DNA of 64,000 nucleotides from Pezizomycotina sp. ARF18 (taxonomy: Eukaryota > Ascomycota). Numbering within the stretch: the stretch's first letter is position 1; each line of letters starts with the position of its first letter. Of this stretch, positions 1 through 64,000 are shown piece by piece. The notes below the pieces were generated by a model that worked only from the letters and a program-made list of their open reading frames with translations, ran no database searches and was not told the DNA's origin. The DNA is taken from NCBI GenBank assembly GCA_002224055.1, contig AZLU01000113.1, positions 1 through 64,000 of the forward strand, given 5' to 3'. A program made the translations under genes and the position numbers.

Positions 1-1175
1 TATATTCTATAGCTATTTATATTTAGGTCTTTATCTTTTTTATAGTTTATAGCTAAGGCGGCCTTCTAGCTTTATAGTTAGACGCGGTAATTAGCTAGCG
101 GCTAGCGCGGAAGAAGTCTATCTCGTTTTTCTAGCGTTATCTAAATAATACTACTACCGGCTTATTCTATATTAAATTAGGTTTAAAATCCTTCTTATAT
201 TAGCGTTAATTATAAGATTAAACGCTTATAGGTAGTAGTACTATATATAGCTATATTCTTTATATATATAGTACTATACTTTTGTATTAATATACTTTAC
301 GGTAGTACGCCTTATTAGCTACTATAGCTACTAATTCTTATAGCTATAATTTCTTTTTAGAGGGCGTTTATGCTATTTCGATATGTTTTACTTCCTTTTA
401 TTATTATTAGTATTTATATTATTATTAGTATTTTTATTACTGGCGCCTATTTTATTATTATATAGGCTATATTATTATTATTTTATTCTTTTTTTTAGCG
501 CGGCTTATATTAACGTTAGATTTATCGTGCGTAAGCTTCTATACTTTTTAACGTATTTTTTTTTAGCTTATAGGCTATTATTTATTGAATTTATTATAAC
601 GTCTTTTATTATTATTAGTAACGTAATAGAGAATAATTAGTATTATATAACTTAGGTAATTCTTTTAAGATATTTTTTAATAAGCATTATCGCGGAGTCT
701 TAAGTTAAGAGCCTTTAGTTTTATCTATTATTCTTTCGCGCGGTTATATATTATATATAGTATCGTCGTCTTTCTAATATATATTTATTAGTTAAAGTTT
801 TAATATTACGATTTATCTCGTTATTTATAAAGTTTATAGATTTAAGGGCTGTCTAAATAGTCTATATTCTTTATTTATTTAGCGTTAAAGTAATAAATTT
901 ATTTAATTTTTACCGTAGAAGTAATAAGTACTATTATTATATTATATAAGTCTATTTATCTTTACTAAGCTTTTTATTTAGGGTCTTAGATTTTATAATA
1001 ATATTAGTAAGCTTCGATATATGTAGTTTTATAAATATATATCTCTTTTAGCGTAGCTAGTTATTACTCTACTTAAGTAGCGGGATAAATTATAGTGAAT
1101 TGCTTATTATATAATATTAGATAGCTTAGGTATATTTAGCGTTATATAGTAGGTATCTTCTATTAGAGTCGGCGG
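1..1175. repeat. RIP-mutated AT-rich block, probable fossil repeat
   Basis: The sequence is dominated by TA steps (strings such as tatata, ctatag, ttatta) while CpA and TpG are rare, yet CpG-containing words (gcgcgg, acgc) persist. That signature is what fungal repeat-induced point mutation leaves on duplicated DNA. The depletion fades between about 1,170 and 1,500, where ordinary TG and CA words return. No family can be assigned from what is left. The only long reading frame in the block is a low-complexity Leu/Phe/Tyr stretch and is not a gene. The element continues off the left edge of the window. An old, heavily decayed transposon or retroelement copy is the likeliest identity. Confidence 0.75.
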
Positions 1176-2003
1176 TGTAATGTTAGGATTTACTCTGTTG
1201 TAGCTGAGTATATTTATAATACTTTATAATGGCGCGATAGGCGGCGAGATAAGGATAGAGTTGTTTCTTGAAACGTACTACGTTATGAGCTTCGTGACGT
1301 TATTATCTAAGATTTAGATTATCGTTTTAAGATAGCGCGGATATAGCTATTACTTTTTTTTGTAATATAGTTATTGCTACTATATAGGATAAGATTAAAA
1401 TTATTAATTGTATTAAAGAATAAAACTATTTACTGAGGGTAGTATTTTACCGTTTATATTATAAAAGGAATTCTATATAAAATAATCTTTATGATGTTAA
1501 TATCCTCGTATCAATGTATACCGTTTATTATAGAGCTCGGCCGAGTCGGTCGATGTATAGCGCTGCGGGCAATTCTCGATGTATTCGTGTCGTTTGATGT
1601 TCCTTTACTACTTACATCCAACAATATAGAACATATTCCTAAAGTTGGTCCATCTTGAAATTATGGCGTTTCTATCTACTAGTTCTTCGATGTCGCCCTA
1701 GTAATGTATCTTGAATAACGGCGACCCAGCTCAAGCTTTTCCGCTCTACCATCGCTTTGATAACCGCGCACTCGGCCGTTACGCTTCGCTGGCAAAAAGT
1801 GTTGCTTACACCCTAGAACCTATATCGCGAGATTACGAACTAGAAGTACGTATTCAACATATAACGGCCTTAAAATTAGGTACACCCCTAGAGCTGTTAG
1901 CATACCATGGGCCGCCGCGTGAATACAACAGTGAAACGATAACTTGGAAGTTCAATGATGATCGGCGTTATTAGTAGCGATTCAATCGCTGTATAAACGG
2001 CAA
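1176..2003. other. Transition from RIP block to normal DNA, no gene recognised
   Basis: Base composition returns to normal over this stretch. A short open frame at 1,711-1,974 (+) has no ATG, no recognisable domain and no supporting intron signals. I see nothing else here. Confidence 0.5.
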
Positions 2004-4345
2004 CTACGTGCTCGGTGTTGTAAAACCATCCATGGCCCTATGAGCCTCCTTGCTAAAGCGCAGCGATGCAATTGATATGTATCGCACTTGTTCATTTGTT
2101 ACTATAAAGTACTTCAACGACGTAAAGCAGAACAAATTATAGGCTGAACTTCGTGAAGCGAGGCTGAAAGGATACTGCCTTGCCCGTACTTCAAATAAAC
2201 TTTGGTAAAAAAACCTGTTTATATTTCCTGAGTAAATCTTGAAATATTTAGTTTCATTTGCCTTTCCGGTGGCTGCCAAGTAGGCTGCCTTAATAAACCC
2301 TTTTACGCCAGCGCCTGGACCGTATGCACCTTCAATCGTGGCTGCGTTGTTGTTCTGATCCTTCCAAATACCATCCTCCGGATCTATTAACCATATATCC
2401 TTGTATTCTGATTGTGGTCTATCATTTCCATCCATGTTTGGCATTACAAACCTTGAATCAACCATCAGGTTGATCTCTTGGCTATTGTACCACGACTGGG
2501 AATCCTGATTTCCGCTGCCCATAATGCCGACTTGATTATCCACGATCATCAACTTGACTACTCCATCCGAAATAAATGTTAGCAGTCCAGAATCCGTGCA
2601 TGTAACATTTTTGGGTGGCAGACCATGACTTTCCGACATCTTGCTGTTGCATGAAGTGGCTTCCGCATGTCGCGCCCGACGTACCAGTACATCTTAAGGT
2701 ACTGCTTAAACTCAGGCGCAAGGCCTTTGTACATTTTCTCAATAACTTTATCGTTTGACCTCCGGTGAGCATCTCTCCCTGATGTGCCAGATCGTTTAGC
2801 ATCAGCATAACAAATAGAGATCTACCAAGTACATACTGCGTCATTATATCCAGAAGTCACGAAGATGGTTACCTCCACCCCTTCTCGCCGCGTTCAGCAC
2901 TTCTTCCACGATCGGTTCGCATTGAAATCCGAGTCTGAATGAAAAGGCTTCGGCCTGCATACTTGACAGCTGCCAGCCAGGCTTCGTTTGAGGAACGAAG
3001 CTTTTTGCTGGTACTTGTCAAAGCGTGAACCGGAATAGCCCTGTAATGCCGGTTGACGAGAGCTATTGGGATTCCTGTGATAGAGTTTTCATACAAGGCG
3101 TAAACATCCGATCCGCGATATCTTCCTCAGTTGCGTTCCCGACCGTTTCGGACTATATGTTGAATCTTTTACAGTGAATCTGGATTAGCACCACGGGTCG
3201 TATAAAGAAACGATTCTAAGGCAGCGATGGTTCACGAACTCAAGCAGCGCGTAATGGCTGCCATCCTAGACTCATTTCCTTTTGTTCCCACCTGCAGGAG
3301 ATCTCCGAGATATATGCAGCCAATTGCCAGACGAAGGCCACTCGTCATTCGAAGTCTCCAACGTCAGCCCCGATTGATCAAGGCCGTATCCTCCTCCGAG
3401 GATCCCAACTTTCCAAAAACACTTGTCGGATACCTTCCACTATAGGGCCTTGAAAATCACACGACATCTCAAGGTTGGCATTGTCCTGAAGCAATTTTAG
3501 TATTCTTTAGTTAATGCCGTGTCAATAATACTTCACCTTACCTGTATATTGTTACTGCCTACGACGGCAAGCTTCCTGTCAATGACAAGGAATTTGCTAT
3601 GCAGGGTTCCGAGAGGGAGATTGTGATAGTTAACGACTTGAAGATGAATTCTGGCAACTCCGACGGCTCCGGCAAAGCCAACTTTCTCAGAAGAAACCTT
3701 TGGATCCGGATTGTACATGTGTATGAAGGAGCTTGATGTTCAAGTCAACAAAGTTGCATCGGAGGAAAGCTCTCCAATTTCGTAAACCTTCATCTTACCA
3801 GCTTTGGCTCAGCATCAGAACATGATTCTGACTGTGACTTTTTTACCATAACCCTGCGCAACGGTTCGCCTAGATAGCTCGCGAAGCGCTTCTCCTAAAA
3901 TTTCACAGACTCGGAATTTTTCCATGCGTTGGTTGCCAGCAAAACTTCGTGACGCGCGGCAACGATAAGCTGCAGCAATTGTAGTATAATATCAGGCATG
4001 CTGAAGATCACATCAGTTACTGCCTGAGATCTCTGAAGTCAGACTAGCGGTAAAGTGGAATGGATACTCACTTGGACAGAATAGTAAGGGTACCGTTCCG
4101 GTAGTTCCGGTATACTTCTTTGCGACAACATTACCCTCAGGGTTTCGCCGCAATGCTTCTTCAACGTGCGCGAAAACTATGTTTTGTTAATTTAGCTGAA
4201 AGGCGAACGTACTCGCCAAAAGCGAGAGTCTATGTAATCGAACTTCAGGAAAAGTTCAGAGGGCTGAGTTCCCCCGAAACTACCGAATTCCGCGGCCAAG
4301 CCGCCATCGTGATGGGCGGATCATTATGTACAGCAGATTAAAAAG
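2004..4345 (-). CDS. Phospholipase D family protein (two HKD motifs), multi-exon
   Basis: PLD-superfamily enzymes hydrolyse phosphodiester bonds of lipids or nucleic acids using two HxKxxxxD motifs. HKD motif 1 is near 3,555-3,610 (HSKFLVIDRKLAVVGSNN). HKD motif 2 is near 2,510-2,560 (KLMIVDNQVGIMGSGNQ). Its His is supplied across a 66-nt intron at 2,558-2,623, and joining the flanks reads SHVKLMIVD. Upstream pieces in order are FGSFGGTQPSELFLK (about 4,270), TGTTGTVPLLFCP (about 4,095), LLATNAWKNSESV (about 3,930) and LGEALRELSRR (about 3,880). Between the HKDs lie GPIVEGIRQVFLESW (about 3,430) and NEAWLAAVKYAG (about 2,960). An intron with GTAAGG, a CTAAA branch and CAG follows HKD1. Several one- or two-base frame changes are needed, for example around 2,880 and 2,655. 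The 3' end is approximate and the first exon may lie above 4,345. The lipid-type PLD fold is clear; the substrate is not. Confidence 0.75.
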
Positions 4346-5291
4346 ATACTACTGTAAGGTGCTTTGCCAAGTAGCCAAGAACTCGCCGTTTCGAAGACTG
4401 TGAAATTTGGATGATCTCCCTGTTTTTTTTGGTAAATTCGGTATTTAAATCAAAGTCCCATCGGCCGGGCTAAGCTGAAAGAGAAGAGGGGATTGTTTCC
4501 AGCTCGCGTAATCATGACATCAAAAGTCCGTACCAATGACTTTCTTCCACGTGATAGCTGCGTCTAAAATCAATTGCTGGTATTGTGTTTTCAAGAAGAA
4601 AGCAGTGTGTTGTATTCAAGAGTCTCCTTGTGCTATTGTAAGATGGAGAGACACGCTGGGACGATAAATAAAACCTTCCATTTTATGAAACTCGTGACAA
4701 TTCAACCCGTTCGATATATCTGGATCCTAACGCCTGAGCCGGTTCTTTAAATATCATTTTCGAGCCTTCTCCTCAGAAACAAGGAAGTGATAGTACGTAC
4801 TTGTGTATCCTAGAGTCCGTAGCCATGCGTTTCTGATGAACAAACATTGCTTTTTGCCCGTTTCCTCCTTCGCTACCCGCAAGTTTGGATAGAATGATCA
4901 AAAGAGTAACGGCTTCACTTTTAAATTATTGGAGCGATACATGCTACATACTCAACACTATTTCCAAAATCTCCCTCTCTACACACCGTTACCCAGGCTC
5001 AGAAGGATCTATATCTCTCGCAAGAGCTGGAGGAGACAACTCATCAGATATCAGTAGCTCCTCTAGCATATCCTCGTTTCCGCTTGAAGATAAGGCATAT
5101 TATAATTTGATAACCATCGTCGTTACTTGCCGAGAATAGCAAAGTATAAACGATTCATCGTTGTTCCAATCACAGATACAGATGATCCGTCACTTGCGCG
5201 GCAATCGGTCAACACAATTTTAACACCTCTGTCGTAATATCTAGATTACAGCTCGTTCAGATGATATGAATAATCGGTATATGTAATAATA
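4346..5291. other. Intergenic, nothing recognised
   Basis: This separates the 5' side of the PLD gene from the 3' end of the RGS gene. The small open frames here have no domain and no coherent gene structure. The PLD promoter and possibly its first exon must lie at the left of this stretch. Confidence 0.4.
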
Positions 5292-6570
5292 TCACGAGCA
5301 AAACCCAAACACGACCAGCGAGTGAAGAACGATTTGCAGCCATGAAATTTGAAGCCTCCTAATAGAAGGGTCCTTGACCTTAATTCCCCTTTAACGATGG
5401 CTTTGGAAAACCAAGATTGTTTCCGGGATTGGTGAATATTTTCCTCACCCCGCCTTTGCTGCTCGGCTTCATCGTCGAACTTTCAGCGATGCCTTCGACA
5501 TACACGGAAATTGTTTTTTCTCTTCGTCCTCTGCTTCAACTGTCGAACAAGAGTCCATCCACAGCACTCCCACGGCTCAAGATAACTCTCAGCTCGAGCT
5601 ATGAGGCACATGCAAATTCCTCGTCGTGCACCCATACAACAAAAAAATCCGAACGCGATCATAAGCGCTGGGAAGACCCTGTAAGCCGTCTTCTCCCCGG
5701 CAAGTATCAGAAGTATCGCAGTCGTTGGTCCGAGAACTAGGAGAAACGTCAGGCCGACTAAGCGAAGAAGCGTCCTCCTCTGAGCAGTCATGTTTGCAAG
5801 TTGTTGGCGGACAAAGTTGGGATGTGACTGTATTCTCAAGAAATCCTCCACTGCATTCAGTGTGGGCTGAAAGGCCGATGGATGTGTCCTGTAGGTCAAT
5901 CGTCTTAAAGTATTCGAGCGGTCACGGTGACTACGGTTTAGTTCGAGGGGCTGCCAGAGTATATATAGAGAGTTAAGATTGAAACCGTCTCTGAACGCAT
6001 GGGCTGCAGCGGCGCTAGATTCAGAGTCTTAGTAATGGCAAACAGAAAGCTCAATTCGAACGTGTTTCATACCGATTTCTTACCGTCTCCGAGGTACTGT
6101 TAGTCAGTTTCTCATCGGACGTTCCTGCTGCTTCAACAGTAACAATCTTGTGTACACTAGGGGGGTTAATATCGAAAGCCGGGCGGCTATGTTGGTAGGG
6201 ACATCTTCCGTCCACGGAGAACTCGCCTTCTTTCCTCCGCACTCAAAGCGTAAAATCTCCTATAATCCTGCAGCCAGAGATAAAATTTCGGATTTTCTGC
6301 GGTGCGTTCTACGAAACGCAAGTAGTTCATAACATCAATCGCTCGACAGGGCTTCCTCCTAGCGTCAGTGATCGCAGGTATAAACTGGAAGTAGAAACAG
6401 CGTGATGAGAAGGAGAACTAAATGAAACCTATATTACTTGCAAAAATCGCTTCATCGTTCACGATTTTCTCAAATGAGAGGTCTCTCAGAATTGCCTCCT
6501 GCCTCCAACAGAATAAATTTGCCTGTCCTGTCGAATTCGATGCACTCACACGTCGTGATGTTGATGCCAT
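5292..6570 (-). CDS. Fungal RGS-domain membrane protein
   Basis: RGS proteins speed GTP hydrolysis by G-alpha subunits and so damp receptor signalling. The N-terminal exon starts at ATG 6,570 (MASTSRRVS). The RGS part follows at about 6,190-6,385 with NYLRFVERTAENPKFYLW and LQDYRRFYAL, then KKASSPWTED. An intron at about 6,013-6,080 shows GTAAGA, a TACTAAGAC branch and CTAG. After it come QPMRSE, ELNRSHRDR, THPSAF and LRIQSHPNFVRQQLAN, hallmarks of the second half of the fungal RGS fold. Two hydrophobic segments follow (LLRLVGLTFLLVLGP and VFPALMIAFGFFCCMG), as in the membrane-tethered fungal RGS type, then a charged tail ending near 5,292. At least two breaks are each explained by one missing base in a run: A-run 6,231-6,233 and C-run 5,947-5,950. 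Its presence among PTH11-like receptor genes fits a role in G-protein signalling, but that link is inference. Confidence 0.78.
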
Positions 6571-6934
6571 ACCATTCAAACCAAGAACTATGGCGCAATA
6601 TCTTGATTGCGAAATGTTTACTTCAACGACCTGCGAATAGAGGGCGCTTGTAGTTTATATAACGTTTTTTTTCCGCTTATGGGATCGTACTTTTAACTCA
6701 CCGGATCGGTCTCGCCTCCACTTTTTTGTTGTCAATGCCACAAAAGATACTTTTTTTTGGCCTCACCACCTGGGTTCCTAGCACTCGAGGTTGATATCAA
6801 ACCCCGCTTGACCTATTTGAGTAGTAGAAAGAGAATTTGGATCCTTTAACCGGTTCGCAAAGCTAATCTCGCCGCTTCGAACAAGTAAATATTATTTTTA
6901 TTTAATCAGCAGGCTGATACCAAATCCAAAGATA
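6571..6934. other. Intergenic, likely RGS promoter region
   Basis: Non-coding stretch upstream of the RGS start. It contains short T-runs and no convincing TATA box or domain-coding frame. It ends at the TA target site of the inverted-repeat element. Confidence 0.4.
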
Positions 6935-7612
6935 CAGTCAGTTGACATAATTGTTGGGACACTTTCCTAAAACGGCAGTTTTCCCATACAAAAGTATGAT
7001 TTTTGCACTTTTTCAATCAATAATAACGCAATAACGACTGGATAAAATTGACTAAAACTTAAATATGTTATAATATATATCGTAAACTAATACATATTAA
7101 AATTTAAAAAATCCGTTAAAAGTTTATGACGTAATAATATTTTATATTTTATATATTTTTAAAAACACGTACTTCACGCACTTTTTATATGTAAAATACG
7201 CGAAATTGTATGAAAATCGTGCGATTTTTAAACTAGTTAAAATTTAAAATAATATATATAGCTTAATTTATAACGAATCTTTTTAAAATTTAAATATATG
7301 TTAGATTAATATATAATCTATAATATATTTTAATTTTATAAGTTTTTATTAAATATTGACGTTATAATATAAGTTTAAAAATAATATAGATTTTTTTATA
7401 TATAAAAATTTTAAAAAATAATATAAAATTTAATACTTGATAAAATTTTATAAAATTTTAATATGTTATTATTATATATATAATGAACGTAAATTCTCAA
7501 TTTTATAAAAATCGGATAATAATTGAGTGAGTTATCGATGATTTAAGATATTGTAGAACTTGAAGAAATTGCCGTTTTAGGTAAGTGTCCCAACAATTAT
7601 GTCAACTGACTG
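6935..7612. mobile_element. MITE-like element with long TIRs and TA target duplication
   Basis: The two ends are inverted copies of about 47 bp, at 6,935-6,981 and 7,566-7,612, beginning CAGTCAGTTGACATAATTGT and differing at only two positions. They are flanked by TA at 6,933-6,934 and 7,613-7,614. Long TIRs starting CAGT with a TA duplication are typical of the Tc1/mariner superfamily (pogo/Fot1-like in fungi). The 678-bp body is extremely AT-rich and has no transposase frame, so it is a non-autonomous MITE or an internally deleted, mutated copy. The near-identity of the TIRs argues for fairly recent insertion or for TIR conservation by use. No second copy is seen in the window. Confidence 0.9.
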
Positions 7613-7614
7613 TA

Positions 7615-8340
7615 TATATCCCACTCATTATTGAACATCAAGTGTTGAAACTTGGAGGCTCAACAGAACTGGTTTCAAGTAATATTGAGGACTGACCAGG
7701 CACGATCAAGGACGAACTTGCCTTATCGGCGAAGTCCGGAAATCACCAAAAGGTTAGCGCCGTTCTAGGTCGAGCGCGTTGCATCACCACGAGGCGACTA
7801 AAAGTAGTAGTATCTGCAAAAGGTAAAATAAGGCGCTTTCGTGCACAAGCATCTGCAGAAGGCGCACAGTGGATTCTCGATTTGCAATCCAGTATTAAGG
7901 ATCTTTATGAGATTTGAGTCTCTTTTTGACTAGTGTTGCGAGCTCGATGCCCAGTAACGTCTTAACTATAGTGACCTCTTAGGGCGACTATCTAAAGCCA
8001 CCAAGTGGAATTTTACCTCAATCAAGTGTTCATCCTACATGTATGAGATTAGCTCTAACTGATTAGCAAGCGGGTTTGAGCACCCTGTTCTCCCTCTAAC
8101 CGATGAGATCTTCTGATAGTGTAGTGTATCTCCTGCACCTGTTTGGAGGTTTATTCCCCTCGCAACCAAGCATATAGACTCGGAATGCGCTAACCGTTTG
8201 TACGCCATGCCGTCTCCTAGGCGCTCGCAAATCTCCACTTAATTTACTTCTACTGGATCAAAGGGGCCTGAAAAATCGAATTCTGTAATAAAAGACTCGT
8301 CTGAGACGTCCCTCTCTCTAATTCTTCCCCCGGTTCCACG
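7615..8340. other. Intergenic, nothing recognised
   Basis: Normal-composition DNA to the right of the TA-flanked element. Frames are short and carry no recognisable motif. Confidence 0.4.
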
Positions 8341-8344
8341 ATGT

Positions 8345-9219
8345 ATCTCCTTTGGATACTCCTGCTAACTCGAAGGCGAATTCACTGTCCCAACAACAGG
8401 CCTAAATTCCGAAGCCAAGATCATAATCGAAATCAGGATTACGTAAGTGACGACGAAGACACGACCAGAAGCAGCGTAACGAAGTCCGTAACCCGGAATT
8501 TCGAAGGCTTGGTCATGGTCAACGAAATTCAGCATGCCTATGCTGGGTGGGTCAACCTGCGCGGTATGCGTCTTGTCCTAAATCCAATGAGCGCCTTCGT
8601 TGCCGTTACCTTCGTCCTCAACCTCGGCTTCAACTTGTTTTTCTGTCGCCCTGTTCGATTGAATTGGGCCACAAATGAGATGCATTTCTGTTTGGCCAGG
8701 AGCAAAAGGGCCTTATTTCATTGGGCTCATAACCCATCTCACTTCAGAGGTTGCTCGTACGTGAATCCGCTTGCCCCAGCGTTTAACTGAACAGTCCTCA
8801 AATACGAGTATATTCTCTTCTCCTCCCGAAACATTGCTAATTATACCCTCCGATCTAGTCTACTTATTTCCATTTCCTCTCCTCCGCATGCTCAAAATCG
8901 ACTCTCGCCAACGGCTAGGCGTGTTTTCATATTCGCTCTCGGAACCTTTGCATAGTTTGCGTTATTATTCGTGCAATCAGATCGCAAAACGGAGCGACTG
9001 CTCTTATCACGGTAGACCCCTGGTTCGCATTAGAGCAATCCTTATCTATCGGTGGTTTTTGTTGTCCAGCGTTGAAGCTCCTTCTCAGCCGAAGAACCGG
9101 CGTGAGATAGTAGGAATAGGTGAGGTTGGAAGCGTGGTAGAGGCGGAGAGGCACGCCGGAGGAAAGAGTATCAAGACCAGTCCGACTAGTAGAACCGTTT
9201 CTTTAACGATAGGAAGCAT
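8345..9219 (-). CDS. Possible secreted or membrane protein, unassigned
   Basis: On the minus strand an ATG at 9,219 opens a typical secretion signal: basic start, a Leu/Val/Ile-rich core (KETVLLVGLVLILFPPACLS), then a Ser/Thr/Pro-rich stretch. Further down the same strand are protein-like pieces: WGKRIHVRATSEV near 8,750, an acidic EAEVEDEGNGNEG near 8,620, and a hydrophobic VFVVTYVILISIMIL segment near 8,430 that could span the membrane. These pieces lie in different frames, so the gene would need introns or frame changes as elsewhere in the window. I do not recognise the family. The long plus-strand frames over the same interval look like shadows. Confidence 0.3.
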
Positions 9220-9588
9220 CACGGAGGCAGTTTTCGCCTCGGCTCACAGAGAGTTAGATGGAGAAACAAGGCCCTGTATGGAGACCTTACCGAGTCCAAT
9301 TCACCGTCAATGTTGCGGACCTCTGCATGTGATGAGGAAAGCGGAGACGTTATGCTTCGCGTAGCAAATGATGAAGATTCTAGATTCGAAGACCTTCAGA
9401 TTGGTTCGCCGGATTCAGAGAAGAGGAGATTGAAAATTCCGCACGGAAAGTGTGTACCAAAAGACGGTCGAAGGCTATAACAAACCAACATGTTACCCTG
9501 CGCGATGTTTTACTAATTACTCCGAGTTCCTAATCCTTCTCATATATTCCATGCATTTCGGCGTCATAAATTTATAGCTGAGTGTACA

Positions 9589-11210
9589 TTATAGATTATT
9601 AGAGTATAGAAGAACACGGAGATGCAGCAAATGCTTCAATTTGTTTCCTGAAGTTAAGCATGGTATTCCTAGACTAACCCTAGCTTCCAAATACAAGATC
9701 TCGAGCGTGCATTTGTTCCAATCTCCACCCTGTAACACGAACTCCAGCGTCTTTAGCCAGTCACCTAACAGACAAGTGCCAAATTCGTCCGCACTACAAC
9801 CCGCGAGCTTCATCACGCGTCCGTTGACAACCACCCTTACTCTCTCGTTCGCCTTTTGCTCTGTGTTGTTCTCGCCTTGACATGAAAGTTTCTCAACGTA
9901 CATCCTTGCCCCGAAAGGCGTCACCCTGCTTCCAGTGTACCCTCCGCCTTCTCGGCGCAGACTCGCCTATCAGCCGGTAGAGATTCCTTTGCCTCCGGAA
10001 GAGTCCCATGGCGGCGTAAATGCTGATCATGTCAGTCTCGTGCGTAAAGTCTAGGTAGACCTCCTTGTCCAACGGGAAAGTCTCGTTGTTGCCGTCCAAC
10101 GTCATGTTGATTCCACCGTAATGCGTGTTGTCATGCAGAATGGGCTTCTTGGTCATCCTCGCGACGAGCTCCTGGACCCAGGGAGCTCCCCTGGTAACAC
10201 CCAAGGGTTCGACGTCCCAAATCCATATTGCAAATACAGTGTCTGCAAATACTCGTAGTTCTTCCAGTCCTCAAGCGAGAATAGTGCGCAAACCGGCGAC
10301 ATCTCGATTTTTCCTCCAGCGGAGGTGGATACAGTGGAATACGGGCACAATTCCATGAGGTTGATGTATCCGAATCGGTGAAGACGAATGGTTTCAACGC
10401 CTCATTCAGCCGCTCCGTCAGTTGAGGAGCGAACGTGTTCCTGAACTTATTCATCGCGGTTGTGACAACATCAGAGTTTGGTGACTTCGAAAAAGCTGGA
10501 CACATGTAGTTCAAAGAGGATCCGAGATGTTGGGCGCCTCCAGCATCAGAAGTATAGGAGTCTCCCTGCCTTCAAGCCCTTCAAAAAGTTCTCCGCAGAG
10601 CGGTAAACGCGACCAGTATCAACGATATCCGATGCTCGAACAAAGGTGTCGAGGGGTTCCAGCAGGCCCGGTAAGAATCCGCGAAAAGCTTTCAGACTCT
10701 TGCAATTCGTACTCTCGAGTGCCGTCAAGGACTCTGCCCAAGATGATAGTGATAATTCTTCAGGAAAGAATACTCTCCGAGGGAGGATTCAGGTCGGTCC
10801 TTCAATGCTTCCTGCAGGCGTGCAACCAGGGATTTGAATGAATCCACCTTGGGAGTAAGTGGGAACCGCGATCCATGCCGAGAGAGAACCTGAACAAACG
10901 AAACGTGACATTGAGAAGGAGGCGCAGGTAGACCGGCAGCCTGCTGATAGTAAGGGGAGAGGTTCGCCCAAAAATGCGCAATATCGTCGTCGTTGCTGCA
11001 TTCGGAGTCCCTGGTTGGCGCCGGGTAATCCGAAGCCTTGACTGTCTTCTGCGTGCAAACGTTATAAGGCAGCGCGTGTGCCGAAGCTACCAGCTCTGGA
11101 ATTTCCATAACAGTTAGCAAATGCATGGTATTCGCCGTTTCATGAAATGGAACATACAGAATTATTAACGCGACGACTTCATTGTTTCTAGAATCCAGCA
11201 CGGCTCCCAC
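9589..11210 (-). CDS. Histidine acid phosphatase (phytase-like)
   Basis: These secreted enzymes release phosphate from phytate or other phosphomonoesters through a phosphohistidine intermediate. The catalytic signature RHGSRFP is at 10,860-10,880, preceded by CHVSFVQVLS. Further along are DDIAHFWANLSPYY, a VRASD..GRVYRSAENFLKGL stretch near 10,590, LMLEAPNISDPL near 10,520 and LCPYSTVSTS near 10,340. CALFSLEDWKNYEYLQ is near 10,270 and WVQELVARMTKKPILHDNTH near 10,150. The C-terminal motif DFTHETDM is near 10,030-10,050, and the end piece has NGRVMKLAGCS and GGDWNKC. The order matches the fungal phytase/HAP family from end to end. The proton-donor motif reads His-Glu instead of the His-Asp of classic PhyA. 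Several frame shifts are needed (for example near 10,727 and 10,350). The start is unclear: ATG 11,126 is plausible, but the open frame runs further up with a hydrophobic stretch that could be an anchor. Identity is firm; the start and integrity are not. Confidence 0.85.
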
Positions 11211-11856
11211 ACAAGATGCTGCTAAGTTGATTAAAAGGCCCTCCGTCGCTGAAATTGAAGGAAAGTCGAGCTGGAAGACCGGAGTTTACACAAAATGGTT
11301 CCGCACAAAACAACAATAAGCCCCGTGGGGACCCCAGGCCTTTAAATATATCCATTTTCCGCACTTGGCACTAGGCTTTTCAGCTCAAAATTCGTTAGGG
11401 ATGATCGCATTAAATTTCCGCAATCTTTGAAGAGACAGTAACTACGCATGAAGATGAGCGGAGGATTTCCTAAATTGTTCACGCGTTTGCGTTTACTAAC
11501 AGAAAACGGTCGCTTGTGGAAGGTGACGGTCCGTGAGCTCTTGTCCTCCGCCTTGGGTGCCTTAAAGCACTCTCATGAACTGCCAGTAGGAAGACAGGAA
11601 ATGAGAGCCAAGGAATCATGCAGGTAGGCTCCTGGACACGATGAATTTATATACATGGCTTCTTCGGCCTTCGTGCGCTGGCAGCACGAAGTTTAGCTGG
11701 AGACACCGAACAAGAAAGAGAGAATAAGGATGAAAATAAGACAAACTGCCGAGCAAGAGATACGACTAATTACAAACTTTTAGAAACAGATTGACCGCAA
11801 GTGAGAGAAAGAAACAAAACGCTTACAGTACGCTTTCGCTGAACCGATATTCAGCT
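11211..11856. other. Intergenic between phosphatase and PTH11-like gene
   Basis: Promoter side of the phosphatase gene and 3' side of the next gene. I see no coding signal. Confidence 0.4.
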
Positions 11857-13157
11857 TCAGAACCAGAATTCAACAAACATATTCACATCGATGTCAGTTC
11901 GTAACTTCATCATAGGCCTTGTCAGCGGCCGCAATAATATCCGGCAGAGGATCGGGAGGTTCCGAATCCGTCGCTTAGTATCCGTCGAGCCTTCGGCTTT
12001 ATGTTCTCCCAAAATTACGTAAGGGCTTATCTCCGTACCATCGTGGTGGGAGCTCTTCGTGGTACTGCGCTTGACTCCAAAAGCACGCACGATCAGTGGC
12101 TTTACACAAGCAATGCAAGTACACATGATGGCCACGTTAATTTCTACCGAGGACCAGACAATAACCCCGGTCGCATCCCCTATGTGCGGAAAAAAATCGT
12201 TAGTATTTCTTTCCTTCTTTCGTTCCTTTCGGAATTCGACCATCTTCCACTTCAGCACCATGACTCTTACATTGCGCATCGTCCAGGAGGTACTAGTTTT
12301 GACAAGTGGTTAAGACGCAGACAACTCGCCAGGACTGCTATAAACCGACACTAAAAACCAGAGCCAAACCCATCTTCTGACGGGTGGTCAGTCGGGAATC
12401 TTGCAGAGTCTGCGAATCGGTAGCGCGTATAATATCACGTCCGTCAAGATGGACGATACTCCGTTGAAGATGTAAAGTACCGAAAAGTTGATGCAATATC
12501 CCCTTGCGTATCTCGAGTCTCACGCGTATGCAATCGGCCGGCATTGGAATATCGGCGCTAAAGTTGTCGCTATATCGATGCATATAATGATAAACAAGCA
12601 GGACGTAGATAGTTATTCGTAGCGCGGCATCACCCGAAGCATGAGTAGGAGGATTTGAAACCTTGACGGCGGTTAAAGCGTTGTGTTCACGATTTGCATG
12701 ACGTAGAAGATGGCCCGGCCTCTGTCTATGTCCCGAGGGTGAAAGGTCCTTCAAATGGTTACCCAGCCATACCGGGTTTCTATTGAAAATGATCTTATTA
12801 GGAAACCGTTGACGCTATTAATGACTTAAACAATCATTTATCCGTTTGTCGAGACTCACGAGCGATTACTAAGACCGGCGAGAGCAAGGAGAGCATCTAC
12901 CATATTGTAAAATCAAGTCAGTGACTGAACGCAAAGGAAAAGCGATGACTCGGAGATAAGCAGATGATGATCACGAAGATACATACTATTGCGACGATGG
13001 CCGACCAATCGTCCTTGCCAACACCGGCGTCTGTCATCCTCAGTTTCATCCATAGCCTCACAACAACCAGTGCGAATGAGATCGCGACAACTACGGATGC
13101 ACTGGTATATATGACGCGAACCTTACTTGGCCCGTCTGGTCGTATGGTTTCTATCAT
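11857..13157 (-). CDS. PTH11-like rhodopsin-domain membrane protein, copy 1
   Basis: The family (fungal rhodopsin/SAT4 domain) are seven-helix plasma-membrane proteins, some acting as G-protein-coupled receptors for surface cues. The likely start is ATG 13,157 (MIETIRPDG). Helix 1 (SASVVVAISFALVVVRLW) is followed by KLRMTDAGVGKDDWSAIVAIV, the family's conserved GxDDW-type segment, then a GTATGT intron start. The central part at about 12,400-12,570 reads LAPIFQCRPIAYA, DSRYARGYCINFSVLY and NGVSSILTDVILYALPI. It continues into TTRQKMGLALVFSVGL near 12,360. The last segment has VIVWSSVEINVAIMCTCIAC near 12,130. One in-frame TGA at 12,520-12,522 replaces a Trp expected after CRPIAYA, and a frame change follows near 12,410. 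The copy may therefore be a pseudogene, although its overall architecture is complete. Confidence 0.75.
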
Positions 13158-15896
13158 ACCGCTACACTCCGAGCAGCGTGCGAGCAGCATCACCGTTGGG
13201 CATTGGGAAGTTGTAAGTTGTAACGATGAGAAATTGTAAGATACAGAACCGAGACAAGGAATAATAAAGGAGTTGGGGGCCGCGGCTCTATAATCCAAGG
13301 AATATATTTCTAGTCGCCCCCACAGAATACAGGTCCGGTCCATGATTGGATCGCCAGCGCTTGTATACGGGTTGGAACTTGGTCAGACTCCAGAGTATAC
13401 AACCAAATTTAAAAAAAAATTTGCTTTCAACGGTCGGGTGCCGGCAGAGAAGCCGCACGGTTGGCTGGAGTGGAGCCAAGAATTCTTCAGTCACTATCAC
13501 AGCCTATTCGGTTTGGGTTAGACCGTGTTCAATTTCGTCCCCCCTTCAAGTAGAGTTCCTGATAAGTGAACCAAAAGGGTCGGTAAATTGATTGACTATA
13601 GTGAAATATACAAGCAAATAGCGCTTCTCCTAAAATTTGAGAACTTTACTTCGCGATGCATTTGTACGTCGATAATGACTAATATACGGATACCTGTGTC
13701 AAGTCAGTTGCATGCAGCAGATAGAAATTGGTTTGCTACTGTATAATATATTAACTTATATAAATGAAACAGAGATATTCATACACAAGTCACTCTAGGA
13801 TGGGTATTTCAGCACAGGTCGAAAATTTTCGATGACCAAAGATAGAATACAAGGATAAGGCCACTTTCTCTACGTTATAGATGTCTCGGATCCTTGCTGA
13901 AAAAACGTGGCCAAAATCCCGAGGAGGATGAGGCGGAGGATCCGCGTCGAGATAGCCTATCGAGGGGATTAAGTAGCAGAAACACTAGTAATTTCCCAAC
14001 CTATATTTTCAAAACCTGGTCAAAGAAAAGTTTGGGCCCTTGGCTTTAACAAATGGCAAGCTTTCCAGTAGCAGGAATCTCCTATTCTTAGTGTTATTAT
14101 AAAATAAGCTGATAAGTAACTCGACTTTACAATCGTGCAAAATACTTACACTGGTTGAAAAACTGGTTGGAAAGCTTTCTAGAAGCCATTTCGGCGTAAC
14201 GTAACAATCGAATCCCCTATTTTCCTTCGGAAAAACAAACATGGCTACAATCTTACCGGGTTGGCATGTCTGAAGTTCGTTCAGAGTGGAGTAACCAGGG
14301 GCTTGGGGCACTACTACCCCACTCTGGGCTATTATTTATCTCCAGCATACACAAACTTATTCCAAATGGGGCAATCACGTACAAAACTGGGTGTTGATCA
14401 GCTGTCAGCTTTTGATGTTAGCTTATTAGTCTGAACTTTGAAGCATCTAGGTAGTTAAAAGCTTATCCGGCGCTTTCGCGGTCATTACGTTCCGCCCTGT
14501 TCACAACCAGAAAGATAGGGGTTGTTCACCGCAGTTCAGTTGAAGATTAATTAACGAAGGACTATTCAGATGTATACGATTGATGAACTTTAGCCCTTCC
14601 TTTCAGAACGGCGATGAGGTTTAGGCGGAGCCACCTACGTAAACTGCGCCTTGCAGCGGGAGCGAAGCCAAAAATACGAACTGGTAATGCATGTCTTACA
14701 CCTTTCTACACTACCTAGAAACACATCAGAGCTACACACAACTTATCACCCTTGCTATTTGAAAGCTCGATCAGTCTCAACCCTTTCGACAAGAGGAATT
14801 TTAAAGAACCTGTGTTCCTACGAACATCAGGTAGGCTAGGCAGTGTACACAATTCGTCTTTCCCTTATGTATGTCACTATACCGCAGCATAGCCAACCAA
14901 AAAAGAAAGCTTAAGAGAAATTATTCAAGTGGATTCCTGATTGTTTCCACCACAGCGGCAAGGACGGGTTACTTGCTTGATGGCGTCGTCCTATATCTGT
15001 TCTGGAAAGAAAGCTCAATCAGCCACATCAGCCGTTACAGGAAGGTCCAAACATAATAGATGCAGAACATCCGGCACATCCCGACAAACGCTATGGCAGA
15101 AGTGGTTTAATCGAAACAAAATCGTCAAAAGGGGATCTTTCTGATCCATCTTTTCTTAGGAATCTCTCGAAAGAAACGATCCTTCTAATCTACTAAGGGT
15201 TCCGATCACCATCAAGGTTTTAAATGGTTGTAAGCGGTTGGTTTCATAGGCTTCGGAAGTGGTAGTTAATCGTTAAGGGAAGGAAGGCCGGCCTTTTGCC
15301 ATCAAAGGCAATGGTTCAGCATGCCTCTAACGAGCTATCTGGAACATCGGCTCTTATGTCTTACGCGAAGACTATCATAGAACTGTAGTAGCCATGGTTT
15401 TCATCTCTCTCATATATACTTCGCAGTGGTAAATCTGATTTTCTATCTTTCAGTACCGCACCGAAGTACCGGTTAAAAATTAAAGAGTAACCCTTAATAT
15501 ATTTCTTCCGCTGCACTCTTACTGACCATCCTGTTCTGTCTTCGCTCTCCCTGACCCTTGCTAACATCCAGACCCGGCTCTCTCTTTCCGATGGGATGAA
15601 CCCCGCCCGTTGACTTGATATATTCAATATACACATTCCTGGACCTAGTGTGCTTTTTTATAATAATGGTATTGCCCACCTTGTCTTTTATTCCTTCTCG
15701 ATCCCTCTTGTTTCCCGGAAGGAAAATCCAAGGATTTGGGTGATATAATAGACATCAGAGCCAGCCATCTTTTTCCCATCTTGCTCGAGAAGCTTCCAAG
15801 GCTTCGTTCCTTACACACGTCGGTCTTCGCTGACGCCGGGAACGTGCAAGTTAGAGTCAATAAGAACTCGTCGCTTACGGAAGTCTTTCGGAGGAA
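13158..15896. other. Intergenic 2.7 kb, nothing recognised
   Basis: No domain or conserved motif was found on either strand. Open frames are short and uncoordinated. A 19-bp word at 13,620-13,638 is identical to part of the PLD gene. The region lies between two PTH11-like genes of opposite orientation and includes the promoters of both. Confidence 0.4.
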
Positions 15897-17587
15897 ATGG
15901 CGGCCTCAACTGGTAATGCGACATACACGTCGGCGGTCAAGATGGAGCGGTCGCGGCCGGGTACAATCCTTCAGTGCCTGTGGATCGATGGCATCAGAGA
16001 ATGGAATTGGCTGCCATTATCGTCTGCAACGGTCTTGCCTGTAAGTGTCCAATGCCCGCATAGAAGCACCCGCGCAGGAGAAAGTCAAGCAGTATACTAA
16101 CATCTGAATCTACGTCACCCTGATAGTGATTGTCCTTCTAGTAAGAATCTATATAAGGAGTTTCAAGATCAAGCGACGTTTTCGATCTGACGATTATTGG
16201 ATATTTGCTGCACTGGTAAATAAAAACCGACACGGAAACTCCCATAGCTTTCTTCCCGCCTAACCTGTCTTGATAATAGTTCTTTCTCATTTTCCCACAT
16301 TTCGCTGCTCAACTTGGGCCAACCACTTCGTAGCGGATTGCACTTGATCAATGTTACAGATGATGATGAAGAAGTACTGGGTGGTAAGGTCATGTCGCAC
16401 TATTTGAGTTTTCTACCTCTCCGCCGTTGTATATTTGCGACAATCGCTAATTCAAAGCTTTTCCTCGGGGCTTGATAGTTTAGCTGGGGCTACTGCGGCT
16501 ACTACATCGTCTGCTCTCTCATCAAAGTATCGCAGTGTTGCTGTCTTCTCCAAATACGTAAGTCTTTCACCGAGAGATATAAAAACGCTTACTAGGAAAG
16601 AACGGCCGCTGATCAGTTGATCATTCTGTCGAGATAGTACCCGATCATCTCAAAACCTTTAAACGTTTAATTTACTTGCTTTGCTTATTTATCCTCAGTC
16701 TGGGCCTCACTGAAGCCTTGATTTGGTTGTTCCAATGCGTTCCCTTCCTCAGTAACTTTCAGTGGAACGTCACGCAAGTCAAGTGCCTCAATATTGATCC
16801 GATCCGATACCGTACGTATTTCTACCCCTTCACCTCTGCGCATCCTTCCCATTCCGTTTACTATTTCGGTTATGAAGAGTGGGAAGGAGACTAAAATTTC
16901 GCTGCTTCTAGTATGGGTTGGTCTCAGCGTGCCTATTGACGTCCTTATCATATGGATCCCCTTCGGCATCATCACCCGAACGCAACTCCGACGGCACGAA
17001 AAGCGAGTTCTTACCATGGTCTTCGCCGCCAACCTCCTCGGAACCGTCGCCTGCGCACTCGGCGCCTATGGTATCTGGTCAAATCGCCACTCCCAGGACC
17101 AGGATTTCACATTCGCCGAGTCCACCTTTGTCATAACAAACGACATCGAGATCCTCATGTACACGCTCGGTGCTTCTTTCCCGTGCTCTCGCCCTACTTC
17201 ATCTCGTACTACGCGCCTTCAACGACAAGGAACCACCAAACACCTACCACGGCATCGATGATGCCTTCGTGGAGGAGGAAAGTCACAAATATCACACAGC
17301 GGAGTAGGGCCGGGACAACGACGATCGGACACCGAAGGACCAGAAGCCGAAGATCACAAGACCACGACATTGAGATGCTCAGCACGACAGGAGTGCCGCT
17401 GGAAATCACTGTGGACTGGCAGGTCAGTGTGACGGCAAAGACGAACGAGACTTCTCAGAGCAGCAGCCCGAGGAAGATCATGACTGTCGAACAAAGATCA
17501 CTGGAGGATCATGAGAGTCATCGAGTAGAATCGATGTGTTCCGAGGCGGAATTGAGCGAGAAGCCGGCTTCGATGGGCAGATTTTAG
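15897..17587 (+). CDS. PTH11-like rhodopsin-domain membrane protein, copy 2
   Basis: The start ATG at 15,897 opens MAASTGNATYTSAV. The first intron begins GTAAGT near 16,040 with a TATACTAAC branch and ends TAG near 16,126. Exon 2 gives IVLLVRIYIRSFKIKRRFRS followed by DDYWIFAAL, the family signature. A later exon reads GLDSLAGATAATTSSALSSK near 16,480. Then come LTEALIWLFQCVPFLSNFQW near 16,700 and, after an intron (GTACGT..CTAG, about 16,812-16,909), VPIDVLIIWIPFGII and RRHEKRVLTMVFAANLLGTV. The last membrane part is ITNDIEILMYTLGASFP. A single missing C at 17,180-17,182 breaks the frame, and the alternative continues VLSPYFISYYA. The C-terminal tail is hydrophilic and Ser/Thr-rich, ending at the stop at 17,587. 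This is the best preserved of the four copies and is probably functional. Confidence 0.85.
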
Positions 17588-17820
17588 ATAGTTTTGTTAT
17601 TTGGTTCTCTGTACACTATTTGTTGCTTTTTGGGTAATTCTATTTATCCAAATACGGTTTAGATAATGATTTGCTATGATGATATATAGCGTTGACTAGT
17701 AGCTCTACGATGCTGTTGCCTTGGTACAGTATACTCTCAATAATTTCAGATAGAGGATAAAAAGACAGTGACCGGGAATAGAGGTTTCGCTCGTGGTTTC
17801 TATATCTCACCCGCCAGACT

Positions 17821-19009
17821 CTAAATTCTGCGGAGCCTGAGATGCTCGTAATCTTCCATTGCCGCCTCACAGTACCTTCGCAATCTGGAGGCAGTATCTG
17901 AGTCCCAGTTCGCAGCCCATTTCTCCTCCTCTTCTCTCAAGTCTAGTTCGCCACTACTTGTCTAACGTCGCAATTTCATCCCGTTAGCCGGCCTTGTCTA
18001 GATGTTCAAGGGGAGGATCCTTGCAGGTTCCACAATCACCCCAAGAAGCAGCTGAGGAAACAGTTTGTACAGGAATGACTAGAGGTGGGATCGCTTACCT
18101 TGATCACGCCAGAAGATCCTAGCAACGTCCCTAAGAAGTGCTGGTCTGCTGTCCTCATTCTTTTCTTCTGTTCGTCGGGTAGGGCATCCCATTCGTACTT
18201 CACGCCGCTGCTGTCAATGCCTACCGCTCGCAAACTTCCTCATGACCTCTTCGGTATTGTTGCAAAGATCGTCGGCATCCACAACGACCGGATATTGAGG
18301 ATGAGTACTATCGTTGCCGCACAAACCGCTGGCGAATAGTCATAAACAATCTTTTGCCAGCGCATGCCGTACGCGTTGACAGGAAAGTCCACGTCGTCAA
18401 CCTTCACGCCAGACGATTGACCAGCGCGAAGATAGGACAGTATATACCGTGCGGGGTGACGGATTGTAATCACTGGTGTGACGCCGTCCATGAACGAGCG
18501 AGGTACAAGGAAAGGGCATGACGTTTCGTCATCTGCAGAATCCCCTGCGGCGCCAACGATTTTGCCGTTTGGAACAAGCGGACGCTTTAGCTCTGTCTCA
18601 CCCAGGCCGACAGACTTCTCAGATCCTAAAATTCTATTTTTAACTACTTCGTCCAAATTGCGTGCCACGACTCTCGCATCCAGAATATGATATGTGTGCT
18701 CTTTCACCATTGGGAGCTTTCCTTCCTTCTCTGCTTTCGCAACGAGAGCCAGCATCTTGTCGTAGCAGTACTGAAATGTCTCGTGGGAATGCTCCTTAAA
18801 GCGGTTCTCGGCATCAGTCCTTGGTCTCGCAGCTGCATGCGTTCGGGCCCATACTTGAAGGCATGAATGAACGGGGTGTCGCTATCGCAGTCGAGGGCCG
18901 GATGAGCCTCCAGAAGCCTCTTCCAGAGATTTGAAGCAGTGCGGGGATGCGAGAAGACGAACAGCCGCGTCACATCACCGCCTTTATTCTCTCCTCCAAA
19001 AGCCGGCAT
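17821..19009 (-). CDS. Sulfotransferase-like P-loop protein
   Basis: The likely start is ATG 19,009 (MPAFGGENKGG). The nucleotide-binding loop follows at once: LFVFSHPRTASNLWKRLL, with the HPRTASN pattern of fungal sulfotransferase-type P-loop proteins. A second family motif, TPVITIRHPARYILSYLRA at about 18,440-18,475, matches the 3'-phosphate (PAPS-binding) segment of sulfotransferases. Later come MRWQKIVYDY, VVVDADDLCNNTEEVM near 18,280, and YEWDALPDEQKKRM. An intron starting GTAAGC follows GSSGVIK near 18,090 and ends TTCCTCAG. The final exon ends EEEEKWAANWDSDTASRLRR and AMEDYEHLRLRRI, with the stop at 17,821-17,823. Two or three frame changes are needed. By family knowledge it could transfer sulfate from PAPS to a small molecule. 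The substrate is unknown, and no biosynthetic partners lie nearby. Confidence 0.72.
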
Positions 19010-19397
19010 TCTCGAAGCTGTGTCTTTTGCTGGATTGCGAGTTAAAAGGCTTCCTGTCAAGGAGCTTAGCAGGTCTAAATCTGAAGTTTTCGGTATTTTC
19101 TCACTTCGTTTAGCTTTGGAGAAGTTCTTAGGTTCCTCGTCGTTTCTTATTTCCTTAAATGTGAATCCTGGCGGCCAACTAAACTCCGATGATAGGAAAC
19201 TGGACGCGGAACGTTACAAGGTAGCCGGTGAACCGTTTTTATGCGCTGCCCCCTAGTTCTTTTGTTCAATTAACTACCGGCCTAGCATTTTACAAAATTT
19301 TCCTTATGTTTCCAACTGGAGTCGATTTGACATTCTCCTTGGCCATCAAGGCAAGATATTATGATTATCTCCAATACTCCATTGGGTAAAATATCGC

Positions 19398-21594
19398 CTA
19401 AATATTGTCACTGTCTCCATCATTGTCGTCAAGTTCCTTCGCGGCGCTAAAACTGTCTATGTTTTTAAAAACCGTTTTCTCACATTCATCGCACTCGTAG
19501 TGTAGAACCATTAACTCATCCGCATCCATTGTCCAAAAAACGTCGTCTTCTCCTGAAAACCCCGGTTCATCACCTGAATCACGGATAATTTGTAGGAGTT
19601 GGCTCCTTTGACAGTCTTATGACCGCCGTGCTGTTTATTGTTACAATACCTCACGTCAGAAGTCGGATGTCATAGTCTTCCATATAGCAACGAGATTAAA
19701 ACAAATCCAATACGAAGGAAATAGGGAGGAGCAACGACACTGAGCTCAGCTCATGTATTGGGGAAATTCTTACCTGGTATGCCGATCCAACCCACCAAGC
19801 GTACAAGAGCTTCGTATGATTGGAAGTGTCCTCTGAATCCCATGTTGCTTGACTTTGTATTCACTCTCCGAAAAACTAGCTCTTCCCTGTCCCTCGAACC
19901 GCCGCGTCCTTCATAGTCCACTATTACGTTAAACGCCGGAGATTCTTCATGTTCCTTTGCATGAAAATCTTCGCAACATCATCGCAGAACGCAGGAAGGT
20001 CATCATAAATCACCTCGATGGAGCCACCGCTATAAGCCACCACTTCGAGCTGAGAGTGTGTGCTGGGGAGCTGCCTCGCCCACTTTAGCTATTGTCACAA
20101 TGGAGTACATATTTATGGTCAGCCGGTATCTCAGAAATAAATATAAGTCTCCGGTACAAACACGATAGTGCAGTTGACTTACCAGCTTCAGAGTATATTC
20201 GTCGAAATCTATAAAGCCATCGGAGCTTTCCCCATCCAGGTAGATACTTTCAGAATTTCAAATTCGAGAAAGAGTTTCCAATAAGCTGACCGTACTGCTG
20301 GCTGGCTTGCGGCCCGCCGTCGTGGGCAAAGTCATGGGTCTCTGTTCCTCCAATTTTCAGTTCCTTGATCCAGTTTCCGTACAGGCTTGACAGCATGCTC
20401 AGGAGCTGCGAAGCAATTCTTCGTGTTCCTTGGTTTCCTTTAGTCCGAGAACGCGAAAATTTTTCAGATTCTTCAACTTGGGTAGCTCCCTTTCTATGAA
20501 AATGTCGTTGCGAGGGTAGTTGGACACGTCCCAAGCCAAAGACATCAACTGTTCACTATGATCGCTGAAAAAACCAGTCAAATATGCTTCTGAAGTTGGC
20601 GGAGCCGTAGTAGATGCTTCGTCGATATCCGAGTCGCACGGTATATCTCCAACCCTCTTTCGTCTTCCATATACATCCAAGTCTCGAGGCCGAAATGCTT
20701 CACCTTTTCAACTGATTGACAGGCGAATCGAAATCGTACTTCTGGAAATTTCCCTGCTCGATGTCAACCGTTCTAAATTCCATTCATGGTTGTAGGGTCA
20801 CCGGGAACCTGTAAGCCGCAGGGAGCACTTTCAAATCCAACTCCTCAAGGTCCGGACATGTTAGAGAAAAAACTTTTATGATTTTTGGCAGCAAGTCTGG
20901 TCCGATAGACTGCTTTGTGTCATAATATTCATTCTCCCCGGTCTGGGTGCTGTCCACGAGATCCGGCGTATAACAGTCTGCGTCTCCGGCGGCCAGATAA
21001 AATCCTCTATGCCGAGACAACTGATCGTGAGATCTTGTAAAGTAGCTGTCCAGGAAGGCAATGTGATAAGCCGCATTGCAACAAGATTGAATGATAGGCC
21101 GCAGTATGAAGGCGCGACATGTTCCTTGCAACCTTCAGAAGCATTTCGGATCTGCTGAACGCTCAGTCGTCCAGTCATTCTCTTTGGCGTCGTTTCTGAA
21201 CTCCCGAACCAGGGCGGCAAAAGACTCGTTACTCCATAAGCCGCTCGAAGTTAGCAAAGCAACTAGCGCCGTACTGCTATCAAGCGTCACTAAAAACAAG
21301 AATACAGCAGAGCATCTTACCTGGCCAAACTTCTAGAAGAAGTTTCTGCCTTCCAATCTGTTCTGTTTCCGAAAACTGAAAACGCAAAATTGCAATGGCA
21401 GACCATTCATCTTCTTGTTTGTCAGTGGATCCCGTCTGCCGAAGGCGTACACTGTTGTAAAGCTTCTCTGAGACAGCGTGCCATGCTGCTTTGTTGATGG
21501 TCGCGCACTTCGCCAACTCCCAGGGTTCCGGCCCGAGGCGAGAGAATATTCCCCTGGGTATTTCAGGTGGGAGACGGCTCATACCGAGAGGCAT
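19398..21594 (-). CDS. F-box protein
   Basis: F-box proteins link substrates to the SCF ubiquitin ligase. The start is ATG 21,594 (MPLGMSRLPPE) and the F-box itself is LPPEIPRGIFSRLGPEPWEL then AKCATINKAAWHAVSEKLYN. An intron starting GTAAGA follows near 21,325. Downstream exons carry SFAALVREFRNDAKENDW near 21,200, GTCRAFILRPIIQSC near 21,120 and DLEELDLKVLPAAYRF near 20,830. Then come ELPKLKNLKNFRVLG near 20,480, SSDGFIDFDEYTLKL near 20,200 and, after an intron (GTAAGT..ATAG), LKWARQLPSTHSQLEVVAY near 20,080. A further part reads ELVFRRVNTKSSNMGF near 19,850. The last exon ends in an acidic tail, EDDVFWTMDADELMVLHYEC through KELDDNDGDSDNI, stop 19,398-19,400. The leucine-rich middle suggests a degenerate LRR substrate-binding region. 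The substrate is unknown. Confidence 0.75.
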
Positions 21595-22227
21595 CGCGTT
21601 CCAGTTTCGCTGTCGACCCGGGAGTACACTATAGGGTTGGATAACAATTAGCCTGTCCCAAAACACGCCAAAAAACAAAAACGAAGAATATTTTTTTTGG
21701 GGGGTGCCCAGAGCCTCAGAAAGGGGTTCTTTGTTGCAAGAAGTGAAATAACCACCGGCTCGGGAGAACAGTTCGCAGGGATTGTCAACCCGAGCAGCGG
21801 AGCCGTCTTGTTTGATTAGGGAAGCTGGAAACCGATCATGAACGCCTCTCTCTCTGGGCGTCTCGGAATAATAATAGAACGGTAGTTATTATAGATTATA
21901 GGTCCGCTATGGTTAATAGCAAAGCATTGCAAAGGTGTCGGAGCTCAAACGTTGAGAGACTCTTGCTTCGAAAAGAACCTTGGGGTGGGAGTTAACTGAA
22001 GAATACTACTAGCAGTAAAGAGTTCTACAGTAACTAGTTCGTTTCTAATGCCAATTCACTTTAGCTCATACAAGCCACATGTTGTCGATCGCGGTCTCAG
22101 GGCCAAATAGGGGCAAGAATGAGCAGAATAACGTCTTGTGTCGCAATAACCCTATCGTAATCTAATATAGCACTCCTGCAGCCAAGGCTATCGTGAAAAT
22201 TAAAACAATAACATTTGCACCATTATC
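21595..22227. other. Intergenic, divergent promoter region
   Basis: This stretch lies between the F-box gene (-) and the Gln-rich frame (+). It has a T8-G6 run near 21,690 and otherwise unremarkable sequence. Confidence 0.4.
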
Positions 22228-22590
22228 ATGGCCCAACAACAACAACAACAACAACAACCACGGGGAGGATCTGCCCGTGATATAGTTTCGAAGTTATTAT
22301 CAGTTTACGAACATTGGATACGTATAGATTGGTGGTGCGTATGCTCAAAACTATTTTTTGAGGTTGGCATCTGCCCTGCGGCCCACGGAATGGGTGAGGC
22401 GTATCAGATGCTCCGCGTTGAAACGCCCATTGCTGCCAATAATGCAGACCCTGATGACTGCATTTGGAAGTTTTTCGAGGGAATTTTATATGATGAGAAA
22501 TCAGATGGCAGCTATAACGAAGAAGGGATCAATAGGGAGAGACAGCAGAGCAATTTGGATATTTATACGTTTGAGAGTGTAAACCGGTAG
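22228..22590 (+). CDS. Hypothetical protein with N-terminal Gln run
   Basis: This is an uninterrupted 120-residue frame with an ATG. After Met-Ala comes a run of eight Gln encoded by a (CAA)n microsatellite. The rest is a mildly acidic globular-looking sequence (VSKLLSVYEHWI, DPDDCIWKFFEGILYDEKS). No family is recognised. It is one of very few unbroken frames in the window, which slightly favours it. It could equally be the first exon of something larger or a chance frame. Confidence 0.35.
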   Translation: MAQQQQQQQQPRGGSARDIVSKLLSVYEHWIRIDWWCVCSKLFFEVGICPAAHGMGEAYQMLRVETPIAANNADPDDCIWKFFEGILYDEKSDGSYNEEGINRERQQSNLDIYTFESVNR

Positions 22591-24256
22591 TTTGTGCTCT
22601 CCTTACTCTATCCAACTATAATCGCCTGAGATCTCAAACGTCAGTCTTGTGTTGATGTACTGCGCACTACTAAGTATTCCGTTTTTATTATTTATAATAA
22701 GTGACCGGAGAGCCTAAGTAATGCCCCTGCAACCTCACGATGTACCCTGGCTAACATCATTCAACTGTTGCGAGACTTCGCCCTTGATTACCAAGAGTCA
22801 AAAGGCGTGTGGTGGACAGCTTCCTTCACCAAGTGTTTGGATCTTGTTATCCGACTACCCCCGAAGGAGAAATCACTGCAGTAATTGCGACGCCCTAACG
22901 AGTGAACCACTCTTCAATGGTGCCACTGTTATCCGTGCCTCGTAATAAGCGGAAAGAAACAGATAAGTCTCGAGACTATCTGGCGCACAAGCATTTTCTC
23001 CTCACGTCTTAGCGACACTTGCTGCCTAACGGCAGACCTTTTTTCTTCAGTTATGCACCTCGAAATCGTATGACGGTCAGAAAGAAAACATGAAAAGTAC
23101 TGGTGGATACGAAGTGGCAACTATATAAGAAGCCTGCCTCTTGCTAGGGTATATATTCACGAATTCATGGATCTTCAAAGCAAAGCCGTTGAAAAACCAC
23201 AGACTCAAATACAAGGAAACCAGTCTCGTTGCAGATGGCTGGCTTTCTCCTTACACCCCTGACCTTTTTAGTGGCTTCTAGAAAAACTGGGCACTAGCCT
23301 CCTCAGTCTTGGGCGACGAAGAACAGATGATCCACGTATGATTCTCGTCCTGCTTGCAGGTGTATGGATAGCCAGCCCAAAGACCTTTTGCCACCTATAC
23401 ATCCTCTGCAATACAGAAACGAGGAAAGATAAAAAGTCTTCCATTGACAGCGAACCGTGTCCGGAAAGCTCCTCCTCCCCAGGTCTTCCCTCCCCCAAAC
23501 TTCTCCCAAGATATCAGCAAGCTTAGCGCCAAGACCCAGTCTATCACGCTAAGATCTAACTAGGGTGGGCCAGGCGAGGATAGACTTGTAGAGCCTTACC
23601 GGATGCGGGCTAGAAAGCCTCTTTTCTCAGTATACTCTGACTTTTGGGGGCCCCACTTTCGCATCCAGTTGAGAATTTCAGGGGTGGAGACGCTTGAGAA
23701 GATTTCAGTAAGAAAGAAAATGGAGACGAAGAGTATTAGAGAGATTTCCAAGATGTAAGAAAAGACAACGAGACCTTCAATAACAACGGTCTATTATTAC
23801 TCCTAGTACTTATATTACTCTCAGTCCTTGTTTAGCGAACGGAGGCTTTGCATTGGCTAGCTGTTTTTGCTCTTTTGACCTTTTTTTTGCCTTTTCTTAT
23901 ACTTATTACAAACGGACCGAGAAATTTTGATTAGCGATTATTTCGCCTTTCTGTTATGCCCCTGACCTGTCCACTCACCTTTCTGATCCACGGAATTAAT
24001 AAGAGGTCCTGGTCTCTTTTATTTATTTTTAATTCATTTCTATCCTTCACGAAGTTGTATTCGGGTTGTTTTTGGTTGTTTTTGGATGTTAAACCGTCAG
24101 TCATTTGTATCGTTCCAATATCGTGTCTTCATTTGAACGGGTTCATGGTCGGTAATCGATCACCGCTTGAAGATATATCGAACGTCAAATCTCTACGTAG
24201 TATCGCTCCTCCAAAGCGGAACGGGCTCGTAAGAGCCTCTCTGGCTCACGCCCACG
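22591..24256. other. Intergenic 1.7 kb, nothing recognised
   Basis: No domain-bearing frame on either strand. This region precedes the third PTH11-like gene and must contain its promoter. Confidence 0.4.
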
Positions 24257-25573
24257 ATGGCGAAACAGGGAACCACGCAGATCGTATGTTCAATTCGCTA
24301 CCAGGAGGAATGGAAGGCTACCGTAACAAAGATGGAATGAGAAACCTCTTAACTAACGTGTCGCGGTTCAGGGCTTCGACTGGAGCATGATCGCTTTTAC
24401 ATTCATACTCCTTTGCATTCGACTATATACACGTATCTCCCGCTCAGCATCGAATATACCGTCTCTTTCTGACTGGTTCGTTATAGCCGCATGGCTTTCT
24501 TCACCCTAATATGCGCTTGCGACACCGTACTGTTCGTCGAAGGCTTTTTCTCCAACGACGTTAGCCCGTTAGTACCAATGTCTCCCAGAAACTTCGGGTC
24601 CTGGCATTGAAGATCTATTATGTGGAAAACGTCTGTTACTTGAACTGCGTGTACGCCGTAAAGGCATCGGTATTATGCCTGTTCCACGAGTTTTTCCCGC
24701 GTATATGATCAGAACACGGTGGTGCCTGTGGTTCGTCACTGGTTTTGTAATTCTGGATGGCTGTTACAATTTCTTCTGTCGGCGTTTTGGTGCCTTCCCA
24801 TTTCTCAGAACTGGTATATCTCTATTCTCATCCCCTCATGTTAAAACATGAAGAACCTGATGGGTATAAGACAGATCCTGATCAATTCGCTACAGGTCCT
24901 TGGATGAGAAAAAATATTGCACAGCCAACGATTCGACTTTCGTTGTGGTCGTTGCCCTCGCCCACATTTTGCGTCAGATTTAATGCGTGAGTTCTCTATC
25001 TTTCGATTTGTAAATCTTTAAAGGATCGATCATTTCCACGGTCAACTAACAATTGTTTCATAAATTAGTCTACGTCCTCCCCATGTTTGTTGTCGCCCGT
25101 TTATCCCTCCCCAGGAGGCAAAAGTGGGGTCTGGGCTTCACGTTCTCCATGGGATTCCTGTGCATATTCTTTGCTTCCGCCTTCCTCGCCTCCAGCTACA
25201 TGTCCGAGGACGCCAACGTGATCTGGCCCTTCGCCACCCTGGAACAGACTTGGGCTATTGTGGTGCGTGCTGCCCGCCTTGCGGCCTGGTGCGGCGACGC
25301 AGCCAACCTCGCCGCACAAGGGCAGCCTCACGAGCGGAAGCCGTTTCAAGGCAAAGGAAACCTCGCCGCGAGTTGGCAGCCGACAAGAACGATGTAGAGG
25401 TCGGCGTCCTTGTCGTCGAAATGAGGGATAATACACAGAGACACGAAGGTTTCAGTCACACATGTGGGACCGGTCAAAGTTCGATGATAAGCTATCAGTA
25501 TCATCATGAGACCTTCTTTTTATTTGATTCCGGTCGTTTTATATCTCTTCATGTTTTGTGTTTCATTGGTTAG
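24257..25573 (+). CDS. PTH11-like rhodopsin-domain membrane protein, copy 3
   Basis: The start at ATG 24,257 (MAKQGTTQIVCSIRYQEEW) is supported by an intron at 24,323-24,371 with GTAACA, a TTAACTAAC branch and TTCAG. Joining its sides gives GFDWSMIAFTFILLCIRLYT and then SDWFVIAAWL, the family's first helices. Next are KIYYVENVCYLNCVYAVKAS and LCLFHEFFPR near 24,640. RTRWCLWFVTGFVILDGC follows near 24,715. A second intron (GTGAGT near 24,988, CAACTAAC branch, TTAG near 25,069) joins HFASDLM to LYVLPMFVVARLSLPRRQKW. The last part is GLGFTFSMGFLCIFFASAF and WPFATLEQTWAIVV. The tail frame is uncertain, so the 3' end is approximate. Two or three frame shifts are needed. As in the other copies, a receptor role is inferred from the family only. 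Confidence 0.78.
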
Positions 25574-25707
25574 CGTTCCTTTCTTCCCCCTTACGGTGTT
25601 CGGTTTATAGTCTGTTTTTATCTTGTTCTTCTTCTCGTATCTCCTCTAATGTTGCGGGATACGGAGTATTTATACATGCTTGTTCACCGGCGTATGATGG
25701 CACCCCT

Positions 25708-25756
<49 letters not shown>

Positions 25757-28507
25757 ATTATCTCAGGCGGACAGTTTTCACTTCCAAAGAATATATATAA
25801 TCAGGATTCATATAGCTGTAAAATTAGTAGATAAATTCTAATATCACGTTAAAGGTTACACAATGGCAGTCAACCCTGTTGATAAACATCCTGGAGGATC
25901 GTCATCTTAACATTCATTAGTACGCCCGTTGGCCAATTGAATCAGTGATAACTGTTGAGGACTGTTTTGTAAATATTCGGGCCCGTGCGGTATATAAGTA
26001 AAATGTTCTAATAATAAGCAAAATTCCAACTTCAGTATTCCAGACTCCGACTGGTCTGAGGAAATTCGCCACTCACCAATTTTTGCGAGCGTGTTTGAGA
26101 CATAGGGCCAGTTGTTTCGCGGGTATAATTGCTCCGCAGAACTCTCCCAAATCTGCAAAGACGGGCCAGCTTCCCTGCTCTTTCCTGCAGTGTGTAACTG
26201 TCAGCGAGCATCCTACCAGTGTAGGGGACGGATAGACGATAGTGGCAACCTAAAATGCATTTGAGAAAATCTGTCTCCAGCATCCATCCAACAAGATGAA
26301 TTCCTTAACGCCAGAAAAAAACGATCACGTCGGCGAGCGCATGGTCGTTTATCTTCAAAAGACATAAACTCCAAAAAGAAGAAAAGAAAGAAGAGGATAA
26401 TGGAAGCCTGGAAATTTCAATATTTTTACGAACGACGAAATTGCGCACTAGCGATTGTAGCCTTACGCGGATGGGAAACGCGCTATCACCAGAGAGCCGA
26501 AACTGAAAGGAATACATGTAGAACCGGAACGCTTCCGCTATTTTCATGTAAAACTCACGAGATCCTTTGAAAACTTCATACTGAAATTAGAACTAGACTT
26601 TCATTGAGCTTTTGAGGACGGGTGCTCTTGCGCCATTTTCATCTCTATCTTCCTGGTCATCGCAGTTCTCATTTTTTCTCAACTTTTGTTTCCGCCCACT
26701 CTCGAGAAGGCTCCTATGGTCGCTTGACCAATACATAATGAGTACGTAATAACCATCGCCAGGTTTCCCGGCCCGCGGAGTTTTCCAACTGGAAAATTTA
26801 CAGTCGGATTCCCATTAAAGAGATCATCATAACGGTAGAGGTTCCTGATTAAGAAATAATGGTCTCGGACTCTCGGACAGAACATTCGTGTTTTCGTTTG
26901 AGTGAAACCACGTGTGCGCGCTTGTTTTTCTCTCCCACTCACTGGTAGTTACTTAAACAAAACCCCAATTTTAACACCGGCATTCCATGTCCTGTAGGTG
27001 CGGGAAGTTTCTCGTCGAATCCTAGTCCCGTATAGGGCTATCTTTCCATACGAGCTTCGAGATTGAAAGAAGTGGGTTTCGATGTCTCCTTATTACCCAT
27101 TTGTTCCTTGTTTCAAAACCCGCAATCTCGAACTCCCTCTTTCTCCCGCTAGTAGCACTAGAATGGTATTTATGTCCCTAATTGCAATCGCCAAACCGTC
27201 AATCTTCCAAATCGTTAAAGCACTTCTCCAACATGACCGTAATTCGGTAACCGGCTACGCTTGGAACCAAAAGTATATATCCTATTTAGAGCAATTTAAC
27301 GATAACGTTCATGTATGGGGAAAGCATCAGCGCCCGTAGGGAGATAAGTTCTAAATAAAAAGGAAAAAGCAGAGCGCCAAACATTTTGTCATCTATGGAG
27401 CATGTTTAGTAAATGACAAAATGTAAGGTACCGTACATACAAAGCGTATTATCATTGGACCGGCATGACAAGTTGCTTGTTTAATAAACGCAAACGTTTT
27501 ATGTGCCTTCGGCCATTTTTTTTTAGAGCTAGAGGAGAAAAAAAAAAATTTTTTTCCTGCATTTATTGGGGGGTTCAAAGGTACAAAGGGTACTAGTCCT
27601 GTGCTCCTCTTTGCCTTTAGCAGCAATTCTAGTCGGGCCATGATATCACCGCGACATAGGAGGTACTTGAACTGCCGCTGCAGAAAGGCCCAGTCACGAT
27701 GTCGTTTTGAGTACCTTGCATCCTACTCGGAAGCAGCCGCCTAATTCTCGCTAGGCACTCGCGTACTTTTCAATCTGGATGAGCAAGACAAAGTGTTGAA
27801 AAAAAAAATTTTTTTCTTCACCTATGGTGGCAGTTTCAATGATCAGTCTATCCAGTACCGTACCATGTTACTGGTCCCTGGCTGCGCTATTCTTCTGATG
27901 GTTAAGCAGGGAAGGGAAATATTGCCCCTGATCGGTGGCGGGATAAACTATTGATCCTTATAATTCCCTGGTGCCATTTGACAGCGGACTAGAAGAGAAA
28001 TACCCCATGCACATATATACGTACATAATATACATTTGCTTAGCTTCCCTGGTTGGAATCAAGCTGTCTGACTGGTTGAAGAGGAAAGATGGATATCTGC
28101 AGCTTGGTCTGTTCCTTGCATTTCTGGCCCTATCTGCCAGTGTTTCCTGCTGCTATTGTTGCTGTTGCTCCTTTATGCCCCTGCTCCAGCTCCTCTGCTC
28201 CTCATCGTCAAGAAGTCCTCCTTCTTTTCACTCCCCTTTCTTTGCGACTACAACCTATTACTGCCTGTTCCTGTTCCTGTTTCTTCCATTCTGCTAGATC
28301 CTTCTCCGCTTTACATAACCTCCCCTCCTGTGTCATATCATGGTCTGATGATAATAATAACATAGCCATCGCCACCCACCATTGCGTCCTGCACTGGTTG
28401 TATTGGACATTTCCTTTTCTCAATACAACAACATTGTTCTTCCATCTCATTCCTTAACAATAAGGAAGGAAAATATATATCCATTCAAAAGCAACGGTAT
28501 CTTTTCA
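25574..28507. other. Intergenic 2.9 kb with A/T homopolymer junctions
   Basis: The stretch holds a T12-A34 junction at 25,710-25,755 and A-to-T junctions near 27,540 and 27,800. Minus-strand frames at 25,907-26,283 and 26,679-26,942 look vaguely protein-like but match no family I know. The pyrimidine-rich DNA at 28,090-28,460 gives Cys/Ser/Pro-rich frames that are compositional. Confidence 0.4.
25710..25755. repeat. T-run joined to A-run (T12-A34)
   Basis: A T run of about 12 runs directly into 34 A, just past the 3' end of PTH11-like copy 3. Confidence 0.9.
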
Positions 28508-30244
28508 GATCGGATACACCGACTTTAACGATCTATTACGAAATTTGAACCAACAAAACATTTTGCCCGACGGAACGACCCACGATAACCGGGTTGCAAA
28601 TGCCGCACAGCGCATATCAGATCACAGTGTATCGATGACCTCAACGTTAACAGCCTTCGGCAACAGACCCGCATCAGAGGTTTTGGATCTGTATATTTCC
28701 TCCCTCGCATTCCCCCGCAGCCCGTCGCACTGCGCCAGGTGCCTCCACGGCTGCCTCCTCTCACTGTGCCACCCAACCTATGGCCTGGATAACATCCCCA
28801 TCATCCGCTCCTCGAACCCCCAATTTCTCCGCTCGACGATGACCTTCCTGACAATCCCTCGCTCCGATTCCGAGCTGGAAACCCTCCAGCGCTCCTTTGA
28901 CACTGTCTTCTGTTCGTGCGACATGTCGGACCCCTCCGTGCTGGAAATGCACTGCATCGCATCCCAACTGATACGCACGCAACTGGGAAGACAAAACTAC
29001 TTCGAAAACCTCGTGCGCGCGATGATGGAACTGATTAACAATGCCCTTCAGCACGCAATAACCGCATCAGCATGCGATTTCACCTCACGCTCGATACTGA
29101 ACTCCCCCTCATGGCCGGAATCTCCGCGCGACGTCACCCCTTTTGGTCCCGAATCCATCACTTCCTTCAGCGATATGATCGCCATAGCCCCGTCGCCGTC
29201 CGCCCTCTCCATCCTCGATGTCGCGTTCAGCATGTGCGGAGAATCCCTCATACAACCGTTCCTAAGCTCCTCCACAATGTCGGGCAAGCTCGTCGACATC
29301 GGGTCCATGCCTATGGCCTCCTGGCCGCGCACGACCCAGCCACCGGGCTCTGTGGCTTCCGACATACCGCAGCCGATCTAGCAGAACAGGTCCGAACCAC
29401 AGCCCGGCTATGCAAGCGACTTCTCTCCCTATGCAAACCGCAAGACCTCGTTCGCCTCTACAACCAATCCTTCGCGCAGTCCTCGTCGGCGAACGACCTC
29501 CTGACGTTCTGCGAGAGCATGTGCGCGTGGCTGCCGGACCTGAAACTACAAACACCCACGTCAGCGCCGTACATGCGCGCCATTACAGCTTCCGTGACGT
29601 ACGCGACTGACGTGTTCGCAGACCTCGGCGCGAACTTGTACTACCACCTCCAGCAGATGGAGGAGCTAACCTCCTCCCCCAGGTCGAGAAAGAGCAAAAT
29701 AGTGTACCACCGGTACGTCAAGCTCTTCCCTCGAAGGATCGGACCGGGAGGCCGCGTACGCTTCCGCCTACGAAACGCTAGCAAAGCTGAGGCTGCGCGA
29801 TCGGTGCTGGAACCCGGGCTGCCAGAGAAAGCCTGACTTGCTTGCAGTTGATGAAGGCGCGAGGAGGGAAGCGTGGGGTTTCCCGTCTGCGACGGCTGTG
29901 GGATAGTCTGCTATTGCTCCGTTGAATGTCAAACTGCAGCTTGGTGGCACGCGAAATGCCCGCACCAGGAGCTCTGCAGGTGCTTAAACGAAGTAGTGGA
30001 GAAGACAGGAGTGGATGGCGCAATCGGGAGGCGGGGAAGTAGCGTTAGCATCGCCAGCAGTAGCGGGGGTAGCAGCCTCGGTGCCGGCGTCCGCCGGCGG
30101 GGAAGCACGAAGCCCGAGAAGGAAGCCTTCCGCGAGGAACTCAGGAAAGGCGGAGATGACATCGTGAAGTCTGTCGAGGTTGTCGCTGGGTTCCTGAAGA
30201 GGTTCGATAGGACTGAAGCTTCGATGGCGGAGGCCACGAGCTGA
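28508..30244 (+). CDS. MYND-type zinc-finger protein
   Basis: The C-terminal part has a MYND finger at about 29,795-29,975: RCWNPGC, then VCDGCGIVCYCSVECQ, AAWWHAKCPHQELC, supplying the usual Cys/Cys-His ligands. MYND fingers bind proline-rich partner peptides. Upstream, a long coding stretch reads DFNDLLRNLNQQN, SQLIRTQLGRQNYFENL, TARLCKRLLSLC, QSSSANDLLTFCESM and YHLQQMEELTSSPRSRKSK. Together these suggest a helical N-terminal body of about 400 residues. The tail after the finger is Gly/Ser-rich, then KEAFREELRKGGDDIVKSVE, stop at 30,244. Three frame changes are seen, two in CCC runs (29,728-29,730 and 29,882-29,884). A 5' exon may lie upstream, because the sequence before 28,508 ends in a plausible acceptor (TTTTCAG). 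Function beyond the finger is unknown. Confidence 0.68.
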
Positions 30245-32314
30245 CACTTCCCAAATCGTCACTCTTTCAACTACATACCTTTTCCTTTTTCCCTCATCTT
30301 TTTCTCTTCTGTTTCTTTTCTTTTATTTCCCTTTTATTTTTCTTATTACTCTTTTTCCCATCAATTTTTCTTTATTCACCCTTTTCCATTTCGTCCCCAC
30401 TCAGACTTCTAGTCTTTTTCTTCGGAAATTTCTTTATCATTTTTTAATATCTTTTCCAATATTTCTATTGTAATCCTCTCTATTTTATTTCAATCTCGCT
30501 TCCATGTATGTCATGGTGGTGTCGAGGCAGAGGTGTAGGTGTTTCAAGGTTGGATTTATTGTTGGAGCAGCCGGGCTGCTAAGATCAGGACAAGGACCTG
30601 GACGTCGAAGAGGTCATAATTAGTATATAGTAACATATAGTACATAATTTCTAATGTAACGAACCGTCACGATTTTGCACAAGAGAATCCTGTCTCCTAA
30701 CTGGCTTTCAGACAAATTCAGTGAATGTCGAACCTGCTTCCACAGATGTAAATGTTTACCAACCTTACATCGATCGATCGCCCCGCCTCGTATGCAGTTC
30801 TACACAGGCCTCGGATTCGTCGAGTGAACCTCTAGTTCGAGAAGTTAAGAAAGCGCACATCGCTCCCTGTCAATGGTGCTGAGCCGGGTCGTTGATCGAA
30901 TTGTTTCATCTTTAATGATTCCGGAAGGTAGTCTTCTATCACGTTTGAGCTAAAGATCGCAACTATGATAAACGAAACTGCCTTTATGAGATACGTAGAT
31001 GGTATTATTGTTACGACAATGACTATATCAGGCAAGTTGGATTTGAAGAAAAGAGATCGGAGTGATGTCCGATATACAAGTAAGGAACGGATTTTTATAA
31101 ACCCAGAATTTTCCGCAGTATTGGACATTATATTGAGGCAAAGTACACACTTAGTGTTAGGTCCAGAACGTCAGCAAATGGCAGTACACGGTCTCACACT
31201 ATTTGTAAGCCATTCAAGAAAACTTTCCAAGCAGCAGACTCTGCTTGTTTCTTGCAATCAAATCCCGCAATCCAAACAAATTCAAACGGCTTCGAGTCAT
31301 GGCCCGCAGTGCACCGGCGTCTATCACGTCCAAAGACGTATGCCCATCCGATCACATTGCTCCACTAGAATGCAGCATTGCAGTTGAGAGAATGCTCTGA
31401 TCATCCATCTTGTAAAACAATCACGCGAAGGCCACGTTTTGTCGTCGTGGGGATCCCGACTCCCAACACGTGGGAAATAAAAGGGGAGAGCTCAGAAAAC
31501 CGGGATATCGGGGATAGAGAGCCAAAACGTGTTAGAGCTAACGAGTAGTTCGGGACTCCCATTAGGCAGCCAAAAATGCAAAGGCAAGGATGGCTTCTGT
31601 AAGCAATCCACAGCCTGTCATTGGGCTCTTCTCTGCGCTTACGACATCTGCCATCAGTTGGGGCAGTCGCACCCGCGATTATCCACCCAACCCACGACCG
31701 ACTTACCCTCCGTCAGCCAATTGTTTTGACTTCTCACGACAAGCACCGTTTCTAGTAAAACAATCCAACAGAGATAAGAGAGTCCTGAACCTCAAACACG
31801 AACTTGCCAAGCAATGTCCAGAATATTAGATATACAAGAAACATTGAAATGGCATTGGAATGATCGCAGACAGACCTCCTGCAGAGAATAAAGTTGGGCT
31901 CACTCACTCTGTGGCGTTTGCATACCCGAGGGCAAGTTTGGAATACGGGATCAACAACTTGCCTGTAGTTTTTATACTTCCATGCCAGAAGGATTAATGG
32001 ATGGCTGCTGGCCAGGCCGGCGGGCATTGCCGTTAGCCGCGCTACCTCTGCACCGAACTTACAACAGAAATTTTGATATGTAGTTTTGGTTGCGAGGATC
32101 AGCATATGAAGCTTCGCTTCTCTGGTATTTACATGCATCCATGCTTAGTATATAGTCCCACATTTCCCCAGACTTATTTCATATTGTACCAAGTCCCACT
32201 TTTCTTGGAGGACCTCTGAAGCTACAGAGGTAAACAGTTTCCCGAAATTCCATGATCACATTTCCTCATCTCGTTTTTCGTCCTGGCCCGGCTGGGTAAA
32301 CTACTATCTTTAGT
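30245..32314. other. Intergenic 2.1 kb, nothing firm
   Basis: Begins with a long pyrimidine-rich tract (30,245-30,490) that is probably the 3' UTR of the MYND gene. Overlapping frames at 30,832-31,387 on both strands and at 31,529-31,829 (+) have no recognisable domain. Confidence 0.4.
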
Positions 32315-33374
32315 TTGTGCAACGATGGTAAAGATCCTGGGCTCCAAATACTGGTGAGTTTATCTTCAGATCCCAGTCTCGGCGAATTCTTTTTCTACAA
32401 CTTTACAGGCACTAGAATGGCCTCTTATAACCGTCTACTTCTCCTCGTCCTTCTGCGTTTCACATACGTATTACGAGTTCGCGGAACGATTGCTACATGG
32501 GGCGACCTCTTTGTCTTCCTGGATGGTTTTGCTTCCTCGCCCAGGTAGCATGGACACGAACTTGTCCGACTGGATTCTTCAACAGGATATCGATGCCCTG
32601 GCTCCCGATGTTTCGAAGCAGATAGGCATCGTTGAAGCATTGAAGTATCAATCCCCCTCGTGAACGGAATAGCATGCAGATATGGAACTCATACTTATTT
32701 ATGTTTCTCTTGGATTCAGATATTCTACGTCGAAAATGCAACCTATATGTATACGATGTACATGATCAAATACGCAATGCTTTGTTCTACCACGAACTAA
32801 TCCCCCTAACATGGTCACACCCGCCTCGCTTTACACATCACTATCGCCTTCACAACTATCGGTTTCATCCTCAGCACCCTCCTGAACCTCTTCCTCTGCC
32901 TACCCATATCTCGAACTGGACTCTAGACGTGGACCAATCCTGTCTCGCCGGCTGGACGTCCATCGCGGGTTCCGTAGTTCCCTACGTCTTCCACTTGATA
33001 TCCGATATGATGATCTACTGCCTGCCCATAATCCGTGTGCGCGTGTTCGGTTCCCAAGGGCTGGAGTGGCGGCAACATTCTTGTGGGTCGCTTGTATCGT
33101 ATGTGCGGTGGCGTGATAAACAGGGTATTTGACGGAGGATATGGAGTGAACTGGATCTTTTGCGATCTGGAGCAGACGTGGGCGGTTTGCGTTGTGCTCC
33201 CAAGCTTAGAGTTCTTCTAAAGGCTATGGGGCTAACACCACCGCTACAGCTACGCCGAGAGGACGCGACCTAGAGTCGAAGGAGTATTGGAACGGGTCGA
33301 CTGGGCTGAATCACATCGAGGTGGATTCATGGGCGGTCGAGACCCTACTGAGAGATACGAGGTTCATGAAATGA
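32315..33374 (+). CDS. PTH11-like rhodopsin-domain membrane protein, copy 4
   Basis: Coding pieces follow the family order. LQIL-ALEWPLITV spans an intron (GTGAGT..TTTACAG, about 32,353-32,409). Helix 1 is LLLLVLLRFTYVLRVRG with TIATWGDLFVFL. The extracellular loop reads MDTNLSDWILQQDIDALAPD and ends EALK before an intron (GTATCA..GATTCAG, about 32,646-32,720). Next come FYVENATYMYTMYMIKYA and LALHITIAFTTIGFILSTLL. LFLCLPISRNWTLDVDQSC follows, then SIAGSVVPYVFHLISDMMIY with CLPIIR. The last helix region is WIFCDLEQTWAVCVVLPSL. The hydrophilic tail GRDLESKEYWNGSTGLNHIE through RDTRFMK ends at stop 33,372-33,374. The start is not certain. At least three frame shifts interrupt it, for example near 32,790, 33,045 and 33,205. 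Confidence 0.75.
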
Positions 33375-33909
33375 AGTGAGACCACCCAAAACGTGGCGTT
33401 TAGATTATCTTTAAGAAAAGGCGTTTGTTTTCTTTTTGCGTTGTAATTGTATCTTGCTGTAAGCTCCATAGACTCTACTCGTAAATACCCTCCGTCCCTC
33501 GCACTTATTTTCTGCCAGTGAATCCCCCCTGTTTGGCGTTATATACTCGTGTTTTTGGTTAGGGTTTTGTATGTATATAGGAAAATGTGCACGCATCACG
33601 CTTATTTGGCTGTTATTCTAAGCTTGAAGATTGTGTGCAAAAGTTTCAGATCTCGTATAGAATATGAATAAATGTAGTATTTACTGTACATTGATCCTCA
33701 TTCAGACGACCTGTCCTATGACCTTCACTACATCTTAAAGAGTTTCTCGCATTAGGAATATCGTACGCCTTGTGGAGTTCCCACTTATCAGCCCACGCTT
33801 GAAGTGGGCTTGTGTGAAAATACGGTGAACCGAAGTTTACACCGGTTCACAACTAAATGCTTTCCATTTTCCAAGGTCGCCGACCACCATCTATACATTT
33901 AGCCACCGA
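33375..33909. other. Intergenic between convergent genes
   Basis: Convergent 3' ends of the PTH11-like copy 4 (+) and the GPI-protein gene (-). No coding signal is seen. Confidence 0.4.
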
Positions 33910-34284
33910 TTACAACAAGGCAATGACACCCACTACGAGTGCCACCGCTGCAACTATGCTATCCGCCCGAACGTCTCCGCCTGCACCCGATTTGTTCGAT
34001 GTCGCGGCAGCCGCACCGCTCCCCGTAGCTGTCCAAGAGCCGCCCGTAATTTTACTCGTACCCGTCGGCAAGGCGGGATTGATGCCGTTGATGCTCGTAG
34101 TCGCCGTGGTGAGGAACGACGGGATCGTATCTGGTGGTGCGGTCTCGCTGCCGGAAGGACGCGTGAACGTCGACAATTGACTTATGAGGGACGAACCCAG
34201 AGACGTCGGGACGGACTTCTGCGCGAGCACCGCTGAAGCGGAAATGTAGAGGAAGAGGAGATGGAGGAGGAGTGTGAAGTTCAT
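33910..34284 (-). CDS. Small GPI-anchored surface protein
   Basis: This is an intact 124-residue frame from ATG 34,284. The N-terminus is a clear secretion signal (MNFTLLLHLLFLYISASAVL, cleavage likely after AQ). The middle is rich in Ser, Thr, Pro and Gly, suited to O-glycosylation. A small-residue stretch (SNKSGAGGD) precedes a C-terminal hydrophobic tail (SIVAAVALVVGVIALL) that ends the protein, the arrangement of a GPI-attachment signal. Such proteins sit on the fungal cell wall or membrane. There is no catalytic domain. It is one of the few genes here without any frame break. The frame on the opposite strand (33,857-34,180) is its shadow. Confidence 0.78.
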   Translation of the reverse strand: MNFTLLLHLLFLYISASAVLAQKSVPTSLGSSLISQLSTFTRPSGSETAPPDTIPSFLTTATTSINGINPALPTGTSKITGGSWTATGSGAAAATSNKSGAGGDVRADSIVAAVALVVGVIALL

Positions 34285-35829
34285 TGTTACTAAGCCGTGA
34301 ATGTGAAAGACTCGGATTCCGGGCTGTTATGTACCGGGTTAGCTTTCCAGTTTGTTTCCAGAACAGGCAGAAATGGGAGAAATGCAATCCAGTCAAAGAA
34401 CGCGTCCAGGTCTGGGTTTATATTTCTATGAGCTAACCCCCGCATTGCTACTTTGATGCACCGTGCCTGCCTGACACCCTAGCTGCGGTGTCACCTAAGT
34501 CGTTGATCCTTTAAAAGTTCAGGAATATAGAGATACAATTCTGAGAATTCGTACCTTACAGACTACGTACAAATTAGGAAAACGGGAGAGATTGTTGTAA
34601 TAACAAGAAATGCAGTTAAAGGCTGAAGGAATATTTCGTTATTGAATGAGCGCTCGAGCAGGTTTGAAACGGCTTTCTCCCGCAAAGCCCTTCAAACTCC
34701 CCGTCAGTGGATGGGCTGTGAAGATCCACCGGATAGCGTATCCGTTACGTAGCTTGTCACGGAAAAAACAAAAAGCAGGCCTTTAATTTTGGCCACCGGA
34801 AACGTTAACCGGATATATCCTGCTGCGTTATAATATCCATGGTTTCAGGTCCCCTAAGTCCCCCGCCGTTACTGAGTAATAGGTACTACGCCACATGCAC
34901 CCCACAAAGTATCTTCGGTGTTCCTCCAAGGATAGCTAACCACAGCCAAAATACGCGAGAAGCCCTGTTCGGCACTATGGCGCCGACCCGACGGTTATTG
35001 TGGCAGTACACATGACGAGATTCCTTCTATTCCTTCTAGAAAAACCGTTATCCATGGTAGGCCTCAATTTTGTACGACGTAATCGTTCCAATTGGCCTAT
35101 GAGGGCTTCCACGAGGGTCGCTTTCTCCGACGGGAAACGAAGCCACAATTATCCTTGCTGCCCTGCGAAGATGTTCGTGACGAGGAGTCAGCAAGGAACA
35201 GGATGGGTCTATGAATCTATGATATGATCTCATAGTACGGAATAAGCATCCTAACCGCCCCTGGAACCGGGTGCCTCCCACCTCCTCCGTTGGAGATGTG
35301 ACCCAACTGTTAGCATCGTGAACAACTGCAAGGGGACCAGATTTGATGCTCGTCTCCAGAATTTCTTTTTGAGATGGCGACGAGAATACATTCTCCACCT
35401 TATAATAAAGACTTCGATTAGCACGTCTCCTCTTTTCCGAAAACGTTTGAGATTCGAACTCATATATTTCGCTGCGGCGACGGAAATTAGACTCCGTCCA
35501 AATGATTAATGGTAATTAGGAAGTAAATTTGTATGTATGATCATATATACACAGAAGATGCTAAAATCTACTAACTAAAGCTATGAACATGCGGTACGAA
35601 TACTGTTATAGTATACTGTTATAGTATTCGGAACTATCTGTCAGGGATCATCGTAACTATTTTCATTCGTGAAACTTTTTAATGTGAAAGATGCAAATAA
35701 TACTCCGCCGTAGATCCACGTAGAACCCAAAAGACAATAAAAATCTTATGTTGTAAAGATTATAGACAAGGGAATTGAAAATATGAAACGTTTTTTTTTT
35801 CTTTTTCGGTGTTATTTACTCTTATCCAC
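34285..35829. other. Intergenic 1.5 kb, nothing recognised
   Basis: Includes the upstream region of the GPI-protein gene. Frames at 35,000-35,400 on both strands lack recognisable domains. Confidence 0.4.
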
Positions 35830-36557
35830 CTCTGCATCGAAACGTTACCGGCGACGGTCCCGCGATCTGTATCGCGCATGTCGCCACCGGCTTACTGGAG
35901 GGAAATAACCCGTGTGCACTTCCGTCATTTTCCCCCGCGGAAATCTCTCCACTCTTCGTCATTCCGGCGTAATCTCCGTCGCCCTGTTCTGCAGCGGCGA
36001 AGTAATCGCCCCCCTTGTCCTCGACAGTACCGCGGGGACGGTGTCGGGCTTACAGGCGGCGTATCCGAACCTAGGTTCAACCCAATGTACGCGTCGCCTC
36101 CGCGCGTCGTGTGCTATGCTCGTCGTAGTCCTGTACGACGGGGAAAAATAACGTCGTCGGAAGGGCTTAGTATCGGTGTCTCGGGCTGCTGCAGCGGCAT
36201 ATCGCGAGGGGTGTCATATTGCTCTCCGTGTTTCGGGAGACGCGACTGGAACACACTGCTCGTGGTGCCCGTACCGTCGAACGGCGGCGAATTTCTTAGC
36301 GACGGCGGACCTGAGAGCTGGTCGGCGTTGGGTAAGGTGTAGCAGACTCGTTTGCGGTAGAGGCGTGTGGTGTGGAATGGCGGAGAGGGGAGTGATTGTT
36401 CGATGAGTTCGAGCGCGACGAGTCGGGACGCCTGGGACGTCAGCATGTTTTGGTCGCCTGTTTCTTCGGCACTTGGGGTGGCGCACGTGCTCGGTGATGT
36501 TGGCCACTCTGGTAGGCGAATGGTGAGGTTTGCGTGTCGTAGTGTGGTGTATGCCAT
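35830..36557 (-). CDS. Hypothetical Ser/Pro-rich protein
   Basis: An ATG at 36,557 in good context (GCCATGG) opens a 147-residue frame (MAYTTLRHANLTIRLPEWPT, later FDGTGTTSSVFQSRLPK and PETPILSPSDDVIFP). Coding-like sequence goes on beyond its stop in another frame (WVEPRFGYAACKPD, then SPLQNRATEITPE), to about 35,830. A TATA-like word (TATATAAAAAG on the minus strand, 36,566-36,576) lies only about 10 bases before this ATG, too close for its usual role. Either the true start is further down or the TATA match is chance. No family is recognised. The Ser/Pro-rich composition suggests a largely disordered protein. Confidence 0.4.
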
Positions 36558-37678
36558 GGCGAATGCTTTTTATATACGCAAGGTCTTTAGTCTCGAAAAC
36601 TGATGATATGGATGTTTTGTGATCGTGCCCGTTTTAAAAAAAAGAGAGGGGGGCAGCGATAGGTGAATATATAGTGAGTAAACAATAAAACAGATCAATT
36701 GAAAATCTTTTTAACAATTTACACGACTGGATGGGAATGGAAAAATGGGTATACGGAAGTTATATCTATTCTCTCTGTTGCGGGATTTACAGCCTTTAGC
36801 TTTCAGAAATACTTAATTTGCTGTCTTTGTCCTTCGGACGGATGAGTAACTCCACGGAGCGATTAACTTAAGTATATGGATACTTTTGGTATACAAGGTA
36901 CATGCGGCTGGAATGTACTGTTTCGCTGTCTATCCGAGATGACCATAGGTTTTATATCTCAGAGGTTGAGATTACTATAGAATGGGGGTTGATGATTACA
37001 CACAATTGGCTGCAGGAATCCGGTGACAAAAGCTGAGTAAATGGGCGATTATCACCGACAGATTTGTCAACACTCATCAACAAAGCAAATAAATTTTTTT
37101 CTGACAAGAACACTACTTACTAAGGGAGACGAGGAAGAGGATACGACTGGACGGATGAATTAAATAGCTCTTTTTTTTAGAATGAAATTCCCTCATTTTG
37201 CTTTAACCTGAATACTATCGTGCATTAAAAGGGCCCGGTCCAGATATCTTCTCGCCTTGTTTCTTATCATTCCACAGCCTTGGTTTTGGGCCTTCGAAAA
37301 TGTCTAATTCTGCGGCCGTGGGCTGGGCTGGGCTGGGCTGGGATGGCACTGTAAATAACCCCTGGATCGGTAAATGTATCAGCTTGAATGTATCTTCAGG
37401 CGCTAAATTGCATGTGCAGTGACCTCGGAACCCGCGTCCGTTCGATCTGTGCGTCTTGCATTCAATACACTTTAAAGCTAATACATCTTCTGCCATTTTT
37501 TTTTTTTTTGCGCTGTGGGCCTAACAAAGATTTCAGCCCAATTTGTTGTGAATCTGGGTAATTTCACCACAGGAGTGTCGGACCGCGAAATTTTCACGTA
37601 CGACTACGTCACTCTCAGGAAGCCTCTTCGAATACCCTTGTGGAACCTTAATAAGCCACAGTCTTTTGTAAATTAGAT

Positions 37679-37843
37679 CTTACTCCTGTTTCCAAGATCG
37701 TGATCATGCCGTGCGTAATTCTGCTCTTGGGCTGGCCGCTGTTCGGTTGGATTGTTCGCAAACTTACTCCTGTCCAAGATCGTGATCATGCCAGTGCGTA
37801 ATTCTGCTCTTGGCTGGCCGCTGTTCGTTGGATTGTTCGCAAA
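37679..37843. repeat. Tandem duplication, two copies of about 82 bp
   Basis: Copy 1 (37,679-37,762, 84 bp) and copy 2 (37,763-37,843, 81 bp) start CTTACTCCTG and end GTTCGCAAA. They align along their whole length without a single substitution. All differences are indels: TTT versus T, an extra A after CATGCC, GGG versus GG, and GG versus G. Confidence 0.9.
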
Positions 37844-37881
37844 TGGTTCGATGGTGAAAAAAGGAGGCCACTCTTCTTTTC

Positions 37882-37922
37882 GCATAGATGTCGTCATTGG
37901 AAGCATAGATGCGTCATTGGAA
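37882..37922. repeat. Short tandem duplication, about 20 bp twice
   Basis: Copies at 37,882-37,902 and 37,903-37,922 both read GCATAGATG..CGTCATTGGAA and differ only by one deleted T. It lies just downstream of the 82-bp duplication. Confidence 0.85.
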
Positions 37923-38289
37923 GCAGCAGGCCAAAATTTCCGCCCTCCTTACCGAGCAGTCTCCATTTTGACACCAAAACACTTTCACCCCAGCTGGCGG
38001 GGTGTCCTCTAGGCCTGAGTCCGACAGAGTTGTGAATTAAGACACAATGCTTCAACTGTAATCACTATTTAATGTAATGGCAATTTGTCGCATGAACATA
38101 TTGAAAAGCGTCCATAATTACATACAATAGCCTGCCTCGAATTTAGTAACCCTGGAGAATAACGCGTGATGTATTTACATCTGACAAAAAACTCCCCTGC
38201 CAATTTCTTACACGACACGCGTCGCCTTCCCAATCCGAGTCTCTTTCTTTCTCTCGTCAGAAAATTCTCCCACCTCCCCTTCTCCAGCA

Positions 38290-39236
38290 TCAGCCCAAAA
38301 CGTCCTCGGCTGCTGATCCATCGAGTTCTCCAGAGCATCCGCTCTCTAAGCAACATATCCGCCTGCCCCGCATGACTTCCGCATGGCACCTCAGGAACAC
38401 CGTTTCCATCCTCTGTGCGCCGCGCGGGATCCTCCTCGAGGCTTTTCTCGAGGCGCGGTTACCTGTAAACCTACCCAACACGCCGACACCGTCCATCCGA
38501 GCAAAGGAAGATCACCGCGCGACCGATGTCATCCTCCCACGGCGCTAGGAGCATGAAGCGGAAGCCGGGCGGAGGTTGTTTGGGCCGTTGAAGATAGTCC
38601 TGCGAAACGCGCCATCCTTTATCAATGATGATCCAGGATGAATCTTAGAAGAAAAGGACGGGGTGGTTTCCGACTTACTAACTGTCCCGTCAGCGAATTC
38701 GAAACGCGTTGCCCGCGCCATCTCGCTCTGAACTGCCTGCTGCATTAGCCTGACGCGCTTTCCCCTCATGTGCGCGTACAGCGCTCCGAGGCGGCGCCTC
38801 CGAAGTCTCCGATGAACTGGTGCCGGCTCACCGTTCGCGACGCTTGCTCCAGCTTCTCTCGGTCGTCGGATGTATACTATTTTTTTGGGATTTGTGTAGA
38901 ACACTCTCCCGGTTAGAATAGGTGATGCTCGAGGCAAAGCTAAAGCGCTGGAATACAAGGTAGAAATTAAAGACGCTGAAGGAACCAGGCGTGGGAAGGG
39001 CGAGAGGGCGAACTGACTGCTCTTTCAAGTAATCCCGTTTGAATTCAAGAAGCTCCTTCAACCATCGTATCATGCACCCCTCCAGGCATTCCATCATGCT
39101 CACCGCCGACTCCGCTGCCCGACGCAGCTCCGTCGCCTAACACCATCGGGTGTCTCTTAGACTTGCGAACCACGCGTACTGCCTTAAGTTCGATATCAAG
39201 ATGTAGCGCGATTTCGACGAGGAAAACAGAGGACAA
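38290..39236 (-). CDS. Probable coding region, unassigned
   Basis: The minus strand here is GC-richer than its surroundings and carries protein-like stretches in succession. These are MSSVFLVEIALHLDIELKAV from ATG 39,236, then MMECLEGCMIRWLKELLEFK near 39,080, YAHMRGKRVRLMQQAVQSEM and ATRFEFADGT near 38,730, and FRRTIFNGPNNLRPAS near 38,570. They fall in different frames, with possible splice sites between (a GTTAGT near 38,683 and an AAAG acceptor near 38,615). The helix-rich, charged character fits a cytoplasmic protein. I do not recognise a family, and the plus strand of the 38,400-38,550 part is also open, so the strand choice is not secure. Confidence 0.3.
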
Positions 39237-42200
39237 TATTATTGTTGGGTAAAGATGGTGTGCTCTCTTCTTTTTTTTCTTTTTTTTTTTTCTTTTTAAT
39301 TGGTTAGATGGGGGCGGAAGATTCCGTCTGCGCAGACGTTACTGAGTCACGAAAGGCTAAAATAGCTAGAGGACACTTTAGCCCCAACTGCAAGCCAGCG
39401 GAATCACCAATCGTGAATTATCGAACTGAACAGGCAATAACCGGCTAACCGGCTGCCTCGCAGGAGGAATTATAAGCTTATTGAAGCACCATTTCAAAAC
39501 CAGACTACAAATGATTTTATAGTACTGTTCAAGAAGATGAGAAGGTTTTTTTTTTCCCGGTCCGATCGCGCGCTTGCCGCCTTATACTAGTGAGGATCCT
39601 CGGAAGGTCTCAATCTTAAACTTTCGAGTAAGACACCTTCGATAACCTCCGAAACCCTATGGGAGAATCTGCAGAGAATTTCTGGATGTGCAGTGGCCTT
39701 ACATGAGATCGACGACCGTTCTCGATACGGAGAAAAAGGCTGATCCGTTCCCCTTCGCCTAAACGCCAATCTGACTTATCCAACATTGTATGGTAGGCGA
39801 ACAGCGAAGAAGGTCTCGAGATCTGGGGTACGTGACTCTTATTTTTTTTGCATCTCGATAAAGCACCAATCCTTAGTACATGGCTGTTTCTTTGATATAA
39901 GATACCGGGGGTTTGGAGGCCGACTGTAATTGTTCAACATGCTCCAAAGTCATTTTTAGAGGCGAAAGATGGAAAAAGGAGTATGGAGAAAAAAAGATGA
40001 AAAAATGAAAGCGATATTAAGACTCATCATAGTGACTAGGATTCTTTTCCCATAGGTAGGATATTGACGATAGTAGTACTCGGCGTGGTCGATATCTTGC
40101 TCATCACCAAGACTAACTCTTACTCAGGCGGAATGGACAAATTTGTTATGTAACCATATTATACATGTACTTAAAGCTTTCCAACCATACGTACAGCAGC
40201 AGGCAATTATCATTGATCGCCCCTATCTTGATCTGCGCATGGCGTATAGCTTTAACACTTGGAAATCACAAGATAACCGAGGCTCTCAAATGATCGTAAA
40301 GTCAAACCTCTCGTTGCTGAGATGTGTAAAGTGGACTCCACATAGTGACAGATAATATGCTTCATACTAAGATCGTGTGCATGGAAGCCTCGTGTAATGA
40401 GAGTGGAGCACCCATGGGTTTTATACTCGATATGTGAAAGCTTTAAGTCTTAGACTTTCGGCCAAAAGGCGATCCCGAAAACAATATAAAGGAAAAAACT
40501 TCAAAGACGATTGTTAAACGTGCACTAGGATGAATCCGTCGCACTGATGATCCGTCGCACTTTGGTAACCTGTTGACGGTCGTATGGGAGATATGTAGAT
40601 CATCGCAGGTCGCAAGCTCCTCTTACCAAGCTCCTATCGATGCAAATCCAGCAGCACACATCTACATTCTGGATGATAACTAACTATTCCAAGCTCTGCT
40701 TCCAAAAGGCACTTTCCAGATCTAAAATGGAAATGTGTCTCATTGCTCAACCTGGATAGAGTATCTAGGGAAACAAAAATGCAAATGAACCTGCAGTGTC
40801 TCATCTTCCGGTGTTTAGACATCTGTACGCCGATGCAGCTGCAGGGACAGAGATCTATATCGCAGAAGGAGCTTTCGTGCTTAACATTTCTTTAACTCTT
40901 ACTTCGATTTTTAGGTATCTGATGTCTGTTTTCCGCGAAAATAGGAGGGTTCAGAGCGACACTGCAAGATTCCGTCGAACTCCCTTGCCTTCAGGCGAGC
41001 CTCAGTGCCCAGATACGCAAGCTTGACCGTTCTAATCGATAACACTCCGCCGCAAGCTTAGTGCTTAGCTCAAGTCGTCCGCGCAGAGGTTCATTAAGTG
41101 ACGTTCGGACCAACGGGCAAAGTTTGTAGTTGGTAATGACGATCACGTGAGCCTTTTTTCCTCGTCCAAAGATCTTGTTACTGCCTATTGCAGCACGCAA
41201 TTCCGCGTCTCGGACGTCTACACCCCTAGTCCTTGTTCACGTGGCCTTCCCGAGCCGCGTCTCGGACGTCTACACCCCTGGTCCTTGTTCATCATGGTCT
41301 TTAAACAAGACTACTCACCCCTCGTTGACAGGTATATTCCTTGCTCATTTAGGCACGGATAAAAGCGTTTTCCTCGTTTTCGTTTATTATATCAAGAATG
41401 GGGTAGCTGCGTAATGCAAGCCACTGCGGAAGGAACAATAACCTCGAACGCTCTCAAGCCGATAATAAACGGCTCAGCGAATTTGAATCACCCCACACAA
41501 TACCCAGATCCCCAACCACCCATATCGTTAGCGACGAATGCCTCTACCAGCTAGCTCTGTCCCACTTTCTCGAAGCATCAGCGAGTAGAACAGAACAAAG
41601 AACAAAGGCTAAGAGTTCCGGACATCTGCTTGGAAAGAAAAGTTTCTATTCTAGTCTTCTTAATGCCTAGTTCTAGGAACTCTCCCCCGAGACCGTCTCC
41701 TCTGGTCACTTATTCCACCAACTTCGGATGAGGGAAGCTGCTGCCTCGGCTTCCTTATTCGAACAAGTTCGGTATATATGCATATGTATACGCTATTATA
41801 CTTGCTCGTGCATTATAAGTCATATTATTTCACGGTCCGCAAGGAGCCAAGGGGCGAAATTCGAGGGGAAAATGATTCAAATGGAAGAATTTTTCCTTAG
41901 CTTTTCAGCATGTGCAGGGAAGCCTTGGTCAGCTCCGTGATGTTGCGCTCACGATATCGTCTGCGCACTCTCATTGGCTGTCGGAACTTGCCAACCTGCC
42001 AAAACCAAATTATTCACGCAGCCCGCCCATTACATTGAATGATGCGGCTTGCCAATCAGGAACGCAGGAACCAAAACGTTCAGGGAACATCTGAAAAGAA
42101 ACAAAAATAAATCCTCAAGAGGACTTAAAGGAGAACTTAAGCCAAGCAGAGAAGGCACAGAAGTCAAAGTCACCAGGGGTTAGATACGGAGAAGCGTTTG

Positions 42201-42308
42201 CAAAGAGAAAGGAAACACGCCCGTTCCCCCGCAATTAGAGCACCTCGTGGTTCGTCGGAGACCCCGGACTTATGTTCACGATGGCGGCTCAAGAGCTCTT
42301 GGAAAGGG
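39237..42308. other. Intergenic 3.1 kb with a spaced repeat
   Basis: Contains T-rich tracts near 39,270 and 39,545 and a 37-bp direct repeat at 41,203-41,239 and 41,255-41,291. No domain-bearing frame was found. Confidence 0.4.
41203..41291. repeat. 37-bp direct repeat with 15-bp spacer
   Basis: The units at 41,203-41,239 and 41,255-41,291 begin CCGCGTCTCGGACGTCTACA and end CCTTGTTCA. They differ by one A/G substitution and have no length difference. Confidence 0.9.
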
Positions 42309-42316
42309 TATATAAA
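42309..42316 (+). promoter_or_regulatory. TATA box of the HsbA-like gene
   Basis: TATATAAA lies about 150 bp before ATG 42,462. A pyrimidine-rich stretch (TCCTTTCCTCC and following) sits just before the start codon, as in strongly expressed fungal genes. Confidence 0.55.
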
Positions 42317-42461
42317 GCCATTGACTATCCCGTCTTCTTGAGGGAAGCTTGTCCATACGTCAATTTCCATCATCGCAACTTCCTAGAAAGTAATTATCCT
42401 TCAATCTAGACTCACCTCCTTTCCTCCTGTTTTTAATCTCCTCACTTCCATCCCATCAACA

Positions 42462-43122
42462 ATGCTCGCCAAAACCGCTGTCTTCTTCATCCTCAGCCTT
42501 ACGGCTTCGCCTCACCGCTCTTCAAGAGGCAGGACGCCACTTGCACCACCGTCACGACGATCAAGGACATCCTCACGCCGGCGACAAGTGCAACACCGAC
42601 TTCCTCGCCTTCAAGGCCGCCGTCGACAAGTTCCAGGGTCTCGGCGACGTCGCGACGTACAGAGCACCGGTCAGCGCTCAAGGCTGACATGCCAGCCATC
42701 AAGGACGCGCTCGACTGCCCGGCCTCCAAGCCTCGTCGCGGACGAAAGCACCCAGCTCCTGGCTAAAGCAGAAACATCGCGGCACGGCGCAGGTACTCTG
42801 ACTTCCATCAGCGGCAAGGTAAGACTTGACTAAACCCGCGGATTCCCTCCCCGTCTTCATAACTCTCTGAGCGTCCGAGACACACTATTGGCTAACAATG
42901 GGACTGTACCCCGATCAGTATGACACGATCACCGGCATCGCTTCCTCGGCGATTACATCCGGAGCCAGGTCTACAGTGCCCTCCAGGATCTTCAAACCCA
43001 AGTCACGGCCTACAACACATCCTCTGCAACGATCTCCAGCCCGCCGACGTCGCCACCGCCCTTCCGTCATGCAGGCCGTTCTAGATCAGTACAACACTGT
43101 TCTCCAGCAATACAGCCAGTAA
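42462..43122 (+). CDS. HsbA-like secreted cell-surface protein
   Basis: The start ATG 42,462 gives a secretion signal (MLAKTAVFFILSLTA) followed by ASPLFKRQDATCTTVTTIKD, with a Kex2-like KR. The rest of exon 1 reads CNTDFLAFKAAVDKFQGLGD, SALKADMPAIKDALDCPAS, VADESTQLLAKAE and LTSISGK. An intron (GTAAGA near 42,820, TTGGCTAAC branch, CAG near 42,919) joins to YDTITGIASSA, SQVYSALQDLQTQVTAYNTS and SVMQAVLDQYNTVLQQYSQ, stop at 43,120-43,122. The helical, repeat-free layout and length (about 190 residues) match the hydrophobic-surface-binding HsbA/cell-wall galactomannoprotein group. These proteins coat hydrophobic surfaces and recruit hydrolases. The assignment is by pattern rather than by a unique motif. 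Three frame changes are needed (near 42,506, 42,585 and 42,655). Confidence 0.55.
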
Positions 43123-44022
43123 AAAGATGTCAGACGAGACGATGAGGGGGGAGAAATGTAATTTTGATTATAGAATATTCCACTCGGTCGTTACATTATT
43201 TACAGGAGGAAGTGCCGTGGATCGGTCATAGTAGATATCAGTAGATTAGATTTCTTGGGTGAAGGACTACTAAGAAATGTAGAAATGGATATACCAAGCT
43301 CAATACAGTCCCATTATGCATGAACTTGCCTCGATTTCGACGAACTTCGGTGAAAATACGAATTTACTTTGTGATATACTAGTAGTTCCTGCTAATGATT
43401 GTTTATAACAATGAGAATGCCTTAAAGATCCTCCCTTGGTCACCTACTAGGAGCATTCCAGGTTTTCAAAGAACGGGGTTATTCTAATATTATAAAAGAT
43501 AAACACGATAGGGAATCTGAGGCCCACCTGTCCCTGGGTTGGGTTGATACTTTCATGTATCACAAAGTAGCCCATTAAGAGGAAGCAATAAGAAATATAC
43601 ACCTAAAACCTTATAGAGCAACTTCCAGGCTGGTATATCAGACAACCTACAACCCCGAATAGATAGATTGATTGATTGAACTTATTTTACGTCCGGGTAC
43701 TAAGTGCATGCTTATGCGCCGGCAGAGCGGCAAAGGACGGGCCCTAATTGGCCGATCGTTGGGTACAATTTCGAAAGTGAGGCGCGATATCTGCGAGCTC
43801 ACCGTGTCTTACTGGGATAGCCGAACCAGCTATCCCCTTGTCTACTCCTTAGAGACAACCCGAATAGTTTACTTGACGGAACCTTCAACCATTTCATATA
43901 ACTTTCTTATCATAAGGCTTTTACCCAGTACTCAGAATATCTCTCGAACTCAATGGCATAGTAGTGAGAAGTATCTTAATTATCCGTATTCTCTTCGAAA
44001 AGCATGTCAGCAATGTATTATA
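43123..44022. other. Intergenic between convergent genes
   Basis: An open frame at 43,672-44,058 (+) lacks an ATG and any domain. A perfect 8-bp stem with 7-nt loop (GGGATAGC / GCTATCCC) is at 43,814-43,836. Confidence 0.4.
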
Positions 44023-45326
44023 TTACATAGACACAAGTTTCTCATAAACCCAGATTAGCAAACACTGTGGCTCCCTTATCGTTCCTTCCAAATTGCCGAG
44101 GTTCCAATTTGCTTCCACGGTACTCAAACCAGAATAATGATCTATTTTTCGTACCTGTGTTAGCACAAATCCTGTAGCGATAGATGGTCTTCTGTCTGAA
44201 TCTTTTATTGGCGGAAGGAGAATTGTACTTACCATACCTCGTCCCATCCTCCTTTCCAACATACCCGCTGGTACGGCGTCACCGAGTAGTATCCCCAGCA
44301 CGGGATTTGGAAAGTTGAGCCAGTTCTCGCACTCGTCCCAGGTGACCAACACCAGCGTCGCTGCATGACCGGCGATCGCTTAGCAACGGCTCTAGGAAGC
44401 GGCGCGCCCACTCGCCTGCGTCGTGACGGAGCGTCGTGGCCGTCGGACGTCATGTTTGGTGAGATAAACATCTGGAAGTCGCCATTTAGTATCTTTCAAA
44501 TTGAATAACGCAGGACTTGCAGGAGGAAAAGGGTTGTCCGCCTACCCATTGTGGTAATGTCCCGGAAGCAAGTTCGGCCGGAAACATACTCAGCGGCTTG
44601 ATCTGGTTCAGCCGCTGCTGGTTGTTGTATATCGAATCGAAGGATATGAGAGGGCTAGTCATCGACTTTCGGTCAGCATTCCGGGTGGAAAAGGAAATCT
44701 AGTTGAGAGGATAGAGACACTTACTTATGCTTCCGAACGTACATGTTCGCCTTCGTTGTCGGATTCACGTACTTCTCCCCGGTGTACCCCACACAGGCAT
44801 ATCCTCCATATACTCCGACCAACTTATCCCTGCTTCTCTAGTAGGTCGACGATCGTGCTTTCCCCCTTGAGGTTGTGCGTAAAGTCGTCCAGCCTAATGG
44901 TTTAACGTCAGCTTACATCTCCCTATAGAAAAATTATTCAAGTGCCTCTCATACCAGAAGAAGTGGTCGCCGGCCACAGCAGCCCAGTAGTTCGGCTGGC
45001 TCGGGTGGTAGTTTGCGTGGTAGTTCGTGAGCTTAATCCTTGCTGAGCTAACCACGCAAAGTTGGCTGTTAAGGTTGAATAAAACGAAGTCAGCTTTCCC
45101 ATTACTTAAAAATAACTACTTTGAGGTAGGAAGAGATAGACGGTAGAGAAGAAAGCCTACGATCTCCAGCGGCCTTGCTGTAGTCCACATTCTCGAAGAA
45201 TATGGTAACGTAGCGATCGAACGCTTTCCCGAGGACCACGTTCGTCGTCAACTGTTTGAAGTTGAACAGCGGCGATGCCATGGCGCAAGCCGCAAAGAGC
45301 GAAAAGATTGTTGTTCGAGTAATCAT
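44023..45326 (-). CDS. Secreted phosphoesterase-family acid phosphatase
   Basis: ATG 45,326 opens a secretion signal (MITRTTIFSLFAACAMASP), followed by GKAFDRYVTIFFENVDYSKA. This is the start of the phosphoesterase domain, whose FDRxVxIxxEN motif holds a metal ligand. After an intron come NFAWLAQQG, LTNYHANYHPSQPNYWAAV and AGDHFFW, the conserved metal-site segment. Then LDDFTHNLKGESTIVDLLEK, WSEYMEDMP, TTKANMYVRKHK, PLISFDSIYNNQQRLNQI and ELASGTLPQW follow. An intron (GTAGGC, ATACTAAAT branch, CCAG, about 44,463-44,553) joins directly to MFISPNMTSDGHDA. Next are AGEWARRFLEPLL and TLVLVTWDECENW with a second metal-ligand Asp/Glu, then ILLGDAVPAG and TVEANWNLGNL. The order matches fungal acid phosphatases/phospholipase-C-like enzymes. 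Frame shifts are present near 44,430 and 44,340, among others. It is probably a phosphate-scavenging exoenzyme. Confidence 0.8.
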
Positions 45327-45534
45327 GGTGGCGGGGTGCTGTGTCGAGAGGGGAACGGAGGAGGGGAAATGGGTGGAGATTGTGCAGAACGAGCGGATGC
45401 GTTCTGGAATTAAACCGGCGCAGAGCGGTGCTTTTAAGGAAGGATCGGTATCAGAGAGCTAAAGAGCCCCCTTGCAGAAAAAAAATACGATGTCGAAATG
45501 TACCTGCAGTAACCGGCATCCGGCGACGGGCTGA

Positions 45535-45542
45535 CTTTTATA
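45535..45542 (-). promoter_or_regulatory. Possible TATA box of the phosphoesterase gene
   Basis: TATAAAAG on the minus strand lies about 210 bp upstream of ATG 45,326. The distance is acceptable for a fungal promoter, but one match is weak evidence. Confidence 0.35.
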
Positions 45543-47415
45543 TCTCAACAAAGCTGAGAAACAACGTGGGAGATTGTAGAACTTTTGCCCCAAAACGAAG
45601 TCTTGGTTAATTATAGCCCTGAATCTCGTATATCGAATTGGAAGACAGAACATGGAGTTTCGAGAAATCCGGTGTGGTTCAGTCCAAGAATGGGGCATCC
45701 TGCCAATCAGAGGCGGCTCTAGCTCCACTTGCCTGATCATATGAGACGCCCGTGCTACCCTCCAAGGAATTATGATTATTAGCCACCGTCATCTTTTACG
45801 CGATCAGTTTGAAAATCGTTGATCCAGATTTCTTCACAGATTAAAACATTCTTTTGATCGTGGCTCATGCACTTTCGTTACCGGTCATGATCGATTGTGT
45901 GGAGTCGCGATAAACTATTGGTCTCGCTGCGAATCTTGAGATAGAGATTTTCAAGCCCAAGCCAATTCCTGGTAACCCGGCGGCATACTGATACTAAAAG
46001 GAATCGCAGCAGATGGATGATGCAAGTACAACAACACTAGACGGACACTATCAGTAACAAGAAGTCACAACGCGGAGAGCCGACTTCCAAAGCCGTATAA
46101 GGAAGAAGATAGTAGATACAAGATGCCCTGGATTAATCCCTAGCTATCTAGTTAGTGCCTGAACTAAACTCACGATAATGTATTCAGTTATTCCCACTCA
46201 AGCACTCTCTACTCATGAATTTACCGGCTTGAACCTTGAACCTTGATCTCCGGCAAACGGAAGATGTTAGTTTATTTCTCCCGCGATTGCGCAGCACTGA
46301 GCCTTCTTCAAGTTTTGGCGACCTGAGGATCATCGTGAACGACTCGGACTATCTCAACGAACGTGGACCGTGGTGCGGCTTAGCAACAAATGGCCAACAA
46401 TGATCGAGATCTACAGCGAGGAGAACATTGCGCAACAAGCCCACCGTATCGATACTCATTGACATCTCTAAATCCGTCGTGATTGAATTCTTAAGAAAAT
46501 AGGATGATTTCGATAAAGGACGGTCGTTTATTCCCCATTCTCTTTATAGAAGGTCGCGATAAGCTCAGCGAGCCTCGCTGAAAGTACCTTTCAAGTTTCA
46601 AAACCAAGAGTTGTAAAAGAGGTCAGGTGGAAGACGGGCGGCACGGATGAGCGGAAAACAGCTTCTTTAAAAATGTAAGAATAACAGGATTTCGCAATTC
46701 CGAGCTCAGTTAACCTTAAAGGGAAGTGAGCTCGTGGTTCAAGTTCAAGCTCTTTCGACTGTCGATTGAAAACCATAAGTGATACCAACCTTCGTATAAG
46801 AAAAGCAAGCAGATTGAAAGCCAGTTACTAGTAGTTATACATCAAGTGAGCACTGTTGAGTTTCTTTTCACCATTTTGGCAAACGTGTCACAGCCTAAGA
46901 ACTTGGGATGTATTCCACGAAGGCGAAAAGGGCTTTTGCTTCTCAAGAAGTCGACAAAGCGTGAAAGAGACTGATCATAAACAATAGTCCATTTTGATGA
47001 TAATTATGACCAGGGAAGACTCGTACTCGTGGCTTGAGGTCACTCTGTAGCACGTATACGTCAACATCTCACACATACTACAGAGACTTAGTATTTGTCT
47101 AAAGCTTGTAACTGATGCCGATAAATGAATGTATCATGTACGAGAGTGTTGGTATGAAGTGTACGACATCGGATTAATGGTATCGTATGTATCATTTCAC
47201 TTTCCATGTATATGTTCATGAAGGCCTCAAAGTTCGGAATGCTTTGATATAATTTCCAAACTTGAAGATCATGATCGTCATCATTTGCATACATTTATAG
47301 TCGCTAATGCTTATACCTTAACTTACTAAAACCAAAATCTCCCTCTGCACCATTTTTACAACTTTTTTTCATCTCAGTTTGCAATGTGTTTCTCCTTTTA
47401 ACAGTATATTCCCTT
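45543..47415. other. Intergenic 1.9 kb, nothing recognised
   Basis: No conserved frame, RNA gene or repeat structure was noticed between the phosphoesterase promoter and the 3' end of the first NLR gene. Confidence 0.4.
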
Positions 47416-50400
47416 TCAAATATCCCAATCTTTCTTCAACCGAGCAATCCACTCCTGCAACGGTATCGAATCAGCCGGCTTATTGTCCGCATCGACAAAC
47501 CTAACCATGCCCGGTTCCATTCTTGGCAAACCCTCCTCGAAACGTAAAAGAACTCGTGCGTCGGAGCGCAGAGCTTATACATGAACATCCCTTTTTTGCA
47601 GAGCCTATAGCACTTCCAGCAGAAGAACACGTAGCTGCACCCGCTGGTGCATATGTGGCACCCGCTCGCGAACGTGAAGTTGAGCTCGCAGTACGTGCAC
47701 TGGAACACGTAGTCCGCCGAGTCGAACGTGGACGCGCGGCGGATGAGCATCTTGATCTCCTCTTCGTCGTCGGGTCGCTGCTTTAGGCTATCGGTTTCGG
47801 CGTCGGTTTCTGAGGTAGGTCGTCTTTTTCTTCGACGGAGCGCTCTTCTTCTGGACGGTAGCGGCCGACGAGCTGGTAGGATGCGCGGGCGTTCTTTTCG
47901 TCGCCGGCCATGAGGAGGGCGTACCCGAGGCGGGCGTAGCCGTCGTTGTCATTGTCTGCGACGTCATCGTGAGCAATCTAGCGAGAGCGAGATGAGCTCC
48001 TTGAAGATGGCTTTGGCTTCGTTCGGCTTGCCGTGCGTCCTGTACCACTTCCCCAGCAACACGGCGGTTTCCTTCGTTGAATATGTCCAGAACTCGATGT
48101 CTTCTTTCGACGGTTCGCCGAAGGGGGATGTGACCCTTATCGTGCCCGGCAGCGGTACATCAAGGTCCATATGAATGACCCTGGACGGATTGCTGCTGAC
48201 TCTCCTAAGTTTCATCACGTAAGGTGCTGGATCTTCCTCGCGCTTCTCTGCGTCCGCGGCGGCGAGGTAGTAGATTTCCGCTAGGAGTTCAGCGGCGACG
48301 ACCCTGGCGCTGGTGTATGGAGTGGAAGTCTTCTGCAGCGACGGGTCGTTGATGACGAGCTCGAAAAGCTCGGTCGCCCTCTCCTCACCGTCCTTCTGCT
48401 GGTAGTAAACCTGGCCGAGCCAGCAGCGCAATGCGCCCACGAGCCCCGGTTCCGGCGCCGGGAGATGTGTAGCAGCGTGTATTGCCTTCCTGTACGCCTC
48501 GATCAAGAACGGAATCTCCTTCGTAACCTCTCCATGTACAGCAGCGAATCATTCTCATCGTCATCGTGCGCAGCGAAGAACAAAAATCAGTAAGCAGCGA
48601 ATGCTCCAAACCTTCCTTCTGCGTCTTCTCGCTGTCCAACTTTTTAATAAGTTCATAAACTCTCCCTGTTCTCCCACTCGTCGCAGAAGTCAAGGTAAGC
48701 GACGAGGAACTTGCAGTTGCACTTATTATCCTCGTACGCGTCCCTCCACGCCTGCACGGCTTCGTTCCTGTACTGCTTGCGCTCCTGTACGAGTGCGCTT
48801 TCCTTCCTCGCTGCTTCTTTCTTTTCTTTGTCTGTCATGCTCTCTTGCCTCTTGAGCTTTTCTTCCGCTTCCTCATGCCATTTCTCTTCCTTCATCGCTT
48901 TCTGCTTTATTGGATCGACAGATTGTTCCAGTCCCGGTCGGACATCTTCGGGAGAATGGCACAGCTTATCCTCATCTGAGAAATCTTCGTCCTCCAAGCC
49001 GACGCGAGTACGCTCTTCCAGGTCGCCAGACACCACGTCGCCTCCCACCTGTTCCCGTACTCCCATTCTTTCTTCCCCTTATTTCCATCGATGGCCTTCT
49101 GAGATGCTTCAATCGCTTCTCTATAGCGCTTCAGCTCACTCAAAGTTTTACCGAGACCGTGGTAGATTCCCGGTGTAAAGTTATCCGCGGACTCGGCTTT
49201 CTTGTAGTATTCCAGCGAAGTCTTGAGGTCGCCGACGTAGCGCATCATGACAGCGGTGCGGCATACCACATGGCGTCTTTGGGCAGGCCAGCCCAGTCGC
49301 CCGCGATGACGACGTCGGAGATAGCGAGGCAGGGTCGCTTGGAATGGGTTAAGTCGGGGCCGTACCCACTGATGAATTCCTGGCCGGAGGGTAGAGTTTG
49401 AACTACAACAAAGTTAGCAACTTGGATTTAATAATTTTTTGTTCTGCTTTTTCTTAGAACAAGGTGGAAACTTACCTTCTCTATATAACAATACAAGAAC
49501 TTGAAAGCCAGGAACGTATTCCACGGCATGTGTTGCCACAACTGATATGCGTACTCCATCGCCGCGGACTTCAGCAGTGTCTGCACTCCTCCCCCGCCAC
49601 TTCCTCGGACCACTTCACGATGTTCTCACTTGCACCTTTCAGCGCATCCTCATCCGCAATCCACTCGAGCAGCTTCTTCGTGTACTCGTCCGTATACAAG
49701 AACGTCGACCACTGGTTACCCACCCGCACCACCTGGGTAAATACTTCCTCTGTGTAAACGCGTCAAAGAGATACTTTAGCACCGCACTCTTATCCTCCGC
49801 CTTCGTCTTCCCCTATCAACCTTCGCAAGGTGCACGAAGAAATTACTAGCCGCGTAAGACGCAACGGTAGTCTTCCCGAACTTCTCAAACTTCTTATCGT
49901 CGCATATCAACTCGAGACACCTCATCGCGATATGTAAATCCGCTCTCTCAGCATTTACACCAACTTTCCCTTCTTCATTCTCGGGTAAGGGAAATTGGCG
50001 AAAGTACTCCGTGAAACTTAAGTGGATATCGTCACGACGGTCGGCTTCGGAGAATTAAACACGAAGTCGTCGTCGCGGAGCATGTTTATACTTGCGGTTT
50101 CGCCCGCGTCATCATCGAGTTTCTTACCCGTGGCTTCGTCGTACTCTTCGTCGTCAAGGCGGAAGATGCCGCGCTGCATATCTTGAAGATCTGCTGTACC
50201 AAGACCATCGGAGCGGACGAGGGAGAAGAAAGTGGAGTAGCGATGCGCAGGAGGCGCTCGAGGTCGAGTACTGGTTCCATGTCGGTGATCCCAGTACCAT
50301 CACGGTCTCCAGTTCCCCGAGGGTGAGGGGACGGCGCGTACCAGTGACCCACGCAAGCAGTTCGTTCAGATCGTTAACAACGTCCCTATCATTCTTCGAG

Positions 50401-52385
50401 AAGCGATCCAATACATGTCGCACCATCTCCGCAAGGTCGGTCGGAAGTTATCCACGGCCTGCCTCATCTGCGACTCCCGATTCTTGCCAGCGACTTCTTT
50501 AAGTACCAGCTTAACCCACAGGAAAGTCTTTCCCATCAGCTTCCGCACAAGCTCGTCCTTAAACGCCGGGTTGCGCTTCCCTAAATTCCTCAGATTGCTG
50601 TACCGCTTTAATTCATAGTTGATGTACCTCTCCACGTCCTTCGCGAGCGCGTTCGTGGAGAGCTCGATCATGGGTGTCTTAAAGTCCAACACTCGGTAAA
50701 CTTCATCCGTAACGTCCGGCCGGCCGACGAGCAGGAACTGCAGGCGGGGTTTCGTACCCTTCGGAATATCAGCGTAGAAATCCTTCATGGCTTCCAGCAG
50801 GATCCAACTCCATTATAACCCTCGCGAAACGCTTCGTCCAGGCCGTCGATGACGACGTACGCGTTATCCTTCAGGTCCGTCTTGCTCTTGAAAAAGTCGA
50901 CGAACAGCGTCTTCCACATATGCACTGTGCCCTCAGTCATGAGCGTCCCACCGTCGCTCGCTCCGCCCTGCTGATTCTCGATGGCGTTGAGGAGGAAGCG
51001 GCCGTAGACGAAGTCGTTCGCAGCGAGCTGGTACGCCACCGTTCGCATAATGTCCGAAAACGATTGCCGCGCGCTGTCGCCTTCGCGGCAGAAGAAGTAC
51101 GCAACCCCGTGCGGCGGGTATCCTGGACATCCTGCGGCATCTGATCCTTCAACCACTTTATGATCTTCGCCGATATATGCGACTTTCCGCACCCCGCCGT
51201 TCCCGAAACGAACAGAACCGCGCTCCTAGCCGTCGTCGCTCCTTTCCCCATAAACCAGTTCTCGAACATCGGTTCCGTGAGTATCCACTCGCAAGTCCCG
51301 GAACGATTTCATTCACGCTGTTCTCGTAGTCCGCTTCCATGCTCAATAACGGCTGCAGTTCCTCCCGTAGCTTCTTCATCGTCTGGTCGTATACTTCCAC
51401 TCCGGTATCTCTCGTGCTCTTCGGCTTCGCCTGCGTCGATATAGCCATGCGTACTTCCGCGTCTTTATTGGATACCATCTCCATCAGCGTCCTAACGTCG
51501 CTCCCCATCTTCGCTATACCGTCCGCGTTGTCGTACGATATCCCGAGGTTGAGCGCGCCGACCATGCTGTCTTCCTCTCCTGAAAGGCGATCGACCTCCT
51601 TCACAAGATCGCTAATCTCCTCATCCTCGCGGTGAAGACGTGTTTAATAAACTTTATCGCCCGTCCTTCTTTTACATCCTAACACTCATCCCGACGATGA
51701 CAAGGAACAGGCTCAACTTCCGCACCATAATCACTTTCAACTCTGGCGCTATAGCCCGCCTTGAATGGACCGTCAACCTCGTTGTAAACGCCTTCAGATT
51801 CTCAAAAAGCTCAATCATCGAATCGTAGGAGGAAGAAATATTATCCGCCGCGTTGATCAGTATGTTCACCGCTCCAAATACCAGACTACTCGGCGGGAAA
51901 ACGGCCTCCAGCCCACCGCTAATCAACTCCGAAAATATCTCAACCGTCGTCATCAGCGGCGACAGTACATTCCTCAACTTCTCCTCTTTTCGCGGTACTT
52001 CTCGAATCGACCCTGGGAATCCTCCAGCGACGCCAGCAGTGTAGATGCGGTGAGGGTGCTTCCGCCACCAGTGGCCTCCTAGGCGGTGAGGAAGAAGCCG
52101 ACGGCGGCGACTTGGAGCGGTGGAAGAAGGAACGCCGGGGTTTCGAGGATGATGAGGACGGTGATGGGGAGCGGTCGCGAGCGCGGAAGGTGATGGTGTC
52201 GGCGAGGGTGATGCCCGTTGTGCGGGTGTAGCGGTCGCAGGCTTCGCTCCATATCTGCGTGAACTGCTGGTCTTCGGGTTGCTTCTCTGTGACTGTGACG
52301 GCGGCGCCGTTGGTCGGTGGTGGTGATGCTGGGCTTGTAGGGTCGGCCTTGACCTCCGCAGTCCTTGGGGAGTTAGGGAGGCCAT
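47416..52385 (-). CDS. NLR protein: Goodbye-NACHT-TPR with Cys-rich C-terminus
   Basis: STAND NTPases of this layout are fungal counterparts of NLR immune receptors: the TPR part senses, the NACHT part oligomerises, and the N-terminal domain signals. ATG 52,385 is followed by FTQIWSEACDRYTRTTG, then NVLSPLMTTVEIFSELIS and NILINAADNISSSYDSMIEL, the Goodbye domain. After a linker the NACHT domain has Walker A GTAGCGKSH (51,180-51,203) and Walker B YVVIDGLDEA (50,830-50,859). The winged-helix part follows with VERYINYELKRY, RKLMGKTFLWVKLVL and LNELLAWVTGTRRPLTLGEL. TPR units include IYHGLGKTLSELKRYREAIE near 49,150, ALRCWLGQVYYQQKDGEERA near 48,410 and GYARLGYALLMAGDEKNARA near 47,920, with a charged coiled coil near 48,850. 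The C-terminus at about 47,560-47,700 is Cys-rich (CTYC, CHICTSGC, CWKC), a likely zinc site, and ends EWIARLKKDWDI. Many frame changes break it. The first is one missing base in the G4 run (plus strand) at 52,367-52,370. Confidence 0.85.
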
Positions 52386-53723
52386 CGTGAGATAGAAGCT
52401 CGAGCTGATTAGGAGCTGATTTGGTATTGCCTCTCCAGTCGATGGCTTCGTTCCTTTTGGGTTGCTAGATAGTTAGTTGTTCGTTCTTAGGTTTGTAGGT
52501 AGTGGTGATGTTTGTTTGATAGAAGTTGAAGATCGTGAAGTTTACAGTTGATGGCGTTGAATGGGAAAAATAATGAGCTCAGCTCCCAAGGGTTTGATAG
52601 CCACCAGAAAAAAAAAGAAAAAAAAAAGAAAAAAAAAAAAAAAGAAAAAGAAAAAAAAAAAAAGAAAAGAAAAAGAAGCTGAAGATGGTAAAAATAAAAT
52701 AAAAATAAGGATAAGTTTTCTTCTCTGATCACTATAAAAACACCAATAAAAATGATAACGGCAGATAAATATTCATATAAATCAGCAAAACCAAGAAGCT
52801 AAGGGAATCCAATGCTATTTAAACAATCCAAGAGGAATTAGGAGGAGAAGAGAGCGGGAATGTTTGCAAGGAAAGGAAGCCAGGTGACGACTCGGATGTA
52901 TGACTACTACGCGCTGCAGTGACAATCTCCTTCGCGCCGGGACTGAGTGGCTGCTGGTTGTTTGGCCCCCCGCAGACTAAGCTTTTCCAGCCTGATTTCA
53001 AATACTGCTGGCTTTATATACCGCAAGGCTGAGCTACTTTGGTATTTGAACAGAGAGGTCAAAGCGTCCATGAAAAGCGACAATCCTCCTCGATTTGATC
53101 CCCGACTCCCCGTTCGAGTCATACGATGAATACGAGGCGATCCGAAGAGAAGCCGACCGTATTAGACTTTCTCCGTGTGGAGTAGTAATGCAGCGGAGAA
53201 TACGCTCGTGGAGAGCTTGTTCGGTAGCACAGGACTGATTCCCCCACTTTTTGTGCTCTTCCTTCTCAAATGAAAATTTGCGAGTTAAGCCGCAAGAATG
53301 CGTTGCCTGGAGTCGCAGTTGGAGGAGCTTAGCAGTCCGGCACGCAGTTTATTGGCAGGGGAAAGAATGGCCGCTACTCCGCTTTGTTTTGGATGGAGGC
53401 TTAAAGGGCCAGCCAGGAAGAGCTTTTTCAGAGGGAGCTCTTGAAGGGGGGGTTGTACAGTACTATTGTTTATTGGTTGTATCTTGGCTTGATCGAAAAT
53501 CTTATCCTTGATCGTCGAGACTCGGGTAGTAAACCGGAAGTCCGTATACAGCTTAGCACGTCAGATAGTTTATTTGAAATCAAGGACAAGCTCCCAAGCT
53601 TGCATATGTATAAACACACACCTCGACTGCAGCTCTGGGAGCCTCACGAACAGCTAATTTTCTGCATTCAAGCTTTTCAGATCCATAGATTGTACATATT
53701 AAGGCCACAGGACAATCATTGCA
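52386..53723. other. Intergenic between NLR 1 and the SnoaL-like gene
   Basis: Holds a 75-bp A/G tract at 52,607-52,680 (A-runs broken by single G). Frames at 53,251-53,743 (+) have no recognised domain. The promoters of the two divergent genes must lie here. Confidence 0.45.
52607..52680. repeat. A-rich purine tract
   Basis: A-runs of 5-14 separated by single G, upstream of the NLR 1 start. It is a low-complexity polypurine tract; on the other strand it produces spurious Phe-rich frames. Confidence 0.9.
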
Positions 53724-54471
53724 ATGTCGACAACCCAGAGTGACAGATGAGGCACATGAATGGCTCTTGGAGGTAAGGGATTTTTTTTGGGAGGGGGCAT
53801 TTCCGACGAAGGCGTCACGGTTCCCCCGTTAACCTCGACTACGAACTAGTTCCACGCCGGCAGCGACGCCCTCGACGCGAAGTCGTGGACAGACAATTTC
53901 TACGCCGAAGATGCGTCGCTCACGTTCTGCAACTACCCTACAGTTTATGGCGGGAGAACATCAGAAAGGTTCGTGGTTCAGAAATATAATTGGTGCATGG
54001 CCCCCGTTCCCGTGAGCTTGAAACCAGCAGCGCGGCTAACGACAAATATTCTCCTTCCTTCACGCGGCTTCTCCGAACCAAGCAGATGTACGAAGAAAGT
54101 TTCAAAGGCCTGGACAGCATGAGGCACAAAATCGTCAGACTCGGTAAAATAGCCGCCGTCCCCGTCCCTTTCATCTCTACTTCCCTACACCCCCCCTCTC
54201 TAAAAACCCTCCAGCTCAGGCTACTGGCGCTAATATGAAACAGACGTCCTACCCGACCGCATCTACCAACCCGCCGAATCACCTACGTGGTCAAAGACGA
54301 TCCCGAAAAGAACCCAATCACCATCCCGGGAATAGCTATCTTCGGTAGGGATGAGAAGAACAAGCAGCACGTAAAGGAGTTATTGTTTACTTGGACATGG
54401 CACCCGTGGCGGAGAGGAGGATGGTGGTGGAGGAGATGAAGACGGCGGGCCATAGCGTTATAAGGGGTTGA
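53724..54471 (+). CDS. SnoaL-like domain protein (NTF2-like fold)
   Basis: ATG 53,724 (MSTTQSD) leads to DEAHEWLLE. An intron (GTAAGG, GTTAAC branch, CTAG, about 53,776-53,850) joins to FHAGSDALDAKSWTDNFYAE and DASLTFCNYPTVYG. A second intron (GTTCGT..AAGCAG, about 53,970-54,083) joins to MYEESFKGLDSMRHKIVRL. A third (GTAAAA..AAACAG, about 54,144-54,241) joins to RIYQPARITYVVKDDPE, NPITIPGIAIFGRDEK and YLDMAPVAERRMVVEEMKTA, stop at 54,469-54,471. The W-x-D-x-F-Y, SMRH and late-strand pattern fits fungal SnoaL-like proteins of about 150 residues. These are small alpha+beta barrels that bind or cyclise small hydrophobic molecules or act as stress proteins. One break is a missing G at 53,952-53,954. 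It sits between two NLR genes, but no functional link is shown. Confidence 0.72.
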
Positions 54472-55076
54472 GGAACTGGCGATGGGACGGTATTCAGTTG
54501 ATCGTACCGATTCCCCTTTTGTTATTTTCTACATACACTGGTTGAACATTGATGGATGTACTGTATTTACCTTCTAAACCAAGGTATTATATCGCGGAGC
54601 GCCCGAGAGATCCTTCGACGCATTCTTCTCACTATCCTCACCACCTGCCCTTTAGCGTGTGCTTAGGTGTTTCAAATATTCAATCACTGGCAGGAAAACG
54701 GTTACCGTAATCTAGGGAACTCCTGTTGGATGCCTGTCATATCCGAGTCTCCTAGGTCTCCTAGGTTCATTCAAACGAGAACACAAGGTCAGCCAGCTCG
54801 CAATGCCTGAGATATTTCATTTAGTAATGAGAAGTGTTTTTTGAACACCACCCCAGGCCCGCAAATTCGTGAATGTAATATGCGAATGCTATTTGACCCC
54901 TTCCCAGTATACTCTTCAAGTCTCTGTACAATATTTATCTAGCTGTACAAATATATATCCACACGAAAACGTATCATCATGTCTCGCGTCGCAGCAACTA
55001 GCCGCCTTGCAAAGCTTTACATCGAATAAACTTATGCTATCTTGTACGAGATTCAACGTATAGTTCGATTTATCAG

Positions 55077-55119
<43 letters not shown>

Positions 55120-55446
55120 TAGCGGCGTCTAAGTGTTCCACGCATCAAAGAAATCAGTACTTAAGTACTCAGGGCCGACCCCGCTTTTCATGTCCAATCA
55201 GAGCGTGAAGACGGATTGAAGTGGACCCGCTGAAACAAGGCTGAAGATTCTGTATTCTATTTAAGCCGGACAAAGAACAGCATCGTGAGCCCAGACACGC
55301 CCACTTCCCCAGAAAAGTTCGAAGGATATTCAATTTGCTAGGCTTCGCGGCGAATAAGAGCTTGATAATCGATTAGGATGGCCGATTCTATCGGGCGAAG
55401 AGGATTCGCTTGCTATCCCTGGGTAGTATTATCCTCATAGCCCTCC
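54472..55446. other. Intergenic upstream of NLR 2
   Basis: Contains a T18-A25 junction at 55,077-55,119 and no domain-bearing frame. Confidence 0.45.
55077..55119. repeat. T-run joined to A-run (T18-A25)
   Basis: A pure T run at 55,077-55,094 runs straight into a pure A run at 55,095-55,119. A near-identical structure is at 25,710-25,755. Confidence 0.9.
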
Positions 55447-55454
55447 TATAAAAG
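55447..55454 (+). promoter_or_regulatory. TATA-like word before NLR 2
   Basis: TATAAAAG stands about 45 bp before the patatin glycine-rich motif. No ATG lies between the two. Either translation starts upstream and this match is chance, or the start codon was lost to a base error. Confidence 0.3.
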
Positions 55455-55479
55455 GTGTTTGGTGTCTGCTAGGACTTAA

Positions 55480-58400
55480 TCTAATCGTGCCCAGACGGGG
55501 AGGTGTCCGCGGGCTTTCTTCGCTCCTAATTTGAAGGATATCCTTTGCGCAATAAATCCGGATGATCCGCCAAAACCTTGTGAGGTTTTTGATCTCATCG
55601 GTGGGACCAGCACTGGGGGTGCGTTTGTCTTCCGCTGGTTCATCAAGTTCCTGCTCTTGCCAACCCCACCCTCTTCTTTCCCCTTATTTCTCTTTTTCCT
55701 CTCGTGATATATATAACAAGGGTTTAGCCACGCTTCCAGCTAACATGAACTCAGGATAATTGCAATTATGCTTGGAGTCCTTCGCATGGATGTCGACAAG
55801 TGTATACAAGCATATAAAGAACTTTCTAAGGACGTATTTAACCCAACCGTCGCCGAGTGGCGAAAAATTACGAGGGCATACAAAAAGTACAAGGCTGTCG
55901 GGAAATTCAACTATAAAAAGCTTGAAGCTTCAATCAAGGACACGGTTAAGAAGGAGCTGGAGAGCCTTACCGCGGAGCAGAAATGCTCCGAGTCCTTCTC
56001 GAGCGGACCAATGCAAGGCGTACGAAGGCCGCACTACTTGACTATATCGTCCCAAATTTCTGCACCTGTAAAACCCGAGGAGAAGGCGCTAAGCTGATGT
56101 AAACCACGTATTTTGCTATTAGATTTGTGTGTTCCATGAGCACGAATATTACAAGGCCGGTGCTGATTCGAAATTATCGAAATCCCCGTGCTCGATTAGA
56201 CGTGGAATGTACGATATGGGAGGCCGCGCGCGCCACCTCAGCTGCGCCAGGATTCTTTGATCCGATCACGATTAACGGCGAGACTTTCAGCGACGGGGCA
56301 ACCGGAAGTAACAATCCGATCTTCCACCTTTGGCGAGAAGCACACGAAATATGCCGGACCTTGACGACCGACTACAGAGTCTCGTGAGCCTGGGCACGGG
56401 GGAGAAGGGATATGAGTCCTTTGAGGGAACATCATCGATCTTGCTGAGAAGGGTTGCGAAGATCTGCACAGAGAACGGGGCAGACTCACGATAAGTTTTA
56501 TCACTCTCATCTAGACCTCTTCAAAACGGGAAAGCGTTTCGTTTCAACGCTCCGCTGGGAATCAGATAGCTCGATGACTACGAATACGAATCTTCCGTTT
56601 CATTGTGGAGCCACTCGCGACTACATGGAATCCGGGACGATCCCGACGAGGTGAATAACTTCGTGATGCTCTCAATCAAGATGTATCTATTGGTAATACA
56701 TGACATCTGAGCCTCAAACGGCTTTCTCAATATTTTCCCCCAAGAGAAGAGACCATATTTCAAGAAAGTAAAGAGCGTGGCTAGAGGATCCTCTAGAGTG
56801 AAGTAAATTCATGTCTAACGCTGCGGGTATAATAGCTACATTGAGCGATATAGCAGTCTTAAATATCTTCTTTTCGAGGATTTTGAAGCAGTTCAAATCG
56901 AAAAAGTCCCAGAAAATTGTGAGGTACCTGCGATTGGGTGCTCGGCTCGATGAGTTTCGGCGATGGGCCCAAGGTGACACGACATCCTATGGCTGACAGG
57001 AGAGTCTGGCAGTGGTAAAACCGTTCTACCGCATTCTTTAGCGAAAATCGTTCCATCGGTGTTAAATCGATCGGTGCCCTCCAAGGAGATCATTAGCGCC
57101 TTCTACTTTTTCAACTACAAACTCTGCTCATACCCTCACTATCAACTTGCGTCATCAGAGCGATGATTTACCAGTTGGCGACGCAAAAAGTCAAATCTAT
57201 CCTGGACGCGCTCGATCAGGAATATCGAACCTATCGCGACAAGTTCGTCATGTCAACTCATCTCTATGGCGGATCCTTGAGTCGGGATAAAAAAGCTGCA
57301 TACCAGCCGTTCTCGACGATTCTTCTGTCTCGATGGGCTAGATTATGCGAGGAGAATGTAACCATGAAAGTTATTCAGAGATGAGAAAATTATTCAGTTG
57401 GAATGGAACATAAAAGCCATTTTTCGCTTCACAAGCCTTTTCGTTACATGAGGGGCATTTTTGCAGATAATGTCACGAATAGACATGGGGGGATGGTCCG
57501 GAATACTAACGATATAAAGGTCTTTATTACGAAAAGACTGGAGAGCATATCTGAAATTCCGAAACCTGCCTTCTAATGTTATGGCCGATGCGAAATGCTT
57601 TCTGGCCGATAAAAACCAAGGATCCTTCCTATGGACATCCCTCATTCTAGATGAGCTTTCTGAGAGCGGATGTTTCTTACGATGACTTGATGAGAAAGCA
57701 ACTTCACGATATCCAAACCTTGGAACGCGACTCTATACAGTTGGCTTTCAGATGTGCCGAAGGAACAATGGGATTTTGCTTCCAGGGTAATCACTTGCCT
57801 CATCACCACATCCAAGCCTCTTTCACTACTGGAGCTTAAATGAGGCTTTGGCAGCGCAAGTGTTGCAATGACGGCGAGCGATGGTACGAGTTCTTATATT
57901 CGGATTTAGAAAGTGAATTAAGGAATGCCCTTGGACCTATGCTGAGGATCCAGAAAGATTCTGTCAAGCTCGTTCATAAGTCGTTTCAAGACTTCTTAAT
58001 AGGGATCGATACCACAGAGAGCCTGATCTTGTAGAACGAAGAAGCCCAATTTCGGGACGAAGGCAGTGCTTCATCTCATTGTAGTCATTGCAATACTTAA
58101 GTATATCGGCTGGTTAGATCTTGGAAGACCTCCGGCACATCAATCAGTTTAAGAAACATTCGTAGGAAACAAGCCCATTTGCTCGTTACGCTTCCTGCTC
58201 TTGGAGGACTCACTTGGAACTTAGTGACAAGGCCACTAATCGGAAACTTCTATCTCACCTCGCGTTGGTTATAACGAGAACACCGTCAAGAAGGCGATGC
58301 AACTCTATGTCGCAGGTTACAGCATCAGACTAGGCGTCAGCGTCGATTACGTGACCGTTGACCCCTTTGTCATGGCTTGTATTTCTGGACACACATTTCT

Positions 58401-61400
58401 GGTGGATTTCTTCTTGAAACGTCTCCCAATTTGCTCCTGAAGGATTACTCAGAGTCTGCAGGCCCCTTGCAATCCGCTGTAATGCAACAAAAAACGGAGG
58501 TTGTCAAAAGGCTTCTAGGACATAAACCGTCGTCGCAGATAAATACGAAAACAAAATTAGGCTTTACGCCTTTGCATTTTTGCCGCATTCATGAAACCAG
58601 GACCTCTTAGTCGTGTTGTTAGAAAATGGAGCGCTGCCAAACGTCGGCGGCGGGTACTTCGCCGGGCTGTCCGCTCATGATTACGCCTCTCCACATAGCG
58701 GTATGTAGCGGGCGGAAGGATAACGTCAGAGAGCTGATAAAAGCAATACGCCCAAGCGATTATCCAATCCTAGGAGCCAAAGATTACTCACATGTGACCC
58801 CATTACACTTGTCTTTAGCATTTGGCCATGACGAGATTTCAGAACTATTGATGAACTCACCGGGCTGCGATGGCAAACGTTCTACCTACTTCAATACTAC
58901 GCCATTACATTTGGCAGCTCCACGGTCTGGTCTCCACATCATAGAAATGCTTCTCAAAGCCGGGTAGACGTTGATGCCGTGATTTCATCGGTCGATCAGC
59001 CTTGCATTACGCGATCGCTAACAAAAGAAACGATGTTGCAAATTTGCTTCTCGACCACAATGCTTCTACTACTAACCCGGATGATGACGGTATATACGCG
59101 ATGGAGCTAGCCGCAGCCGCTTCGGATCTTGACCTCGTGCGAAGAGTTCGTGAAGTGGATGCAATTCGCCTCTTTCACTGCGCCTCATGCATTACACGAA
59201 GCTTCAATCACAGGGAATATAGAAATCGTCGAGGATCTCATTTCATCTGGGTACACAAGCGACTTAAACGCACCAAGTAAAAAATAACTTCACAGCCCTG
59301 CAATGCGCCATATATCACGGCCACAACGGTGTCCGGGATATCTTACTCAGTGCAGGCGCTGACTTGAATGATCAAGGGGAACACGCAATCGTTCACGTTT
59401 ATGAGCAGATTTGGGGAACTTAAGCAAGTCCAGGAAGTAGTTGCACTTGGGGCGAATCCAAATATGTTATCCACAGATTCTAAGAGAACCCCCTTGCATC
59501 ACGCTGCCAGGGGAGGCAAGCTGGAGACCTTCCAATACCTGATCTCTCTTGGGTGCAGTTTCGAGGCGGAGGACTATCATGATAACACCTGTCTCCATCT
59601 TTCCGCGCGCAGCGGCAATCTGGACCTCTTTATTTTCATCTTAAAACTCTGTCCCCCGATCGACACGTGTCGCAAAGAACTCTCATGACAGAACCATACT
59701 GCACAAAGCCGTAAAAAGCGGAAACTGCCAACTGGTTGCACATATCCTTCGTCTGCCAAGTTCCGAGAGAATTGGGATAGATTGCCTGGATTGTACTGGG
59801 CACGACGCTATTTCGCTGGCCATTCGATATGGCTTTTGTGAAATAGTGGAGTTGTTGTGCGAGTATCAAATTGCAGCAGGGAAATTTTCGCTATTGATAA
59901 GACGCTATTTGAAAAAACGTCTTACCTCCTCGAGTTTGCGACGATGTGTGACAATCCTCCGATCTTAGCCGCTCTTTCGAGAGCGGTTTACGGAGACGAA
60001 GAATCGGACGTAGTTAGACGTCGAGATCCCACAAATTAGGACAACGGGCTCACGATGTAGCGCGAAGGTCATTTTTAAGAATGGTTGGACGCCCTTGCAC
60101 TATGCATCAGATCGTGGAAGCACTTCCGTTGTAAAGTTACTGCTATCCATGGACATCCACCGCATCTGGCGACTGATGAGGGTAACTCCGCTGCATGTTG
60201 CAGCCTCCCAAGGAAGGATTGAGGCTGTTAAGGTTCTATTGGAGCACTCTGAGTTAACCCTGAGGCGTCGATAAGGCGGGTTTAATGCGCTTCACGCCGT
60301 GATTTATCTATATAGATAACTGGAACCCGATTCTAACTATCGATCCGTTGGTTGGCTACACGGTGATTTGGATCCACGGGCTAGATGGGAGAGTCACCAG
60401 TACAAAGGACCTACTTATTGACCCCTGTGCATGAATTTTTTCACCGTCTAGAAGATTTCAACATACGCCTAAACGACCATGTTCTGGGCTCATGAAGATG
60501 GCTTAAGGCCATTGGTTTCCACCGAGGAAGCGCAGCTGAAACCTGATTCCGATGTAAACGAACCACAGGCGTCGGAATCGGACGATTCGGACCCGGACTT
60601 AGAGGGGGAATCGGAGTTAGATCTAGGCCTTGGTGCATCCTCCAGCCAAGGGATGAGATATTTCCCAAAAGAAGTGAGACCTAGATAGATTAAACTTGCT
60701 CTATCGTCGATTCAAGTTATCCCAGTCCCAGATGGCCGAGATGATAGGGTCCGCTATCACGATAGCTGGGAAACGTATACTGGCCGCCAAAGCGCGGCCT
60801 AGTATACCACTGGCGAAGAACCTGGGAATTTTCCAAGCTAATATGGGGCATGCCGTCCAACGGCGGTAATGGCGAGGACAATCATTTCCAAGGCCTCATG
60901 AGTTTTCTGCTTTTCTGGTCTTCTCGATATCTGTGTAGCGATAGCGCAGGATGCCGAATGTTCGCGTCGATTGGCTCGTGGAGTATACTGGTATGAAGGA
61001 CACGGAGTATACTAGTATGAAAGACATCGAAACCCTTGATTTGGAATTGTCGATACCTCCTAATTTGTGGGCCGGGTTAAACACTTTCGTCTCCCCAACA
61101 GTGGCTCAGCTACTGTTATCAGCTCCAGGCGGAATAGAATTGGCCTTGCAGAGCATTCAACGCCGTTGATTCCGGAACTTGAAACCATAGAGCGGCTAGC
61201 CGAGCGGTGTGACGTCAACTGCCAAACGGAGGCAGGATATACTGCACTGCATATGGCCTCTCGGAATGGGCACGTTGATATTATGAAAAACTCATGAAAC
61301 GCGGCGCGGACCCAACGATACGGGATAAGGCGGGAGACACACCAGTTAATCTTGCCTTAGAAGCCCGTATATCGTCGTGGAAATGTTACAAGCCTTTGCA

Positions 61401-63483
61401 GAACATGGCTTCGATTTCTCTCAAACAACCTCGACTACGAATCCCATCGAAATTATCGTCAACGCGGTAAAAAATCTCAAGAATTTCTCTCAGGGCGCGG
61501 AGATTTTTAATTACCTTCTCGCTCACGGCGTGGATATTACTAGTAGGCCCTAACGATAGCTAATCCTGACGGGACATCCGAGGTTGTGTATTTATACAGC
61601 TGGCGGCTCTGAGCGGCTTTGAAACCGTGCTACCTAGCTTATTGTCGATGGGTAAGGATATTACGGAGGCCCTTGGGTCTGCTTGCCTCCCATTATTCCA
61701 TTGCGCTGCGAGATCGAACAACATAGTTGTCTTTAGACAAGTGGTAGAACTACCTAAAGAAGCTGAATGATGGCAGTGGTCAAGCTGAGGGAAGCTGATC
61801 AGGCGGGAGCTGGATCGCAGATGCTTGAAAGATGGGAATCTTGTTCAGCATCATCACGACATCACTTCGCTAGAGATAATTCGCTTATTGTTGAAGCTCG
61901 GCATGGACCCTAACACTGTTGACGCCAGGGGTTACTCAGCATTGCATATAGCGGTTTTGAAGGGACGAACAGAAATAGCCAACATTCTCATGAATGAGGG
62001 GAAAGCGGATGTGGATATGTTGGCACATGGAAAACGCACGCCAATTAGTTTGGTGGACCTAGCTAGGTGGAATAAGGGATCTGCCCAATTTTACAGGATG
62101 TTTGTAACAGAGGAGGAAGAATTGATATTCCTGATGAGCGTGGGCGACACTGCTTCATACTGCAGCGAAACATGGCAAACCCGGGGCTTTGAAAGCCATA
62201 CTTGATCAGGCGAGTAGGCTGGTAAGCCATCCCTAATCAACCAAGCTGACATGAAATTTATGACCCCGCTACACTACGCGGTGAAGCGTGGGTCTTTACG
62301 GAAAAGCGAATACCTGTTGCGTGCTGGAGCGAAGCCGAGACTCCGACGGAGCGGCGGAACATTTGAGTCCCCGATCGATATTGCCATGGTAACCCGGAAT
62401 GCGGATCTCCTCCGTCTGCTGCTTCAGTATGATCGGCCACCGGAGAAATAGAACGATTTTCATGGCGGTGGATGAGGTGTTGTATTGTTGGAAGTTGCAG
62501 GCAAAGAGGGGTGGACGAGTATCTTTCGAAAATTGCTGCAGGAGCACGGCGAAGACAGACACGTGCGGGAGACTAGCTTTGAAGACAAGCCTCTTGTCGA
62601 AGCCTGCAGGCTCAAGCACCACAAATTTTCAAAATACTCTGCCAGAGCAGTCTCCCAACCAGGGTAAGGTGCGACACTAGCGGCTATACAGTGTTACACG
62701 AGGTCTGTCGGCGCGGGCTTGCCAATTTCTGAACACGCTCGTTCGCCATCGCGGCAAGGACTTGGGACTCGAGGATCGCGATGACCATGGATGTACAGCC
62801 TTGCACCACGCTATAACTCACGGCCATTGGTCGATTGCGTTCGAGCTCCTCCGCCTCGGATCCGATCCTCGGGCGCTGACGAACGATTGGTTGAGCCCGC
62901 TGCATCTAGCTCCGCCCCGGAAAAGACATTGGAACATGGTCTCCTACCTCATCACACCATACCGAAGCGGATCCAACTGTCCTTGACTATCCGGCATTTC
63001 GCCGATTCATTTCGTTTGCAAAACGGGCGACGAATTCTTGGCAGGGCTTTTCCCTGGAAGAAACGTCCGGAAGCGTTGGATAGTCCCGACCCGCTCGGCT
63101 ATACCCCATTACATCTAGCAGTCAAGTCTCAGAACAAATACCTCGTCGAGTACCTCCTCGAGAAGGGGCCAGTCCCTCTCAGCCCAGCTTTGTCTCATAC
63201 CGCCTCTGTGGACCGCTATTGAGGAAGTCTCTAACCTCGAGATTGTGAAACTCCTGATACGATACCGCGCAGACCCCCTAACGCCAAAGTGTAGGACGGG
63301 TCATAATTGCCTCCATCGGGCCGCCATGTCCCAGAATGCAGAAATGGTAGAGTACTTCTTGGGGATCCGGAAGATCTAGACCGGCAAGATGACTTTGGCC
63401 GCAGGCATATACCTTCTCAAGGGCTTTTCAACCATTACTACAAGGCATTCGCAGTCCGCGATGATCTAGTGGCTAGAGAATAG
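55480..63483 (+). CDS. NLR protein: patatin-NACHT-ankyrin (may be two genes)
   Basis: The N-terminal patatin-like lipid acyl hydrolase has the oxyanion motif GGVRG (55,499-55,513) and the serine motif GGTSTGG (55,600-55,620). An intron (GTGCGT, GCTAAC, TCAG, to about 55,754) leads to IAIMLGVLRMDVDKCIQAY. The segment IWEAARATSAAPGFFDPITI and catalytic Asp in DGATGSNNP (56,292-56,294) complete the Ser-Asp dyad. NACHT follows with Walker A WLTGESGSGKT (56,999-57,022), MIYQLATQKVKSILDALDQE and a KPLSLLEL piece near 57,820. From about 58,380 to 63,360 come at least 15-20 ankyrin units, with TPLHIAVCSGRKDN, HVTPLHLSLAFGHDE, RTPLHHAARGGK, YSALHIAVLKGRTE and YTPLHLAVKSQNKY as clear examples. The last coding piece is QGLFNHYYKAFAVRDDLVAR, stop 63,481-63,483. 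Dozens of frame changes interrupt it; one is a T-run at 55,530-55,532. The start codon is not resolved. A non-repeat stretch at 60,300-61,150 could mark a gene boundary. Confidence 0.82.
60980..61027 (+). repeat. 24-bp in-frame tandem repeat within NLR 2
   Basis: Copies at 60,980-61,003 and 61,004-61,027 encode EYTGMKDT and EYTSMKDI, an exact 8-codon unit with three nucleotide differences. It lies in the non-ankyrin interlude of the locus. Confidence 0.85.
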
Positions 63484-63851
63484 TATCCGACACGGCTTTT
63501 GTAGGTTGCAGGAACGGGTTTGGCGACCATGTATTTGAACCGCACTGTATAGAGTATCACCAGGAGCATGTTGTTTATGAATTCTCTTCATTGTATATAT
63601 AAAGTTTACTACCCTCTGCCTCTGACGGATACCGTATCTCTATCCTCGATACGATGACGTTCTAACAGTCTGCCAGTGGACCAAAACGCCAAGGCATAGA
63701 TGGCTTCGAGAACAGCGAACCAAATCTTTCGTCTCTTCATAAACACTTCCTCTCAAGCCGGCTATCGGTTCCAACGTATAGTATAGATCTTAGATATCAA
63801 TTCAGAAAGTTCTATCAAAAAGAAAAGGGAAACCATAAACCCGCCCCTATT
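63484..63851. other. Intergenic between convergent 3' ends
   Basis: 3' flank of NLR 2 and of the edge gene. No coding signal is seen. Confidence 0.45.
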
Positions 63852-64000
63852 TAGATCCCCCACCAATCGGTCTCGAACACTAACTCCGGGAAGTTCGGCG
63901 CGAAGTAGATCCGTTCGGACAAACTGAACGTCAGGAAATGGTAACCCAACCCTCCAGCCTACAATCGTCCCATATGCAAGCGTCCATATCCACGTTGCCG
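63852..64000 (-). CDS. 3' end of an unidentified gene cut by the window edge
   Basis: The minus-strand frame ending at 63,852-63,854 reads GLGYHFLTFSLSERIYFAPN followed by FPELVFETDWWGI and a stop. The aromatic-rich, regular composition looks like the C-terminus of a conserved enzyme or membrane protein. A preceding piece (DMDACIWDDC) is in another frame. I cannot name the family from about 45 residues. Confidence 0.45.

What the first reader, a model, noticed from the sequence alone, without database searches (positions are those of the whole stretch)
2004..63483. Nearly every gene is broken by single-base indels, often in short homopolymer runs
Frames of at least ten unrelated families carry breaks. 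In seven that I could locate, changing one base in a run of the same base brings conserved residues back in register. They are RGS (A-run 6,231; C-run 5,947), PTH11 copy 2 (C-run 17,180), MYND (C-runs 29,728 and 29,882), NLR 1 (G-run 52,367), SnoaL-like (G-run 53,952) and patatin (T-run 55,530). Splice sites, start codons and catalytic motifs are otherwise kept, and stop-creating substitutions are rare. That fits uncorrected indel errors from long or pyro-type reads far better than simultaneous decay of many genes.
Basis: partly seen in the sequence, partly recalled or inferred. Interest (0 to 1): 0.75.

Follow-up and report, generated by a model that had tools for sequence, protein, structure and literature searches.

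The report
Indel-riddled draft assembly of fungal genes
The genes in this stretch of fungal DNA look broken most likely because the sequence carries many uncorrected single-letter insertion and deletion errors, so this is a data-quality problem and not a biological discovery.

Summary
The frame breaks are real features of the sequence as given, far more frequent than chance, and best read as uncorrected single-base indel errors of a noisy assembly. Two loci were traced with a frame-aware aligner: a fungal 3-phytase (5 breaks in 1.1 kb, 0 stops in 352 codons, 37% identity to solved phytases) and an ankyrin array (24 breaks in 4.0 kb, 0 stops in 1,160 codons). That is 29 in 5.1 kb, 5.7 per kb, against 0.29 per kb in intact control loci and 0 in in-frame 'aged' controls. 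An 82-bp tandem repeat whose copies differ by 4 indels and no substitution points the same way. The homopolymer claim fails: the eight listed runs are 3-4 bases long and traced breaks are not enriched at runs (6 of 29 near a run of 4 or more; 18% expected). Direction is balanced (16 short, 13 over) and no stop codon marks the breaks. That speaks against pyro-type or run-driven error, a mismatch-repair mutator and Euplotes-like decoding. 'Nearly every gene' was quantified in two loci only. Ordinary artefact.

The parts
9871..10985 (-). 3-phytase gene (histidine phosphatase, branch 2) in six frame pieces, 5 breaks
   Evidence: Pfam pieces in three frames; solved phytases matched in each of the three frames; frame-aware trace and controls
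58464..60247 (+). first part of an ankyrin array, 10 breaks
   Evidence: ankyrin hits in all three frames; trace; controls
61160..63361 (+). second part of the ankyrin array, 14 breaks
   Evidence: controls
50830..51299 (-). NACHT (NPHP3_N) of a Goodbye-NACHT-TPR protein, split between two frames with 29 nt between
51768..51995 (-). Goodbye domain, profile positions 44-119 of 120 in one frame; the first 43 positions not matched in that frame
56136..56330 (+). patatin-like phospholipase, profile positions 126-190 of 191; the earlier part lies upstream in other frames (by eye)
   Evidence: three-frame view
56972..57121 (+). NACHT (NPHP3_N) piece below the Pfam cut-off, between the patatin piece and the ankyrin array
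12088..12798 (-). PTH11-like (Fung_rhodopsin) copy, matched in one frame that holds six stops
16649..17201 (+). PTH11-like copy in two frames; the gap of about 100 nt may be an intron
25065..25232 (+). third PTH11-like copy, partial hit below the Pfam cut-off
29885..29977 (+). MYND finger, profile positions 13-39 of 39, below the Pfam cut-off
37679..37843 (.). 82-bp tandem duplication; copies differ by 4 indel events and no substitution
25710..25755 (.). T12 followed directly by A34, possible assembly or polishing artefact
55077..55119 (.). T18 followed directly by A25, possible assembly or polishing artefact

Best explanation
The window is a contig of a filamentous fungus (inferred from gene content) whose bases were never properly polished. 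Single-base insertions and deletions, about 6 to 8 per kb, were left by noisy reads, probably long reads at low or uneven coverage, and cut genuine, probably intact genes into frame pieces. Shown: the break density, its excess over controls, the absence of stops in the two traced loci, the balanced direction, the lack of homopolymer or stop-codon context, and an 82-bp tandem pair differing only by indels. Inferred: that reads are the source, that the same holds for the genes not traced, and that the platform is one with random-context indel errors (continuous long reads of the PacBio type fit best).
For: 29 breaks in 5,101 bp against 19 in 64,420 bp of intact loci and 0 in in-frame aged controls. 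Rates alike in three stretches: 4.5, 5.6 and 6.4 per kb. No stop in 352 + 1,160 codons. Both directions, no run enrichment, no stop at the break. The 82-bp tandem copies: 4 indels, 0 substitutions; two smaller duplications 1 indel and 0 substitutions each. PacBio read errors are described as randomly distributed (PMC5093776, passages). A fungal long-read assembly in which fewer than one-sixth of 305 conserved genes came out full length is in print (PMC7500977, passages).
Against: No reads, no second assembly and no close relative were available, so error was not shown directly. A 24-bp duplication and the 50-nt arms of an inverted repeat differ by 2 substitutions each and no indel. One PTH11-like copy has six stops in its matched frame. 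In the literature, residual long-read errors are most commonly homopolymer errors (PMC8812927, start of abstract in the listing; PMC7500977, passages), which is not what the breaks show. Direction differs between the two ankyrin parts: 3 short and 7 over, against 10 short and 4 over. A 305-aa ORF is much longer than the usual distance between breaks.
Confidence: 0.93

Rival explanations
1. Real decay: the locus is a graveyard of pseudogenes with true indels.
For: Six stops in the matched frame of one PTH11-like copy; an AT-rich stretch with RIP-like indices at 1-2000. Zero stops in the traced paths is not rare if substitutions are few per indel (P 0.13 at three per indel).
Against: No stop in 352 + 1,160 traced codons; at ten substitutions per indel (assumed ratio) 6.7 are expected, P 0.0013. 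The phytase keeps 27-52% identity in every one of six pieces. Copies of the 82-bp repeat differ by indels only.
Confidence: 0.04
2. A mismatch-repair-defective (mutator) strain with real recent indels.
For: It would give many indels and few substitutions: in mismatch-repair-defective yeast 87.7% of mutations were homopolymer indels and 6.4% substitutions (PMC3755907, passages).
Against: The same paper gives 2,011 deletions against 161 insertions at homopolymers and only two indels outside homopolymers or microsatellites. Here direction is balanced and runs are not favoured.
Confidence: 0.01
3. Homopolymer-driven read error (pyro-type chemistry, or nanopore with run-length errors).
For: Runs of A5-A7 and T6-T7 are mildly scarce against an order-3 model. 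Abutting A and T stretches resemble polishing artefacts described for a nanopore fungal assembly (PMC7500977, passages).
Against: 6 of 29 breaks near a run of 4 or more against 18.3% at random and 67% in a run-directed simulation with assumed weights. Runs up to A34 and T18 are present and T8 is in excess.
Confidence: 0.1
4. The genes are read with ribosomal frameshifting, as in Euplotes.
For: Conserved residues continue across the breaks.
Against: Euplotes shifts by +1 or +2 at a stop codon, mostly after AAA (PMC10235951, passages). Here the next stop in the old frame is a median 15 codons away, 14 for random off-frame starts, and 16 of 29 breaks are one base short. Copies of the 82-bp repeat differ by indels.
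Confidence: 0.005

Closest known systems
Gene-fragmenting indel errors of long-read-only assemblies (e.g. the fungus Drechmeria coniospora, PMC7500977, passages seen; Kastor, PMC12007338, start of abstract in listing)
   Same: Many conserved genes cut into frame pieces by single-base indels; A and T stretches without read support are also described there
   Different: The Drechmeria errors were mostly in homopolymers; the traced breaks here are not
Random indel error of PacBio-type continuous long reads (PMC5093776, passages seen)
   Same: Errors described as randomly distributed, as in the present context test
   Different: Platform not known here; the cited rate is for raw reads (about 10-15%), well above the 0.6% or so seen
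Mismatch-repair-defective yeast mutators (PMC3755907, passages seen)
   Same: Single-base indels far outnumber substitutions
   Different: There nearly all indels are in homopolymers and deletions dominate; here neither
Euplotes non-triplet decoding (PMC10235951, passages seen)
   Same: Many frame changes within genes
   Different: There a stop codon marks each site and shifts are +1 or +2; here no stop marks the site and both directions occur

Membership tests
Uncorrected long-read indel error | Break density far above that of intact genes | tested here: met
   29 in 5,101 bp against 19 in 64,420 bp; 0 in aged controls
Uncorrected long-read indel error | Indels greatly outnumber substitutions | tested here: inconclusive
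   82-bp, 20-bp and 16-bp duplications: 6 indel events, 0 substitutions; 24-bp duplication and 50-nt inverted arms: 0 indels, 4 substitutions
Uncorrected long-read indel error | Accurate reads contradict the breaks | not testable with these tools
   no reads held; no whole genome held
Homopolymer-driven read error (pyro-type, run-length nanopore) | Breaks concentrated at runs of 4 or more | tested here: not met
   6 of 29 against 18.3% at random, 67% in a run-directed simulation with assumed weights
Homopolymer-driven read error (pyro-type, run-length nanopore) | Long runs shortened or missing | tested here: inconclusive
   runs to A34 and T18 and an excess of T8, but A5-A7 and T6-T7 mildly scarce against an order-3 model
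Mismatch-repair mutator | Deletions at homopolymers dominate | tested here: not met
   16 short and 13 over, no run enrichment; yardstick PMC3755907
Euplotes-like frameshift decoding | Stop codon at the shift site, shift +1 or +2 | tested here: not met
   stop within one codon at 7% of breaks against 10% of random off-frame starts; 16 of 29 are one base short
Neutral gene decay | Substitution-made stops accompany the indels | tested here: inconclusive
   0 in the phytase and ankyrin paths, six in the matched frame of one PTH11-like copy; the expected number rests on an assumed ratio

The most novel reading that the evidence does not exclude
A fungus that really carries frame breaks throughout its genes and reads through them by shifting in both directions without any fixed site, a non-triplet decoding unlike that of Euplotes.
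Probability: 0.005. Interest if true: 0.97.

Novelty: not a real feature. Interest (0 to 1): 0.1.

Why it matters
It is a quality warning. Gene calls, pseudogene counts and receptor or NLR inventories taken from this contig would be wrong unless the sequence is polished first. The frame-aware trace with intact, spoilt and aged controls shows one way to measure such breaks without reads. It also corrects the proposed cause: the traced breaks do not follow homopolymers.

Tried and rejected
Codon-usage frame model, self-trained: too weak, about 11 of 64 kb assigned. First ankyrin profiles and multi-segment tracing: the model could re-enter anywhere and so hid breaks; the same flaw made useless. 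Both were replaced by a single collinear path (on). Relatives of one window ORF in viral contigs: none. PDB relatives of the patatin region: one frame of three tried, none. tRNA and Rfam scans: nothing. My first impression by eye that breaks in the ankyrin part mainly add a base and those in the - strand genes mainly lose one was dropped after the count (16 short, 13 over); the two ankyrin parts do differ (3 short and 7 over; 10 short and 4 over), and two losses close together can read as one gain. The 3 intron-like moves in the ankyrin parts are not counted as breaks; the 34 prokaryotic control loci, where no such introns are expected, showed 27. Checkpoint note 3 gives 15 breaks for the second ankyrin part; the right number is 14. 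RIP as a cause of the breaks was set aside: it makes substitutions (recalled), and RIP-like indices are seen in 3 of 32 segments of 2 kb only, none in the traced loci.

Full report
What was checked. The finding says that nearly every gene in the window is broken by single-base indels, often in homopolymer runs, and that this reflects uncorrected read errors. The window is eukaryotic and by content a filamentous fungus (Fung_rhodopsin/PTH11-like domains, Goodbye and NPHP3_N domains, 3-phytase). No whole genome is held for it, and no close relative was found (one ORF tried in viral contigs).

Frames. Pfam scans of frames with X at each stop covered most of the window on both strands. Left out were 1-2000 on both strands; on + 2001-7900, 10201-14000, 22001-24000 and 43601-53300; on - 22801-24000, 33991-34500 and 43481-44000; and a few joints of up to 100 bases. 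Several families appear in pieces over two or three frames. In NPHP3_N of the - strand protein the profile runs from position 49 to 51 across a frame change with 29 nt between, too little for an intron. In the phytase the last two Pfam pieces overlap in both DNA and profile while lying in different frames.

Phytase trace. A frame-aware, single-path aligner was run against letters of two solved phytases. It gives one collinear alignment over nearly the whole reference of 379 positions, 352 matched codons, 130 identical, no stop, and 5 breaks. The breaks are the same for penalties 7 to 13 bits; the loosest penalty (5) gives 6. Allowing only introns gives 130 bits with four stops, allowing nothing 79.5, and three shuffles 14-16.5. 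Each of the six pieces scores 34.5-88.5 bits in its frame, with 27-52% identity, and below zero at the three offsets tried.

Ankyrin trace. A profile built from half of the 79 prokaryotic loci finds 17 ankyrin stretches on the + strand in all three frames, and none on the reverse complement or the reversed sequence. The trace, with a profile from the same loci, gives 10 breaks in 58464-60247 and 14 in 61160-63361 and no stop in 1,160 codons, 167 of them in insert positions. Controls: of 39 held-out loci 5 with N were dropped; the other 34, 64,420 bp, gave 19 breaks, 27 intron-like moves and 2 stops. In 15 loci spoilt at 1 indel per 200 bp about 125 of 162 (deletions only) and 114 of 138 (both kinds) were called, and with deletions only 118 of 125 calls had the right direction. 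Twenty control spans, chosen as free of moves and then aged by in-frame codon replacement to about the window's bits per codon, gave 0 breaks at each of five levels. So the tracer does not readily invent breaks in degenerate repeats, and the true rate is probably somewhat above the 5.7 per kb observed.

Context. Of 29 breaks, 6 have a run of 4 or more within 6 nt (18.3% of random positions), 3 a run of 5 or more (6.1%), 19 a run of 3 or more (61.5%); the mean longest run is 3.00 against 2.87, P 0.24. Simulated random indels gave 30% against 32% background for runs of 4 or more, simulated run-directed indels 67% (weights assumed). The next stop in the old frame is a median 15 codons beyond the break, 14 for random off-frame starts. 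Breaks are 16 one base short, 12 one over and 1 two over.

Copies. The 82-bp tandem repeat at 37679-37843 has 4 indel events and no substitution over 83 columns; two smaller duplications (37882, 40529) have one indel each and no substitution. Against this, a 24-bp duplication (60980) and the 50-nt arms of an inverted repeat have 2 substitutions each and no indel.

Homopolymers and tracts. Runs are not capped: T8 occurs 11 times against 1.5-2.8 expected, and runs reach T18 and A34; A5-A7 and T6-T7 are mildly scarce against an order-3 model. Four places have abutting A and T runs of 7 or more; 24 simulated windows gave two such places in all. PMC7500977 (passages) describes A and T stretches introduced by polishing without read support in a fungal nanopore assembly. 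This is a likeness, not a test.

Alternatives. Decay: the absence of stops in the traced paths speaks against it if substitutions outnumber indels about ten to one (assumed; P(0) 0.0013), but not if the ratio is three (0.13), and one PTH11-like copy has six stops in its matched frame, some of which may reflect paired frame changes (by eye). Mutator: the spectrum of mismatch-repair-defective yeast is deletion-biased and nearly confined to repeats (PMC3755907, passages), which does not fit. Euplotes-like decoding needs a stop at each site (PMC10235951, passages), which does not fit. Pyro-type or run-driven nanopore error does not fit the context. PacBio-type error, described as randomly distributed (PMC5093776, passages), fits best, but the platform cannot be read from the sequence.

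Verdict. Pervasive frame breaks hold in the two loci where they could be measured and are likely for many others; the homopolymer part does not hold. The main interpretation, sequencing error, is supported by inference and not by reads; its suggested type is not supported. This is an artefact of low biological interest. No per-site list of breaks is given, on purpose.

Noticed in passing
1-2000: AT-rich stretch (30% GC) with RIP-like dinucleotide indices (TpA/ApT 1.39; substrate index 0.41).
   Followed up: partly
6932-7615: Inverted repeat with 50-nt arms, 96% complementary, 584 nt apart, in an AT-rich stretch: looks like a small terminal-inverted-repeat element.
   Followed up: partly
25710-25755, 27538-27555, 27799-27815, 55077-55119: Four places where runs of A and T of 7 or more abut (up to T12A34 and T18A25), against two in 24 simulated windows.
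   Followed up: partly
28464-29381: Longest stop-to-stop ORF of the window (305 aa), upstream of the MYND finger and much longer than the usual distance between breaks.
   Followed up: no
12088-12798: PTH11-like copy matched in one frame across six stops; two of them are TGA where, from recall of the family, a tryptophan would be expected.
   Followed up: partly
55450-63400 and 48000-52590: Two fungal NLR-like genes: a patatin-NACHT-ankyrin array on + and a Goodbye-NACHT-TPR on -.
   Followed up: partly
58464-60247 and 61160-63361: Direction of breaks differs between the two ankyrin parts (3 short and 7 over; 10 short and 4 over), perhaps local read or coverage effects.
   Followed up: no
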